Source: Vulcanisaeta distributa JCM 11217 (lineage in GTDB: Archaea; Thermoproteota; Thermoprotei; Thermoproteales; Thermocladiaceae). Taken from it: 64,000 nucleotides of DNA. The stretch's first letter is position 1; each line of letters starts with the position of its first letter. A program made the translations under genes and the position numbers. The stretch covers positions 124,001-188,000 of the forward strand of contig NZ_BBBJ01000001.1 of assembly GCF_001316005.1 (NCBI RefSeq). Reading direction: 5' to 3'. Shown here one piece after another: positions 1 to 64,000 of this stretch. Below the pieces are notes generated by a model. That model did not search any database. It saw only the letters and a program-made list of their open reading frames with translations, and had not been told where the DNA came from.

Positions 1-218
1 GGAGGTTTTCGATTAATGTCGGTCGACCCGTGATTAATATGTTTAGGGAGTCCTTGGGTAGGCAGTGGGTTGCCGCCGTTGGTAAGCTCGTTGGTTTGGA
101 GCCTAGCGTGGTTCATTATGATCCCTGGGTCATTAGGTGGGTTCATGATGGTGCTGGTCAGTATGGTGTTGGTGTTAAGGAGGCTTTGTCATACGTAATT
201 AGGGAGATTCTAAGTTAG
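1..218 (+). CDS. C-terminal end of an unrecognised protein (truncated by window edge)
   Basis: A reading frame is open from the left edge and ends at TAG 216-218. The last ~70 residues include PVINMFRESLGRQW and GVGVKEALSYVIREI. An internal GTG (30) or ATG (39) could be taken as starts, but the frame is open further upstream, so this is most simply the tail of a longer gene. I do not recognise the family. It ends about 50 nt before the phosphoesterase, which has its own TATA-like box (about 238-245), so the two need not be co-transcribed. Confidence 0.45.
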   Translation, partial: RFSINVGRPVINMFRESLGRQWVAAVGKLVGLEPSVVHYDPWVIRWVHDGAGQYGVGVKEALSYVIREILS

Positions 219-269
219 TAGTTGTTACGCAAAATGGTTTTAAGGCATTAATTACTAATCATTAATGCG

Positions 270-1130
270 GTGTCCGTTGAGGAATTTCGAGGCATCACCG
301 TGGATTCTGAGGATGGTGAGAGGTGGCTACTTATTGCCGACACTCACGTCGGCCTGGAGGTTGAGCTTGGTAAGAAGGGTGTTCGGATACCTAGCCAATC
401 AGCCAGGATAGCACAGCTAGTCCTGGACTTCGCCGAGAGGACCGGGGCAACTTCGCTGGCTATACTCGGTGATGTTAAGCATGAGATAGCGAGCATTGTC
501 GAGAGCGCCAGGGAGGTTAGGGAATTCCTAAATAGAATTAGCAGCAGATTCAATAAGGTGGTTTTGGTTAAGGGTAATCATGATGGGAATCTTGACTTAA
601 TATTGAGTAGCGACGCAAAGCCCAATGTATACCTCATAGACTCCAGGGGGGGCTTCATAATAAGGAGTAGGGATGGCAAAAACCTCCTACTGCTTCACGG
701 AAATTCAAAGCCTAGGATTGAGGATTTCATGAATGCTGACGTAATAATAATGGGACACACCCACCCAGCAATACTCATACAAGACGTAACTGGTTACGTA
801 ATGAGGGCACCCGTCATCGTTAAGGTACGTGTCGATAAGTCCGTGTTCGGTAAGAACATGTATAACACCGAAATAGGCGCCACGGGGGGGCCCATGAACA
901 TAATAGTACTACCAACCTTTAACCCATTGACCGTGGGCATGGACGTATTCGAGATATTCCCAAAGGACCTCGTCGAGGTCGAGACAATACTCCACTACGC
1001 ACGCACCTGGGAAATACTGAGCAACATAGAGGTTTACCTAACCGACATGACATACCTCGGTACAATGGATGTACTAGCCAGGATAAGGGAGGAGTTTGGT
1101 GAGGGTGGCTACGATGTTAATTGGTTATGA
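270..1130 (+). CDS. Metallophosphoesterase (calcineurin-like, archaeal MJ0037/COG1407 type)
   Basis: The 286-residue protein carries the full binuclear-metal phosphoesterase motif set in order: DTH (24-26), GDVKH (67-71), GNHD (102-105), LLHGN (about 141-145) and GHTH (162-165). These residues bind two metal ions and cleave phosphodiester or phosphomonoester bonds. The single-domain archaeal form is often annotated as an ICC-like phosphoesterase; its substrate is unknown. The GTG start at 270 lies about 26 nt after TTTTAAGG, as expected for a leaderless message. Two runs of seven G (646-652, 884-890) sit in frame and may each add a spurious Gly. The stop overlaps the ATG of the next small gene (ATGA). 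Confidence 0.85.
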   Translation: MSVEEFRGITVDSEDGERWLLIADTHVGLEVELGKKGVRIPSQSARIAQLVLDFAERTGATSLAILGDVKHEIASIVESAREVREFLNRISSRFNKVVLVKGNHDGNLDLILSSDAKPNVYLIDSRGGFIIRSRDGKNLLLLHGNSKPRIEDFMNADVIIMGHTHPAILIQDVTGYVMRAPVIVKVRVDKSVFGKNMYNTEIGATGGPMNIIVLPTFNPLTVGMDVFEIFPKDLVEVETILHYARTWEILSNIEVYLTDMTYLGTMDVLARIREEFGEGGYDVNWL

Positions 1131-1399
1131 ATGTTATTTTACACGTGCTTAAAGAAGCCTATGAATTTAAGGATTTACCGTTAAGAGAGCTAATTAAGTG
1201 GTTTTATGATAGGTTGTTGGCAGGGATTTTTAAGGCTATTATCATTAGCTCTACCGTGTTTGGTATTGTATTACTTATTTCCGCATTAGTCTTGACTGTG
1301 AAACAGTGTGTACACACTTCTTTCCTTATACTATATTATCCTAATAATGGCTATCGTGTTAATGGCGAACTGCTCATTAATCGTGTAAGTAAGCCTTAA
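1127..1399 (+). CDS. Small single-pass membrane protein, unknown function
   Basis: About 90 residues: a soluble amphipathic N-terminus (KEAYEFKDLPLRELIKW), one clear membrane segment (IIISSTVFGIVLLISALVLT, about residues 38-57) and a short polar tail. The ATG at 1127 overlaps the phosphoesterase stop as ATGA, suggesting translational coupling; a TTG at 1121 is the alternative start. It is the first of four consecutive small membrane-protein genes on this strand. I do not recognise a family. Confidence 0.5.
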   Translation: MNVILHVLKEAYEFKDLPLRELIKWFYDRLLAGIFKAIIISSTVFGIVLLISALVLTVKQCVHTSFLILYYPNNGYRVNGELLINRVSKP

Positions 1400-1426
1400 A
1401 TTATTGTCACCGTTAATCATTATGTT

Positions 1427-1864
1427 ATGAAGAACTTAAGGTCTCTTGTATTGAGTAGAGAGTTTAGGTTTGGTGTTGCCTTTTTAGTTATTGGTATAGT
1501 ATTGTTTATGATAACGGTGTTCCTTAAGCCTACTAGTGTGTTAAATGATGGATTTTATGGAGGGCTTATTTCATTATCCATTGAATTACTGTTAATAGGC
1601 TTGATGCTTATATTAAGCATGTATATTACGGCTGGAGGAAACGCATTAATCATTAACTGCGGTATGGCTAAGAAATTAATTGATGGTATTTCCGGCACCA
1701 CAGCATTGCTGGTTATTTGGGTCCCAATTATTTTATCAATATATCATATAACGATAAACTCACCAATAGCTATAGTACTTATTACACTAACTGGCGTAAG
1801 CTTCTTTGCCTGGGCCTATGTATATGGCTATACGAGGAAACATTGCTGGGGGGGTAAACCTTAA
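1427..1864 (+). CDS. Small polytopic membrane protein, unknown function
   Basis: 145 residues with four hydrophobic segments (about 15-32, 44-65, 87-107, 112-131) and a charged tail with Tyr-Thr-Arg-Lys-His-Cys. The ATG at 1427 follows a TATA-like CCTTAAATT at about 1394-1402, a leaderless arrangement. A seven-G run (1848-1854) near the 3' end encodes Gly-Gly after Trp. The N-terminal part resembles the next gene (Gly-x-x-Leu/Val-x-Gly-Ile-Val-Leu-Phe-Met), hinting at paralogy. No function can be assigned. Confidence 0.6.
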   Translation: MKNLRSLVLSREFRFGVAFLVIGIVLFMITVFLKPTSVLNDGFYGGLISLSIELLLIGLMLILSMYITAGGNALIINCGMAKKLIDGISGTTALLVIWVPIILSIYHITINSPIAIVLITLTGVSFFAWAYVYGYTRKHCWGGKP

Positions 1865-1889
1865 AGTATTTTTGTTTAGATTATGAAAT

Positions 1890-2141
1890 ATGAGATGGTG
1901 CGCCCTTAAGAATGCGTTCAATTGGTTCATTAGGTATAGTATTGGTTTTATAGTGACCGGTATTGTATTATTCATGGCGCTACCATACCTTAAGCTGATC
2001 TTAAGTTCCTCAATACTCATTATCACTATATATACTTACTCAGTAATATTCATGGGAATCGGTATTATGCTAATTATTATGTACTTAATAATATACACAC
2101 TATGCAAATGCGAAAAGAAAAACAGGGTAAGCCTTAAGTAA
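1890..2141 (+). CDS. Small membrane protein, unknown function
   Basis: 83 residues with two long hydrophobic segments (about 18-36 and 39-71) and a basic Cys-containing tail (LCKCEKKNR). The motif TGIVLFMALPYLK near residue 23 matches IGIVLFMITVFLK in the preceding protein, so the two are probably paralogues. The ATG at 1890 is 26 nt from CCTTAAAGTATT (about 1859-1870), so it has its own leaderless promoter despite close packing. Confidence 0.5.
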   Translation: MRWCALKNAFNWFIRYSIGFIVTGIVLFMALPYLKLILSSSILIITIYTYSVIFMGIGIMLIIMYLIIYTLCKCEKKNRVSLK

Positions 2142-2172
2142 TGATGCGCGATTTTACTATTAAGTTAAGGTT

Positions 2173-2595
2173 ATGAGAAAATGGCTCGGGGGGGTCCTAG
2201 TAATCATTGCCATAGGGCTTGGACCAATTAGTATTGGTTTTGCCCTGAGACTACTCGGCCTAATAACGATAGGTATTTTCTATGGACTGGCCTTAGCCTC
2301 CCTCGAGATTTTCTTAATATTTACAGCACTTGCCATTGGTTCAATAATTAAGAGGAAATATGGAATTAATTGCAAAGTCGTCAATAGACTTTATGGCTTT
2401 ACTGGCTTTTACATATCAATATCAATGCTTGCAGCGTTTACACCATTAGTATTTAACATACATACGCCTCAATGGGTCAATACTACAATAACCATGGCAT
2501 TAATTGTTGATCTTGGCTTAATGCCAGTTTGGTTCTTAATGATGACCTTCGAGGAAAGCTGCCGAAGGACCTCTAAATTAATCAATAATACTTAA
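2173..2595 (+). CDS. Small polytopic membrane protein, unknown function
   Basis: 140 residues with about four membrane segments (residues 5-25, 28-58, 73-92, 105-125) and a polar Cys-containing tail (EESCRRTSKL). It is the last of the four small membrane-protein genes. A seven-G run at 2188-2194 codes Leu-Gly-Gly-Val next to the start. An AT-rich box (about 2149-2160) lies at leaderless distance from the ATG at 2173. No family recognised. Confidence 0.55.
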   Translation: MRKWLGGVLVIIAIGLGPISIGFALRLLGLITIGIFYGLALASLEIFLIFTALAIGSIIKRKYGINCKVVNRLYGFTGFYISISMLAAFTPLVFNIHTPQWVNTTITMALIVDLGLMPVWFLMMTFEESCRRTSKLINNT

Positions 2596-2847
2596 TACTT
2601 GAGATATGGATCTTCATCATGAATAAGATAATAAAAGTATTATAAAAATTCATAATAACCCTAAGCATTTTAATAAATCACCATAATGCTAACTGAATAT
2701 TCATACTATATGCGTAAATCAATGCACTCCTGACCCCCCCTTTACGCATTGCCTTTGATGTTTATTAGCTTACGGCCTAATTGTGTAATCATTATTACCA
2801 TTAAACCCTAACAATTTAATAACTAGTTGATAACTGCCAATCATTGT
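2596..2847. other. AT-rich intergenic region upstream of tpiA
   Basis: About 250 bases without a convincing gene on either strand. It is AT-rich, contains a seven-C run (2734-2740), and its right end supplies the promoter-like CAATTTAAT (about 2811-2819) for tpiA. No RNA gene motif was found. Confidence 0.5.
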
Positions 2848-3523
2848 ATGAGACTTCCAATATTAATTATAAACATGAAAGTGTACACTGAGGTACTCGG
2901 TAAGAGATCCCTTGAACTTGCTAAGGTTGCCGAGGCGGTTTCCAAGGAGTTGGGCGTGTCAATTGCGATAGCCCCGCCAATCACTGAGCTTAGGCTTGTG
3001 GCTGAGAACGTGGGAATACCCGTTTATGCCCAGGGCGCTGACCCGGTTGAACCCGGGGGGGCTAGGACAGGGCATGTGCCGCTTGAGTTCATTAAGGAGG
3101 CTGGGGCGTCGGGGGGGTAATCCTTAACCACAGCGAGAATAGGCTTCTCCTAAATGACCTTGGTTGGCTCGTTAATAGGGCGAAGGGTCTCGGTCTGGAA
3201 ACCCTCGTGTGCGCGCCAGACCCATACACAAGCGCTGCTGCCGCGGCTCTTGAGCCGACTGCGGTGGCTGTCGAGCCGCCTGAGCTGATTGGTACGGGTA
3301 AGGCCGTGAGTAGGGAAAAGCCTGACGTAATTGTGAAGACTGTAGAGCTTGTTAAGAGGGTTAGTCCAGGCATTCCCGTGATTACGGGGCTGGTATTGAG
3401 AGTTATGAAGACGTTAAGAAGGCCCTAGAGCTTGGTACGCAGGGTGTGTTGGTGGCGAGTGCGATAGTTAGGGCTAAGGACTGGAGACAAAAAATAATGG
3501 AACTCGCGAATGCCCTGCATTAA
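2848..3523 (+). CDS. tpiA: Triosephosphate isomerase (frame broken twice as written)
   Basis: Interconverts dihydroxyacetone phosphate and glyceraldehyde 3-phosphate in glycolysis/gluconeogenesis. Across frames the archaeal-type ~225-residue TIM is complete: ILIINMKVY near the start (normally N-x-K), EPG(G)ARTGHV, then [29 protein letters not shown] and [11 protein letters not shown]. Two indels break it. The run at 3111-3117 has seven G where the frame needs five, and ACGGGGCTGG near 3384 has four G where five are needed. A second seven-G run (3055-3061) is in frame but inserts an extra Gly into EPGARTGH. I chose ATG 2848 over an upstream TTG because archaeal TIMs start just before this beta strand. 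Confidence 0.88.
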
Positions 3524-3528
3524 TTGAC

Positions 3529-3846
3529 TTACTTATTACGACTATTCCCAGCCATCTTACGTGGGAACCTTAATCTACCAACGTAATTAATCACCCACTG
3601 TACAAGCGTTAAGTATGTTTCCTCACCCTTCCTTGTTAGCCTGACATAACCATCACCATTAATTATGATCAATTCTTTACTACTCATCCATGTAAGGTAT
3701 TTCATTGCTCTATCGTAAGACAAACCAATCGCTGTGGCTAAGTTTGTGCGGTTCATGGGTCCATGTTCGTGAAGTACGGTTATTATCCTGGCTATGACGT
3801 ATAGGTCCGGCTTAAATTCCGTAGAGTCTCCTGAGGTCATGTTCAA
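3529..3846 (-). CDS. Winged-helix DNA-binding protein (putative transcriptional regulator)
   Basis: 105 residues. After a short lead come helix-turn-helix features: IARIITVLHEHGPMNRTNLA (about 18-37), GLSYDRAMKYLTWMSSKELI (about 41-60), then a beta wing (GDGYVRLTRKGEETY). This is the usual archaeal one-domain winged helix. It is the last gene of a minus-strand run with three membrane proteins and overlaps the one before it by 35 nt, so it probably belongs to that operon. Target unknown. Confidence 0.65.
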   Translation of the reverse strand: MNMTSGDSTEFKPDLYVIARIITVLHEHGPMNRTNLATAIGLSYDRAMKYLTWMSSKELIIINGDGYVRLTRKGEETYLTLVQWVINYVGRLRFPRKMAGNSRNK

Positions 3847-4084
3847 TCCACCTTAATTCCCACATCACGGAATCCATCATCCATAGGGTCCTAATACTAT
3901 TGCTTATTCTATCCCAGCTAATCCTCATAACAACTATGAAGCCCAATATTAGGCTAATTGGTATTGAATATTGCACTAACTGCGTTGGTATTGGGAATAT
4001 GAACATGGGAAGTAGTACCAGAAATAATAATCCAAATACCGTGAACCCTGCAACCAACGTAAATACAACTATGTAAATAAGCAC
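3812..4084 (-). CDS. Membrane protein fragment or separate small membrane protein
   Basis: From the GTG at 4084 this gives 90 residues with two hydrophobic stretches and a soluble tail (ELRWIEHDLRRLYGI). The same frame stays open upstream, without any start codon, back to the TAG (4196-4198) that ends the neighbouring gene. That intervening stretch (GLPGIIAILESINYDELAVK and following) looks coding. The two reading frames may therefore be one protein interrupted by an in-frame amber codon. Function unknown. Confidence 0.45.
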   Translation of the reverse strand: MLIYIVVFTLVAGFTVFGLLFLVLLPMFIFPIPTQLVQYSIPISLILGFIVVMRISWDRISNSIRTLWMMDSVMWELRWIEHDLRRLYGI

Positions 4085-4195
4085 GGATGCTAGGTAGCCG
4101 AGCCTAGCCCTATGAATTTTGACGGCAAGCTCGTCGTAATTTATGCTCTCAAGTATGGCAATAATACCAGGTAATCCCTCGCTTAATAAACCATC

Positions 4196-4513
4196 CTAAT
4201 GGGCGTATTTATCCATGGCATCCTTACCTGCATTCTGTATTTTTCTATAAATCCTTGTAGCAAATACGTAAATTACATATACCAAAAGCAAGAAATATAT
4301 TACGGCTATGACCATGTTTGTCGTCATTAAGGTACTATAGAGAAGTACGTATGTGAATTCATAAAATATCGTGATGCCCAGTAGGAGCGCTACGGCGAGG
4401 AGTGCGTCAATGGCAATGCTGGGTAATGCATCGGCCATTGCATTAGCCCTATCAACATTAACTAAGAAGTCCCTGAATTCGAGGATCCTCACCTTAGCCT
4501 CATCAAGGCTCAT
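4196..4513 (-). CDS. Membrane protein with two transmembrane segments, unknown function
   Basis: 105 residues: charged N-terminus (DEAKVRILEFRDFL), two membrane segments (about 33-60 and 67-88) and a basic tail ending DKYAH before TAG. Its ATG overlaps the upstream gene's stop by four bases (ATGA), so it is in an operon with 4510-4956. The frame continues past the TAG into the next gene without a shift. No family recognised. Confidence 0.5.
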   Translation of the reverse strand: MSLDEAKVRILEFRDFLVNVDRANAMADALPSIAIDALLAVALLLGITIFYEFTYVLLYSTLMTTNMVIAVIYFLLLVYVIYVFATRIYRKIQNAGKDAMDKYAH

Positions 4514-4956
4514 AACCTAATCACCCAATAACTGATGTACGTAAATACATCGCCACTAATACGTATGTCTAAAGTCCTCGCATAATCATTACTAACCATG
4601 ACATGCGTAGCATTATCCCGGATAACCTCTACGATATCCTCATTATTAACAATTGATGAGCACAATACGTATGACTTAGGCAGTAATAGCAATGAAATGC
4701 CCTTAGTCTGTCCTGGGCTTAGCAGTATTACGGAGCTATTCATTAAATAAATAATTGCTGGCGACGAGCCGACATTCGCGAAATTAATGTTTATCCTGAC
4801 GATAGTTCCACATGGAACATTAATCATGATAAAGCCACTACCGTTTATTAATTCACCAATGTAATGCCCAGTAGGTGGATTAATTAATAGAAATATTATC
4901 TCGAGGCATGTAATTATCATGAGAATCAATATGGCATCTCTATGGCTTATCTTCAT
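4510..4956 (-). CDS. Membrane-anchored extracytoplasmic protein, unknown function
   Basis: About 148 residues: a short basic N-terminus (MKISHRD), one membrane anchor (AILILMIITCLEIIFLLI), then a beta-rich domain with sequons (NGS, NSS, NAT). I chose ATG 4956 over ATG 4977 because TTTTTAAG (about 4982-4989) lies at the right distance for a leaderless start at 4956 but not at 4977. It heads a four-gene minus-strand operon ending in a winged-helix regulator. Confidence 0.5.
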   Translation of the reverse strand: MKISHRDAILILMIITCLEIIFLLINPPTGHYIGELINGSGFIMINVPCGTIVRININFANVGSSPAIIYLMNSSVILLSPGQTKGISLLLLPKSYVLCSSIVNNEDIVEVIRDNATHVMVSNDYARTLDIRISGDVFTYISYWVIRL

Positions 4957-5049
4957 AGCATACCTAACTGTTATCATAACTTAAAAACTAAACTCATTGG
5001 GAATGAGTACGTCGAAAATAAGTAATGAATTATGTCAGCATTAGGTTTT

Positions 5050-5087
5050 AGTTCCGGGGGGGCAGAACTTAGTTCTGGTGCGGAACT
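5050..5087 (+). promoter_or_regulatory. Two tandem inverted repeats over the ATPase start codon
   Basis: AGTTC...GAACT occurs twice in a row: 5050-5069 (AGTTCC, seven G, CAGAACT) and 5071-5087 (AGTTCTGGTGCGGAACT). The second contains the GTG start at 5078. Spaced palindromes over a start codon downstream of a TATA-like TTAGGTTTTA suggest an operator or an RNA hairpin that limits translation. This is inference from symmetry only. Confidence 0.35.
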
Positions 5088-6100
5088 TATTCGATCCAAG
5101 ACCTAAGAGTTCCAGGAGTGAGCTCTTTGATAGGGTGGATGAGCTGGAGATTCTTGATAAATCCATTGGTAAGCCCCTTATTGTTGTTCTTGGTATTAGA
5201 CGTATTGGTAAGACATCCCTTGTTAAGTCCTTTCTTGAACCATATAATGGTGTTTACGTTGATTTACGTGGTGTGGTTACGCATGTAGATCTTTATGAGA
5301 GATTATCTGAGGGTTTAAGTAGCGGTCTTAATAAGTTGAGGAGGGTTATCGAGGGTATTAGAGGTATTAAGATTATGGGATTTGGCGTTGAGATTAAATG
5401 GAGGGGTACGGATTCCATAAGTTTATTGGGCTTTCTTGAGGAATTGAATCGTAGAGGTCAATTCATCGTTGTGCTTGATGAGGTTCAGGATACAAGGCCA
5501 CCCGTATCGGCTGAGCTTAGGAGGGTTTTGGCGTATACATACGATCACTTAAGCAATATAACGGTGATCCTCAGCGGCTCTGAGGTAAGGTTATTAAGTG
5601 ATTTCATGGGCATTAACAACCCGGAGTCCTCATTGTATGGTAGGTACTTTGTTGAGGTTGATGTTCGTAGATTCACAAGAGATGAGTCGTTAGATTTCTT
5701 AAGGCTTGGCTTTAAGCAGGAGGGTGTTGAGCCACCTGTTGATGTGCTTGAGGATGCTGTTGAATTCTTTGATGGTATCCCTGGGTGGTTAGTTCAATTT
5801 GGCAGGAGCTACATAGATGGGGGGGTTCGTGACATTGGTGCCATTAAGGAGCAAGCCATCTCCATGGCTCTCAGTGAATTACTGAGACTATCTCAAAGGG
5901 AGAGAATGGTGCTTAGGGCTATTGCTGAGGGTGCGAAGACGTGGGGGGGTCAGGTTAGGAGGTTCGTCGAGGAGAGGCTTGGCGTGTCTATCCCTAAGTC
6001 TAGCTTAACAAGAATCATTAATAAGCTGGAGTCCCTTAGTATAATTAAGGATTATGAATTTTTAGATGGTATTTATCGAGAAGCGGCTAAGCGATTATGA
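5078..6100 (+). CDS. Archaeal AAA-type ATPase with C-terminal winged helix
   Basis: 340 residues. The P-loop is GIRRIGKTS (39-47) and the Walker B is FIVVLDEVQD (129-138), followed by the archaeal-ATPase features ILSGSEVRLL and a family-typical LYGR. The C-terminal ~75 residues, with KSSLTRIINKLESLSIIKDY, form a winged helix. This is the large archaeal STAND-like ATPase family, often linked to mobile or stress loci; function unassigned. GTG 5078 gives a leaderless fit. Two seven-G runs (5819-5825, 5943-5949) are in frame. It converges on aconitase with a 6-nt overlap. Confidence 0.8.
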   Translation: MRNLFDPRPKSSRSELFDRVDELEILDKSIGKPLIVVLGIRRIGKTSLVKSFLEPYNGVYVDLRGVVTHVDLYERLSEGLSSGLNKLRRVIEGIRGIKIMGFGVEIKWRGTDSISLLGFLEELNRRGQFIVVLDEVQDTRPPVSAELRRVLAYTYDHLSNITVILSGSEVRLLSDFMGINNPESSLYGRYFVEVDVRRFTRDESLDFLRLGFKQEGVEPPVDVLEDAVEFFDGIPGWLVQFGRSYIDGGVRDIGAIKEQAISMALSELLRLSQRERMVLRAIAEGAKTWGGQVRRFVEERLGVSIPKSSLTRIINKLESLSIIKDYEFLDGIYREAAKRL

Positions 6101-8833
6101 TTGTTTGCCCTCCTGCCTATGCCTCTTAATTATTTGTCTAAGCACGTACTGCAGTATTCCTCCATTAAGGAAGTACTGAACCTCCATCGGCGTGTCGAGC
6201 CTCACAAGTAGTTTCGTCTTAATAACCCTACCATCGGGTTTATGGATGACCAAGTCAACGGTCTGCCTAGGCTTTAATCCCTGGGACAGCCCCACTATGT
6301 CGAAGGTCTCATCACCGGTTATACCCAGCTTATCCACGTCCTCACCCTCCATGAACTGTAGCGGTAGTATACCCATCTCAACCAGGTTACTCCTGTGTAT
6401 CCTCTCAAAACTCTTCGCAATGACTGCCTTAATGCCCAGGAGCTTTGGACCCTTCGCAGCCCAGTCCCTCGAGCTACCGGCACCGTACGTCTGCCCAGCG
6501 AGTATTATTAGTGGCACCTTCTCCTCCTTATACTTCATGGCCGCGTCAAACACGGTCATTAACTGCCCATCAGGCCAGTGAATAGTGTACCCACCCTCAA
6601 TGACCTTACCACCCATCCTATTCCTAACGCCCTTACTCCAGAACGCGCCTCTCACCATAACCTCCCAATTGCCCCCCCTCCTAGTACCAAAGGTGTTGAA
6701 GTCGCTTGGTTTAACACCAAGCGATATTAAGTACTTACCTGCAGGTGAGTCGGCAGGTATTGAGCCTGCCGGTGATATGTGGTCCGTGGTTATGTTATCG
6801 CCAAGCACCAGCAATGCCCTGGCACCAACTATGTCCTTAACCTCCACAAGCCTATCCGGATCGAAATCTTCAAAGAATGGTGGTCTCCTTATGTACGTAT
6901 TATTTGGATTCCACTGATATAGATCCCCCCCACTCGGCGCCTTCAACGTGTTCCACTCATCAGGCACTAAGTCACCAATCCTGGTGTACTTCTCCGTGAA
7001 CTCATCAGGCGTTACATACCTCTCAACATAACTCCTAACCTCATCATCACTGGGCCATAGGTCTTTCAGGTAAACAGGCTTACCATCGCTGGTGTACGCC
7101 ACAGGTTCCTTCGTTAGGTCCTTATTGATGGTACCCGCTAATGCATAAACCACGACCATGGGCGGCGAGGCCAGGTAATTAGCCCTAACATCTGGGTGAA
7201 TCCTACCCTCAAAGTTCCTGTTACCGGAGAGTACTGCCGCCGCCACTAGGTCATTCTCCCTAATTGCCTTAACAACGGGCTCTGGCAATGGGCCTGTATT
7301 GCCAATACAGACCATACAGCCAAAGCCAGTTATGTAGAAACCAATCTTCTCAAGGTACTGAAGCAGCCCTGACCTCCTTAAGTACTCCTCAACAACCCTA
7401 GAGCCCGGCGCCAACACGGTCTTAACGTATGGAGGTGGCGAGATTCCAAGCTCCACAGCCCTCTTGGCAACTAAGCCTGACGCCATTAATAGGTATGGGT
7501 TACTCGTGTTGGTGCAGCTTGTTATTGCGGCAATGGCCACAAAACCATCCTCGAGCTCTACCTTCTTACCGTCAAGCTCTATGATTACCTTCTTCCTACC
7601 ACTTATGTTCCTCTTCTTATTCCTATCCTCGATGACTGGTTCAAGGCTCTTGGGCACATCGCTCAATGACCTCCTCTGCCATGGGAGTGAGGGGGGGCCA
7701 GCGAGACTCGGCTCTATGGCTGATAAGTCAATATTAATCACCTGGCTATACTCAATATCGCCCTCCTTCGGCGAGCCAAAGACTCCCTGTTCCATGAAGT
7801 ACCTCTCAACGAGCGATATTAACCATTCATCCCTACCCGTAAGCCTTAGGTAAGCCAGTGTCTGCTCATCCACTGGGAATAACCCGGTTGTTGCGCCATA
7901 CTCAGGCGCCATGTTGGCTATTGTTGCCCTGTCAGGGACGGGCAATTCCTTAACACCCTCTCCGAAGAACTCAACGAACTTATCAACCACGTTATACTTC
8001 CTAAGGGTCTCGGTTACGTATAGCACTATGTCCGTAGCCGTGACACCAGGTCTCGGCTTACCATAAAGGTGAACACCAACGACCTGCGGTGGTAATACCG
8101 CTATTGGTTGACCGAGAAGTGCGGCTTCAGCCTCAACACCACCAACACCCCAACCAACAACACCAAGTCCGTTAATCATCGTGGTGTGGGAATCCATGCC
8201 AACGACAGTGTCGAAATACGCAAGCTTCTCGTTAGGCCCGAGGTCCTCAGTCATCACAACCCTAGCAATATGCTCAAGGTGCACCTGGTGTATTATACCA
8301 GTGCCTGGCGGGAAGACCCTGAAGTTCCTAAAGGCGTTCTGAGCCACTTAAGGAATTCATACCTCTCCGCATTCCTCTCAACCTCAAGCTTAATGTTCAA
8401 TCTAACCGCATCAGGCCTACCCCAGTAATCGGCTTGTACGCTGTGGTCAATTATTAGGTCTGTCGGTACCTGCGGATTAATGACCTTTGGGTCAATACCA
8501 TACTTAGCTACTATCTCCCTCATCACCGCCAGGTCGACTAGCAGGTACTCCCGTGTAGTCCTGCATTAGGACCCTCGCCACCTTTATCGGGACCTCCTTA
8601 GTCCCTGGGTTCTTCGGGTTCCAATGCAGTAAATTCTCAATATCCTCCTCAGTGATTGCCTGCCCGTCGTAATTCCTTAGCAGGTTCTCTATGAAGACCT
8701 TGATTGTGTATGGGAACCTGGCAATGTCAAAGCCCTCCCTCTCAAGGGCCTTTAATGAGTAATAACGAACCTTGATGCCGCCTACATCCATTACGCTTAA
8801 AGTATTCCATAAGTTGGGCAGGTTCTTGGCCAC
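6095..8833 (-). CDS. acnA: Aconitate hydratase, AcnA/IRP type (frame broken as written)
   Basis: Isomerises citrate and isocitrate through a [4Fe-4S] cluster in the TCA cycle. Visible parts: PYTIKVFIENLLRNYDG near the N-terminus, VDSHT-like GMDSHTTMINGLGVVGWGVG, AAITSCTNTSNP and GFGCMVCIGNTG (the three cluster cysteines), TTDHISPAGSIP, and AGQTYGAGSSRDWAAKGPKL in the swivelling domain. About 912 residues, normal for the family. Two breaks: near 8550, where two bases seem missing after GVPA, and near 8341, where TGGCTCAG should read TGGGCTCAG. A seven-C run (6672-6678) turns the conserved RRGNWEV into RRGGNWEV. Starts at GTG 8833. Confidence 0.9.
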
Positions 8834-8885
8834 GAGGGTTTAATTAATTCATTGATTTTTAATATTTGCCCTTTAATTAACGAAA

Positions 8886-10330
8886 TCACTTCGCGAATTG
8901 GTTATATCCAGAGGCATTGACGTTATAGTAAGTTAAGTCCCAGGTGGGTGGTGCACTTAATTCGAAGGGTATCATGTAGCTGGCGGGTAACGTAGCTGTG
9001 GTTCCGTTTAGGAATGTAACCTCTATATCGAACATGGTCCCATTAAACACATAGTCATATATTGGGTATTTAGTATATGCGTACTGGAACTCAAGCTGCG
9101 TATATGTCGCAAAGAATGGCGTCCCGCTATACGGTATTGCGTGTATCCATAGCGTGCTCGTGTTATAATCATAAATCTCAAAGACTATCTCCTTAGCCGT
9201 CATGTTATAGTAAATCATTAATTTAAGTAATGTGTTGTTCGGCGTTGGTACGCCAGATAGCACGGCTGGGTTCATCGTGGTCTCGTTGAAGTAGTAATGG
9301 GCTATGCAGTTCTTGCCAGGCACGTACCAGGGAGCAATGGTACCATTCGGGTCCAGGTCAACACCTATCTGGAAGAAGCCTACGCACGATGACCTGGTGG
9401 CTCCGTAATAATTCATGGCATTTATCTGGAAACTCAGTATACCGACCTGCGGCGTGTTCCAGTACCTAAGTAATACTAGTGCGGTTAGGTTATAGAATGG
9501 TGGTAATAGAGTGACGAGGAGACCTGATCCCTGTCCGTAGCCCTCCATATTATTGTACTTCTGCAGGTATATGGGTATCTCAAGGCTTGTGACTATTATG
9601 TCAGTGTAATAGACAGTCCCGCTTGTCGTGATTATAGCCGCCGTGTAGTAATTACCTGCGTCCGGCACAGAAACCTCAAAGGGTGGCTCATCGGTCTGGT
9701 CAACAAATACCTGCATAACCCAGCCAGCGGTTTTATTATATGGAGTGCTGGCGTTGAATACGTTAACCATTATGAAGACCCAACCAGGTGGGTAAAGCGC
9801 GTTTGATAGGCTTGATAAGGAAACCACGGGCTTTAGGTCCGTTAGATTTGGACCAGCCCACACATAACCATTAGCAACACCGACTACGGCGACAGGCTCA
9901 TACTTACTATTCACCAAGCCAAAGAATCCACTACCACCATCACCGTAATAAATCGCCACCTGGAAAGATAGGAATTGATCACCCCTAACTATTAATGATG
10001 GATTAACAATATCAACCTGGGGGGGCTCGCCACTCATAGCCGTAGACTCAAGTGCAGGTTCACCCCAATAATTGGGTTGAGTAACTATTACCGGCGTTTG
10101 CCCACTAATGTTTATCCACCCATAATAACTAAGCGGTTCGCTAACGTACTCAAAGTTAGACACGTAGCGAAGGCGCCAACGAGGGATGCCGCAGGTGCCA
10201 TCCTCGGCAATGGTTCATGTATGCGTACTTGTTCATGATGAGGCACGTAGGTATATATCATTAGTATGGTCGTAAGTATTATCGCTGTTATTATCATTAT
10301 TTTTATGGTTTTCCGGTTGCCCTTTGTCAT
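8886..10330 (-). CDS. Large secreted or membrane-anchored protein, unknown (frameshift near N-terminus)
   Basis: Reconstructed length about 480 residues. The N-terminal piece has a basic start (MTKGNRKT) and one hydrophobic segment (IMIITAIILTTILMIYTYV), a signal peptide or anchor. The rest is beta-rich, aromatic and full of N-glycosylation sequons (NIS, NLT, NAS, NKT, NGT, NET, NMT). The frames join near 10165 if GCTACGTGTC had one more G. Repeated strands such as PSLIVRGDQFLSFQVAIYYG suggest a lectin-like (ConA-type) fold, but this is not proven. A thermopsin-type protease was considered and not supported. Likely part of the cell surface. Confidence 0.6.
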
Positions 10331-10378
10331 AAATTAAGTTATTATTTGGCTATTATTTTAAAATTTACTATTTTGAAT

Positions 10379-11038
10379 TCAATCGCCAATCATTGATTTC
10401 TCCTCAGCGGTGACCTCCTCCTCTGAGTCAACGTGTAGTCTCCTTGTTTGTATTCCATCAGGTGTTAATAGTACCATCTTTACCGATGCTCCATCCTCGC
10501 CAAACCTCGTTAAGTACCTAAGAAGTACCTTGTTTGCTAGGACTATGCCTATGTGCTGTGTCTTACCATTTAGCGAGACGCTTTGGTGGTAGTGCCAAAT
10601 CTCCTTCTTAGTTATTATATTGAATTGCTTAACTATGGAGTCCTTATAATCATCGAGGACTAGGTTATAAATGCTTAATACCCTCCATATCCTCTTCGTC
10701 GGGTTTATCTCCCCCCCGTAAATCACCACGACAGGTCTCTCGGTCTTCTTATCCTTAACCCTTGACTGATAAATTGCCGTTATTACGGGTTTCGAATCGA
10801 GCATTAGTAAATCCTTAATTGGTTGCCTATACCTAATTACGGCGGCCATGAATGGCATTAATAGTCTAAATCTAAACTCCACGCCATTCGGTATCTTCAC
10901 ACTGTCGAAATTACAGTTATAGCAGTGAATTCTCACGATGGCCGGTGATGGTTCTATTAACCTCCTTATGAAATCCTGACCTTCCTCAATGAGTTCCTCG
11001 TTGTTCACCTTCTTAGATTCATCATTAATAGCCATCAA
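10379..11038 (-). CDS. Conserved-looking protein of unknown function
   Basis: 219 residues, soluble, with a Cys pair (HCYNCNFD, about 38-45), a basic central region and an acidic tail (DSEEEVTAEEKSMIGD). AAGGTGATAG lies just upstream of the start and resembles a Shine-Dalgarno site. A seven-C run on the plus strand (10711-10717) encodes YGGE in frame. I see no recognisable catalytic motif. Either ATG 11038 or 11035 could be the start. Confidence 0.5.
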   Translation of the reverse strand: MMAINDESKKVNNEELIEEGQDFIRRLIEPSPAIVRIHCYNCNFDSVKIPNGVEFRFRLLMPFMAAVIRYRQPIKDLLMLDSKPVITAIYQSRVKDKKTERPVVVIYGGEINPTKRIWRVLSIYNLVLDDYKDSIVKQFNIITKKEIWHYHQSVSLNGKTQHIGIVLANKVLLRYLTRFGEDGASVKMVLLTPDGIQTRRLHVDSEEEVTAEEKSMIGD

Positions 11039-11161
11039 TATTCTATCACCTTTAGAATTTATTAAATTTATGGTTCATAATGATAATACTGTTCTATGGA
11101 AAATATGCAGATTTTGCACCTTACAAACTACTTTTTAATTGATTCACGAATTAATATTTGT

Positions 11162-11368
11162 ATGGTGGAGTACGAATTAAGGAGGTACATAACCCATGGT
11201 GAAGTAATAATGTGGCCTAGATTAATCGTGAATATTAAGGATCACGTAAGGATAATACTTATCACCAACATATCAAGTAAGGATGAGGTTAGGAGCATTA
11301 GGTGTTCAAGGATTGAATTAATAAGGCACAGACCTATTGCCCAGTGGGCTTCAGGGAATATACAATAA
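11162..11368 (+). CDS. Small protein of unknown function
   Basis: 68 residues from ATG 11162, which lies 26-30 nt after TTTTTAATT (about 11130-11138), fitting a leaderless start better than the upstream ATG at 11096. It begins with a beta-like pattern (EYELRRYITHGEVIMWPRL) and is basic. Its 3' end overlaps the 3' end of the convergent NAD kinase gene by 35 nt. Family not recognised; could be spurious. Confidence 0.4.
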   Translation: MVEYELRRYITHGEVIMWPRLIVNIKDHVRIILITNISSKDEVRSIRCSRIELIRHRPIAQWASGNIQ

Positions 11369-12319
11369 CCTCCTTATTACCCCTAATAATTACCTGTCTC
11401 TGAATCAAACCCTTCCTAATTAGAATGTTCAACGCATTCCTAACAGTCCTACCTGGTAACATCGTCTTCTCAATAATCTCCTTCTGCGTTAATTGACCCT
11501 CATACTCAAGGATCTTAAGTATGAACTTAGCACTTGGTGGCAAATCCATGTTAGCTAATAAACTTATCTTCTTCTCGTAGCGCCCAATGGCGCTTGAGAC
11601 CTCACCAATCCTAATGAGCTTGAGAGGCTTTCCAGATGTTATCTTAACCTCATTACCTACGTAGGTCCTAATACTACCATCAATTATCACCTCAACCTAG
11701 ACCTGGAAATCAAGTCCCTTATTGCGATTATAGAGTCACTGGGCACGATTACCGGCACGCGGGCTAGGTTCGTACTATTAACGGGCACAATCTCAAAGAC
11801 CTGGGCCCTCGAGTGTATTAATGGGCCTCCCGCCGACATGGCATATGCCGTGGAGCCCGTGGGCGTCGATATTATTAGGCCATCGGCGACATCATGCCAT
11901 AGGTACTCATTATTCACGTACAGGCTATACTCAAGAGTTATCGCGCTCCTAGCCGGGAAAATGGCAACCTCATTTATTGCATTTGGTAGTTTCTTCCCCT
12001 TCACGTTCACAGAAAGCCTGAGTATCTCCTCAACATCGTAATTACCACTCATTATCGTCGATAGGGCCTTATCCAGGTTTGCGATATCCACGGAATTCAG
12101 GAAGCTCAGTCCAAAACCCACGGTGAGGACTGGTCCCTCCCATGAATTCAATTTATGAAGGTTCATGATTATGAACCTGTCCGTCCCAACAATGCCTATA
12201 ACATCGTAACTACCAACATCATCGCTCAGCTCAGTGACTACGTTAAATGATGAGTAGTTATTAATTAACTTCTTAACCTCATCAACAACGCTAGGCATCG
12301 TTATCAACAGACCTCTCAT
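11334..12319 (-). CDS. NAD kinase with C-terminal winged-helix domain (frameshift as written)
   Basis: Phosphorylates NAD to NADP. The first ~210 residues contain NEVAIFP, then DGLIISTPTGSTAYAMSAGG, the NAD-kinase signature, and PVNSTNLARVPVIVP. The frame then stops at TGA near 11687, but the family's final strand continues in another frame (VEVIIDGSIRTYVGNEVKI, PLKLIRIGE). One more G in TCTAGGTTGAGG joins them. After the kinase end the same frame continues ~80 residues with a winged helix (LPPSAKFILKILEYEGQLTQ, TVRNALNILIRKGLIQRQ). Such an extension is unusual for NAD kinase. Confidence 0.8.
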
Positions 12320-12413
12320 CTTTGTTAATTATAGAATGCTACAGGAATTTATTTTTTACTATGATCACCTAGGTAATGTATGCCTTAAAAATGCGAGTAA
12401 TTACTCATGCAGG

Positions 12414-12665
12414 ATGCTAACAATGATTGTGGGTGTACTCGGACTACTATTCATCGCAATAGGCTGGGTACTCGCACTAGGTGATGTGCCACCGCTTAGG
12501 TTAACAATACCATACCTAATAGGCAGCGCCCTACTGACGGCGTACTCAGCACTTAATTGGAACCTCATATTCCTAGTACTAAACGGCGCCGCGACAATCC
12601 TATCAGCCATCAATTTAATAAGGAGGGTTAGAATGGGTAAGGTTAATGTTGAAGATCATGGATAA
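12414..12665 (+). CDS. Small three-helix membrane protein (CBU_0592-like)
   Basis: 83 residues with three hydrophobic segments (MIVGVLGLLFIAIGWVLALG, IPYLIGSALLTAYSALNW, LIFLVLNGAATILSAINLI) and a basic tail. Spacing and the WN...VLN pattern resemble the CBU_0592-like small membrane domain, though I cannot confirm this. ATG 12414 is about 27 nt from CCTTAAAA (12383-12390). The 3' end overlaps the likely extended end of the convergent gene. Confidence 0.5.
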   Translation: MLTMIVGVLGLLFIAIGWVLALGDVPPLRLTIPYLIGSALLTAYSALNWNLIFLVLNGAATILSAINLIRRVRMGKVNVEDHG

Positions 12666-13210
12666 CGCCATAAGCTCAAGCACCAAATCGCCCTTTGCAA
12701 CGTATATATCGCCACCATTACTTAGTAATAAGGTTATTGATGAATCAAGAATCAACGTCCCCCCCTAGCAGTACCCCCCCTACCTAACGCTACCGCGCAT
12801 CTGCCTTCACTAGTATTTAGTGCCGCGATTGTATATATCGAACCCGGGATTACCTGATCCTTAACAATTACCTCAGTCACGCCAATAGCGCTGACCACCT
12901 CGGCTTTAACAAAGCCTAACAATGATAACGCCTCATCAACACTCCTCGCATTACCAATTCTCTTAACGAGACTTATTACGGCCGATAATACGCCCCCCCT
13001 CGCAGTACCCCCCCTTTGAATAGGTATTGCCCCCCCTCCATAAGGTAGTAGGGATAAGACGACGGAGCCTTTAACCGTGCATGGCTTACTCACGGAAATT
13101 ATAACACTACGAGGAGACACATTACAATCATTAACCCTAACGATATCCTCACCTAACTCCCTAACCACATCAACCAACCATTGAGGCGGTTCGCCAAATA
13201 CATAAATCAA
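12615..13210 (-). CDS. Unknown protein with repeated RGGTARGG segment (frame uncertain)
   Basis: As written the frame stops at 12752 after RGGTARGGR. If the seven-base run at 12759-12765 were five, it would run on to TAA at 12615 with plausible sequence (ILDSSITLLLSNGGDIYVAK). Total ~198 residues. The segment RGGTARGG occurs twice (about residues 65-72 and 143-150), each time flanked on both sides by seven-base G runs: 12759, 12774, 12993 and 13008. A fifth run lies at 13030. No family recognised. The N-terminus (MIYVFGEPPQWLVDVVRELG) looks like a beta-alpha unit. Confidence 0.45.
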
Positions 13211-13255
13211 TTATGGACCACCACCCTCAACTATTTTAATCGCCCCCCCAAGCAT

Positions 13256-13531
13256 TTACGGTGATCCTAAGAATCCCTTCTCTAACTCCTCAACGTCCTT
13301 CAATATTTCATTTACCGCCTCCTTAATAACATCAAGCGGTGGCTTCCCCTTAGTCTTTATCCTAAACCGAACATTCTGAGTCAATGGGTGGTCTACATCG
13401 TACATCGCATACTCAACATCGGGCCTCTTAAGTAGGTACTCAATTAACGGCGCAAACAACGTATACGTCTCACCCTGCACCACAGCCTCCAGGTAATTGT
13501 CCTCAGCCTTAACAATGCTTATCTTAATCAC
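13256..13531 (-). CDS. rpoL: DNA-directed RNA polymerase subunit L (Rpb11-like)
   Basis: RNA polymerase assembly subunit that pairs with subunit D. The 91 residues contain the Rpb11/L pattern: GETYTLFAPLIEYLLKRPDV, then YAMYDVDHPL, RFRIKTKGKPP and the C-terminal helix EAVNEILKDVEELEKGF. I start it at GTG 13531 (VIKISIVKAEDN) because CTTTTATTTT lies about 26-35 nt upstream and the family begins here. The upstream TTG/ATG options would add a non-conserved extension. It is divergent from a C/D sRNA. Confidence 0.88.
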   Translation of the reverse strand: MIKISIVKAEDNYLEAVVQGETYTLFAPLIEYLLKRPDVEYAMYDVDHPLTQNVRFRIKTKGKPPLDVIKEAVNEILKDVEELEKGFLGSP

Positions 13532-13574
13532 GAAAACAATGTGGAATAGTAGCAAAATAAAAGCTTTAGCTCTA

Positions 13575-13584
13575 GCTTAAAAAT
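13575..13584 (+). promoter_or_regulatory. TATA-like box of the C/D sRNA
   Basis: GCTTAAAAAT lies about 26-30 nt before the predicted 5' end of the C/D sRNA (about 13605), the normal archaeal TATA position. On the other strand the rpoL promoter lies immediately to the left. Confidence 0.5.
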
Positions 13585-13604
13585 AATACATTGAGCGAAT
13601 AACA

Positions 13605-13658
13605 AAGTGATGACAACCCCCGGAACAGACCAATGAAGAATTCACGTACCGACTGACC
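13605..13658 (+). ncRNA. Box C/D small RNA (2'-O-methylation guide)
   Basis: All four boxes occur with canonical spacing: C box GTGATGA (13607-13613), 12-nt guide, D' box CAGA (13626-13629), 4-nt spacer, C' box TGAAGA (13634-13639), 13-nt guide, D box CTGA (13653-13656). Total about 54 nt, the usual archaeal size. A TATA-like box lies at the right distance upstream. The first guide reads CAACCCCCGGAA and the second ATTCACGTACCGA; methylation would fall opposite the fifth base upstream of each D box. Targets not identified here. The D' box is a one-base variant. Confidence 0.72.
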
Positions 13659-13755
13659 ACGCCTAACCCAGTTTTATGAGTTCATTGTTTGCTTTGTCAA
13701 TTCATAACTTAGGAACACTTAATTGCATCTGCTTACTAGTTCCTGCGAATGGTTT

Positions 13756-14897
13756 ATGCTTATTCGTGAGTTGAGGAGGGGGGGCGGTACCCGTGGCTCT
13801 GAGTATGCCTACGTTCTCATTGGTAATGAACTTGTTCATGTCTCTGAGGTTGGTAAGCTTGTTGGGCGTGGTGATGATGAGTACGTATATGAAGTACCGA
13901 GCAATGTCTCGCCTTGGATATACATATTCCGCTTCAGCAGGAGTGGTTATGGTAGTGTCGCTAGATGTCTATCTAGTAGTTACGTGGATATGGTAGATTA
14001 TACAAAGTGTGAGAGTAAGGCTATCGAGGATGCGGTAAATAATTGGCTGAGCAATGTTAGCTTCAGAATTAGAAATCCCGAGTTGAGGGACTTACTGAGT
14101 GAGTTATTTGGCGAGTTCGTGACGATGGCTAATGAGGCAAGGAATTATTGGAGGTCAGTTAATGGTGAATTGAGCTTCATGGGTCATGCCTCTAGGTGCA
14201 TGAATTCTTCACTGACCCGAGGATTTACTACTTCACGGAGTTAAGCATACCGAGTGATGCCGGTAGGGTTAGAGGTGTTAAAACAACAATGTCCCTAATC
14301 TACGAGAATTGGGTAGCCACAAAAGTCGCCGAGGCATTGGGTACGAGGAGGTTGATAAGGAGGAGTTGGGAGACGATTGAATCATTTGTCAATAGACCAG
14401 TAACTATTTGGTTTGAGCAGGGTGGTGAAACAAGCTTCGCAATACTCGACACGCCACATGGCGAATTTACAATGTGGCTAGAATTCCAGGTAAACCCAGC
14501 CATTCATGTATTTCTGGATGCCAATATTGTTCGTGAAAGCGGTAAGTTAGTGTTTGTTAGACCATCAGGTAGAAGGGCTGTTAGGCCTGACATCATTGTT
14601 GTTAGGGGCAGGTTTGACAACGTCACCGACCTCATTAAGTCGGATAAGGAGATTGACCTGCTGATTGAGTGTAAGGCATTACCCTATGGAAATTGGGAGA
14701 ATGATATTAACGAGCAAGTCATACAATATATTAAGCAGTTCAGCCTAGGAGGGCAATACTCGTTACACGCTATACCGTGCCGAATAGCGTAAGAGAGAAA
14801 CTACGTAACAACGGAATTGACACGGCAGAAGACGTAAGACCAGGAGGGGGCAGGTGTTGCCAAGCTTATGGAGTTAATTAAGGGTGTTGATACGTAA
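13756..14897 (+). CDS. Putative PD-(D/E)XK nuclease-fold protein (frameshifts as written)
   Basis: Reconstructed ~380 residues. The first ~150 residues form an unknown N-terminal domain (YVLIGNELVHVSEVGKLVG and following). The C-terminal part carries RPDIIVV, then DLLIECKALPYGNW: an Asp followed by Glu-x-Lys, typical of restriction-like PD-(D/E)XK folds, with a trailing amphipathic helix. Three breaks are repaired by one base each: GGG for GG near 14197, GGGG for GGG near 14749, GGGG for GGGGG near 14845. A seven-G run (13778-13784) is near the start. ATG 13756 chosen. Possibly a McrC- or DUF2357-type defence protein; only the fold is supported. Confidence 0.55.
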
Positions 14898-14946
14898 GTG
14901 TACGGCATTGCAATGCTTTAATATGGGTCTCTTTGTTTTCTTTTGT

Positions 14947-15431
14947 ATGCGTTTTCGTACTTTGGTTTTGATTTTTATGGTTATTATTGTTGTGGCCCTG
15001 GTCCTCGTGTTTTTGTACCCATACATTACCTTTAAGCCTCCTGAGCTCGTCTCGGCTAATTGGGGGGTGTTTCGAGCCAGAGTTCGCTGGTTGATGCTGT
15101 TATTTACTTCAACCTGTGGCTTGAGAATCCAAACCCGTATGCAATAAGTATTGTTTCATCAAGCATCACCGTGTCGTATGACAATGGCGTCACAGTAAGC
15201 CTACAGCCGGAGTACCTGCCGGTTGAGATAATGCCTCACTCGATTAATGTCACGGCATACATGGGAAGTATATCATTAAGCCAAGCAGCCCAGTTCGTTC
15301 TCTCACCACCAACCAGTTATGTAGTCACTTGGCAAGCAACAGTACAGACACCACTCGGCACGAAGACGGTAACATGCACAGCAACGACATACATACAAAC
15401 AAACCAAACAACACAAACATGCACAGGCTGA
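14947..15431 (+). CDS. Membrane-anchored LEA-2/WHy-like protein (frameshift as written)
   Basis: About 161 residues. One N-terminal membrane segment (LVLIFMVIIVVALVLVFLYP) is followed by a beta-sandwich pattern: FNLWLENPNPYAISIVSSSI, PVEIMPHSINVTAYMG, then a Thr-rich tail with NQT sequons. The NPNPY motif after a hydrophobic strand is typical of LEA-2/WHy domains, known in archaea as membrane-anchored proteins of uncertain role. The frames join if the six-G run at 15062-15067 were four. ATG 14947 is about 26 nt after GCTTTAATAT. Confidence 0.65.
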
Positions 15432-15629
15432 ATAATTAGAAATTAGAAATAAGACTGAAGTTGATTGACAGTGCATGAAGTTGGTGCATGGGTTAGGAAT
15501 TAAGGTAATGAGGTCTTAATGATTATCATGCTTGTTTTGTGAAATGTAGTGATATTCTTTTGTTATGTGTCAGTCGTTGGCGAAGTAATCACCAGTCATT
15601 AAAGGGTGCATTCATCATGGGCAAATTAA

Positions 15630-16792
15630 TTACTCGCTGGGTGGTCCTCCGCGTAGTCTTCCTCTCCTCTTTATGTCCCTTGTTCTGTTTATTTCCCTTT
15701 CGATTCTCTTGATTAGGGTTTCAAAGGCGTACCTAACGGCGTTTACTGGGTCCCAATCAACCTCGTTGACCGTGTACGTATTTGCGTTGTCCTTAAGCAT
15801 TATGTGGACGGAGTACTTACTCCTCTTCTCCTCACCTCCCCCCCTCTCATACTTCTTAATGTTTATCTTCATGTCAATTACGTTAGTCATCCTATTAATC
15901 TTAGCGATATAATTCGAAATCACCTTCTCAACTAGTGGCTTAGCATCCTCATCAATCTCAGTGAGCTTTGCCTCAACAGGTATCTCCTCGTAGGGTTTAA
16001 GCACAGCCCTTATTACGTCGTAGCTCGAAACAACACCCACCACGGACTCCCCCCCTGAAACCACGGGCATTCCCGAAATGCCCTTATCAAGCATTAAATT
16101 GACCGTCGTGTAAACATCATCGACTTCATTAACGGTTATTACCGGAGTAGTCGCTATCGCCTTTACAGGGGCCGCGAGTATGTCGTCCTCGGTACCGACA
16201 ACGTCACCCCTCCTGCTACGCCGTGGTATTGACGCATAGTATAATCGCTCAACTATGTCGCGCATTGAAACTATGCCGTAAAGCTTCCCTGAATCAAGCA
16301 CCGGTAGGCGTGTTATTCCATGCCTAATCATGAGCCACTTAGCCCTCGCCACGGCCTCATTGGCGTCAATCGTAATTGCTGGCTTAGACATCACCGATGA
16401 AACCGACGTGCGAGGCAGCATCTTATTATCAAGTAGGTACCTCAATATCTTCTCCCTTGTCAGGATGCCGACAAGCTCATGCTTGAGTCAACCACGGGTA
16501 TCGCCCTAACCCTCAGGGTTAATATCTTAGTCATTGCCTTAACGAGGTCCGAGTCCTGGCTTACTGAGTATGGTGGTGACATGGCGCTTGAGACCTTTGA
16601 TCTAAGGCTAATCCTTCTCTCAAGCAAATCCCTGTAGCTTAGTACGCCCACTAATTTGCCGTTCTCGTTAATGACTGGGACAACCCAAGCTTTATAATCC
16701 CTCATGTCCGAAATTATCTTGGAAATAATGTCCTTGGGCTTTGCAATAACTACTACGTTATCCATGAGTTCACTGACCAGTGGTGTACTCAT
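15630..16792 (-). CDS. Four-CBS protein with C-terminal HPF-like domain; possible ribosome hibernation factor
   Basis: About 387 residues after repairing one break near 16485 (AGCATGAG should be AGCCATGAG, giving SHELVGIL). Four CBS motifs are visible: about residues 6-60, 65-125, 135-195 and 205-270, each with a hydrophobic strand plus GIVSMRDI- or GVLSYRDL-type ends. CBS pairs bind adenine nucleotides. The tail (INRMTNVIDMKINIKKY, KYSVHIMLKDNANTY, WDPVNAVRYAFETLIKRIER) has a beta-beta-alpha pattern like ribosome hibernation factors. From memory, the Pyrobaculum hibernation factor Dri combines CBS motifs with such a domain, so this may be its orthologue. Confidence 0.7.
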
Positions 16793-16868
16793 CAGGAAGT
16801 TGATTTGTAAGGCCCTTTAATAATTTAATTGGGTTATAGTTTTATAGGAGGCGCTGGGTTGTGGCGTG

Positions 16869-17327
16869 ATGGATTGTCAGCAAGCCGTTAACAACGTAAT
16901 ACCCGTAATCCACAACCCAGCCAGTGTGCAGAAATTACTGGATGCGGTGAAGGTCTCACTTGGCTTTGGCTTGAAGACCATAGTGGTCACCAAGGCCGTG
17001 GGTACCGCAGCCCAGCAGGGCGTGCCTGAGGCCTTTAGGCTTGTGCTCAGGTCTGGGGCCACATTGATCGTACTGCCCGACATTAAGGATGCTGTTGAGC
17101 TTCTTCACCCAGACTCTGTATACTTCTTGAGCACTAGGGGGGGTGATTCCATGGGAGATGAGATTAGGGGGGGTAGGGCGTTGATCGTGATTCAAGCGTC
17201 TGATCAGCCATTTACGCAGAGTGAGTTGAGTTTGGGTCGGCAGGTTAAGGTTATTGGTAGGGATGTGGGTAGCACGGCACTGCTAACACTGGCACTTAAT
17301 AAATTGCTTGGGCAGTGTGTTGAATGA
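16869..17327 (+). CDS. Conserved archaeal protein, RecB-family-nuclease-like annotation class
   Basis: 152 residues. The pattern VIHNPASVQKLLDAV, TIVVTKAVGTAAQQGVPEAF, then LIVLPDIKDAVELLHPDSV matches a crenarchaeal family that databases often call RecB-family nuclease, though the fold is probably SPOUT-like; I am not certain of either. Biochemical role unknown. Two seven-G runs (17137-17143, 17167-17173) each add Gly after Arg. ATG 16869 is preceded by AGTTTTATAG at leaderless distance. The next genes encode complex I subunits. Confidence 0.55.
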   Translation: MDCQQAVNNVIPVIHNPASVQKLLDAVKVSLGFGLKTIVVTKAVGTAAQQGVPEAFRLVLRSGATLIVLPDIKDAVELLHPDSVYFLSTRGGDSMGDEIRGGRALIVIQASDQPFTQSELSLGRQVKVIGRDVGSTALLTLALNKLLGQCVE

Positions 17328-17371
17328 GGTTATTACTTAAAAATGTCTCATTACTAGTTCTTTCGGTCACG

Positions 17372-17766
17372 ATGTCAGCCTTCATTGATGCATTGGCAAT
17401 ACTGATAGTGATTGTAATAATAGCCTTGATAACCGATGCCGCGATAATGTACGTATCAAGAGACTTGCCGCAAGAAACCCAAATATATCTAAGCTCCAGA
17501 GGTATGAGGCTGGCAATCCACCGGTTGGTGAGGCTAGGTATGTCTTCCCAATACAGTACGTGGGCTTCCTACTAATGTTCCTGGGTATGGAACCCATAAT
17601 AGTAATATTGTTAATACTATCGTCAGCCGCCGTAATCGCGCTACCAATAACCTACATAATATTGGCAATACTCGTAATAACCCTGCCAAGCATCTATGTT
17701 GGTTATAAATACGCGTTAAAAATGGCGTATCCCAAAGAATTTATAAGAAGGTCAAGCGGTGGGTGA
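17372..17766 (+). CDS. nuoA: NADH-quinone oxidoreductase subunit A (frameshift as written)
   Basis: Membrane subunit of complex I (subunit 3). About 131 residues: a first membrane helix (DALAILIVIVIIALITDAAI), then in the shifted frame the family loop RYEAGNPPVGEARYVFPIQY, then VGFLLMFLGMEPIIVIL and a third helix. A one-base insertion near 17463 (AGAGACTTG to AGAGGACTTG) restores the frame. The loop with E-x-G-x-P-x-G is diagnostic. ATG 17372 fits ACTTAAAAATG at -30. The stop overlaps the nuoB start (GTGA). Confidence 0.82.
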
Positions 17767-19031
17767 CGCAGATGTCACTTGACAAATATTTAGAGCCCTA
17801 CAAGAAGTGGGGCACGAAGTACTCCCTATGGCCGATACATCTCGTTACTGCGTGCTGTGGTGTTGAGATGGCGCATACCTGGAATCCGGCATATGATGCG
17901 GAGAGGCTTGGTTCATTACCATGGCATGCGCCAAGACAGACAAACCTAATCCTTATTGAGGGTACAATAACCTTCAAGATGGCCAGGTCCTCAGGTATAT
18001 TTGGGAGCAAATGAGTGATCCTAAGTACGTTATTGCCATGGGCTCCTGCGCCGCCGAGGGAGGTATATTCTGGAATAGCTACCACACCGTACCCGTCAGT
18101 AAGATAGTACCCATTGATGCCTACGCGATCGGTTGCCCACCACGCCCGAGGCCGTTATCCAAATGATTAGGATTGTTCAGAGGAAGATAGAGACGGGCGA
18201 GGCCAAGGCCAATGTTAAGCCAAAGACGATTGACTTAACGAAAATATTCACACCATCACCAACTAAGCAACCTGCACCAAACCCACCGCACAGGATAACC
18301 CCCCCCAATCCACACATACCCATTTGCCAGGAGAAGAAGGTGGAGTGGCCCTTCGGTTATGAATTAATAAACAATCAATTAATGCCCGCACTCAAGGAAT
18401 CGGCTAAGAAGATCGTTGTAACTGACGTTAATAGAATATGCGTTGATGCAGAACCCAATAAGTTAAAGGATGCCGCATTATCGTTGTCAAAGCTTGGCTT
18501 TGACCATGTTAAGTCCGTCAATGTCATTGACGCGCCTCACGAGAATAAGTTCTACGTTGAGTACTGGATCTCAAGCTACAGTAAGAAGGAGTTAATGCCG
18601 GTACTCATATCATTAACGACGGAGATACCCAGGGACAATCCCAGGGTACCAAGCCTAATTGATATTTGGCCGAGTGCGGACTACATGGAGCGTGAAATGT
18701 ATGACTTCTTCGGCGTTTGGTTTGAGGGTAACCCATGGATGGGAAAGAACTTCCTACTTGACCCAGACACCCCCCTGTTAAGTTCCCGCTTAGGAAGGAT
18801 GTACCAATAGTTAGGGAGTTCTACATAGTCGATAGGGAATTCCCAGGACTACCGGTGGCACCACCACAGCCGAAACCGACTGCTGCACCGCAGAAACCAG
18901 TCCAGGCACCAGCCCAACCAAAGCCTGCGCAGCAAGCTCCACAACCAAAGCCCACAGAAGCTGCACCGCAATCAAAGCCAGCTCAGGAAAAGCCAGGTGA
19001 GGGTAAGCAGGAGGTGGGTAGCACCGGGTGA
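17763..19031 (+). CDS. nuoBC: NADH-quinone oxidoreductase subunits B and C in one frame (frameshifts as written)
   Basis: NuoB part: TACCGVE (tandem Cys), GSCA and GCPPRPE supply the four ligands of cluster N2. NuoC part: from about [11 protein letters not shown] through [10 protein letters not shown] and FLLDPDTP. Between them runs a Pro-rich linker without a stop or an evident start, including an eight-C run (18299-18306). The tail after NuoC is a Pro/Ala/Gln/Lys-rich stretch of ~50 residues. Breaks: GGG read as GG near 17988, CCCC as CCC near 18149, and six C for four at 18770-18775. GTG 17763 overlaps the nuoA stop; ATG 17772 is possible. Confidence 0.82.
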
Positions 19032-20306
19032 TTGGCATGGGTAGTAATGAGAGGTATGCTGAGCTGCCCGTTAGGATGGAGGTGCCTGAAGAGTTCGTTA
19101 GGAACTTTGTGCCGATACCAAAGGAGTACGTTGAGGAGGCATATAGGAGTGATGAGTACCTGGTCTTCATAGGTCCTCAGCACCCAGGTAGTGGGCATAT
19201 GAGGATAATACTTAGGCTTAAGGGTGATTACATAGTTGATGCAATACCGGATCCGGGCTATGTTCATAGAGGCGTTGAGAAGCTCGCCGAAACTAGATTA
19301 TACATTCACATATTGCCGCTGATTGAGAGGCCCACGATTCAGGACTCGGCAAACTTCGACCTCGGCTACTCACGTGCAGTGGAGAAGTTGGCTGACTTAG
19401 ACGTGCCTAAGAGGGCCCAGTACATTAGGGTTATATTGGCCGAATTAAGTAGGATAGCCACGCACCTATACGATACAGGCATATTGGCAGTATTCATTGG
19501 TCACAGTACGGGCTACATGTGGGCCTTTGGACTTAGGGACGTGATTAATGAGGCTTCGTGAGAATAACAGGTGCAAGAACAACACTTAGCTATACAGTGC
19601 CGGGTGGTGTTAGGTGGGATGTTAAGCCCGATGTCCTCAACTTCGTATATGAATTAACGAATTACCTGGAGAGGAAGATGAAGGATATGGAGTCAATATT
19701 CGTAAAGAATCCAGTGACGATACATAGGCTTAAGGAGGTTGGTGTACTAACGAAGGAGGAGGCAATCAAGTATGGTTTGGTTGGCCCATTCCTTAGGGCA
19801 TCTGGTGTTGAGTATGATGTTAGGAAGGTTGAGCCATACGAGGTTTATAATGAGTTTGAGTGGGACATACCGGTGGCTGATGAGGGTGACTCATATTCTA
19901 GGTTCCTGGTTAGGGTCGAGGAGATTAGGCAGAGCATTAAGATAATTAGGCAGGCTGTTAAGAACATACCAGACACACCAATATTAAGCGAGAAGATATT
20001 ATCAAGAATACCGCCGAAGGATAGACCACAGGCAGCCAGGGACGTGAGGACATTCTTAACGAAGACTCACGTTGGATTAACGCCGGGCGCTGGCGAGGCA
20101 ACAACATTGACAGAGGCCTCAAGAGGACTCCTTCTATTTACGTTAATATCTGACGGGCATAGCAATGTGCCATATAGATTAAGGATGGTTACACCATCAT
20201 GGTTACTACTCAGAGGTTCATGGAAGCACTAAAGGGCTATAGGCTAGCTGATGTACCGGCCATATACGGAAGCTTCGGCTACTTCCCACCGGAGGCTGAT
20301 CGATGA
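19028..20306 (+). CDS. nuoD: NADH-quinone oxidoreductase subunit D (frameshifts as written)
   Basis: 49-kDa hydrogenase-like subunit of complex I. About 426 residues with IGPQHPGSGHMRI, GYVHRGVEKL, AELSRIATHLYDTG, ITGARTTLSY and the end VPAIYGSFGYFPPEADR across frames. Two breaks: GCTTCGTGAG near 19555 should read GCTTTCGTGAG, and GGTTCATGG near 20216 should read GGTTTCATGG. Overlaps the preceding stop as GTGA. The operon ends here; subunits H, I and the proton-pumping L/M/N are not in this window. Confidence 0.87.
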
Positions 20307-20435
20307 TTATGAAATTAAGTCATTAAGTCATTTGATAAGGTTTACAAGTCAGTTTCATTGACATAGGTAGTATTAATGTTGTAATAACGAAGTGTAACTT
20401 TATTAGGTATTTTAATGATGTATTGGTGATGTAGT

Positions 20436-20909
20436 ATGGAGGAGTTGATTAAGGTCGCTAGGGAGCGTGGTATCGATATTGAGGACTTGATAATAAGTGC
20501 GTTGTCAAAGATTGATCCTCAGGAAGGGCTGAGGATAAGGATGGAACTCGCCAAGAGATATCTAAACGAGATGGATGAGTACTTAAGAAAGGGTGATGCT
20601 GTTCAGGCCAGTGAGAGGCTTTACAAGGCTGCTGAGGAGTGCGTCAAGGTTTTGGCTGAGAAACTCAACATACCTGAGTATCAGCAGGCTATAAGGGAGG
20701 GTAGGTGGTATACTTACTTATTAACGAGGGCTGCTGGCACGCTTTCCACGAGATTGGGTGATTGGGTGTCTAACGGATGGAGTAGTGCCTACGTGTTACA
20801 TGTGTGGGGGGGTTTTCATGAGGCTAAGTTGGGTGTGAATGATTTAATGCCATACATTGATAAGGTTAGGGCATTAGTTAGAGAGACCGAAAATGTATTG
20901 GGTCAGTAA
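20436..20909 (+). CDS. PaREP1 family protein
   Basis: 157 residues, all helical, with RYLNEMDEYLRKGDAVQASE, ERLYKAAEECVKVLAE, and a later LGDWVSNGWSSAYVLHVWGG. This is the PaREP1 paralogous family, expanded in Pyrobaculum, Caldivirga and relatives and resembling HEPN-type helical bundles. Function unknown. A lineage marker for Thermoproteales. The seven-G run at 20806-20812 encodes WGGF. ATG 20436 follows ATTTTAATG at about -25. Confidence 0.8.
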   Translation: MEELIKVARERGIDIEDLIISALSKIDPQEGLRIRMELAKRYLNEMDEYLRKGDAVQASERLYKAAEECVKVLAEKLNIPEYQQAIREGRWYTYLLTRAAGTLSTRLGDWVSNGWSSAYVLHVWGGFHEAKLGVNDLMPYIDKVRALVRETENVLGQ

Positions 20910-20977
20910 GGCCCAGGAAATAATTGCAGACCTTGCTCATTAGTGCTTTATATACCTACCTGTAATCATACTTTGAG

Positions 20978-22182
20978 ATGCTACCTAGTGACTATGGGCC
21001 TGGGGGATATTGAGTTTTGGATTGAGCCCCCCCATTACTACTTTCTATACAATCTGATGTTAAGAAAATGCTTGATGAAGGCGTTGATTCACAGGTACTC
21101 GTCCTGGTCCGTGAGTTGAGGAAGGTCATTGAGAATAAAGGATTAATTAAGGGCATTGGTTCATCAACAAAGACCTTCAATGCCTATGCGATTGATTCGA
21201 GTTATCCAACGCCACCTCTTGAGCTTATTGGCGGTGTTATGACAGTACTCTCCTATGGCTATGTTGGTTACCTCAATGGCTCTTACGATAGATACATGAC
21301 TGGCGAGGTTGTTTTTGAGGATGTTGGTGAGTTTGAGAGGGTAATTACGAGGAGGGCCCAGGTTAGGGAGAGGGAGTTGGCAATTAAGCTTCTTCGCGAG
21401 AAGACTAAGGGCAGGAAGGGTGTTGACTTAGTAATACTTGATGGTGAAATACCGGTACACCCGCTGCCGTATAACCTACCTGTTGAGGGTGGTGTGCTTG
21501 CTCGCGTGACTAACGTGATTGGCGACTTACTTGATCTGGCCATGAAGACTAAGACCCCCCCAGTGGTTGGTGTTGTTAAGAGGGTTAGGTCTAGGTTCCT
21601 ATCGGTACTAGTTAATGAGTGCTTGCCGATGAATGATAAGCTCATTGCAAGCCTAGTCCTAAATAATGGTGAGTACATTGTGCTTGGGAGTTATGGCGAT
21701 ATCCTTCCTCAGTGGGTTAAGATAAACTATAGTGATTGTGAATTAAGGAAGAGGTGTAAAGGTTCAAATTGTAACGATGTTAAGGAGTTAATGAATAGAA
21801 GACTTAGTGAGGGATTGGCAAATCTCGATAAGGTATTTAGTGGCTCTGATCATCCTGGTCTGAAGATGCTGCGGGACATATACGTGGTGTTTTATAAGCC
21901 ACGTAATGGCGCACCTGCGGTTAAGCTAGAAATTTTCAATCCAAATAATGGAGTGAGTATTGAGGAATTAGTGGCTTATCTTGAGTCTCAAACAACCGAT
22001 ACTGGTTACCCCCCCTTCCTACTTGATAGGTTGATGAGTATGTGAGGCTTGATCCCAGGATACTGGATTATGTGAGGAACTTGATAATTAAGGGCTCAAG
22101 GGATTTAAACCCAGCCCTATTAACGATGCTTCAGCTAACTAATCCGCAGAAGGCTTACCTTGTGAGGAGGCTTGAGGCGTGA
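20978..22182 (+). CDS. nurA: NurA 5'-3' nuclease (frameshifts as written)
   Basis: Nuclease that works with HerA and Mre11-Rad50 in DNA end resection. The core has YAIDSSYPTPPLELIGG (catalytic Asp) and LVILDGEIP (second acidic site), and the C-terminal end LDPRILDYVRNLII is in another frame. About 401 residues reconstructed. Breaks: GGGGG near 21002 should be four, the seven-C run at 21027-21033 should be five, and AGGTTGATGAG near 22028 should have GGG. I start at ATG 20978 because GCTTTATATACC lies 25-35 nt upstream; ATG 21068 is the first start in the intact frame. herA is 26 kb away. Confidence 0.8.
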
Positions 22183-22237
22183 TTTCTTACTGCAGTGAGC
22201 TATCTTTAATAATGCTGGAGAAACCACTCATTTTGTA

Positions 22238-22657
22238 ATGAGGATTGGCATTAAGATGATGGGCTTGATAATAAAGGTTTCGGTATTTCTGTCATTGGCA
22301 ATAACCGCGGTTATTGGTATGAGGTTTGTTAATCCAATCTTTGCGCCGATAATAATACTTACGCTACTCATACTGATAATATTCCTTAATAAGGTGATAA
22401 ACAGAAAAATATCTAATATGTGGGGGGGTCCGCAGTTAGTAAGTATTGATAATTACACGATTTATGAGAAGGGCATTTACATAAAGCCTATGGACATTTT
22501 CTACCCATGGAGTGAATTAATTACGGTGCGCAATGAGCAATCAACGCTGACATTCGTGTTTAATGATGGCACGGAAATTTCATTATCGGGAAGCATTATC
22601 GAGCATTTACAGGGTTGTCCCTGTATTAATAGAATTGATAGTGTAGTGGGTAAATAA
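22238..22657 (+). CDS. Membrane protein with C-terminal PH-like domain, unknown function
   Basis: 139 residues: two adjacent membrane segments (IIKVSVFLSLAITAVIGM and PIFAPIIILTLLILIIFL), then a cytoplasmic beta-rich part (YTIYEKGIYIKPMDIFYPWS, LTFVFNDGTEISLSG) resembling bacterial PH-like domains. A Cys-Pro-Cys occurs near the end. ATG 22238 fits TCTTTAATAAT at -27 to -35. Role unknown. Confidence 0.6.
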   Translation: MRIGIKMMGLIIKVSVFLSLAITAVIGMRFVNPIFAPIIILTLLILIIFLNKVINRKISNMWGGPQLVSIDNYTIYEKGIYIKPMDIFYPWSELITVRNEQSTLTFVFNDGTEISLSGSIIEHLQGCPCINRIDSVVGK

Positions 22658-22698
22658 TAAATAGTACTGACTCAGCACTAAGGAGCGGTGATTCCTCA

Positions 22699-24000
22699 TT
22701 GCGGAGGGTAATAATACTGGGTGCGGGCGGTCGAGACCTGCACGTATTTAACATGTACTTCAGGCATAATCCGGAGTATAAGGTTGTGGCTGTCGCCCAG
22801 GTTCAAATACCGGGTATTGGTGGCAAGCGCTACATAAAGGGTGCCGGAGATCTCTATCAACCAGGTGGTATACCACTCATTGGCCTTAAGGATCTTGAGG
22901 ATCTCGGCCGCTTAATAAGGGATTTAGGCGCTGATGAGGTTATTCTAGCCTACAGCGACTTGCTCTATAACGATGTGGGTAGGATAATAAGTATTGTGCT
23001 GGCTAACGGTGCGAGCTTTAGAATTCTTGGTCCTAGGGATACCATGATAAAGTCCTCAAAGCCCATGATAGGGGTAGTGGCCACTAGGACTGGTGCCGGC
23101 AAGTCAACGGTATCTCATGAAGTAACGCTCGAACTCGTTAAGAGGGGTTTGAAGGTTGCTGCGATTAGGCATCCAATGATTTACATGAACCCTGACGACA
23201 TGATGGTACAGATCTTCAGGACTAGGCAGGACTTGATGAAGATCACGTTCGAGGAGAGGGAGGAGTATGAGCACTATGTAGATATCGGTGTGCCGGTACT
23301 TGCTGGTGTTGATTATGAGATGATACTTAATGAGGCTGAATCCATGGCAGATGTACTACTATGGGATGGCGGAAACAACGACTTCCCATTCTACTACACG
23401 GACTACCTAATAACGGTTACTGACGCCAGAAGACCAGGGCATGAGATTGGGAGCTTCCCGGGCGAGGTGAATACAAGGCTTGCCGATGCTGTAATTGTGA
23501 CTAAGGTTTCGGACTCAACCCCTGAGAATGTAAGGACCATAATCAATAATATAAAGGCTGTTAATCCAAGGGCGTCAATAACGCAAGCAGATCTCGAGGT
23601 ATACCTAGAGGATCCAAATGCTGTGTCTGGCAAAAGGGTAGTGATAATCGAGGATGCGCCGACGGTAACGCATGGCGGCTTACCATACGCGGCGGGGGGG
23701 TACATAGCAGCTAAGAAGTATAATGCCGAGATAGTGGATCCTAAGCCTTATGCCGTGGGCATAATAAAGGAGACCTACGCAAAGTACACGCACATGGGGG
23801 GGCCCGTACTACCAAGCCTAGGCTACACGCCAGAGCAGATTAGGGATTTGGAGGAGACAATAAGGAGGATACCCGCTGACGTAGTTATTATGGGTACTCC
23901 AGCCCGCATCGAGGATGTGGTTAAGATCGATAAGCCCATCGTTAGGGCTCGGTGGAGGCTCAAGGTTCTTGAGGGGGCCAACGGTAAGTCAATTAATTGA
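22699..24000 (+). CDS. cpgS: Cyclic 2,3-diphosphoglycerate synthetase family protein (COG2403)
   Basis: 433 residues. N-terminal Rossmann-like GAGGRDLHVFN, P-loop GVVATRTGAGKSTVS (about 126-140), an acidic LLWDGGNNDFPFY and VIVTKV. This matches archaeal cyclic 2,3-diphosphoglycerate synthetase, which makes the thermoprotectant cDPG in methanogens; in Thermoproteales the product is not established. Two seven-G runs (23694-23700, 23796-23802) insert a Gly into the conserved YAAGYIAAKK and HMGPVLP segments. TTG 22699 is used as the start. Confidence 0.75.
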   Translation: MRRVIILGAGGRDLHVFNMYFRHNPEYKVVAVAQVQIPGIGGKRYIKGAGDLYQPGGIPLIGLKDLEDLGRLIRDLGADEVILAYSDLLYNDVGRIISIVLANGASFRILGPRDTMIKSSKPMIGVVATRTGAGKSTVSHEVTLELVKRGLKVAAIRHPMIYMNPDDMMVQIFRTRQDLMKITFEEREEYEHYVDIGVPVLAGVDYEMILNEAESMADVLLWDGGNNDFPFYYTDYLITVTDARRPGHEIGSFPGEVNTRLADAVIVTKVSDSTPENVRTIINNIKAVNPRASITQADLEVYLEDPNAVSGKRVVIIEDAPTVTHGGLPYAAGGYIAAKKYNAEIVDPKPYAVGIIKETYAKYTHMGGPVLPSLGYTPEQIRDLEETIRRIPADVVIMGTPARIEDVVKIDKPIVRARWRLKVLEGANGKSIN

Positions 24001-24023
24001 TGAATTCCTTGAGCGTGTAAGGC

Positions 24024-24656
24024 TTAAGTAGGTTTACGAGATGCGATCAAGTCCATCAAATATTTTGGTATTGGTTTATTATTCGTACTTATTGGCATGC
24101 CATAATTCATGATTATTGGAATTATACCCTCCCAATGCCTATCACTACTAATGACCGGCCCACCATCCCTCTTCTTAATTGCAAAGTCCTCAATCTTAAT
24201 CCTAACAACGGCCACCGATTCCAACTCATTAGTTGTTGGTAACTCAGTATCGTTTAGCCTGCCAGGTACTAATCGATTAATTAGTAATTGAAATACACGG
24301 AGTTTTTCGTTTGAGTCGTTAATGAAGGATCCCCCCCTGCCATATATGATGGCTGATTCATAATTTATCGAATTACCGCATAGATTGCTCGAGAGCACTA
24401 TACCATGAACCTCAGTAACCGCTATCACAATCGGAGAACCACTACCGATTATCTTAATCAACCTGCTGTCTGGTGAACCATGCATGTATATGTATTGATC
24501 ATCATTAACATAAAGCATTGGTATTACGTATGGTTCACCCTCATCAATAAAGCCCACATGGCATATGAAATTCCTACTCAGTAACCTTATGAGTTCATCC
24601 CTATCATAAGAGGCTCTCTCGCTGTACCTCACTACCCTGACCTTACGGGTACACAC
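24024..24656 (-). CDS. Pyridoxamine 5'-phosphate oxidase-like FMN-binding protein
   Basis: 210 residues with the split-barrel pattern FICHVGFIDEGEPYVIPMLY, then YIYMHGSPDSRLIK and YESAIIYGRGG, as in the Pnp-oxidase-like/NimA group. It probably binds a flavin; substrate unknown. The seven-C run on the plus strand (24331-24337) makes YGRGGSF where the family usually has one residue fewer. The protein ends with a Pro-rich segment after HWEGIIPIIMNYG. Confidence 0.7.
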   Translation of the reverse strand: MCTRKVRVVRYSERASYDRDELIRLLSRNFICHVGFIDEGEPYVIPMLYVNDDQYIYMHGSPDSRLIKIIGSGSPIVIAVTEVHGIVLSSNLCGNSINYESAIIYGRGGSFINDSNEKLRVFQLLINRLVPGRLNDTELPTTNELESVAVVRIKIEDFAIKKRDGGPVISSDRHWEGIIPIIMNYGMPISTNNKPIPKYLMDLIASRKPT

Positions 24657-24716
24657 GTGTTATTCGTAATTAAATAGTTATTTAGCATTACAGTATTATA
24701 TCCGCCTCATCCCTGA

Positions 24717-25388
24717 TTACGACAGGCTTCGTATGGGCACCCCCCCTCCCAAGTATTTAGTTGCTAGATCAATGATAAACTGAGCAGATTCGATTAATCT
24801 CTCATCATCTACTCCAGGAACGCCTGCCGTCACTATTAATACATTCTTTGTTTCGGGCCTTATTTTCGTAGTTTCAGAGTCCCTATATGGATAGACATGG
24901 AGTATTAAGCCGTCAATTGTTGATAGAATTATCTGATTACTGCTAAGGGTCTTCTGCGGTGAACCAATCGGGTTGAAGATTTCCCCATCCCTGGCATAGC
25001 GAATAATGAGGTCCTTACCGCCAAAACTATCAATGTCATAAAGCCCAATTGGTACTAAGTATCTTATGCTCGCAACATTGCCGATATCGACCACCGGATT
25101 AATCCTCGGCAAATCCTCGCCCCTAAGAATTCTCCTAAGTAAAGCCTCCTGGGCGGGTCTTTGCTTCGTTGGGTCTATACCAAGTTCATGCCAGTAGAAG
25201 TCCCTGTAATACCTAATGATTGGGTCATCCTTAAGCTTATCAAGGCTATACTTCGACCTAACCTCCTTAACTACATCATTGATTATAACTAATAACTCAC
25301 TTGGGTACTCTCTATTCTCAACATTACGCACAATGCCAACACCAACGAAGACCTTACCCCTGAGCTTATCATCTATTGAGAATTTCAC
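24717..25388 (-). CDS. B3/B4 domain protein (PheRS beta-like tRNA-binding fold)
   Basis: About 223 residues from GTG 25388. The family core is YYRDFYWHELGIDPTKQRPA, RRILRGEDLPRINPVVDIGN and IGLYDIDSFGGKDLIIRYA, as in COG3382 proteins that share the B3/B4 fold of phenylalanyl-tRNA synthetase beta. Function unknown, possibly tRNA or amino-acid editing. The frame stays open to a GTG at 25454, but that region contains a C/D sRNA on the same strand, and TAAAAGTATTAAT (25411-25423) lies at leaderless distance from 25388, so I prefer the shorter form. Confidence 0.75.
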   Translation of the reverse strand: MKFSIDDKLRGKVFVGVGIVRNVENREYPSELLVIINDVVKEVRSKYSLDKLKDDPIIRYYRDFYWHELGIDPTKQRPAQEALLRRILRGEDLPRINPVVDIGNVASIRYLVPIGLYDIDSFGGKDLIIRYARDGEIFNPIGSPQKTLSSNQIILSTIDGLILHVYPYRDSETTKIRPETKNVLIVTAGVPGVDDERLIESAQFIIDLATKYLGGGVPIRSLS

Positions 25389-25429
25389 ATGATACGCGGT
25401 AATCCGCGGTATTAATACTTTTACCCAGG

Positions 25430-25485
25430 TATCAGCTCTGGTGCCAGTCTTCACTGTTCAGAAATACCAGTCATCATCACTGAGG
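25430..25485 (-). ncRNA. Box C/D small RNA, minus strand of a divergent pair
   Basis: Read on the minus strand: C box GTGATGA (25480-25474), 12-nt guide (25473-25462), D' CTGA (25461-25458), 4-nt spacer, C' TGAAGA (25453-25448), 12-nt guide (25447-25436), D box CTGA (25435-25432). All four boxes are consensus and both guides are exactly 12 nt. A TATA-like element at about 25504-25514 lies about 25 nt upstream. Targets not determined; guides are TGACTGGTATTT and CTGGCACCAGAG. Confidence 0.78.
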
Positions 25486-25503
25486 CAATATCAATTAAGG
25501 AAG

Positions 25504-25514
25504 TTTTTAATACC
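25504..25514. promoter_or_regulatory. Shared bidirectional TATA element between two C/D sRNAs
   Basis: TTTTTAATACC sits about 20-28 nt from the 5' end of each flanking C/D sRNA, on opposite strands. No other TATA-like box lies at suitable distance from either, so one near-symmetric element may direct both transcripts. Confidence 0.5.
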
Positions 25515-25533
25515 TACCTCAACGCATTTAATA

Positions 25534-25588
25534 CGGTGATGACCACCTCGACCCCCTGAGCAATGAGGAGTGGTATTACGACTGACCT
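25534..25588 (+). ncRNA. Box C/D small RNA, plus strand of a divergent pair
   Basis: C box GTGATGA (25536-25542), 13-nt guide, D' CTGA (25556-25559), 4-nt spacer, C' TGAGGA (25564-25569), 12-nt guide, D box CTGA (25582-25585). The TATA-like box at 25504-25514 lies at the right distance. Guides are CCACCTCGACCCC and GTGGTATTACGA; targets not determined. The RNA ends at the 3' end of csl4, which is transcribed from the other strand. Confidence 0.78.
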
Positions 25589-26162
25589 CAAGCCCAGTAC
25601 TCAACAAGGCTAACCTTACGCCTAACCACAGCACCACAATTAGGGCATTGAAGCAACTCTCCACCCTTCCACTTCAATGGATGACCGCACCTAGGGCACT
25701 TGGCATAAACCACACCAAGCTGCGCATCCCTTAGGGTCAATGTATACGGTGGATCCCTCGATATTACCTTCGCCCTAATTATATCGCCAACCCCAAGAAC
25801 CTCACTGGCACCGCTGGGTTTTCCATTTAATAGTTGGGATGGAGGTACTATACCTGTCACGTCATCCTTTAACACCACCTTATTGCCATTATTTTCAACA
25901 CCAATTATCTTCACAATGACAACCCTATCATTTGGCATTGCCACAACCTTACCATAAACAATATCGTTTACTTTCAATAATGAATTACTACTCCTTATTG
26001 GCTTAACGCTGATAACATGCTCCCTATCATTACGTACGACTATCCCCCCCATAACCTGAGCCCTTAATTTACCATCCGCATCAACCTCAACATTCTCCCC
26101 CCCGGCAAGTACTCCTCAGCAACGCCAACAACATCTCCTGGAGCAACAATCTCCATACCCAT
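25588..26162 (-). CDS. csl4: Exosome RNA-binding subunit Csl4 (frameshift as written)
   Basis: Cap subunit of the archaeal RNA exosome. About 190 residues: N-terminal domain starting MGMEIVAPGDVVGVAEEYLP, an S1 domain (KVNDIVYGKVVAMPNDRVVI and following) and a zinc ribbon CPRCG...CPNCG. The N-terminal piece is out of frame because the run at 26097-26103 has seven bases where five are needed. Another seven-base run (26044-26050) gives MGGIVV. ATG 26162 is preceded by CTATAAG at about -30. Confidence 0.85.
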
Positions 26163-26247
26163 GGCTCATCCACCACTCAAGCCCTGACTTATAGTCCTTG
26201 ACTAATGAGCACGAAACCCTTTATAAACCTATACCCTAAAAGCCATT

Positions 26248-27082
26248 GTGGTTAAGATACTCGTAACAAACGACGACGGCATATACAGCCCAGGGCTCAG
26301 GATGTTGTATGAATACGTAAAGGATCTAGGCGAGGTATACGTTGTGGCTCCAGAAACGCCTAAATCGGCCTCTGGTCTTGGCATAACCCTTCATAAGCCG
26401 CTTAGGGTCTCTGTGATGGACCTTTGTGGCTTTAAGGTGTATGCGACTTCAGGTACTCCGTCTGACACAATATACTTGGCGGCCCTAGAGATAACGGGTA
26501 ATGTGGACCTTGTCCTCTCTGGCATAAACATTGGTGATAATACTTCGATGCAGGTAATACTATCGTCAGGTACTCTTGGTGCTGCCTTTCAGGCGGCGCT
26601 GCTTGGTATTCCGGCTATTGCGTATTCTGTTGATGTTGAGAGTGGTGATGAGCTTGAGGGTAATGAGGAGCTTGAGCCCGTGCTTAAGGCTATAATTAGG
26701 GAGTCGGCGTTGTTCGTGCTTAGGCATGGCATGCCTAGGGGTGTTGATGTAATTAGTATAAACTTCCCGAGGACCGTTAGTAGGGATATTAGGGTTAAGC
26801 TTGTTAGGGCTTCGAAGCTTAAGTTCTCTGAGAAGATTGATGTTAGGGTTGACCCGCGTGGGGGGTAAGTATTACTGGCTGTTTGGTTCGTTACTTGAGC
26901 CTGAGGAGAATACGGACACCTACGTAGTGCATAGGGAAGGTAATATTGCACTTACGCCGCTTACGCTGGATATGAACGCCATAGGGCCGCGCCAGGATGT
27001 TGATGTGGATAGTCTCAATAGGCTTGTTAGTGAATTAAATGCGGTATTACTACGTTTCCGAGATTTGGGAAATAGAACTTAG
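26248..27082 (+). CDS. surE: 5'/3'-nucleotidase SurE (frameshift as written)
   Basis: Survival protein E phosphatase acting on nucleoside monophosphates and polyphosphate. ILVTNDDGI holds the metal-binding Asp pair (9-10), followed by [27 protein letters not shown] and [10 protein letters not shown]. The C-terminal ~70 residues ([20 protein letters not shown]) are in another frame; six G at 26860-26865 should be five. Total ~278 residues. GTG 26248 fits CTTTATAAACC at -25. Divergent from csl4. Confidence 0.87.
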
Positions 27083-27204
27083 ATGTAACGTTGTACAATT
27101 AATGTATTCACGGTGCTGACGGGTAATCTTATTAATGAATTGATGAGAATTTATGGTAATGACATTGCGTGAAATTTTTAAATACTTAATATAGCTTATG
27201 ACGG

Positions 27205-30200
27205 GTGTCCGTTATTGATTCACGCTTCACCCTGGAGACGCAATTCGATGTGAAAAGAATTGAGGAGGTTGTTAGGCAGTATTGGCGTGAGGCGAACATT
27301 GAGGGTAAGTGGCATGAAGGACCTGAAAACGCCAATAAGTGGTATACGTTCCTCGAGGGACCACCAACGACTAATGGCTTCCCACATGTTGGCCATATTA
27401 GGGGGGGTAGGACGTACAAGGACGTTGTCCTTAGGTACCATAGGCTGCTTGGTTATAGGGTTTGGGCTCAGGGTGGTTGGATGAGCAGGGATTGCCGGTG
27501 GAGATTGAGGTAGAGAAGAAGCTTGGGCTCAGGACTAAGAAGGATATTGAGAAGGTTGGCTATGATAAATTCAGCTTGAGTGCGATTCATTGGTTGATTA
27601 CTACCTTGAGAAGTGGAGGGAGGTTGGGACGAGGAGGCTTGGTCTATGGTTGGACCTTGATAAGGCCTATGAGACTAGAAAGCCATACTACATAGAGCAC
27701 GTCTGGGCCTTCCTAAAGAATGCCTGGGAGAAGGGATTGCTATTCGAGGACTATAGAGTGTTACCATTCTGCCAAGGTGCGAGACAGCCTTAGTGATGCT
27801 GAGGTTGACCAGGGCTATGAGGATAGGGAGGATCCGTCAATATACGTTAAATTCCCCGTTGAGGGTGCAAGCAACACTTACCTAGTTATTTGGACCACAA
27901 CCCCCTGGACGCTAATTGATAATGAGGCTGTGGCCGTTAATCCCAACTTTAACTACGCATTGGTTAAGGTCAGTATTAATAACACTACGGAGTACCTATG
28001 GCTCGCTGAGCCCCCCCTTATACCTAAGTTAATGGAGAAGTTCGGTGTTAAGGATTATGAAATTGTTAGGGTTGTTAAGGGTTCAGAATTGGCTGGGACC
28101 AGGTATAGGCATATTTACATGGAGAAGGTGCCAATACATGCCAGTCACATTGATAGGCTCATTACGTGGTTCTTGCGGACTTCGTAACGCTTGAGGAGGG
28201 TACTGGGCTTGTTCACATAGCCCCCCCTGCCCACGGTCCTGAGGACTTTGAGGTTGCCAAGAAGTATGGTTTGCCTATTACTAATTCCGTGGAGATTAAC
28301 GGAATATTTAATGAGAATGGCGGTGAATTCCGCGGTAAGTATTGGCTCGATGTTTCCCAGGAAGTAATTAAAGATCTGAAGGAGAGGGGCTTACTTCTTC
28401 ATTACGAGACTATAGTACATGCATACCCACACTGTTGGAGGTGCGGTACACCGTTGATTTATAGGTCTGATAGGCAGTGGTTCATTAGGGTATCCGCATA
28501 TAGGGATAAGCTGGTTGAGGAACTTAAGAAGGTGAAGATATACCCAGACTTCCTTAGGGATAGGTTTGATAACTGGGTTGCGAATGCCAGGGATTGGACG
28601 ATATCGAGGAGTAGGGTCTGGGGTACGCCACTGCCTGTCTGGCGTTGTAAGGATGACCCAAGCAAGATTCTAGTAATAGGTTCTCTAGATGAGTTGAGGA
28701 AGTACGCCAAGTTCATACCTAATGTACCAAGTGAGATGCTTGTTCATAGGCCTTGGATTGACATGGTGAAAATAGAGACTGAAGACTGTAAGGAATGGGT
28801 TAGGGAACCATTCGTTGTGGATGTTTGGATGGATAGCGGTGTGGCCTGGATAGCCAGTATTGATGGTCTTAGGAATAAGGAGTTGTTTGATAAGTTATAT
28901 CCGTATGACTGGGTTACGGAGGCGATAGACCAAACGAGGGGGGGTTGGTTCTACTCATTACTCGTTACCTCTGTCCTATGGATGGGTAGGGCGCCCTATA
29001 AGTCCATACTAATTAGTGGCCACGTTGTTGATAAGTACGGACAGAAGATGAGTAAGTCCAAGGGCAACGTGGTTTGGGCTGAGGACTTATTCAATAAGTG
29101 GGGGTGCTGACCCAACGAGACTCTACCTACTTACTAAGTCCGCTCCCTGGGATACCATGTCCGTTGATCCTGACGAGATTGCCGAGACCAGGAGTGTACT
29201 TTCAATACTTTGGAATGTGGTTAAGTTCGCGGACACGTACATGACCCTCGACAGGTTTGACCCAGCGGTGCATAGGCTTGAGGGATTAATTGATAAGGGG
29301 GGGTTGATTGAGGATAGGTGGCTACTCAGTAGGTTCAATAGTAGGTTGCGTAGGTTCATTGATTATATGAACAACATGGAGCTTCACATGGCCGCAAGGG
29401 AGTGGGTTAGCCTCATCGTCGATGACTTGAGCCATGGCTATATCAGGCTGATTAGGCGCAGGGTCTGGACTGAGGAGAGTAGGGAGGATAAGTACGCAGC
29501 CTATGCAGTGCTTTATTACGTGATTAAGGGTGCATTGATAATGGGCTCAGCCTGGTACCCCCACATAACTGAGTACCTGTGGAATGCCTTCATTAGAAAG
29601 TTTGAGAGGAATGAGTCGGAGAGCGTCCACCTCACGCTACTGCCTCAGGTAAATGAGAAGTACATAGATGAGAAATTAGAGGGTACCTTTGAGCTATTGT
29701 TTGCCATGTTCTCAGACATCGCGGAGATGAGGAATAGGATAAAGGTTAAGCTTAGGTGGCCATTGGCAAGGGCTGTTATTAAGGTTGAAAATGCCAGTAA
29801 CCTGGAAATGCTTGGTCAGGTGAGGCACTTGCTCGAGTACCTCGCCAATGTTAAGGATGTGGAATTCGTGAGCAAGATTGAGCAGTGCAATGAGGAGGAG
29901 TATGCTAGGGCTCAGGGAAGGGGGGGTTACGAGATATGCCTTAGTAAGGTCATGGATAAGAAACTGTACTATGAGGCATTGGCTAGGGAGATTGTTAGGC
30001 GCATACAGACCATGAGGGCTAAGGCCAACCTTAAGGTTGATGAGAGGATAAGGGTTTACGTGAGTACGGGAAGTGATGACCTAGTATCAGCCATTAAGGA
30101 GTTTATGGGTTACATAACGAATGAGGTTAGGGCGATGGATATAGTGATTGGTAATATTCCAGCAAGCGCATTTGCCATGGATTGGGATATTGAGGATATG

Positions 30201-30236
30201 AAGATTAGGATAGGTATAGAACGCGTGGCTCAGTAA
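27205..30236 (+). CDS. ileS: Isoleucyl-tRNA synthetase (multiple frameshifts as written)
   Basis: Charges tRNA-Ile. About 1010 residues reassembled: FPHVGHIRG (HIGH region), [16 protein letters not shown] of the editing domain, [12 protein letters not shown], and [10 protein letters not shown] (KMSKS). Breaks fixed by single bases: GGG for GG near 27481, GG for G near 27572, two C additions near 27774-27787, GG for G near 28164, and four G instead of five at 29100-29104. Seven-base runs at 27401, 28011, 28221, 28938, 29297 and 29920 are in frame but add Gly or Pro, for example RGGRT for RGRT and IAPPAHG for IAPAHG. GTG 27205 fits TTTTTAAAT at -26. Confidence 0.92.
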
Positions 30237-30802
30237 TCCGTTATAACACCCATACGAATCAAATGCTTAAGTGCCCTCCTAACGATTCTCCTGATTACTA
30301 CCCTACCCTTAAAGGAATTGAATAATTTAACCGCCACCTTACGAATACTACCCTCATTAACTAACTCCTGCAATACCCTCCTTTCCTCATCACTCATAGG
30401 TACATTATACCTAAGCGCAAGCCTGGCAATATCAACTGGGCTAAGGCCAACGGAACCATCATCTCTACGCCCAATCACTCTAGTGACCTCAAGCGTGAGT
30501 ATCGTGACCCAATCATCATTAGACACATCACCATAGATATCCCTTAACTCCTCAATCAATGTCTCCCGGCTGGTGAAGCCATCAGCAATGGCATCCTCAT
30601 CTGTCAACTCAGAAATCCTTTTGTAAAGAACATTCACTATGCGCGCCTTAGCAACGACCATACCGCCACTATGAATAAAGACCTCCCTGTACTTCGGCCT
30701 AATTATGCCGAGCCTAATCGTTGTGAACCTACCGTTACCCAGCTTGTCCAGGTACTTCGACTTAAGCATTAAATGCCTACCCAGGTAAACAATCCTACGC
30801 AT
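30230..30802 (-). CDS. ASCH-domain protein with C-terminal helical extension
   Basis: 190 residues. The N-terminal ~110 residues match the PUA-like ASCH fold: HLMLKSKYLDKLGNGRFTTI, VVAKARIVNVLYKRISELTD and DWVTILTLEVTRV, a presumed RNA-binding module. The rest is helical with basic patches (FNSFKGRVVIRRIVRRALKH) and may form a winged helix. Converges on ileS with a 7-nt overlap. Possibly a translation or RNA-modification factor; not established. Confidence 0.7.
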   Translation of the reverse strand: MRRIVYLGRHLMLKSKYLDKLGNGRFTTIRLGIIRPKYREVFIHSGGMVVAKARIVNVLYKRISELTDEDAIADGFTSRETLIEELRDIYGDVSNDDWVTILTLEVTRVIGRRDDGSVGLSPVDIARLALRYNVPMSDEERRVLQELVNEGSIRKVAVKLFNSFKGRVVIRRIVRRALKHLIRMGVITDY

Positions 30803-30859
30803 CTTACGGTTAATGAGGGAGAGAGCACTTTTAAAAGCGTTTATTCGCGATATATACGT

Positions 30860-31186
30860 ATGAACCTTGGGAGCATTGTTAAGTACGCAAACGCAGCCTA
30901 TGCAGGTTTAATGATAGGACTAGCCGCCTACTTCGTAGTATTAATTAAGCATGGATACACGTTTGTGCCGTCAGGTTCAGTAAGTGTTTATCAACTATTC
31001 ACATCAGGTGCGCTTGGGCCGTTGATGCTCGGTGTTATTCCCTGGGTCATTATGGTCATGATTATCGCGACAGTATTCATTGTCCTAATCAATATGGTTT
31101 ACGAAAATAGTCTAAAGCCTAGGAGAGCGGAGAGGGAGATTGCGAAGAGGAGGGAGGAAAGGAGGAAGGGTAAGAGTAGGAAATAG
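30860..31186 (+). CDS. Membrane protein, two to three transmembrane segments, unknown
   Basis: 108 residues: hydrophobic segments YAGLMIGLAAYFVVLIKHG and VIPWVIMVMIIATVFIVLIN, then a strongly basic tail (KRREERRKGKSRK) likely cytoplasmic. ATG 30860 is placed by ACTTTTAAAAGCG (30827-30838), typical leaderless spacing; the longer form from 30773 would overlap the ASCH gene and is not preferred. Function unknown. Confidence 0.6.
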   Translation: MNLGSIVKYANAAYAGLMIGLAAYFVVLIKHGYTFVPSGSVSVYQLFTSGALGPLMLGVIPWVIMVMIIATVFIVLINMVYENSLKPRRAEREIAKRREERRKGKSRK

Positions 31187-31219
31187 AAATTTAAGGAATC
31201 ACTTATTGAGACGAATCCC

Positions 31220-31498
31220 TCACTCAAGCTCCTTCTCTGTTAGCCTACGTTTTACGGCTCTATCAAAGACTATCCAATTCCTATACCACTCCTCATTGAC
31301 CTTCTTAAGCTCGGTTAATATGGCCTTGGTTAGGTCCTTAGCCGTGACCTTATCAACATCCATGAACTGGCACTCGATCTTTCTGGCGATCCTCCTCGCT
31401 ACATCGATTGGTGCGCCCGTCTTAAGTATGCTGACTATAACCTTCTCAATTATAAAATCCTCCTCGGAGCCATCCCTCTTAACTACCTTATTTACCAT
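31220..31498 (-). CDS. Stand-alone ATP-cone domain protein
   Basis: 92 residues matching the ATP-cone fold: KVVKRDGSEEDFIIEKVIVS, then ILKTGAPIDVARRIARKIE. ATP-cones sense ATP/dATP in ribonucleotide reductases and NrdR. Here no reductase or zinc ribbon is attached, so it may be a separate regulatory subunit; partner not visible in the window. Confidence 0.75.
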   Translation of the reverse strand: MVNKVVKRDGSEEDFIIEKVIVSILKTGAPIDVARRIARKIECQFMDVDKVTAKDLTKAILTELKKVNEEWYRNWIVFDRAVKRRLTEKELE

Positions 31499-31564
31499 AG
31501 TGATTTATTAATAAATCCTTACCTAAAAATACCTTTCCCAAATAATAAACGTTTGTCTCAGCTA

Positions 31565-32889
31565 TTACTTTTTAAGTATATTTTGTGAGGATAATAACGA
31601 TTCAATCCTACCAATATAAAGCGTCTTCTCGATCTCCTCATAATTATCATTAACCCTAATCATGCCAAGCCTTATGTGGTCAATTAAATCTTCATTATTG
31701 AATGACTTGGGTATTGATATTACGGCCTTGCCCGTGTTATAGTAAATCTTACGTAGCACGCCCAATGATAATAGGTAATTATCCCTATCCTCCAGGGCCA
31801 CGAGCAACCCCCTCTCCCAATTCATCGGCAATATCGCTATGTTCACATCACCTAAGCTCTTAACCTGGAACTCCTTAACATTACCTATGGCAACGGCAAC
31901 CCCCCCTCCCCCCCACTGCTCAATGTAATGCAATGGTATGTTAAGACTTCTTTGAATGAGCCTCGTAATGTAATTATCATACCTCAACCCATTAAATAGC
32001 GGTAAATTCACGATAGGCTTCTCCCTCAAGTTCACACTTAATTCCCTGGAAGGCATTAAATACTTACTATAACCCATCTCTCTCCGTATCTTCCTATCAT
32101 CCCTATCCCTAACCCTGGCATTAGGTGGTGATGGCAATACAATGGTATTCCTGGAAAGGCTTGCTAATTCTTTGAGTAACTCATTTACCTCATCACTACG
32201 TCTAATAACGATGATGTGATTTGCATTGGCACGTTTTATCATTTCAAGTTTAAACTTCACGGCGCGGGCTCAGAGACCCAGCCATCAGTATTAATTACTA
32301 CCGTATCGACACTATAATTAAGTTTAAGCTCATTAATTAATTTCGAAATAGAATTCAATACATAATCCCATACATACTCTATACTTGTTGTCTTTACGAA
32401 TATGGACCTCAAGTTCCTCAACTGCGTTAGATGTGTTATGAAGTTCGTAGCTATGGACGCCGATATTGTAGTTGGCGGTCCAATATCATTTTGTCCTGGA
32501 TCACCATCAATAACCCCCCCAACCTTAAGTCCCTCCTTCACGCCCTTATTAACGAGCATTGCGGTTACTGTCGTTTTTCCAACGTCCATGGCGCCAAGCA
32601 CCACTATGATTGAGTTCCTCAACTGTATGGTGGATAACTCCCTATCCCACGCATCAATCACCTCATTAGTACCGTCAATCTTTTCCATCTTTCCCTCAGG
32701 ACCAAGCACAATATCTATCTTGCTCTCACTGAGTGACTTCACGATTATTCTTCTACCTCTCATTACCGTGAACGAACTACCAGGTCCATACTCAGCACCC
32801 AATACGTAGAGCTTGCCGTCGATTATTCTAACGCTTGCTGGGCCGTCAATACTCAAAAATTCATTGGGTCCCACTGATTGTATTTCCAC
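31565..32889 (-). CDS. Clp1-like polynucleotide 5'-hydroxyl kinase (frameshift as written)
   Basis: About 441 residues. N-terminal beta domain, then P-loop GAMDVGKTTV and the family motif VGGVIDGDPGQNDIGPP (normally with one Gly), then TDGWVSEPGA. Archaeal Clp1/Grc3-type kinases phosphorylate the 5'-OH of RNA. The break near 32260 is repaired by CCCGGCGCC for CCCGCGCC. Two adjacent seven-base runs (31900-31906, 31908-31914) encode QWGGGGVA. The C-terminal half is less conserved. Confidence 0.8.
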
Positions 32890-32959
32890 AGTATAATTAT
32901 TAATTACGTAATTATTTAAGCTTGATTACTCAATAAGGGGGGGTATAAAGTATTATTCC

Positions 32960-33280
32960 TTAATATAGTGCTAGATCCCTGAAATCATAGGGTATTGGCT
33001 TACCCTTCTTCTTAAGTTCATCATACCTACTCGCCAGGAATGCCTCGAGTATTGGGCAACCCTCATACCTACCCTCCCTTGGGCACTTATGATCCTCCGT
33101 ATTAAACAGTATAAAGCAGTCGCCAGACCTTGTGTCGTAGTATGGGCATTTCTTGTAGTAATCCTTCATTGACCTAATTATCCTAACGATCCACCTCTGC
33201 TTTGGATCCTTTATCTCTCGCTTTAATTCGTATTCATTTAAATCTTCCTCATCCGAGTAGCCATACCTCACTAAAATCAC
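32960..33280 (-). CDS. Small cysteine-containing protein, unknown function
   Basis: 106 charged residues with four cysteines in two pairs, CPYYDTRSGDC and CPREGRYEGC, suggesting a zinc or iron-sulfur site. The C-terminus (KKKGKPIPYDFRDLALY) is basic. Upstream is a run of seven G (32937-32943) in non-coding sequence on its 3' side. I do not recognise the family, though Thermoproteales carry similar Cys-rich small proteins. Confidence 0.55.
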   Translation of the reverse strand: MILVRYGYSDEEDLNEYELKREIKDPKQRWIVRIIRSMKDYYKKCPYYDTRSGDCFILFNTEDHKCPREGRYEGCPILEAFLASRYDELKKKGKPIPYDFRDLALY

Positions 33281-33404
33281 CTTTTCGAAACGACTAAGGC
33301 GTTATTGAGTAAGGATATTAATACCTTTCTCCTCATGCATAGGCAAATTAGTTAAAACGATGTAGCACTAAAAATTTAAAGCTCAAGAGCTGCGTTTGTA
33401 CTGA

Positions 33405-34410
33405 ATGGCAACAGGTAAGGAATTAATGGCATTACTGCCGAGATTATCAGACCTGGTTAAGAGGGAGGAGATTCAGGTTAATAAATTGGTTGCGGATGCC
33501 ATAAGGACTAAGGGCGTTAAGAAGATACTTACGGAGTTGGAGAGGGAGCTTAAGGGCTTAGATGATATAGCTATGGACGTACTAAGCAGCTTGGCTGTGG
33601 GTAGGCACGTGCTTATAATGGGACCCGTAGGCATAGGAAAAACAACACTCGCGGAGACGCTGGCTGAGGTGCTCCATATTTCTGAGCCTCCATACATTGA
33701 GGTTGCATGTCATAGCCACATGACGGCTACGGAATTAACAGGAGACATCGACATAGCCGTGGCACTTCAGGCAGGGCTTGATCACCCACTGGCCTATATA
33801 CTGGTCCCCCCCTCGTGATGGCTCATGGTGGCATACTAATACTTGATGAGGTAAATAGGTTGAATCCATACAGCCAAGCGGCATTACTCCAGGTTCTGCA
33901 GGAACATTACGTATTCATTAGGGGGGGATTTAAGATAAGGAGTGACTTCCTGGTGATAGCCACGTCAAACCCAGCCGAGTACTCAGGCGTTTATGAACTC
34001 AGTGAGGCGTTGGCGGATAGGATGAAGGTTGTGGAGATTCCATACCCGGACAAGGACCTCCTCAAGTCAATACTATCCTGGAAGAGTAGCCTATACATGG
34101 AGCACCTAGCCTTAAGGCTCCTGATGCGTTGACGGAGGTTACGGCAACATTCATGACGTTGGTTGCTCAAGATAGTAATATTGAGGTTGGACCGAGCATT
34201 AGGTCCGCGATTTACGCAATAACCACGGCAATGTCTAGAGCATGGCTTGAGGGTAGGGAGGTTTCATTAAATGACCTGAAGAGGGAGATCATCAGTAACA
34301 TGGTTAATGTTGTGCGTGGTAATTTCGCAAATGAGACTGAGAAGAAGGATTACCTTGCACGTAAGTTTGATGAGGCAGTGATGATGTATAGGAGATATTC
34401 AAGGAGATAG
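33405..34410 (+). CDS. MoxR-family AAA+ ATPase (frameshifts as written)
   Basis: About 335 residues. Walker A GPVGIGKTTL, Walker B GGILILDEVNR, sensor 1 VIATSNPAEY and Arg finger region ADRMKVVEIPYP. MoxR ATPases act as chaperones and usually pair with von Willebrand A proteins, as here. Breaks: near 33803 (ATACTGGT should be ATACCTGGT, giving PGPLVMAHGG) and near 34116 (TTAAGGCT should be TTAAAGGCT). Seven-base runs at 33806-33812 and 33921-33927 each add a residue in frame. ATG 33405 fits AAATTTAAAGC at about -28. Confidence 0.85.
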
Positions 34411-34494
34411 CCATTAATATGAACAGGCATAAGTAATTAGATGGGTAAGTTATTTAATATGGCGTATATTATCCATAGTGGGGGGGGTTAGGGC

Positions 34495-36034
34495 TTGAGC
34501 GCGAATGTTGATCCAGCGCAAATAATCACGAGAGTTCTTAGCAAGGTTTATGAGTATTTACAGGAGGATTCAAGGGTCATTAGACCTGGTTCGGTGAGGA
34601 GTTTTGAGGCTGCGGCTAATGACATAATGATGAGAATATTGATTGAGGGTGGTGTTGATTATGATAAATTTAAGGAGACCGTGATTAGGGTCGGTATCGA
34701 GAACCTATACCTATCAGTAGAGACTTCGAACCCAGATGATAAAAAGAGAGTGCTTGAGGAGGCATTTGAGAGGGCGTTTGAGGATGTTGAGAGGATGCAG
34801 GAGGAGACTGAGGAGGCTTCAACACAGCAGGTTGCTGGGTTCAACGTTAATAATGGCGGTGAGATTACTGAGGGCGAGAACATGGAGAGGAGTGATTATG
34901 AGAGGGGGGGTACGGGCAATATCAGCGGCGGTTTTGGTGCCGAATATAGTGCTGAGGAGAATCAAGAACTCTCAATGAGTAGGTCGCTAATTGCCAACGT
35001 CGATGAGCATAGCAAGGATGCAAAACTTGACTCAATAATATCAACGATATATGAAATACTGTATGGTGGCGTTGGTACTGTTAACTTCCTAAACCTAGCT
35101 CAATTAATAAATATGTTCATTGACCCATACGCAAACATTGTGGAGAAGGCTAAGGTCCTCAGGAAGATGGAGCCTTACCTCAGGAATTATGGCTTGTTAC
35201 CCACGGACTTTAGAAGGAGTAGGGATGGGGGGAGAGGATGTTTGAGGCTTTGAGGAATGTGGTTAGGAATGCGATGAGTGGTATGGGGGGGCAGGTAAAG
35301 ATTGTTAGGTTCACGGACATAGATAAGTACCCAACATACGTAGTCAGCGTTAGGGAGTACAAAATCGGCGATAATTACTTCGACGTTGACCTGCAGAAGA
35401 CGGCTATGAACCTGAGTAGGAAGTCCATGATGCATAAACTATTCACTAACAAGGACATTGTGGTTAAGGAGTACGCGAATGTTAAGACCATAGATATTGT
35501 GCTTTGTTTAGACGTATCAGGGAGCATGAGGGAGCTTAGTAATGGAATGCCCAAGATAGAGATTGCCAAGGATGCTGTGCTCAATACATTCAGTTCCTAT
35601 CAAAAACCAACGATAGGCTTGCCATGGTGCTCTTCAACTTCAGGGCAGACGTGCTTTGGGGGGGATTGCACCAGGTTAGGAGGTATTGGCAGCAAATGAA
35701 TTACATGCTTAAGTACGTGTATGCAGGTGGCGGTACAAACCTGGCGAATGCCCTCGAGAGGTCTAGGGAGGTATTGACCAGGTCTAGGAGTAATTCCAAG
35801 CATGTTATTTGCGTAACTGATGGTAGGACGGTCAATTCAAGCATGTGCATTAAGGAGGCGGTTAGGCTTAGGAGGGGGGGTGGTACAACCATATCCACGA
35901 TAGCCATTGGCGAGAATAGCGATGACGAATTGTTAATGAGGCTTTCGAAGATTGGCGGTGGTCTCTTCATAAAGATTAGTAGCATTCATGACCTGGGCAA
36001 GGCTTTGATAATGGATAAGCTACATAGCATGTGA
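34495..36034 (+). CDS. von Willebrand factor A domain protein, MoxR partner (frameshifts as written)
   Basis: About 513 residues. An N-terminal helical domain with an acidic, Gln/Asn/Gly-rich linker precedes a C-terminal VWA domain with the MIDAS motif LCLDVSGSM, then GGGTNLANAL and VTDG. CoxE/YeaD-type companions of MoxR have this layout. Breaks: six G at 35227-35232 should be four, and five A near 35604 should be six (giving YQKTNDRLAMVLF). Starts at TTG 34495, just after an eight-G run (34480-34487). Confidence 0.8.
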
Positions 36035-36101
36035 TCCTACTCTATAATACGCTGAGCATTAGCTTGATTTCTTTATATACCTACATGTGATTGTTAATTC
36101 G

Positions 36102-37218
36102 GTGACTTCAGTGCTTAGGTGCTTCAGTGATTTTGTAAGCTTTATTGTGAAGTATCCATTCAGTAGGGAGGGCCTCACCAGATTCAGGGAAATAACGAGC
36201 GAGAGGGGGGGGTTATACATCAACGACCTTGCAAACTCAGCAATAGGTAAACAACTGCTTCAACGAGCTTACGAAATACTCAGCGAAGCCATTATAAGGA
36301 ATTCAATAACCGATGACCCCGACTTCGGTGAAGATGAGCTACTGGCTCATTACATAGCCATAATCCTTGCGGCACACCTTGATAGGGCCCTTTGGAGGAG
36401 GTTCGCAGATGTTGAGAGTAAGAGGTTCTCAAGTAGGTTAGCACTTGAGGATCCGGACTGCGTGATATACCTCGCTAAGGAATTTGGTATTAATGCCGCG
36501 AGATTAAGGGACCTCGACATATATGACGAGAACCTAGCATTGGCATTCGACGTAGGCGTCAGGGTTTGGGATTACCTGAGGTTCATGCCTAGGAACGATC
36601 CCTACTGGAAGCTCGTTAATAGGTACTTGCTTAAGGGTTGGGTATTAATGACGTATAAGGACCTTGTTAGGCTGGTGGAGGAGGCGGTTGAGAAAAGGTC
36701 CTTGAGCTAATAAGTAAGGCATCCGAAAATTTAGATGAGACGAAGCATTAATCGACGCATTAGGCGGTATGAAGGAGCTTATGGAGTACAGGACCGGGTC
36801 TGCGGCAAAGGTTAGGGTCCAAATAACGGGGTTAACACCACCATGCATGGATGCAATAATTAACGAGATCAAGTCTGGGGGTAACCCGAGTCACCAGGCG
36901 AGGTTTGCCGTGGCTGCCTACATGCTCAGGAGGTGCCATGACCTCGAGGGTAAGCCCGTGGAGGATTGCGTTGAGGATGTGGTTAACCTGTTTAGGACTG
37001 TGGCTGATTTCGATGAGAAGAAGACTAGGTATCAAGTGGAGCACATAGCCGGCCTTAGGGGGGGTGGGCATAAATTCTACATGCCCCCCCCATCCTGCCA
37101 GGAAATGAATAGCCTTGGTCTATGTCCAACAAACCTAGGGTGCGGTGTTAAAAATCCACTGCAGTATACGGCTAAGGCAATTAGGAAGTATCAATCAATG
37201 CAGAAGGCACAGAGTTAG
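36102..37218 (+). CDS. priL: DNA primase large subunit PriL (frameshifts as written)
   Basis: Iron-sulfur subunit of archaeal/eukaryal primase, partner of PriS. About 372 residues ending with the cluster region: LTPPCMD, FDEKKTRYQVEHIAG, PSCQEMNSLGLC and LGCGVKNPLQY. Breaks near 36700 (AGGTCC should be AGGGTCC) and near 36748 (AAGCATTA should be AAGGCATTA). Eight-base runs at 36205-36212 and 37084-37091 are in frame and probably add Gly and Pro. GTG 36102 is favoured over 36087 because CTTTATATAC lies at -24 to -31. Confidence 0.87.
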
Positions 37219-37649
37219 GCGTACATCGTTGTCCCCTCACCCTGCCTCTGCTGTTGTTGTGGCGGAGGCGCAATCGGCATTGCGGGTGGAATACCCAACT
37301 CCTTAAGTAGTAGGTTTACTTCGAAGAATACGTATTGACCAATCATCATCTGAATTATTTGTGGGGACTTACCTGAATTCACGGACTTAGCTATATCCTC
37401 AACCTGCCTTGGATCACCCTGGATAATCAATGCACCCCCCCTAATCGATATATTAACTATTGATGGATTCGAACTAGCTGCCAGCGAAAATGGTATCTCA
37501 ACGACATCACCCCCCCTAACCACGGCATTAGGACCAATGATGAGGTTAACATTAAACGCGACCTGTGCTTGAGGCGGTATTAATTGGAGGCGTTCAGCGT
37601 GTAGGTAGTCAAACCTTATACCCACGGCCTTAAACGATACTCCAGACAT
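37215..37649 (-). CDS. Beta-rich protein with Pro/Gln-rich tail, possibly SecB-like
   Basis: 144 residues. Alternating strands (AQVAFNVNLIIGPNAVV, GGDVVEIPFSLAASSNPSIV, IRGGALIIQGD) are followed by helices and a Pro/Gln-rich tail. Strand order and the end LLLKELGIPPAMPI recall SecB-like chaperones, but the match is weak. Two seven-base runs (37435-37441, 37510-37516) each encode RGG. It converges on priL with a 4-nt overlap. Confidence 0.45.
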   Translation of the reverse strand: MSGVSFKAVGIRFDYLHAERLQLIPPQAQVAFNVNLIIGPNAVVRGGDVVEIPFSLAASSNPSIVNISIRGGALIIQGDPRQVEDIAKSVNSGKSPQIIQMMIGQYVFFEVNLLLKELGIPPAMPIAPPPQQQQRQGEGTTMYA

Positions 37650-37694
37650 ACTTGGCAAAACACTTAAATTTAAATGGTAATTTAAAGTCTACGC

Positions 37695-38299
37695 ATGGGA
37701 AGTAATCAATACAGGGAAGTGGTGGATTTAATAAGGAAGGCATTGGTAAAGGTTGGCTCCGAATTACGTAAGAGGGATATTGATTTCATCCTCATTGGCA
37801 GTGCGGTGCTACCCCCCCTGCTTTATGGAATTGATTGGAATGTGCACGACATAGATATCTTTGTAATAAATAAATCAACGATAACAGAGCCGAGACATTT
37901 GAGGAAATCGCCAGGGAGAATGATTGGGACGTGGGCATGGACATGAACGGCATGATGTACTACGAAATACTTGTTGATGCCCAGGTTATTAGGGTTGACC
38001 TCATGGAAAACATCCTCGACATTTACATACCCGAGGAAATGATAAAAAATGCGGTTAAGGTGAAAGTAGATGGACTTGAAATAAGGAGCATAAGGCTTGA
38101 GGACCTACTGGTCCTAAAGGCCAGGGAGGCTAGTGAGGAGGGTGATGAATTCCTATCAAGGATTGCCGAAATACTCGCGGATCCAGAAAGTAAGGTAAGC
38201 ATTGACAAAGAGTATCTGAAAAGAGCCATTAATTACTATGCAGATGATAAGGACTCAATAGAAAGGAGGCTCGAGAAATCCGGAATATACCTTGAATGA
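37695..38299 (+). CDS. Nucleotidyltransferase-fold protein (frameshift as written)
   Basis: About 201 residues. FILIGSAVLPPLLYGID...HDIDIFV gives the GS...DxD pattern of the minimal nucleotidyltransferase fold (DUF6036-like), and the later RLEDLLVLKAREASEEGDEF fits that family. The frame breaks near 37890, where EEIAREN continues in another frame. The seven-C run (37812-37818) makes LPPL. Divergent from the gene at 37215. Could be an antitoxin-type NTase, but no toxin partner is adjacent. Confidence 0.6.
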
Positions 38300-38301
38300 G
38301 C

Positions 38302-38877
38302 TTACTTCATGTGCTCAACGGCATAGACGTAAATACCGTCAAGAACGCCGGGACCACCCTCACGTCCATGTGGGCTAATCCTCTCGTCACCTCTCAAGGT
38401 CGTGGCCAATTCAATGTTTGCTGCGAATTGACTAACGATCTCCTTATCAATACCCTCAACAACAATGTCATCCTTAGTTGTTGAAACCTTAACGCCCTTG
38501 GGTATATTGAGGATTATCTTCGACCTTCTACCCATGAAATTCTCAATGACTAATTGATTACCCTGAACCTTAGCATTCATTGGGAAGTGGGAAAACACTA
38601 TCTTAAGCTTGTACCTCCATCCCCCCCTCGTAACTCCGAGAATCATATTCCTAATGTGCCCAGCCACAGTACCAACAACAGCCTTCTCACTCCTACCCAC
38701 GAAGTAGGATTCAACGATTATGGAACCGTCAGAAGACCTTATAATGACGGGTATGTTACCGAAGTCCCTCTCCAAAGTACCCAATGGCCCCTTAACAATG
38801 ACCCTACTACCATTAACATCAACCTTAACACCCTCCGGAACCTCCACCTCCTCAAACACGTACGGCTGTCTGGCCAT
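38302..38877 (-). CDS. rpl6: Ribosomal protein L6 (uL6)
   Basis: 191 residues starting MARQPYVFEEVEVPEGVKV, with the two-domain L6 pattern: VKGPLGTLERDFG, AGHIRNMILGVTRGGWRYKL, IENFMGRRSKIILNIPKGV, and the C-terminal YAVEHMK. The frame is open far upstream but ATG 38877 is the family start, with CGCTTTAATAGG about 26-35 nt before it. The seven-base run (38621-38627) adds a Gly to the usual GVTRGxRYKL. Confidence 0.92.
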   Translation of the reverse strand: MARQPYVFEEVEVPEGVKVDVNGSRVIVKGPLGTLERDFGNIPVIIRSSDGSIIVESYFVGRSEKAVVGTVAGHIRNMILGVTRGGWRYKLKIVFSHFPMNAKVQGNQLVIENFMGRRSKIILNIPKGVKVSTTKDDIVVEGIDKEIVSQFAANIELATTLRGDERISPHGREGGPGVLDGIYVYAVEHMK

Positions 38878-38983
38878 ATCGAATTGATGATTGATTAAAC
38901 CCCCTATTAAAGCGTTTAGTACCGTAAAGGTGTTAGTAAGCGATAATCTTATATTCAAGTTATTACGTGTCTCACGTTCAGCT

Positions 38984-38995
38984 AAGTTTAAAAAC
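38984..38995 (+). promoter_or_regulatory. TATA-like promoter of the secreted-protein operon
   Basis: AGTTTAAAAACC lies 22-33 nt upstream of the ATG at 39017, the leaderless distance. No other promoter-like box is obvious between the following five genes, which are joined by overlaps of a few bases. Confidence 0.5.
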
Positions 38996-39016
38996 CTAAC
39001 ATTCAATTTATTATTA

Positions 39017-40537
39017 ATGCTCAATTCCAAATTAAGCGCAAAGGGACAAACGAGCGCCATTGAAGTAGCAATAATAATACCAGCAATAATAATAGCAATA
39101 ATCGTATTCATAGCCCTCATACCAAATTACTCCTACTCGGCAAGCTCTGAAGTAAACACATTCCAATTAAATGCCATGGCCCAATCATTACTTCAATACA
39201 TAATTACAAATCCAGGTAATCCACCCAATTGGGGGGGATTGAACTCCAGTGGTCTATCCTCCTTCGGATTGGCCGAGCCAAACCAACCATATAGCTTAGA
39301 CCCATTTAAGGTATTAGCCCTAACCTACTGGGATTACCAAAACGGAATAAACCCACTGCCACCACCATCAGGAACAACGGCAATATGTCAAATACCACAA
39401 TCAAGTAGTGGCTTCTTTGGATACCTAAATAGTCTCAACATTACAAGCCTATACATAACGAATTACTTCATATTAATGCCAACAACCTTAGCAAGGGCAT
39501 CCCTTAACTACACAAACGTAAAGGAAATGCTGGGTCTAGGTAATAATTACGACTTTAAGCTAATAATATACCCCCCCGTATTTAATGTCACGGTAGCAAA
39601 TAACACATTAACGAATACAGTAACCGTGCAAGTGACCAGGTTCAATACAAATCCACCACAACCTGTGCCTAACGCGACAGTTCAAATAACATACACAATA
39701 ATGTACTACAGCACCAGCTCAAGCGGTAACAAGTTTAGTTTCGCAATATGTGCGGGTACATCACCTCCAGAGACCACGAATAATAACGGAATAGCAGTCT
39801 TCAACATGGCGACCCTAAGCTGCACAAGCACCGCAGGCAACTTAACCGTGAGCCACCCATACATAAACAACGCATCAAGTATATATATAGACGCATACGC
39901 AAGCATAAGCGGGATTGGAGACCATGGCTACTTAGTGTGGCCAAATAACATAACGATACCACTATTAATGGTAATGATATTACCCAACAGCACAAACACC
40001 AACTCGATACTTTTCATAGACCCAAGCGCCCTCAACACAACTTGCCTAGAAATAATCTACAACAGCACTGGAAAACGTTCACTTGGACTAAGGGTAATGG
40101 CAATATATAAGTCAGTCTACGGTTATGTATTTCAAGAAACCAACTTTACATTAAACCCAGCAAACGGTAATAGTCAGCAATCATACCCAGTACCCTGCAC
40201 AGCCACTTATCCTGGCAACGGTAATCCAAGTAGTGGTCAGAAGAGCTCTGTATGTTATTGGAACGTGCCCAGTTCGCCTATGTTCCTCGTAGTCACCGTT
40301 TACAGAAACTCCCAGGGACAGGCAGGCAATATACCTAAATCGCAAATCCTCGTAATACCCTACGGAATATCACCACAATTCTACCTAAGCAATAGAGTCA
40401 TAGTCTTCGGAAAAACAATAAAGGACGCGCCAGTCGGCACAGCAACAGCCCTAGTCTACATCGGGGGGGACTCAGCCTACTACGCAACCCTATACCTATA
40501 CTACGGAGGAAACATCTTCGGACCGATGGGGGGGTGA
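39017..40537 (+). CDS. Large pilin-like secreted protein 1
   Basis: 506 residues. The N-terminus MLNSKLSAKGQ TSAIEVAII is a class III (type IV prepilin) signal: basic residues, Lys-Gly then Gln at the likely cleavage point, and a following ~22-residue hydrophobic helix with a Glu near its start. The rest is Ser/Thr/Asn-rich, beta-type, with many sequons and an Ig-like stretch (VPNATVQITYTIMYYSTSS). It heads a six-gene operon. Seven-base runs at 39231, 39571, 40463 and 40528 are in frame. Far longer than a usual pilin. Confidence 0.7.
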   Translation: MLNSKLSAKGQTSAIEVAIIIPAIIIAIIVFIALIPNYSYSASSEVNTFQLNAMAQSLLQYIITNPGNPPNWGGLNSSGLSSFGLAEPNQPYSLDPFKVLALTYWDYQNGINPLPPPSGTTAICQIPQSSSGFFGYLNSLNITSLYITNYFILMPTTLARASLNYTNVKEMLGLGNNYDFKLIIYPPVFNVTVANNTLTNTVTVQVTRFNTNPPQPVPNATVQITYTIMYYSTSSSGNKFSFAICAGTSPPETTNNNGIAVFNMATLSCTSTAGNLTVSHPYINNASSIYIDAYASISGIGDHGYLVWPNNITIPLLMVMILPNSTNTNSILFIDPSALNTTCLEIIYNSTGKRSLGLRVMAIYKSVYGYVFQETNFTLNPANGNSQQSYPVPCTATYPGNGNPSSGQKSSVCYWNVPSSPMFLVVTVYRNSQGQAGNIPKSQILVIPYGISPQFYLSNRVIVFGKTIKDAPVGTATALVYIGGDSAYYATLYLYYGGNIFGPMGG

Positions 40538-40538
40538 T
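40533..40538 (+). promoter_or_regulatory. Shine-Dalgarno GGTGAT of the second operon gene (overlaps previous stop)
   Basis: GGTGAT lies 5 nt before ATG 40544 and includes the stop codon of the preceding gene. The same motif precedes the fourth (44472-44477), fifth (45221-45226) and sixth (46068-46073) genes by 3-4 nt. It is complementary to the usual archaeal 16S 3' end, so internal genes are translated by reinitiation rather than as leaderless messages. Confidence 0.6.
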
Positions 40539-40543
40539 GGGTC

Positions 40544-42711
40544 ATGGCTAACATAAGCAAGAGAGGTCAGGGATTACTAATTATTGCAATACTCCTCGTC
40601 CTCCTTATACTCGCTATAGCCCTCATCTACAGGGAATTCACAATGACCCCAGCATACATATACCAAAGGAGCGTGTACTACGCCCTCAAGTACGATCCGC
40701 AGGTAATAGTTGAACAGTTAATACAAGTGATGAATGCCGTGGTTACTGGCTACGCCATAAACTATAGCCAATTCCTAATGAATGAGGGAATTACCTTGTA
40801 CCTACACGCACTAACCTCCATGCCAGTATCCTACTCGCTTTCAAATGTGATTGAATCGCAACTAAAACTAATGATAAATAGCATATACACACCAACAGGA
40901 CTAGTAGTACCAGAAAGTAACTTAAAAACAAACATAACAGCCGTAACCGGATTCTACGGGGGGGCACTCAGCATACCAGGCATTAAGTACGTGTACTCAG
41001 GAGGCAATGAATCACTAATACTGGCGAGCGCCCAACAAACCTATGACCTACCAACCTAGGAATACAACACCTAACATTAAACTACGCCATAAACTTAACA
41101 GCATCAATAGCACCAAATGGCACCTGCAACATAAGCCCAAACACGATGATCTACAACACAACACTGGAGTGCATATTCAACTTCAAAACAAACACTTACA
41201 CATGCACAGGACCCGGAATATACTCTACCGGACAAGCCAACTCACTATGGGCACCTTATTACGGGGCGTACTCAAGCCAGGAGAATTGGCAGAAGGGCAT
41301 TGGTTGGGTAGTCTCCTCAGGCACATACCCACTGGTGTTTATATACCCAGTCGACGAGCTCATGGGACAGAGTGGCTTCGCGATATCCGCGACCTTCAAC
41401 GTAACCCAATCACCAAATAACTACCTAGTGGGTATAAACTTCCTAACTCCAACACCGCCAACCAGCGGTACGGGTAATAGAGGCTACACTATCTGTATTA
41501 CACCATCAACCTCACAATCCATCAATAATAAATGCACAGTCAGCTATACATCAAGTTCAACCATAATAAATGTGACGGTCATAGTAACGCCAAATGAACC
41601 AATCAACTTGTTTGGTGGAAGCACCATCGGAACAGCCTCTATCTATGTCAATGGTCAACCTCAAAAATCAATGTCTGTTTATTTACCTAACTTCCACTTA
41701 ATACCAAACACAGTATTTGGCAATAATGCATATATATTAAGTGGCTATGACACTACTAACGGAGTATACGTGGGCTCCTGGGTAGCACTTATACTTAAAA
41801 ACGCCGCGGTAATAAACGCCTCGGTAAAGTACTTCAACAGTTACAACCTGCCCACAAACATACCAATAGAGGTATCCATAAACAACAACCCAGCACTAGG
41901 CACAATACTCAGTGGACTAGCCGTAACACCAACATTGGGAGCAAAAAGCTTCGGCATTAGCTACACCGTATGCAACATAACAAGCAACGCAATAGTATTT
42001 AACGTACAAATGCCCTGGCCACCCACAGGCTACCCAATAACGCAGTACTTAGTACTTGTTAATTATAGCAATATAGTACTTGCACTAAATCCCTGGGCTT
42101 ATCCTCAAAACTCATTAATCCCACAGGGTTATTCGGCCACCTCATTAGTGCCATATATGGCTTATGTACTTAATGAATCAAGTAACGAATTGATTGTTAA
42201 TACCTATTTCGTAAACCTTGGCATACCTACACTACTATCAATATATGGATCAAGCACAGGCTTATACATTACAAACATAATTAATGGATATGATTATGCA
42301 GTAATGGGTCCAGTAACACCAATACTACCAATAAACATACTCAAGGTCAATAACGTATTCCCAATGCACGTCATGTCCATATTCACATTCAACGAAACAC
42401 TGTACAACTTAGCCACAGGATACACGGTAATAAGCCAGATAGTGCCACCAGCGCAGACCCAAATAACCGGTTATGGCAACACTGCCAATTACCCAAGCGG
42501 GCTCTATAACTGGGTCACAGAGTACGAGCATTTCCCCAACCAAACATTACCCTACACGTATTTTAACTATACAATACTAAATTGCTATGGAACAGCGCAA
42601 AGTGGTAATACATACTATAATTATAATCTTTACTTCATATTCGCGAATAACCAGATTCAGTATGATGGGTATACACCAAGTTGGCAATTACCAGCATGCC
42701 AGGGGTGGTGA
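40544..42711 (+). CDS. Large pilin-like secreted protein 2 (frameshift as written)
   Basis: About 722 residues. MANISKRGQ GLLIIAILL is a class III signal with Arg-Gly before the cleavage point and a 24-residue hydrophobic helix. A helical stretch follows, then beta-rich, Asn/Thr/Tyr-rich sequence with many sequons and scattered Cys. One break near 41055 (CTACCAACC should be CTACCCAACC) splits it as written. Longest member of the operon; no catalytic motif seen. Confidence 0.65.
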
Positions 42712-44476
42712 TGATGCAGTCCGCTAGTTATGTTCGTGGGCAGGTGAGGATTATTGAGGCCATTGCGGCGACGATAATAGTACTCATACTAGCCGCGCTG
42801 CTCCCCCCCATAATCTTCAACTCGCCGACAACGACACTGAGAGGTCAAGTACAGACGAATACTGAGTGGTACACATACGACGTACTACTGACGGCCATCA
42901 GCAATCCGCAGTTCACGTACTATGTACAGCACGGTAACTGGAGTGCCGTTCAATCACTGCTCAATACAATTGTTGGTCCTCAGTATGATTGGTACATTGC
43001 CGTGGTTCCATATAGAGATATTGTGGTCTTAACGTCTATTGTGAATCGTGGAAATTACGTACTGATACCGCTGAGTATAATACCGAGTGTTTACTACGCA
43101 CCTCCGCTGGGCATGCCGATATTTATGACTAGTACGAATACGTCCATGCTCTCGCTAAACATATACACAATAAACTCCCTACTTAGTGGTAGTTATTCAA
43201 TAAACACTAGTATGCCATTATCGAATGTGGCCTTCATACAATGCAAAAACCCACTTAATACTAACATAACACAATGCATTGAGAACAATAACATTAGAAT
43301 GCTCAGTTGGTGGCTTGAGTACTTTGATCCACGTACTGGCGTTGCCGTGGTTTGGCTCAATGCCACTGGTAATGTCTACATGCTCGTGTCTAATGGTAGT
43401 ACTCCCTACAATGTGTTGAGTAATTCCTATTGTCAGTACCCGTATTGCTATCCAATCGGTGGCGTCAGTAACATCATGTACTCCTCATTCAATGTTCCAT
43501 ATAATAATGAACCACAATTCATTAACTACTACACGCAGCAATCGCTATCTCAATGCTATTCAAGTAACAATGGCATGTACAGTGGCAGCAATTACCTAGT
43601 TAAGATAAAAACAAGTGGCGGAACCGCATCATGCAAAGCCTAAATGCTCCAACGACAGCCAGCTGCACCTTACCAGTAAGCACTAGTAATAACGTAGGTG
43701 GAATTAACGCCTATCTAATTGGTCAATTAATGACATCGATACCAGATACGAACTTCACGCTAGGCTTTAATAATGTTAATGTCGAGCTAAATATTTGCTT
43801 CATTAATAATACGTGTGTAAATGACTATACTGGGTCAATTGCCGGTGTTTCATTCCCAATAAGTATTGGTAATATAAACGTGATTGAGACGTATGGAAAT
43901 ACCCATGAATATCTATCTCTAAATATTAATAATAACATTAATTACACACAACTGCCTAGTTATTACTACGTATACCTACTCACGTTATCGTTATCGCTAG
44001 ATCCTACGAGATGTGGAATAGATGTAAATGCATCAATATATGACTTAGTCACGATGGGCGGTGCTTCACTTTCGTATTTCTATAATTTAACGAGCAATAA
44101 TGGGCTCAACTGTACTCAATTAATGACGAATCCAAACATAACAAGTGTAAGCCTAGTTATTGTGCCCAGTAGCTTACTAATACAGCAAAGTACGCCACAA
44201 AATCCGAACAATGGTGTTTACTACGTCTATAATGCCACGACAATAGTCTATGATCTATGGGTTACACAAACACCAACTACGTCTTACTACATGCCAATTA
44301 CGACTTCCTACAACTTTGAATTACTTAATAAGTATAACGTAGTTCCTCAGCAGTATAGGGAGAGGTTTTTCCTAAGTGGCTTTGCACCTACGGCCTCTGC
44401 CTACGCCATCATTCAGTTGCCCAATGGTACTTATTACCTGGTTTATCTGGGTTTAATGAGTGTAGCTGGTGGGTGA
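42711..44476 (+). CDS. Large pilin-like secreted protein 3 (frameshift as written)
   Basis: About 588 residues. MMQSASYVRGQ VRIIEAIAA is a class III signal (Arg-Gly-Gln, Glu at about +6). The ectodomain is Asn/Tyr/Cys-rich. Near 43628 the frame stops and a second frame continues from an ATG (43631) with similar composition but no signal or helix, so it is better read as one protein with an indel than as a new gene. Start overlaps the previous stop. Confidence 0.62.
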
Positions 44477-44481
44477 TGGGT

Positions 44482-45225
44482 ATGGCGAGGGGCTTGAGTG
44501 AGACTATCAGCATGGTCATCATGATGGGTGTGGTGATTGCCCTGGGCCTCATATTCTACTTAATCGTTGGGATCAACTTTAGTAAGGCATCTGCGGACGT
44601 GTCGGCCTCGCAAGTCGAGACATTATTCGACAACGTAGCCACTGACCTGGACAGTGCCTTGTCCAGTCCAATGCCATCTAATGTGCTTAGTTACCCGGTC
44701 TTTATGACTAATTACGGGACTTACAACGTTGTGTCATCCTTCTGTAATTTGACGATTAATGGGACAACCGTGTATAGTAGTGGCGGTGTAATTTTCGGTG
44801 TATCGCCAAGCTATGGTTCAATGCCCAGTGGGTACATTAACGTGTTGCTGGGAAATAGGAGTTTAATAGCTGTTAATGAGTCGAGTAATCTGTTTAATGT
44901 GGTGTTTTATGGGACATCGACAATCTCTGGCGTGACTTATGGCGAGTTCATCGCGTTATATCCCAGGGTTACCGTGTTTACCATGGGTGGCGGTCAGTAC
45001 GAGTTGTTGGTGCCTGTTTTGGTTGGTCGTTTTAGGTCCAGTCTTAGTAATTTGCTTGTGTTTAATGTGACGTATCCGATATCAGTTAATTATAATTATA
45101 ATAGCCCTGGAACGTACGTCATTAACTACACATGCGGCGTCAGAAATGAAATATTGACTGGCGGTGTTGTGCTTAGTGGAAAAATTGAAATACTCCCAGT
45201 ATACATATATGTGTATTATGGGTGA
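44482..45225 (+). CDS. Pilin-like secreted protein 4
   Basis: 247 residues. MARG LSETISMVIMM is a short class III signal (Arg-Gly, Glu at +3). The ectodomain shares a pattern with the next gene: VA-x-D-x-D near the start, NYGTYN, then CN-x-TI, a GG-x-IxGV-x-P-x-Y segment and PRV-x-T. ATG 44482 is preceded at 4 nt by GGTGAT. Unbroken as written. Confidence 0.68.
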   Translation: MARGLSETISMVIMMGVVIALGLIFYLIVGINFSKASADVSASQVETLFDNVATDLDSALSSPMPSNVLSYPVFMTNYGTYNVVSSFCNLTINGTTVYSSGGVIFGVSPSYGSMPSGYINVLLGNRSLIAVNESSNLFNVVFYGTSTISGVTYGEFIALYPRVTVFTMGGGQYELLVPVLVGRFRSSLSNLLVFNVTYPISVNYNYNSPGTYVINYTCGVRNEILTGGVVLSGKIEILPVYIYVYYG

Positions 45226-45229
45226 TTGA

Positions 45230-46072
45230 ATGAGGATCACGCTCAAGCCAGTCCATACCTACTGGAGGCGCGGACAAAGCGATGTGCTGAGCATCGTCAT
45301 TTTAATTGCCGTGATAATGGTGATGAGTGCCATATTCATTGTTTTCTCCATGGTGCAGTTCGGCAATGAAGTCTCTCAGTCATCTATTGAGTACGTTGCG
45401 TCATTCCTTACGAATGTCGCGGATGACATTGATACATTCATGTTCGTGCCAGGTGCAGTACTCACATACCAACTACCGAATACTAACTACGGAACATACA
45501 ACTTTATGAACTCATTATGTAACATAACTATTAGTACGACTTCGAATAATATCATCAATGAAGTAAGCGGCGGATTAATATACGGTGTGCCACCCACCTA
45601 TTTCTCATTACCACCTGGGTTTAGTAATGTGTGGAGGGGTTCCACATTTAATGGCGTACCCACATCATCACTGAGAGACCTCTCGCTAATTGTCAGCTAC
45701 CAAACGCGCATCTTAATGGGCACCTCAATGGCCATTCTACAATTTGGTTATGGTAACTTCAATGGCGTTAACTATGGCACTTACTTAGTCATGGTTCCTA
45801 GGGTTATGACTATAAACGGCACTGGTCCCGCTGGGATCGGGTATGTGTACATACCCGTGCTTAACCTGATTAGCAATCAGGGTAGGGGGCAGGTTAATCA
45901 TTAGCATTCAGAACATTAGTCTCAATCAGTAGTTCTTAGAAATGGTGGTATATTGAAGATTAGTGAGGTTTGTTACTTCGGTAATGGCGTTAAGCCAATA
46001 AGCTCAAGTGCCGTTGTGGTGGGTAATACCGTGTACGTAACCATAGTTCAGATAGGTGTTGGCTTCGGGTGA
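45230..46072 (+). CDS. Pilin-like secreted protein 5, paralogue of protein 4 (frameshifts as written)
   Basis: About 280 residues. HTYWRRGQ SDVLSIVILI is a class III signal. The ectodomain parallels the preceding protein (NYGTYN, CNITI, GGLIYGVPPTY, MVPRV). The last ~55 residues are recovered by two repairs: five G near 45885 should be four, and CAGTAG near 45928 should be CAGGTAG. The tail (LRNGGILKISEVCYFGNG) then ends at TGA 46070-46072, which overlaps the next ribosome-binding site. Confidence 0.65.
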
Positions 46073-46077
46073 TGGTT

Positions 46078-46640
46078 ATGGACACGCTGGCCTTCATAAT
46101 AATGACCGTGGTCCTCATGGTACTGGTCATAGCCTTCACCTGGTACATGAATTACTATATATCCATGAACCTGCTCAACACGGCTAATTACATAACCTCG
46201 TTAGTAACGTCGGCGTTGAAACATGAGATGGAAACCGCCGTATCGATAGCCTCCTTTAACGATGTTACTGGTGCCTTCAACTTCACTTTCATGCTGCCCA
46301 CATCCTCATTCTCAACCCAGGGACTCGCCATAAATTACAATATAACGCTATACCCAGCAATACTTGGGTCTGGCAGTAATAAGGTTTATGAGTTAATGGC
46401 TAACATAACCGTGACGGCGAGCCTAGGGCCAGCAACGAGGATCATGAGGCCACTACCCTACTCTACTCATCAACACAGCCATACACAATCACGGCATACA
46501 ATTGCGAGGAAGGGCAGCAGGTAACTCTAGCTAACCCATCATGGGTATATCAGGGATTACCAAGCCAGCCCCAATCATGTACCTGGAATAGCGCTGATAT
46601 TCAGAAGGGCTATGCAATAATAAGTATAAGTAAGGGCTGA
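46078..46640 (+). CDS. Secreted or membrane-anchored protein 6 of the operon (frameshift as written)
   Basis: About 187 residues. It has a hydrophobic N-terminus (LAFIIMTVVLMVLVIAFTWY) but no Arg/Lys-Gly cleavage motif, unlike the other five. The ectodomain has sequons (NFT, NIT) and Cys residues. A break near 46462 (CTACCCTACT should have CCCC) joins the final ~60 residues. GGTGAT lies 4 nt before ATG 46078. Confidence 0.58.
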
Positions 46641-46658
46641 TTCATTAAGGAATTAAAT

Positions 46659-47072
46659 ATGAGCGTTGGTGATTTAAGGTTATTTCCGTGGAGCAATTAC
46701 GGTGTGGTCTTCGCAGTGCTATTTGGTTCTAGGGCGTGGGGGGGTAGGGTTGTTAAGGGTGATTGGGATGTCGCCGTTTGGTTAATCGATGTTGATAAGG
46801 ACCTTGACCTTCAGTATGCATTGGCTAGGTTTCTCCATGTGCGTGACGAGGACGTAGACCTAGTGGTTCTTAATAATTATGAGTACCTACCCTGCTCATT
46901 AATAATAGACGCTTTGGGTAGAGGCAGGGTAATCTACTACAGGGACCTTGATGAGTATCTTGATATCAAGTTGAGGGTTTTAGCGCCCTGCTTTGACTTT
47001 ATGATTGATGCCGAGAAACTTGACCTGTTGAGGACTCAGATAAATGCGGTGACCAAGAAATGGGCGCAATAG
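46659..47072 (+). CDS. mntA: MNT-type nucleotidyltransferase antitoxin
   Basis: 137 residues with FGSRAWGG...KGDWDVAV: Gly23-Ser24-Arg25 and Asp35/Asp37 form the GSxR and DxD of minimal nucleotidyltransferases. In MntA-HepT systems this enzyme AMPylates and silences the HEPN toxin. The seven-G run (46738-46744) makes WGGR where the family has one Gly. Its end overlaps the next start by 13 nt. Confidence 0.78.
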   Translation: MSVGDLRLFPWSNYGVVFAVLFGSRAWGGRVVKGDWDVAVWLIDVDKDLDLQYALARFLHVRDEDVDLVVLNNYEYLPCSLIIDALGRGRVIYYRDLDEYLDIKLRVLAPCFDFMIDAEKLDLLRTQINAVTKKWAQ

Positions 47073-47473
47073 AGCGTCTATTGAAGCTTCTCCTTCATTA
47101 CACATCTTTGCTGGATAACTTAAGTGTTAATGATCTGGGGGACGTGTATAAATACTTCTCCGCCGTATACCTATTACAGGTTCAAGCTCAGTCTCTCATT
47201 GATATGGCTGTTAAGGCTGCATCTGCTATGGGCTTTGAGGTTGAGGGCTACATAGATGCCGGTAATAAGTTAGTGGGTGCTGGATTGCTCAGTAATGAGG
47301 AGTTTAGTAGGTATAGGTCTATCGTTAGGTTTAGGAATATCGTGGTTCATCAGTATGGCATAATCGACATCAATGTGATCCGGAGAATAATAGGTAATAG
47401 GGAGTATAGGGAGGTTGCCAGGCTCGGTATCAAGATTGTGGAGGAATTACGTAAGCGAGGAATTGATTGTTAG
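47060..47473 (+). CDS. hepT: HEPN/HepT-type ribonuclease toxin (DUF86)
   Basis: 137 residues, helical. The catalytic Rx4-6H motif is RNIVVHQYG (Arg92, His97). With the overlapping MNT gene this makes a canonical two-gene toxin-antitoxin module. HEPN dimers cleave RNA or tRNA. It ends by 4-nt convergent overlap with herA. Confidence 0.8.
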   Translation: MGAIERLLKLLLHYTSLLDNLSVNDLGDVYKYFSAVYLLQVQAQSLIDMAVKAASAMGFEVEGYIDAGNKLVGAGLLSNEEFSRYRSIVRFRNIVVHQYGIIDINVIRRIIGNREYREVARLGIKIVEELRKRGIDC

Positions 47474-48943
47474 GCATCCCTAACCCTAATCAGTATTGGC
47501 TTTCTAAGTGGGTTCATTAGGCCAGCCACGAAGAACTCCCTAGTACCAAGCTGAGCTAGGGTTGCCTCGCTCACGTCGGCCAAGTCCATGTACGCGGCTA
47601 TCTCCCTGAGGTCACCCTGGGCGCTCAACCTACTGAAGAACACTGTGCCGAGGTTAGCCCTGATGCTAGCCCTAACATCCCTCGCAATCCTCTGGCTAGC
47701 AACGATAAGTGATAAGCCCCCCCACTTACGGCCCTCCCTAGCCGTAGTCTCAATGACGTCGCCGCATATCGTCCACTCATTCTCAGGCACGTAGTTCTGG
47801 GCCTCATCAATGACGAAGACCAGGTCAAGCGGTGCCTTATTATTCTTGACCAACCTCCAGGCGGCATCTATGACGTCAGCGACGATCGCCTGCTTAACCA
47901 CAAGCTCAGGGTCAAGGCTTAGGTCAATGACTATTGGGCTTGACTTCAATGCCATGTTTACGATATCCATCGGCGATAAGGTCCTCCTATTAAGCTCATC
48001 GAAGAACTCATTTTCTATGAAGTAGTCAATGAAGAGCCTAGCCTTCTCAACAGTTGAATCCCTGGCGCCCAACCCCCTCATACTATCCACTAGGTGTTTC
48101 GTGAATAACGCCTTATCCCACTTAACCACTTGATTAGCTTGAGCGCTTGGCTGTTGATCAATTAGTTGAGTCGATTGTTGCTTCCTCACTTTCTTATCAC
48201 CACTCACATATGTAATCACGGCGACTTCTAGGTACTCACCGAAGGTCTGCCAATTAAGCCTGGCCTTCTCAGCGATTACGGATGCTATTGTTGGTGGTGA
48301 GATGGCAATTTCCTTAGATGTTATTACCCTATCCCTGAAATGCGGCGCGTAATCTACGCCACTGTGGTCAAAGACAATTACGTGCTTTCCAACCCTAACC
48401 AGCTCCTCAATTAGGGCCTTAACAAGCCTGGACTTACCCACGCCAGTGGCTCCAAAGACGCCAACGTGCTGATTAACAAAGCTAGCATCTAGGTTAATGG
48501 GCCAACCACTGTACTTATGACTGCAACGTAAATTGGCAGGTTGGACTTTACGTAATCATTAAGGAACTTTCCATCCTTAATAACAAAGACCTTAGAACCT
48601 GGTGTCGGTACGTGCCTAACCTCAAGCACCGACTTCGTGCTTGGTTTCAACGCCGCATAAAGCCTAACGGCAGCTGAGGTGAAGGGCATGAGTATTGTTT
48701 GATCAAGAACCTCAGGCCTATCTACGAAGGGCGACCTAACCCTATCCCTAATGAGGGGCTCGAGCTTCGTCACATTCCTAACAACACCAAGTAATAGCTC
48801 ATCCTCGAGGGATGGATCATGAATAATGACTAATTGCTCCTCCAAGGCCAGGTTCTCAGCCTTCTTATAGACTGAATCGGCACTAAACTAACCGATGCTC
48901 CACTTGTCGTAATACCAACCTCAACACAACACCTATCAAGCAT
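47470..48943 (-). CDS. herA: HerA-type DNA translocase/helicase (frameshifts as written)
   Basis: Hexameric ATPase working with NurA in end resection. About 491 residues: N-terminal HAS-barrel beginning MLDRCCVEVGITTSGASVS, linker, then P-loop GATGVGKSRLV, VIVFDHSGVDY, Walker B VFVIDEAQNYVPE and ASQRIARDVRASIRANLGT. Breaks: near 48880 (AGTTTAGTG should have TTTT) and near 48496 (GTGGTTGG should be GTGGGTTGG, giving VGWPINLD). ATG 48943 lies at leaderless distance from TTTATAAGC (about 48965-48974). Confidence 0.82.
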
Positions 48944-49155
48944 TCAATGATTAATCTCAGGAGAGCTTATAAATAACTAATGATGAATGATTTTATCAAT
49001 AAATTATAAAATTGAATGTAAAAACACGTTAATGCTATAAATAATATATTTGTAAAATGAAAAAATCATTTGATATATTACAAGCAACATTTTATATAAA
49101 TATAAATATAAAGGGAAAAATTAATAAAGAAGAATAAAGTATATTATATTTCGTT
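48944..49155. other. Very AT-rich intergenic region between herA and the permease
   Basis: About 210 bases of almost pure A/T, with runs such as TATAAATATAAATATAAA near 49095-49112. It holds divergent promoters: TTTATAAGC for herA and TATATTATATT just before ATG 49156. No ORF or RNA motif seen. The composition is far more extreme than other intergenic regions here. Confidence 0.5.
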
Positions 49156-51050
49156 ATGTCTAACCCACCTGAGTTAGGTCCGAAGATTGGTGTTGAGAAG
49201 GCTGAGGTTACGGATAAGCAGCTCAGGAAGGCGTTAAATGTGTTCGATATTGCATACCTAGTAATAGGCGCAGTAATTGGTAGTGGTTGGTTATTCGGCT
49301 CATTCTATGCAGCGGCAACGGCGGGTCCTGCGGCGATAATTTCCTGGCTACTTGGGGGGGGTATATTCCTAATGTTCGTGGCATTCTCATTCGCGGAGTT
49401 AGGCGGTATGATACCAAAGTCTGGGTCTATAGTGAGATATCCACAGTATAGCCATGGCAGCCTCGCCTCATTCATACTTGCATGGGCCTACTTCCTAAGC
49501 GCAATAACAGTGGCACCCGCTGAGGCTGAGGCTGTGGTCACGTACATGTCATCCTACGTCCCTGGTCTCCTCACACCAACCGGTGTCTTAACCCTTGAGG
49601 GTGGGCTTGTGGCATTTGCTTTCCTAACATTCTTCTTCCTCCTTAATTACTTTGGTGTTCATGTTATGGGTAAGACGAATACTGGTGTTGGTTGGTGGAA
49701 GCTAATAATACCAATACTCACGGTGGTCCTATTACTCGGCTTATTCCTACATCCTGCGAACTTCACGGCAGTGCCTGGTGGTTTTGTACCATACGGATGG
49801 GCGCCTGTGTTCATGGCATTACCAACAACTGGTATTGTATTCGCCTATCTAGGTTTTAGGCAGGGTATTGAGTATGGCGGTGAAGCTAAGAATCCACAAA
49901 GGGATCTGCCACTAGGTACTGTGGTGGGCTTCTTGATATGCATGGCAATTTACGTATTACTTCAGGTTGCCTTTATTGGTGCCATTGATTGGTCTAAGCT
50001 TAGCCTTAAGCCTGGTGATTGGGCCGACCTAACATCAACAGTGCTAAGTAGTGGGCCGTTTTATGAGATAATGAAGATAAGTGGAATACCAATACTAATG
50101 GCCTTCGGCATAGTCCTACTAATTGACGCAATAGTCTCGCCATCCGGCACAGGCTGGATATACACAGGTACATCGGCAAGGACATTCTATGGAATGGCTG
50201 CCGACGGCCACTTACCCGACTGGTTCCTAAAGCTTAATAGGTGGAAGGTACCAATGTGGTCGACGATCGCTGCCTGGCTCGTCGGTGCGTTATTCCTAAT
50301 ACCATACCCAGCATGGGTATACATAATAACATTCATAAGCTCAACAACGGTATTATCATACGTCGTTGTTGGATCAACGCTTGTTGTGCTTAGAAAGACG
50401 GCGCCTGAAGCTCCTAGGCCGTTTAAGTTACCTGCCCATACGTGTTTGGTGCTTTAGCTTTCATATTTGCCTACCTAATACCGTATTGGTCTGGTTTTAC
50501 GACTATGTGGGGGGGTGTTACGGCATTGGTTCTTGCCGGCTTACCTCTATTCTTCATGTATACCGCGTCCAATAGGTTTGGTGTTAAGAGGAGTAACGCC
50601 GCGATTCTCGGCATTATTTACTGGATTATCTTGGCATTATCTACGATATTCCTCATTTACTACGACATAATCACTCCATACAACTCCATAGGTCCACTAC
50701 CACTGAGTATGAAGTATGTGCTGCCATTCGTGGCTTACGTCGTAATAATGCTTGCAGTTACCGTGGCCTTCATTTACGTGATCCGCATGTGGTCTAATGA
50801 GGAGGGTAGGCAGCACATTAGGGCTGGTTGGTGGGTCCTCGGGGTCTTATTCACTACGTTAATACTCGACTTCGTTGGACCATTCAGCGTCTGGAAGTCA
50901 CCACCACTACCATTCCCATACGACACAATAACCGCAGCAATAATCGCCCTAATACTATTCTACTGGTCCGTAAGAAGCGGAATACCAACAAGGGACCTAG
51001 AGGTAGTGCTAAGGGAAATGGGGGGGGCGATAAAGGAGGAGAGAAAGTAA
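49156..51050 (+). CDS. Amino-acid permease, APC superfamily (frameshift as written)
   Basis: About 631 residues with 12-14 membrane segments. VIGAVIGSGWLFGSFYAA in TM1 is the APC helix-break motif, and EYGGEAKNPQRDLP is the loop found in amino-acid transporters. The frame breaks near 50440 (GCCCATACG should be GCCCCATACG, giving PAPYVFGALAF). Two eight-G runs (49354-49361, 51020-51027) and one of seven (50509-50515) are in frame. Substrate not evident. Confidence 0.83.
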
Positions 51051-51100
51051 GCATTTTGCGTTAAAATTGTTAAATAAAACCATTTTTTAATTATTTTCTG

Positions 51101-51765
51101 ATGATACAGAGACATACAGGGCTTATCCTGGCGTTTGACGTTGATTGGGATGCGGAGAGATCAATCATTTTCTTAAATGAAATTAGTGATTTAATTGATG
51201 CTGTTAAGATTGGTTGGCATCAATTACTAACTATTGGGCCTCAGGGAGTTAAGGAATTAACAAGCAGGTTGGTAAGTATTTCCTGGCTGATTTTAAGCTC
51301 GGTGATGTAGCGCATATTAATGAGTACGTGGTTAGGAGATCCCATGAATTGGGCATTAATGGCATAATAATGCATGCAGTAGCAGGTAGGGATAACTTAG
51401 CAGTTGCTGTGAGTACGGCGCATAAACTAGGCGTTGATTCTTATTTGCTGATTTCCATGAGTTCTGGCGGTGAGTTATACGATAAGAACCTTGATTATGG
51501 TGTAACACTTGGCATGAGTCTTGGTGTTAGTGGCTTCGTAGTTCCCGCAACGAAGCCAAGTATTATAAGGCAGGTTAGGTCGATGGTCGGTAATAATTAT
51601 CAAGTGCTATCGCCGGGTGTTGGTGTTCAGGGTGGCAAGCCTGGATGTGCGATAGCCAATGGGGCTGATTTCGAGATTGTCGGTAGGTCAATAATCAATA
51701 GTGAGACACCGAGGAAGGCGGCGCTTAATATATTGAATGAGATTAGGAACCCAACTATTTGCTGA
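51101..51765 (+). CDS. pyrF: Orotidine 5'-phosphate decarboxylase (frameshift as written)
   Basis: Last step of UMP synthesis. About 221 residues: LILAFDVDWD (substrate Asp), DAVKIGWH (Lys), then across frames LADFKLGDVAHIN, the catalytic DxKxxD site, and later SPGVGVQGG and GADFEIVGRSI. One G missing near 51273 (TTGGTAAG should be TTGGGTAAG) restores it. Ends just before the convergent Lrp-type gene. Confidence 0.87.
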
Positions 51766-51767
51766 TC

Positions 51768-52286
51768 CTAGTCAGGAAGCACCTTATCAATTGGTAACAA
51801 CCTGTCCCTCCAATCAGACACAAGCTCCAGCACAAGCATGGTCTCCGTCTGTGCAATGTCGGGGTGCGTCGGCAAGTAATTAATTAGGAAGTAACTGAGT
51901 TGCTTGAGGTCCTTAGCCCAAACCTTAAGTAATAGGTCATAGTGGCCGGTTATTACGTAGGCTTCCTCGATCCAAGGTAGTCTGGGGTCATTATCGCTAT
52001 CCTTCAGAATCTTCTCGATAAGAAGTACCTGGGCTGATTTACCACCACTTGGTGCGTTTCTCCTGACGCTAATTAGCACGAAGGCAAGGAGTGAGAAGCC
52101 GACCTTTAATGGGTCAATTACGGCTCTGTATGATGTTATCACCTTATCGCTTTCAAGCCTGGCTAATCTCGTGGCCACTGTAGTTCTTGGCCTATTAAGG
52201 ATCTCCGCTAATTTACTTAATTGTAACCTACCATCTTTCTGGATTTCCCTGAGTATTTCCTTATCCAACTTATCGATTATCATCAC
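51768..52286 (-). CDS. Lrp/AsnC-family transcriptional regulator
   Basis: 172 residues: helix-turn-helix LDKEILREIQKDGRLQLSKL, RPRTTVATRLARLESDKVI, then a RAM domain (FVLISVRR, EEAYVITGHYDLLLKVWA). Typical feast/famine regulator sensing an amino acid. The insert between the two parts (SGGKSAQVLLIEKIL) is slightly long. Its neighbour across the convergent junction is pyrF. Confidence 0.85.
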   Translation of the reverse strand: MMIIDKLDKEILREIQKDGRLQLSKLAEILNRPRTTVATRLARLESDKVITSYRAVIDPLKVGFSLLAFVLISVRRNAPSGGKSAQVLLIEKILKDSDNDPRLPWIEEAYVITGHYDLLLKVWAKDLKQLSYFLINYLPTHPDIAQTETMLVLELVSDWRDRLLPIDKVLPD

Positions 52287-52376
52287 GGTAGGCTTAGAAA
52301 GTGCACCACTGTTTTAATCTTTCTATCATGGAGAGAATAGTGAATTTAAACATTTGATTAAATGAAAAACCAAGCC

Positions 52377-52703
52377 TTATGCAGGTGACCAGGCGATCTT
52401 GTACTTAGCCTTCCAATCCTCAAACTCCTTCTTCTCCGCATCGCTCAAAGCCTTGCTGAACCTGTACCAATTGGCCTTACCCTTGGCTGAGTCCGGTGCC
52501 TCGCTGGTCTTCCATATACAATTCACTGGACATACTGGTACGCAGCTGAAGTCATCCTTACATAGATCCCATATTAGCCTCGCCTTGCCATTCTCATCAA
52601 GCTCCAACGCTTGGTATGGACACACACTCACACAGGCACCACAGCCGATACATATGTCCTGATCAACAACGACCTTCTGGAATGGTCCTGTCTTCTCTGC
52701 CAT
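52377..52703 (-). CDS. Ferredoxin with two iron-sulfur cluster motifs
   Basis: 108 residues. First motif C18-x2-C21-x2-C24-x3-C28 (CIGCGACVSVCP). Second is C48-x5-C54-x3-C58-x3-C62 (CKDDFSCVPVCPVNC), so eight cysteines can bind two clusters. A helical C-terminal tail (SDAEKKEFEDWKAKYKIAW) is typical of crenarchaeal ferredoxins used with 2-oxoacid oxidoreductases. Confidence 0.85.
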   Translation of the reverse strand: MAEKTGPFQKVVVDQDICIGCGACVSVCPYQALELDENGKARLIWDLCKDDFSCVPVCPVNCIWKTSEAPDSAKGKANWYRFSKALSDAEKKEFEDWKAKYKIAWSPA

Positions 52704-52802
52704 ACGGAATTAAGCTTAATTGGGGTCTTAATAACTATTACTATTGATACTGCATGTACGTGGTTACGGACATAGAGTATCAATTAATAAATAGGTTAAG
52801 TA

Positions 52803-53528
52803 TTACAGGTTAAACAATCTAGAGAAATTACTACCAACGGCATCCCACAAATCCTCAATACTAACACCCTTTATCTCAGCCACAATTCTCGCGGCATCCC
52901 TAACCATAGGAGGCTCAAGTGTAATGCCCCCCCTATACTCGTATGGTCCATCGCTCTCTAGGAGAATCATGTCAAGCGGCGCCTCTTTAGCCACAATTCT
53001 TGACTTCTCCTGAATCTTTATGGCCGCGTTGATCGATATGTAGTAGCCATAGTCTCTCAACTCCTGAATAAGGTTGAGAGGCCCAGTATACCAGTGAAAT
53101 AGGACTCTATCCACGTCAGCTCTCCTAACCATCTCAAGAACATCCCTCCAGGCATCAGGTGCGTGAATGTTAAGTGGCAGATCATAATCCCTAGCCCAAT
53201 TAACGAATGTTTGAAAGAACTCAACCTGCCTATTAAAGGTTTGAGGAACAAACCTCCTGTCAAGCCCAACCTCGCCAATGCACCTGGCCTCAGATAATAA
53301 TTTCTCAACCTGCCTTAACTCATCAAGCCCAACCTTATCCACATTCCAGGGATGAATGCCTACGCATGGTATGATATTCTCGTAATTACTTGATAACTCA
53401 ATTGTTCTCCTTGATGATGGGTAGTCATCAGAAACGGCTGCAATAGTTATCTCTTTAACGAACTCCGCGATCCTGTTGTCAAGGAATTCATGCAGGTGAG
53501 TATGTGCGTCATAGAGCATTAGGCGCAT
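52803..53528 (-). CDS. TatD-family metal-dependent hydrolase
   Basis: 241 residues of the amidohydrolase fold: DAHTHLHE (metal His pair), VGIHPWN, GEVGLDRR (metal Glu), NIHAPD, LFHWYTG and ILLESDGPY. TatD enzymes are DNases or dehydrogenase-like hydrolases; the substrate of archaeal members is not known. The seven-C run on the plus strand (52927-52933) makes YRGGITLEP. Confidence 0.8.
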   Translation of the reverse strand: MRLMLYDAHTHLHEFLDNRIAEFVKEITIAAVSDDYPSSRRTIELSSNYENIIPCVGIHPWNVDKVGLDELRQVEKLLSEARCIGEVGLDRRFVPQTFNRQVEFFQTFVNWARDYDLPLNIHAPDAWRDVLEMVRRADVDRVLFHWYTGPLNLIQELRDYGYYISINAAIKIQEKSRIVAKEAPLDMILLESDGPYEYRGGITLEPPMVRDAARIVAEIKGVSIEDLWDAVGSNFSRLFNL

Positions 53529-53552
53529 TGAGTCTGAGGGATTATTAAAGGG

Positions 53553-54005
53553 TTATTGCTGTTGCTCAAGCCTGAGAACTTGGGATTTAACCTCCGTAAC
53601 ATCCTCCCTCTTACCAATAACGACATGCCTAACCGTCTTACCCAAAGGCCTGGTCTCGCTAATATAAACAATGTCGCCAGGCTTAACATCGATGCATGGA
53701 GGAACCCTAACATGCATCTTCTTCCTCCTCCTCTCATACCTCTTATACTTAGGGTCATAATGCAGCCACTCATGGATAACGGTTGCAGTTCTGCCATGAA
53801 CCCTCTCAACAACGACCGTGAAGACTTGATCTCTAACACTTAGGTGGCCATGCCATGGGCACTCAGGGTCATTACAAACCTTCTTAGGCGGTAGAAGCCA
53901 AGGAATGCCAACATGCCTAACCCTAATAGTCTCACCATTAGGCAATTGCACCTTCTCACCAGGCCTAGGTCTCTCAGGCAACTCCTTAACAATGACCTCA
54001 ACCAT
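53553..54005 (-). CDS. rps17: Ribosomal protein S17 (uS17)
   Basis: 150 residues starting MVEVIVKELPERPRPG. The S17 core is KVCNDPECPWHGHLSVRDQV, VERVHGRTATVIHEW, YERRRKKMHVRVPPC and DIVYISETRPLGKTVRHVVI. The archaeal form has a longer N-terminus. The frame runs further upstream but ATG 54005 is the family start, with TTTTAAAG about 24-33 nt upstream next to a seven-base run (54024-54030) in the leader region. Confidence 0.9.
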   Translation of the reverse strand: MVEVIVKELPERPRPGEKVQLPNGETIRVRHVGIPWLLPPKKVCNDPECPWHGHLSVRDQVFTVVVERVHGRTATVIHEWLHYDPKYKRYERRRKKMHVRVPPCIDVKPGDIVYISETRPLGKTVRHVVIGKREDVTEVKSQVLRLEQQQ

Positions 54006-54062
54006 CAAGCCACGTACAAATAACCCCCCCTTTAAAACAATTTCTTTTAAAGGAACCCAAAG

Positions 54063-54071
54063 ACTTATAAG
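54063..54071 (+). promoter_or_regulatory. TATA-like box of a putative structured RNA
   Basis: ACTTATAAG lies about 25 nt before the GC-rich segment starting near 54092. No ORF begins downstream on this strand, so the box points to an RNA transcript. Confidence 0.4.
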
Positions 54072-54091
54072 CATGGCCACTAATGCATTAA

Positions 54092-54185
54092 TACCGCGAC
54101 AGTCCCAGAGAGGACCGTGGCGGTCCCCCCCAATGAATGTGGACGGACGAACCGCGGGGATTCCGTACATCCACACTTTCTCTTT
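54092..54185 (+). ncRNA. Putative structured non-coding RNA
   Basis: A GC-rich island in AT-rich intergenic DNA. It contains a perfect hairpin GGACC-GTGGC-GGTCC (54112-54126) and a second stem: GTGGA (54139-54143) with TCCAC (54170-54174), plus CGGA (54144-54147) with TCCG (54162-54165), with a TACA bulge. It has a TATA-like box at -25 and a T-rich end (TTTCTCTTTC). I find no C/D boxes, and tRNA or rRNA identity does not fit. Class unknown. The seven-C run 54125-54131 lies inside. Confidence 0.45.
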
Positions 54186-54294
54186 CAATCATTCATAATG
54201 AAAATCGTGAACTCGTATACCAGCAATTCTTCAACAATGAAATCTGAAATAATGCTTTTAAGGGACTAGTTATTCCTGCGGATTAGTATGGCAG

Positions 54295-55217
54295 GTGTTG
54301 GTATTTGCAGGCAGCGATGGTAATAATGTTTTTCCTAGTGTAGTTGATTTCATAAGTAGTTTTTACCCAACACCCCCCCTTGTTAGGCTTGATCGCTTTG
54401 GAGATGTATGGGCCAAGCTTGAGTTTTTCAATCCACTTAGTAGGAGTATTAAGGACAGAACAGTGCAATTCCTGCTCCGTAAGTACTTAAGTAATGATTT
54501 ACGTGATCGCCTTGTCTTTGAGGCCTCCTCGGGTAATGTGGCGATTTCTTTAGCGGCTTTAGCTAATGTTTATGGGTTTAAGTACAGGGCTTATACTACG
54601 AAGCATTTGCCCGAAGCCACTGAGGTGCTTCTCAAGGTCTTGGGTGCTGAGGTTGTTAGGGTTGATAGGGATGTGATTGATGAGGAGTTTTGGCGTTGGG
54701 TTAATGAGGAGGCCGTTAGGAGTGGGGCGATTAATCTTAATCAGTTTGAGAATGTTGATAATCCTGAGGGTCATTATTACGTTACTGGTGAGGAAATTGT
54801 TAGGCAGTTCAGGAGTGTTGGTAAGGTGCCTAGGGTGTTAATCGCGGGTATTGGCACCGGTGGGCATATAACTGGTATCGCCAGGAGCTTAGGGATGAGT
54901 TTGGCCGTGTTTATGTCGTTGGTGTTGAGCCTACGGCAGGTAGTGCAATACCTGGCATTAAGCGCTTAGAGTCTGGGACTAGGTGGGTTCGTGAGGCTGT
55001 TGATGAGGTTATTGATGTTAGTCTTGAGGAGGCTATTAGGGGTGTCATTACCGTGGCTAGGAATACGGGCTTACTCGTTGGCCTTAGCAGCGGCGCTGTC
55101 TTTCAAGCCTTCCTAAGAGTTAGGGAGAGACTTGGTGATGTTACTTACCTGTTGATATTCCCTGATGATATTTATAAGTACGTGAGCATCATTAGTCGTT
55201 TCGTGAATTCTGCGTAA
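54295..55217 (+). CDS. Cysteine synthase/threonine synthase-like PLP enzyme (frameshift as written)
   Basis: About 307 residues of the tryptophan-synthase-beta fold: YPTPPLVRLDRFGDVWAKLE, NPLSRSIKDRT (PLP Lys), EASSGNVAISLAAL, GIGTGGHITGIAR (phosphate loop), then across a break near 54888 GVEPTAGSAIPGIKRL and SSGAVFQAFL. Best fit is the O-acetylserine/O-phosphoserine sulfhydrylase (CysK) group. The start is unsure: GTG 54295 is in frame, but a TATA-like CTTTTAAG fits ATG 54288 in another frame. Confidence 0.75.
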
Positions 55218-55292
55218 GTTCAGTGAAAGTTTCAGTGTACTCTTTAAATAAAAACCTGATAGGACTTTTTAACCTGTACACGTATACGTGAT

Positions 55293-55526
55293 ATGATGAC
55301 TGGCAGGTATAAAGTCTTCATAAACAGGAGGATGGGTAGGATCCTAGTCAGTGGTAAGTCTGAGGACTTATCACTCATTGAGGAGGGTTGGAGAATAATC
55401 TATGAGGATAATGATTGGAAAAATGCCTTTGAATATGCCAGGAACTACGCGGATAGGCATGACTACGTACTCGAGTGGTACCTGGAGGAAGAGAAGGAGG
55501 TTTTGAAGGACGCGTTGGTAAATTAA
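55293..55526 (+). CDS. Small acidic protein, unknown function
   Basis: 77 residues beginning MMTGRYKVFINRRMGR, then an aromatic, acidic helical part (WKNAFEYARNYADRHDYVLE). ATG 55293 fits CTTTTTAACC (about 55264-55273) at leaderless distance. It converges on the aminotransferase gene. Family not recognised. Confidence 0.5.
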   Translation: MMTGRYKVFINRRMGRILVSGKSEDLSLIEEGWRIIYEDNDWKNAFEYARNYADRHDYVLEWYLEEEKEVLKDALVN

Positions 55527-55531
55527 AGAGG

Positions 55532-56914
55532 TTACTTAACGCGTTCCCTATCAACCTTCTTAATAACATCAATTATTATATCCACAGCCTTCTCAGCGAG
55601 CTCCATGGGTATGTTTAACGGTGGTGCGATCCTAATAGTAGACTTACCAGCACTAATCACGCAACGCCTCTCTTAAATGATTCATAAAGTACTTGTTCAA
55701 TCTCCTTTGTTGCGTACTCCTTAGTCTTCTTATTCTTAACAAGTTCAACGCCGATCATTAGACCGAGACCGCGCACATCGCCAATCAATTCCACGCGGTC
55801 CATCTCCTCCATAAATCTCTTCTTAATGTAATCACCAACCTCTGTGCATTCACCAGCAAGTCCTCATCATTTATTACATTTATGACCTCAATACCTGCTG
55901 CCAAGCTACCGGGTTACCGCCAAAGGTATTTGCGTGAGATCCCTTTGGTAAGTCCATTATGTTTGCCCTACCAACTATGGCGCCAAGTGGTAAGCCGGCA
56001 GCTATCGCCTTGGCCATCGTTATTATGTCAGGTTCGACACCCCAATGCTCAATTGCAAACCACTTACCGGTCCTGCCAAATCCGGCCTGCACCTCGTCAT
56101 CCACGAGTAATATGCCGTACTTATCAGCGATCTTCCTTAAACCAGGGAAGAAGTTTTTCGGTGGAACTACATAGCCACCTTCACCCTGTATTGGCTCGAA
56201 GAATATAGCCGACACCTCACTTGGGTCAACCATCTTTCCGAATATCCAATCCTCTAGGTAACCGAGAACGGCCTCACCGCACTCCTCCTCGGTTAAGTTC
56301 TTTCCGAATGGACACCTATAGGGGTATGGGTATGGTATGTGTATTACGTTAGGTAGCATCGGGTTGAAACCAAACCTCTGTATTGGCTTGCTGGCGGTTA
56401 ATGCCATAGAGCCGTAGGTCCTCCCGTGGAAGGCGCCCAGGAAGGCAATTATGTATGGCCTCTGATTCCTGAAGTGTCCACGCGATATCTTCATTGCGCC
56501 CTCAATCGATTCAGTACCTGAGTTCGTGTAGAATACGCGCTTATCGCCACTTATTGGTACGATACCCCCTGAGCATTGATGCGTGCTTAACAATTAATTC
56601 ATAATAGAAGTCGGTCATGCTGTAATGCGTGAATAACTCGGCCTGCCGCTTTATCGCATCCACAATCCGTGGGTGGCTATGCCCAACATTCATGACGCAA
56701 TGCCAGCGTTAAAGTCAATGTATAGATTGCCATCAACGTCCTCAATAACAGGTCCATAACCCCGCTGAATAACCAGTGGGTACCACCGGCCAAAGGATTG
56801 CATTATTAGTGATTCATCCATCTTTATTATTTCCTGAGCCTTAGGACCTGGTGGTTCAACAACTATTTTGGGAACATTGCTTGGGTCTATTGGCCAGTAC
56901 CACTTGGGTGGCAT
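55532..56914 (-). CDS. Class III aminotransferase (4-aminobutyrate/acetylornithine type; frameshifts as written)
   Basis: About 460 residues. [14 protein letters not shown] near the start; [13 protein letters not shown] (PLP phosphate site), [48 protein letters not shown] and [10 protein letters not shown] (Schiff-base Lys). At least four breaks: near 56695 (after FNAGIAS), near 56567 (five for four), near 55900, and near 55850. The N-terminal extension resembles GABA aminotransferases of Thermoproteales more than ArgD. End placed at TAA 55532-55534. Confidence 0.82.
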
Positions 56915-57010
56915 CGGCTTTACCAGGATTTATCTAATTAATAAATTCTTCTCTATAGGTTTTCATCATCAATAATTAAGTAAATAGGTTATATTTAATG
57001 GTAATAAGGC

Positions 57011-57799
57011 TTATTTAGCTATTAATAATTTAAGACCTGCCACGGTTGGTGTGACTATGGCTCTACCATCACTTAGATACCTAATTTTAATTAGGTTCAT
57101 GTTTGATAATTTAATCAATTCCTTAATAACGTCATTCCTAGTCACCGCAGCTGATTGGGTTATCATATCAATTAGTGATGCCATGGTTGTAAAGCCAAGC
57201 TCATTAACCGTCCTTAAAATCTCTAAATCAATGTCGTTCAAGACCTCCCTACTGAACTCAAAGTTGTTACGTGCGGTGCTTAATCCAAGCCTATTCATTA
57301 ATACCTCAGAACTTGAACCACTGCTTATCCTAATTAACTTGCCAAAGACTTCCTGAGGAATTGAAGATGATGTCACTATTAATTCATCAAATACGCCAAC
57401 ATCCCGTGGTATGTGATTAGAAAACACGTAGATATTACCAAGCCCCCTTACCTCCTGTAATACGTCTTTAACCTCATCTATAAAGTCCGTGGCTAGTAAG
57501 GCTGATCCCTTAATTATATTTGACGCAAAATGAGCTAGTACGACTGCAGCTACTAATGACTTTATTGGCTCTATCAATGGGACATTTATACAACCCTTGC
57601 TCATTGGTCTCCATATGTTTAGCATGCTCATCAACCTCATGAAGTAGTAAAGCCTTGATGCGTTGTAGTCCATGTATGTCTCGATCACGTAGTTCACGGC
57701 ATCATAGAGCCTCGTTGAATTAGTGAGTGAATCAAGGAGTAGTCTTAGGTCATCATCCCTTAAATCAAGTATTTTACTCCACATTAATGCAACCCTCAT
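57011..57799 (-). CDS. Protein with C-terminal winged helix, possible CARF-type regulator
   Basis: 262 residues. The C-terminal ~75 residues form a winged helix (DIDLEILRTVNELGFTTMAS, AVTRNDVIKELIKLSNMNLI, VTPTVAGLKLLIAK). The N-terminal part is mixed alpha/beta with GNIYVFSNHIPRD and VGVFDELIVTSS. Together with the overlapping 48-residue frame upstream this could be a CARF-HTH architecture as in Csa3, but there is no CRISPR locus nearby and the assignment is weak. Its start overlaps the upstream frame as ATGA. Confidence 0.5.
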   Translation of the reverse strand: MRVALMWSKILDLRDDDLRLLLDSLTNSTRLYDAVNYVIETYMDYNASRLYYFMRLMSMLNIWRPMSKGCINVPLIEPIKSLVAAVVLAHFASNIIKGSALLATDFIDEVKDVLQEVRGLGNIYVFSNHIPRDVGVFDELIVTSSSIPQEVFGKLIRISSGSSSEVLMNRLGLSTARNNFEFSREVLNDIDLEILRTVNELGFTTMASLIDMITQSAAVTRNDVIKELIKLSNMNLIKIRYLSDGRAIVTPTVAGLKLLIAK

Positions 57800-57942
57800 G
57801 ATAATCCCAGGCTTAACTCAACGTCTATACCGGTCTCATTACTACTTCCTGGGCATACCATGGATATTACCCAATCATCACTTGGCAGTACATTATGAAT
57901 GAGGTAATCAAGCCCCAGCGATCCATGTACTAATATTAGCAT
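57796..57942 (-). CDS. Small ORF, or detached N-terminus of the following gene
   Basis: 48 residues beginning MLILVHGSLGLDYLI and continuing NVLPSDDWVISMV. It is a beta-alpha-beta pattern that would suit the first units of a Rossmann-like sensor domain. Its TGA overlaps the next ATG by four bases (ATGA). Either a coupled small gene or, by analogy with the other breaks in the window, the N-terminus of the 57011-57799 protein separated by an indel. Confidence 0.4.
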   Translation of the reverse strand: MLILVHGSLGLDYLIHNVLPSDDWVISMVCPGSSNETGIDVELSLGLS

Positions 57943-58048
57943 TAATGAATAATCATTATCGTGATAGAAAAGATTTATGATTAAAATAACGTAACAGATT
58001 AATGTGAGGAATTTTTAAATTAGTAATTAATACGTAGATTCGGCGTTA

Positions 58049-59575
58049 ATGGCGAGGAGCATAAGGACGATGGCTGTCCTGGCATCATTACTGGCTCTAT
58101 TAAGTAGCTTTACATATAACATTGCCATCACGAGGAAGATACCAACGGCTGGTCTTGGTCTCCTATCATTACTTAATGCAACAATAGCCTTCTCAACCCT
58201 ACCAACGGCACTGATAAGCTTTGCCTACCCAAGGTTGACGGCTAGGGATAATGGGCTGAATATTGTGGCTGCCATAAATGTATCATCAATCTTTTACCTA
58301 ATTACATTTATCCTAACCATAGCCTACTTAGCGAGTGTTTGGTCTAAGATGGGGCCTTATGCCTGGCTTGTCTTAATTATAGCGGTGCTATCGGAAATAA
58401 CGTCATACCTACAATCCATAACTAACTCCATATTGATGGTTAAGGATAGGAGTAGGTTCGTGGTAACGTCCATTATTCAATCAGTTACTAAGTTCATTGC
58501 CATACCAGTAATAATGGCTCTTGGATGGACTATAGAGGTGATTCTGTGGTCAACGTTCTTCATAGTGTTTATACCATCGCTGTACGCCTTCATATACTCA
58601 TTGAGGTATAATATTCATGTTCATAACACCCACAGATACCTAAGGGAGGTCCTTAGCGCATCCTGGGTGCCTTTAATGGGCTACGCAATTAATTCCTTTA
58701 GGTCCCTTGATGCGATGTTCATAGGCATCTTCGGCTATGCTCAGTTGGGTATTTGGTACGTGATCTTCATACTCAGCAAGCCATTTGGCTACAGTGGTAC
58801 GCTCATTAATGTCACCTATGGAGAGCTCCTTGAACGTGGGAGACTGAGCATAATCTATAGGGACCTCTTAATATTGCTCTTAATAACAACGTACGTGGCA
58901 TTGGCGCTGTCGTTCTTCCCCGGTATCTACATAAATCTTGTTAGGCCAAGCCTACGGAGTGAGATAAACCTATTGGTACTACCCGTCATACTTCTTGCAG
59001 TGAATAGTGTCTTGGGCAATGTTAATCAATTCATTAGTAATGTGATGCAGGGTGTTGATAAGAGGGATATTCAGGATACCCGTGAAATAAGGCCCAGTGT
59101 CTACCTAAGGAGCCTTATCCTACATACGCACTTGGCTGAGCTTATCTTCACCGTTGTTTATTTATCGACGATGATACCACTAATTCTATTGTTTAGGGGG
59201 GGCTTGGGATTCACGTACTACGCAGTAATTGGTGCATTAGTATCATCATTATTCGCAAACACTGCTGCGCTGGGGGGGTTTAGATTCGTTAAGTTGGGTA
59301 GCCTTAAATCCGTGCTTAATGGCAGGGCATTAGTGCTGGATTACGCATTGCCATCATTACTTTCAATAGCTGTTTTAGCGCTTATTGTGCATGTGGTGAG
59401 GTTCACGCTTTACCCAAGCATTATTATTTCATTAATACAGGTGGTTGTTGTGTCATTAATGGCTTTGATTATTTACTTTGGGATTGCGATGGCTATGTCG
59501 GGGGGGAATGTGAGAAATATAGTGATGATTTTAATAAGGAGGATAATTAACGTAATTACTGCCTCTCAACCCTAA
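58049..59575 (+). CDS. Oligosaccharide flippase / polysaccharide export membrane protein (MOP superfamily)
   Basis: 508 residues with about 13-14 hydrophobic segments. The N-terminus (ASLLALLSSFTYNIAITRKI, GLLSLLNATIAFS) is Wzx/AglR-like. Such proteins flip lipid-linked glycans across the membrane, which fits an organism with many N-glycosylation sequons in its surface proteins. Three seven-G runs (59196, 59272, 59500) are in frame. Convergent 20-nt overlap with the oxidase operon. Confidence 0.75.
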   Translation: MARSIRTMAVLASLLALLSSFTYNIAITRKIPTAGLGLLSLLNATIAFSTLPTALISFAYPRLTARDNGLNIVAAINVSSIFYLITFILTIAYLASVWSKMGPYAWLVLIIAVLSEITSYLQSITNSILMVKDRSRFVVTSIIQSVTKFIAIPVIMALGWTIEVILWSTFFIVFIPSLYAFIYSLRYNIHVHNTHRYLREVLSASWVPLMGYAINSFRSLDAMFIGIFGYAQLGIWYVIFILSKPFGYSGTLINVTYGELLERGRLSIIYRDLLILLLITTYVALALSFFPGIYINLVRPSLRSEINLLVLPVILLAVNSVLGNVNQFISNVMQGVDKRDIQDTREIRPSVYLRSLILHTHLAELIFTVVYLSTMIPLILLFRGGLGFTYYAVIGALVSSLFANTAALGGFRFVKLGSLKSVLNGRALVLDYALPSLLSIAVLALIVHVVRFTLYPSIIISLIQVVVVSLMALIIYFGIAMAMSGGNVRNIVMILIRRIINVITASQP

Positions 59576-60843
59576 GCGTCTGTGGTGTCCACTTCCATGA
59601 GAGGGCGGCATAAATGACGTAAAGTAGCAACGCATTAAATAGGGCAAAGACAACAAAACTACCGTAAAGTAACCCGGGCTGCACGGACACTAACTGCACC
59701 AGGGCGTTTAATTCAGGTGTTAATAATGTGGAGACCTTCAATGTATTGGCGACCTGGAGTGTGAATTGTAAGCCGTACGCCTTAACAAGCACGGGTACCG
59801 CAGATAATGGCGGGACTATTGCGTAGGGTAGGTGAGCCAGCCCATTCATCACCTCGGCACTAACCATCAAGAGCAATACAAGGACTAGCTTAAGGGCTGA
59901 GATTGACCTATTAATGAACTTAAAGGATAGAGCTATCAGTATGAGTAGTATTAGGCCTAGGGCTATATCCATGTAGAATATGCTGGTCAATATCATGGTT
60001 GGTTCATAGACTGGGTATAGGCTTGATGGTAGGTATGCAGGTGGTTTACCGAATATGGACCAGGCAACCGTTGGCGAGTATTGGTAGACCTCATAGAGGT
60101 ACAATCCAGCGAATATTGCATAGAAAACACCAAATACTAGGCTTATCCAATTACTGATTTTATACCCAACCAGCCTATACTCACTCTTATCGACTGAGTA
60201 CCTCCACCCAAATATGGAGTTTATGAGTATCCCAGTCATTGCAATTGCGCCAAAAAGCGTCGCTAGGAATAACGGAGCATACGTCGGGTTTAGGAATACT
60301 TGGGACCAATTAATGCCTAGGGTAAAGCCGACAATTGATGAGGTATCCTTAAACACCTCAACACCGGCTGGGTAATTAATGAAGGCGAAGACGAGCCTAA
60401 ACATGGCTGGTATAACCGTAAGTGCTATAGCCATGCCATAACCAACAGCAACATGCTTCATTGGGCTAATCCTACCAAAGCCCCCCCTGTAGTAGAAGCC
60501 AATGAAGGGTAGGGCTATGGCAACGCCAAAGACTATGGCAACGCCCCCAAACCGGCCATAGTAAGGCCCCAGCTATGTTCGTGAATATTGGCAATAGGCC
60601 TGCAAGGAACACGGTTATTATCGTACCAAAGAGGCCACCAATTGCGTAAACAGTAATTAGGTAATTAGCCATATTGTGTGCCAGGTCAACATAGACCTGC
60701 TTATTGCGCTTGTAACCAATCAACTCAAGCGTTGGTAATATCCACCCAAGGCCAAGCACTGTATAGACCAGGGGCAGGTGAACGGCGAAGGCCCAGGCGA
60801 TTAAGCCCACGGCAATGTCTGTTGCCGAGACCATACCCACCAC
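59556..60843 (-). CDS. cydA': CydA' subunit of archaeal bd-type oxygen reductase (frameshift as written)
   Basis: About 429 residues, polytopic, and homologous to CydA rather than CydB. The N-terminal block (AVHLPLVYTVLGLGWILPTL, DLAHNMANYLITVYAIGGLF) aligns with CydA, but the Glu-rich TM region of active CydA is replaced (TVFLAGLLPIFTNIAGALLW). This is the partner in CydAA' oxidases known from Thermoproteales. A break near 60545 (five G should be four) is repaired to WGVAIVFGVAI. Lies directly behind cydA. Confidence 0.75.
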
Positions 60844-60844
60844 C

Positions 60845-62256
60845 TCAATACTCCACAGTCTTTACCGCAGCTTCTTCGTACTTAGGCGCTCTCTTTAGGT
60901 ATAGGTAAACCATGAACACCGCTAATGACGGCATGGCAACTTCAACAATTAACACAAGCACCGCTAACCAAACCGGGAAGTAAAGCGTCGGATTTAGTAA
61001 ACCGCCTAGTCCAACGGGTACGCCAGTAATTATTGGTGGACCACCATTTGGATTGGGATCCGCCTGAACAAGTATGAACGGATACCTACCTGACTCAGCC
61101 GCAACTGCGCCGCCAATTGATGCAAAGGCTGCGAAGAACGGCATTAAATAAACGCCACTCCTCTCAAAGAAGTTTGCCAATGTCCTAGCCCAGCCAAAAC
61201 GACCAAAGTATCCTGGGAATAAGTACCAAAGCGATAATGCGCCGCTCCATATACCAAGTAATATTCCGAATATTACCATGAAGACCCAGTAGAAAACAAA
61301 CACGAGGCCGGCGGCCTCTCATAAGCCGGCCAGCTATAATAGCCCCCCCAGAATGCGTGGTTGAATGTACCATAGGCAAAGAAGCTCGTTAATGGATCAA
61401 CCCTGAGACCACTCCAGAACATGCCCTCTAGAGCCGCCAACTTAAGTGGGTCATCCTGCAGAACAAGTTCACCCTGTAGGTGACCAATTACGAATCCCTG
61501 TATTGCAGTTAGAATCGCCACTGTTGGCACTAGGATCTTAAGCATCATTAATCTCTCCGGTTTCCTATCACGTATGTATAGGTATAGGTATATCGCGGCT
61601 ATTATTGACCAGGTAAGTATGACAGCCGCTAGTATACCGTGGAATATGAAGACGTTGGCGCCCCACCAAAACATATTCCAAGCATCAGCCGGCGAGGCCC
61701 ACTTAACTACGTAATCCGTTAAACCAACCACATTCTGCCCAGTGGCCTGGTATAGGTTAATTACTTCGAGACCTGGCGGCCTCATGCTCAATGATGCCAT
61801 GACCGCCAATATGTTGTAAGCACTCCAGTATCCACCAAATGCTGCGGCTATACCTATTATCCAGTGAAGGACTTGGTTCTTAATCTTATTCCACGTAAAT
61901 ACGTAGAGCGGCAATAGAATTACCTCAGTTAGGAATGCAAATAACTCCAAGTAAAATGGAAGCACTATGGCCTCACCAATAACTGATATGAAGTTGCTCC
62001 ACAAAGTAACTAGGCCAAACTCAACAAGCGTGCCGAAGGCAGCACCAACACCAAAGAATATTGTTGATATCACCGAGAACGTCCTAGCAGTATTATACCA
62101 GAACTGATTATGGTTCCTAATGTATAGGTATTCAGCAACTACGGCTAATAAAATTGTACCTAAGAAACTTGATGCCATTGATACATGAGCCAAGACGCCT
62201 ATAGCAGTCGCAATCCTAACATCAGTTGGTGCTCCAAGTATGGGTTGGTTTACCAT
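60845..62256 (-). CDS. cydA: Cytochrome bd-type oxygen reductase subunit I (frameshift as written)
   Basis: About 470 residues. VLAHVSMASSFLG (heme-ligand His region), then EFGLVTLWSNFISVIGEAI and YLELFAFLTEVIL supply the conserved Glu residues of the proton path. Quinol-binding Q-loop near RMRPPGLEVINL-like sequence. The frame breaks near 61310 (CCGCCGGCCTCG should have GGG), giving RPPGLVFVFYWVF. With cydA' it would form a quinol oxidase reducing O2. TATA not examined in detail. Confidence 0.82.
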
Positions 62257-62373
62257 CGCACATAACTAGTGAATTAACAATTTATATAGTGATGCGTCCT
62301 ATATTTTTACTTAAATAGGCATATGTATGTTCACTAAAAATACTAGCATTTAGTTATAAATAATTAAATTTAT

Positions 62374-63718
62374 TTAAATATAAAAGAATGCATCAACCCT
62401 GAGGAACTGCCTCGCGGCAATTATTAGTGGATCCCAGACCTGGGTTACGGCAGGTAAGTAGGCTAGGTCGCTCATGAATAGGTCCTCAACGGTTGCCCCC
62501 CTTAGCCATTAATGCCGCTAATGTATCGATTTTACCAAGCACATAGGAACCATCATCACCGAGCACTTGAGCACCTAAGATTCTCATGCTACTTTCATCA
62601 ATTATTAGTTTTATCGTAACATAACCACCGCCTGGGTAATACCTCGCCTTAGTCCTAGCTGTTATTGCGGCACTTCTCGCTTTAAATCCATGCCTTATTG
62701 CCTCCTGCGTTGTTAAACCCGTGCTTGCTATGTATAGGTTCATGAACCTGGTCATTGAGGTGCCGACAACTCCAGGGAACGCCATGGGCTTACCAGCTAT
62801 GTTACTACCTGCTACGAACCCCCCCATCTTATTAGCCGTAGTCCCAAAGGGGGGGTGCCAGTATGGCTCGCCAGTTATTAGGTTCTTGGTCTCAGCAACA
62901 TCACCCGCGGCATAGACATTCTCAATGCTCGTCCTCATGCGGTTATCAACCCACACGGCACCTGTCTCGCCAATGCGCAGATCGAGTTGCTTCGCCAATT
63001 CCACATTTGGTTTTATACCCGTTGCGAGTACTACGGCATCAACAACGTACCTACCGCCATCAGTAATTACTATCTGCTTACCACCCTGGTAATCAATCTC
63101 GATTATTCTCTCATTCAATTGTAACTTCACGCCATGCCTAACTAACTCATTTATAACGATATTACCCATATCCTCATCCAGGGACTTACGTAGTGGATAA
63201 TTAGACCTACCAATCATCAGCACCTCCTTACCCCTAAACCTAAGCGCTCGGCAACCTCAAGTCCAATGTAGCCAGTACCAATAATGCCAACGCTATGCAT
63301 TGAATTAAGGGCTTCCCTCAACACAATGGCGTCTGCTGGGTGATGCACAGTAAATACGTGATCTCCCTTAATTGGTATGCTCGGTATTGCTGGTACGGCA
63401 CCGGTGGCGAGTACTAGGTAATCCCACTCCACCTTATTACCCCTATTCGTGACTACGTAACCTGGGCCAACCTCAATGACGGTCTCATTAGTCCTAACAT
63501 CAATACCCCTCTCCCTCCTGAAGTAGTCGGGTGTGTAGTGCATGAATAATTCATAATTATCAAATAACCCCCTCAAGGTAGTAAGGAATACCGCAGGGTG
63601 CATGACTAACCATGCCCGTCCTCTCAAAAACCACAATCTCAAAGTCGCGTTTCAATCTCCTTATTCTGGATGCCGCACTCATTCCAGCGGCACCGCCACC
63701 GATTATTACGACCCTCAT
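62374..63718 (-). CDS. NADH oxidase / CoA-disulfide reductase family flavoprotein (frameshifts as written)
   Basis: About 448 residues. FAD site [17 protein letters not shown], redox-active [12 protein letters not shown] site [21 protein letters not shown]-motif VYAAGDVAE and TTANKMG. Breaks: five G near 63567 should be four, CGCTTAGG near 63243 should be CGCCTTAGG, and six C at 62496-62501 should be five, after which the end [20 protein letters not shown] reads through to TAA 62374. Two seven-base runs (62819, 62849) add residues. Related enzymes make H2O or reduce CoA disulfide. Confidence 0.85.
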
Positions 63719-63781
63719 ACCGCGTGAATTAAGGAAGAAAAAATAAATTATACCCTTATAAATCAGCATACGTGAATGCAA

Positions 63782-64000
63782 ATGCATAATGGCAATACTA
63801 ATGATAAATTATCTAAGATAATTGATATGATGAGGGAACTCGAGAGGTACCTAGCCATTTTATACGGCATAGCTGCCTCAAGCACTAATGAACCGTTTAT
63901 AAGCGCCATAATGAGGAAGATAAGCATTGAATCTGCAATGCATAATTACATATTGACCACAATAAAGGAGTTGATTCATGAATGCCCGCCAAAGAAGGTC
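63782..64000 (+). CDS. Unknown protein, truncated by the window edge
   Basis: A frame from ATG 63782 stays open to the end of the window (73 residues): [20 protein letters not shown], then [20 protein letters not shown], all helical. CTTATAAATC (about 63752-63761) lies at -21 to -30. Divergent from the flavoprotein gene. Family not recognised from the visible part. Confidence 0.5.

Follow-up and report, generated by a model that had tools for sequence, protein, structure and literature searches.

The window, a 64,000-nt stretch of the Vulcanisaeta distributa JCM 11217 draft (contig NZ_BBBJ01000001.1; genome G000), carries genes for triosephosphate isomerase, aconitase, NurA, Csl4, a class I tRNA synthetase and a PriL-like protein, and is scattered with G/C runs of exactly seven bases (Table 1). 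The gene names given in an earlier sequence-only reading largely stood. AcnA and Csl4 exceeded their NCBIfam cut-offs, and TIM (ORF 2827-3120), NurA and tRNA-synt_1 (28166-29110, the putative ileS of that reading) exceeded their Pfam cut-offs, whereas PriL was the best NCBIfam match to a fragmentary frame but fell below the cut-off. The same reading had proposed that the runs insert an extra residue into conserved proteins and elsewhere break the frame. Alignment to relatives agreed on both counts: four bases are needed at the runs in the triosephosphate isomerase gene (encoding EPGGARTG), in the putative ileS and at all three sites in aconitase, and five at each of the frame-break sites 3111, 21027 and 26097. 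The triosephosphate isomerase ORF ends at a stop immediately after the G7 run at 3111.

Table 1. G/C runs in the window and the lengths needed according to unaffected relatives
Positions	Run	Location	Needed length	Relatives
646-62855	All 78 exact-seven G/C runs	First at 646, last at 62849-62855; every position tallied
3055-3061	G7	Triosephosphate isomerase gene	4	8/8
3111-3117	G7	Triosephosphate isomerase gene, breaking the frame	5	8/8
6672-6678	C7	Aconitase gene	4	7/7
6925-6931	C7	Aconitase gene	4	8/8
7691-7697	G7	Aconitase gene	4	7/7
12759-12765	C7		5	3/3
18299-18306	C8		5	5/5
21027-21033	C7	Directly upstream of open NurA frame (21068-22045, +)	5	5/5
26097-26103	C7	Just beyond Csl4 frame (25588-26052, -)	5	3/3
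28938-28944	G7	Class I tRNA synthetase frame	4	3/3
34480-34487	G8		4	3/3
36205-36212	G8	PriL-like frame (36087-36710, +)	5	3/3
37084-37091	C8		5	3/3
49354-49361	G8		5	2/2
51020-51027	G8		5	2/2

A full tally of G/C runs in the window gave 63 of length four, 18 of five, 5 of six, 78 of seven (39 G and 39 C) and 6 of eight, in line with the earlier counts of 78 sevens, about six eights and about five sixes. A/T runs were normal, with no sevens and six sixes. By chance, exact sevens would number 6.6 (mean of 60 first-order Markov simulations, maximum 12; mean number of fours 305.9) or 1.9 (mean of 60 mononucleotide shuffles, maximum 5). An 80-kb sample of a complete congener (G008) held no sevens and 216 fours. 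The whole JCM 11217 genome has 2,031 + 1,826 = 3,857 exact G/C sevens in 2.08 Mb. The density of G/C runs of at least four was near normal: per 64 kb, the window has 170 and a 464-kb sample of the genome 206, against 138-211 for samples from four unaffected congeners. The anomaly lies in the lengths of the runs, and in G/C only. What extends from 646 to 62855 is an assembly-wide class of error and no functional element.

Occurrence among relatives was sporadic. The excess of sevens was seen in only two of 60 relatives, the V. distributa JCM 11216 draft (NZ_BBBI; G003) and one genome of another genus (G020); 3 of the 81 genomes returned for the class were affected. The three single-contig congeners carry 2-5 such runs per genome, and G/C sevens were absent from two other JCM drafts (G002 and G005). 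A strict ceiling of eight held in the G000 and G003 samples but was rejected because one C run in that of G020 has 12 bases. Inheritance of the tract state was also considered. At the 181 sites shared by G000 and G003, the states were 4/4 at 38, 4/7 at 43, 7/4 at 34 and 7/7 at 66, and these two affected congeners leaned towards agreement, though not significantly so (odds ratio 1.72, p=0.093).

To estimate true lengths, all 170 window runs were aligned to up to 10 unaffected congeners and the commonest aligned length was taken as the needed one; 157 were usable after exclusion of 9 without a match and 4 that were misaligned, and segments scored as interrupted were left out of some comparisons. 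Among the 78 sevens, 62 need four bases and 6 need five (with a single relative behind 13243 and a tie of 5 and 3 at 24740), while 7 had no match and 3 aligned to lengths 1, 1 and 11, reflecting poor alignment. Five of the six eights need five, the exception being 34480. Conversely, true fours in the window were read as four (59 of 136, unaltered), five (11), six (3), seven (62) or eight (1), and true fives as four (1), five (7), six (2), seven (6) or eight (5). Relative to the congeners, 24 of 157 runs differ by a non-multiple of three and a further 67 by exactly three.

The errors extend to rRNA. A piece of the 23S rRNA gene aligned to G008 showed 14 mismatches and 143 gap columns in 2,233 columns, so that the errors are changes in homopolymer length and not substitutions. 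True fours in this piece were read as three (1), four (12), five (7), seven (22) or eight (1), true fives as five (3), six (1), seven (7) or eight (6), and true sixes as seven (1) or eight (3). With the single four-to-three case excluded, the share of lengthened fours that gained exactly three bases did not differ detectably between rRNA (22/30) and window (62/77; p=0.44). Lengthened true fives became six or seven rather than eight in 8 vs 5 cases in the window and 8 vs 6 in the 23S piece. A rule of always adding three was rejected, since five became seven about as often as eight in the window and 23S map. Output length instead tracks true length compressively (four to seven, five to seven or eight, six to eight). 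The earlier claim of a length fixed near seven whatever length is needed is thus only approximate: sevens dominate, but the output depends on the true length.

We then compared the states of neighbouring runs. Runs of the same base tended to agree, both being four or both seven, whereas a G run beside a C run tended to disagree. In G000 and G003 pooled, 78.0% of same-base pairs less than 30 bp apart were concordant (n=123, p=1.2e-5), compared with 25.0% of G-C pairs (n=60, p=4.8e-5), and pairs 150 to 300 bp apart showed no significant effect. These Fisher p-values treat overlapping pairs as independent; the shuffle tests of a signed statistic do not. At less than 150 bp that statistic gave z of 6.3 in G000 and 9.8 in G003 (0/1000 shuffles each) and 3.0 in the window alone (5/1000). 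G020 showed the same signature, and in each affected genome both neighbour effects had died away at a separation of about 150-250 bp, with triangular-fit ranges of 155, 215 and 255 bp (bootstrap intervals 105-245, 170-361 and 205-380 bp). Controls of 100 shuffles each gave z of 0.2 (G000) and -2.7 (G003, in the opposite direction) for A/T runs of four vs five, and -0.3 and -0.7 for G/C runs of three vs four and four vs five in unaffected G008. Two bins of opposite-base pairs ran contrary, towards agreement: 300-500 bp in the pooled genomes (p=0.023) and 5-10 kb in G000 alone (p=0.019). Regional clustering with G and C runs pooled gave no clear excess of neighbour agreement, a misleading null, since the opposing tendencies of same-base and opposite-base pairs cancel. 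Sequence context had no replicated effect. Flanks of 469 fours vs 756 sevens in G000 and 590 vs 950 in G003, at 24 positions each, fell below p=0.01 only at -3 in G000 (p=0.0044) and at -6 in G003 (p=0.0085), neither effect recurring in the other genome. For the two bases adjoining the run on either side, p ranged from 0.069 to 0.97.

The lengths in relatives, the rRNA damage and the read-length strand signature all favour an artefact, as the sequence-only reading had preferred. We conclude with high confidence that the G/C sevens are consensus errors of a short-read draft, absent from the DNA, and mostly true fours and fives over-called on one strand; very probably they are no real feature of the genome. 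Homopolymers of at least four of one nucleotide, G or C (the assembly is silent on which), would be over-called by about three bases, seldom beyond eight, while the complementary nucleotide would be called correctly. A G run is G in one read orientation and C in the other, and the error would then arise in one orientation only. Where the erroneous orientation was locally favoured the consensus would be seven or eight, where the other was favoured the true four or five, and a few mixed sites would give five or six. Over-calling of one base thus amounts to over-calling of one read orientation, from which the neighbour signature is expected in reads of about 200 bp; the range of 155-255 bp in 3/3 affected genomes agrees with this, indirectly, from the assembly. 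Sevens make up 61.7%, 61.7% and 63.8% of four-or-seven runs in the three genomes, more than half, so something beyond a simple majority between the orientations must enter the rule.

For a sister JCM draft (V. souniana JCM 11219; BBBK01000000) the documented platform is the Ion Torrent PGM (PMC9872577), and by likeness the present assembly was probably made on it too. Bragg et al. (2013; PMC3623719) describe median read lengths of 164-199 with 200-bp kits and, as here, homopolymer length errors with few substitutions in reads near 200 bp, variation between runs and some strand-asymmetric sites. According to the same paper, however, PGM typically under-calls long homopolymers, its error-prone flows tend to be A or T, and C/G deletions in runs of two or three account for most of its strand-asymmetric indels. 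Here only G/C runs are affected, those of at least four being called about three bases too long, apparently in a single orientation and often winning the consensus. An abnormal run or calibration must therefore be assumed; one might speculate that a per-nucleotide homopolymer calibration was mis-fitted from length four upward. In the open-access literature searched we found no description of a G/C seven error in these genomes.

Other flow sequencing, such as Roche 454, or a consensus fault of the assembler on flow data, shares the orientation-bound short-read over-call with our preferred explanation and differs in platform or step, so the probabilities of the two overlap; we regard it as unlikely. 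Flow chemistry errors are homopolymer-based. However, 454 reads are 400 bp or more, and ranges of 155, 215 and 255 bp suit 200-bp PGM reads better. Restriction to G/C and dependence on orientation are not what a pure assembler fault should produce, although the consensus step may contribute: another JCM draft of the period used Newbler 2.8 (PMC3931369). The earlier suggestion of an artefact holds, but long-read polishing as its source is disfavoured. Nanopore or PacBio errors are also homopolymer-based and can be strand-dependent, but kilobase reads should give kilobase correlation, and the correlation, of opposite sign for G-C pairs, spanned only 155-255 bp and had vanished past about 300 bp in all three affected genomes. 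The JCM 11216 draft, moreover, belongs to a JCM series with another member sequenced on PGM, and we consider a long-read base-calling or polishing origin improbable. A modified G or C misleading the sequencer on one strand would account for the base specificity, but PGM libraries are amplified first, which removes modifications, no replicated flanking motif was found and congeners are unaffected, leaving this very improbable.

Phase-variable poly-G and poly-C tracts of bacteria lie at particular loci and are heritable. The present runs resemble them in being G/C homopolymers of 7-8 bases, but here any G/C run of at least four is at risk, rRNA included, and its state follows a read-length neighbourhood. 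A biological process that lengthens G4/C4 tracts by about three bases, and is tolerated since the frame is kept, was the alternative raised by the sequence-only reading, and the commonest change, four to seven, is indeed in frame (62/77 altered true fours). Such expansion should preserve the frame in genes and spare rRNA. Instead, lengthened fives became six or seven at least as often as eight in both window and 23S, the share of lengthened fours gaining three did not differ detectably between rRNA and window, and no sign of frame selection was seen. A 23S rRNA longer by a net 135 bases, alongside 14 mismatches, could hardly function, single-contig congeners have few sevens, and tract states are not significantly shared with the affected congener. 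Opposite states of G and C neighbours over 155-255 bp are on the scale of read sampling, for which we know of no biological counterpart. We therefore give this alternative hardly any weight. Real sevens in the cultures, arising as strand-coupled short-range slippage lengthened G4/C4 tracts in growing cells of three archaeal strains from two genera, seem vanishingly improbable.

Over-calling in short reads of one orientation has practical consequences. Gene breaks and extra residues in the JCM 11217 draft should not be taken as biology. The three affected genomes, all of one archaeal family and each representing its species in the genome set used, carry thousands of false runs apiece and are unreliable for gene presence, protein lengths, pseudogene calls and rRNA-based work. 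Comparing same-base concordance with opposite-base discordance of neighbouring runs, and the range over which they persist, allows base-call errors confined to one read orientation to be detected and read length to be estimated when only an assembly is at hand. The completeness estimates of the three genomes are low (67%, 67% and 47%), which fits the run-length differences recorded in the window, 24 by a non-multiple of three and 67 by three.

The window contains 78 G/C runs of exactly seven bases ("sevens"). The corresponding counts at other lengths are 6 (eight bases), 5 (six), 18 (five) and 63 (four), and A/T runs show a normal fall-off with length. First-order Markov simulations matched in composition contained, on average, only 6.6 sevens and as many as 305.9 fours, confirming the excess described in the sequence-only reading. 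Across both strands, the window's own genome (2,076,046 bases in 19 contigs, completeness 67%) carries 3,857 exact sevens. The longest G/C run in samples of this genome and of the Vulcanisaeta distributa JCM 11216 draft (G003) was eight bases, and one C run of 12 was found in a sample of G020, an affected genome of another genus in the same family. G/C runs of at least four bases occurred at 170 per 64 kb in the window; the genome sample had 206 and G003 had 260, and samples of four unaffected congeners ranged from 138 to 211. This near-normal density indicates lengthening of runs already present, not the appearance of many additional ones. Only two of 60 relatives, G003 (4,803 sevens, completeness 67%) and G020 (7,958 sevens, completeness 47%), shared the excess; three single-contig congeners had 2, 4 and 5 sevens. 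A class-wide check that returned 81 genomes yielded the same three affected genomes. In a phylum draw of 398 genomes, in which G020 was not drawn, only the window's genome and G003 were high, the next highest having 340 sevens.

True lengths were taken from an alignment of the window with as many as ten unaffected congeners, as the length most often found at each site. This was possible for 157 of the 170 G/C runs, 9 being unmatched and 4 misaligned. Runs of true length four appeared as four (59), five (11), six (3), seven (62) or eight (1), and those of true length five as four (1), five (7), six (2), seven (6) or eight (5). The sequence-only reading had held the length to be fixed near seven, but the output depends on the true length. 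It had correctly identified sites 3111, 21027 and 26097 as carrying seven bases where five are needed, five being the true length at all three. Seven was the commonest length in relatives at none of the matched sites of the window; among the runs of six or more, for which lengths were compared relative by relative, two sites (21555 and 35874) had one relative with seven, compared to three and two relatives, respectively, with four. Stricter, uninterrupted comparisons matched the window's sevens to four bases in 21/21 cases for the complete congener G008 (probably V. distributa IC-017), and in 31/33, 13/14 and 3/3 for the congeners G002, G004 and G005. In larger samples the same held for 38/39 (window's genome, 464 kb) and 86/93 (G003, 460 kb), and A/T runs of four and five were nearly always unchanged. 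Overall, 66 usable runs were unchanged, 67 carried a clean +3, and 24, counted whether or not inside a gene, were off by a non-multiple of three. Some of the smaller length differences, though only a few, may be natural.

The 23S rRNA piece that opens contig C10 in the window's genome differed from G008 by 14 mismatches and 143 gap columns over 2,233 columns, with a net 135 extra bases. True fours appeared here as three (1), four (12), five (7), seven (22) or eight (1), true fives as five (3), six (1), seven (7) or eight (6), and true sixes as seven (1) or eight (3). The 16S piece of G003 and its flanks showed the same kind of damage. No difference in change pattern between rRNA and window was detectable (+3 share, p=0.44; unchanged share, p=0.11), and this comparison gave no sign of frame selection. 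An rRNA altered to this degree could hardly function. In family searches, the window's genome gave no 16S match and 23S matches in only three pieces near the start of C10, and G003 gave 16S in four pieces (C19) and no 23S match. Such searches may miss rRNA genes because of over-called runs, and contig gaps may share in the missing matches; four fragmented congeners likewise had no rRNA match.

If only one nucleotide were over-called, a run written as G would have a false length in reads of one orientation and its true length in those of the other, the reverse holding for C, and the consensus length would be set by the local balance of read orientations. Same-base neighbours should therefore agree, and G and C neighbours disagree, over one read length. 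A pooled test of G and C runs, run before the signed test, showed nothing clear. In the window's genome and G003 combined, same-base pairs within 30 bp agreed in 78.0% of cases (n=123, odds ratio 7.9, p=1.2e-5), compared with 25.0% for opposite-base pairs (n=60, odds ratio 0.07, p=4.8e-5). Significance extended to 150 bp and was absent at 150 to 300 bp; at 300-500 bp, one of 22 bins, opposite-base pairs gave p=0.023 in the other direction. None of 1,000 shuffles per genome reached the signed statistic within 150 bp (z 6.3 and 9.8, respectively); for the window alone, 5/1,000 did. Control run classes showed no positive effect, the A/T four versus five control in G003 giving z -2.7, in the opposite direction. 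G020 independently showed correlations of +0.50 (same-base) and -0.65 (opposite-base) at 0-40 bp. Triangular fits gave ranges of 155, 215 and 255 bp for the three genomes (bootstrap 105-245, 170-361 and 205-380). Sevens made up 62-64% of four-or-seven runs in all three, suggesting that the consensus favours the longer call beyond an even orientation vote. Together with the rRNA damage, this signature bears out the earlier preference for an artefact over real tract expansion: the over-call depends on true length and is very probably orientation-specific and a product of short reads. Of the base-calling or polishing error originally proposed, long-read polishing is probably not the source.

Ion Torrent PGM sequencing was used for the V. 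souniana JCM draft BBBK01000000 (PMC9872577), and another JCM draft is reported to rest on PGM reads assembled with Newbler 2.8 (PMC3931369). The correlation range found here fits the median read lengths of 164 to 199 given for PGM 200-bp kits in PMC3623719. In contrast to the over-calling of G/C runs seen here, the typical PGM errors described in that paper are under-calling of long runs and A/T-prone errors. This difference points to an abnormal run in this case. The PGM base-caller recalibrates homopolymers separately for each nucleotide, beginning at length four. A mis-fitted recalibration table for one nucleotide would yield both the length-four threshold and the base-specificity; we consider it a possible, if somewhat unlikely, specific cause.

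The JCM drafts G002 (Vulcanisaeta sp. JCM 16159) and G005 (JCM 14467) have no G/C sevens but do have A/T runs of 7-8; G008 and G004, sampled over 140 kb, showed none. At three of these runs in G002, relatives show six-base stretches, and of seven A/T sixes in G003, five correspond to 7 or 8 bases in a set that includes G002 and G005. A separate and weaker over-calling of longer A/T runs may be responsible. Judging by its sequence, the long frame listed below perhaps encodes an archaeal protein that is secreted or exposed at the cell surface.

Long frame in the window
Feature	Position	Strand	Remarks
Long frame, 548 aa	38891-40537	+	Hydrophobic stretch; serine/threonine/asparagine-rich body by eye
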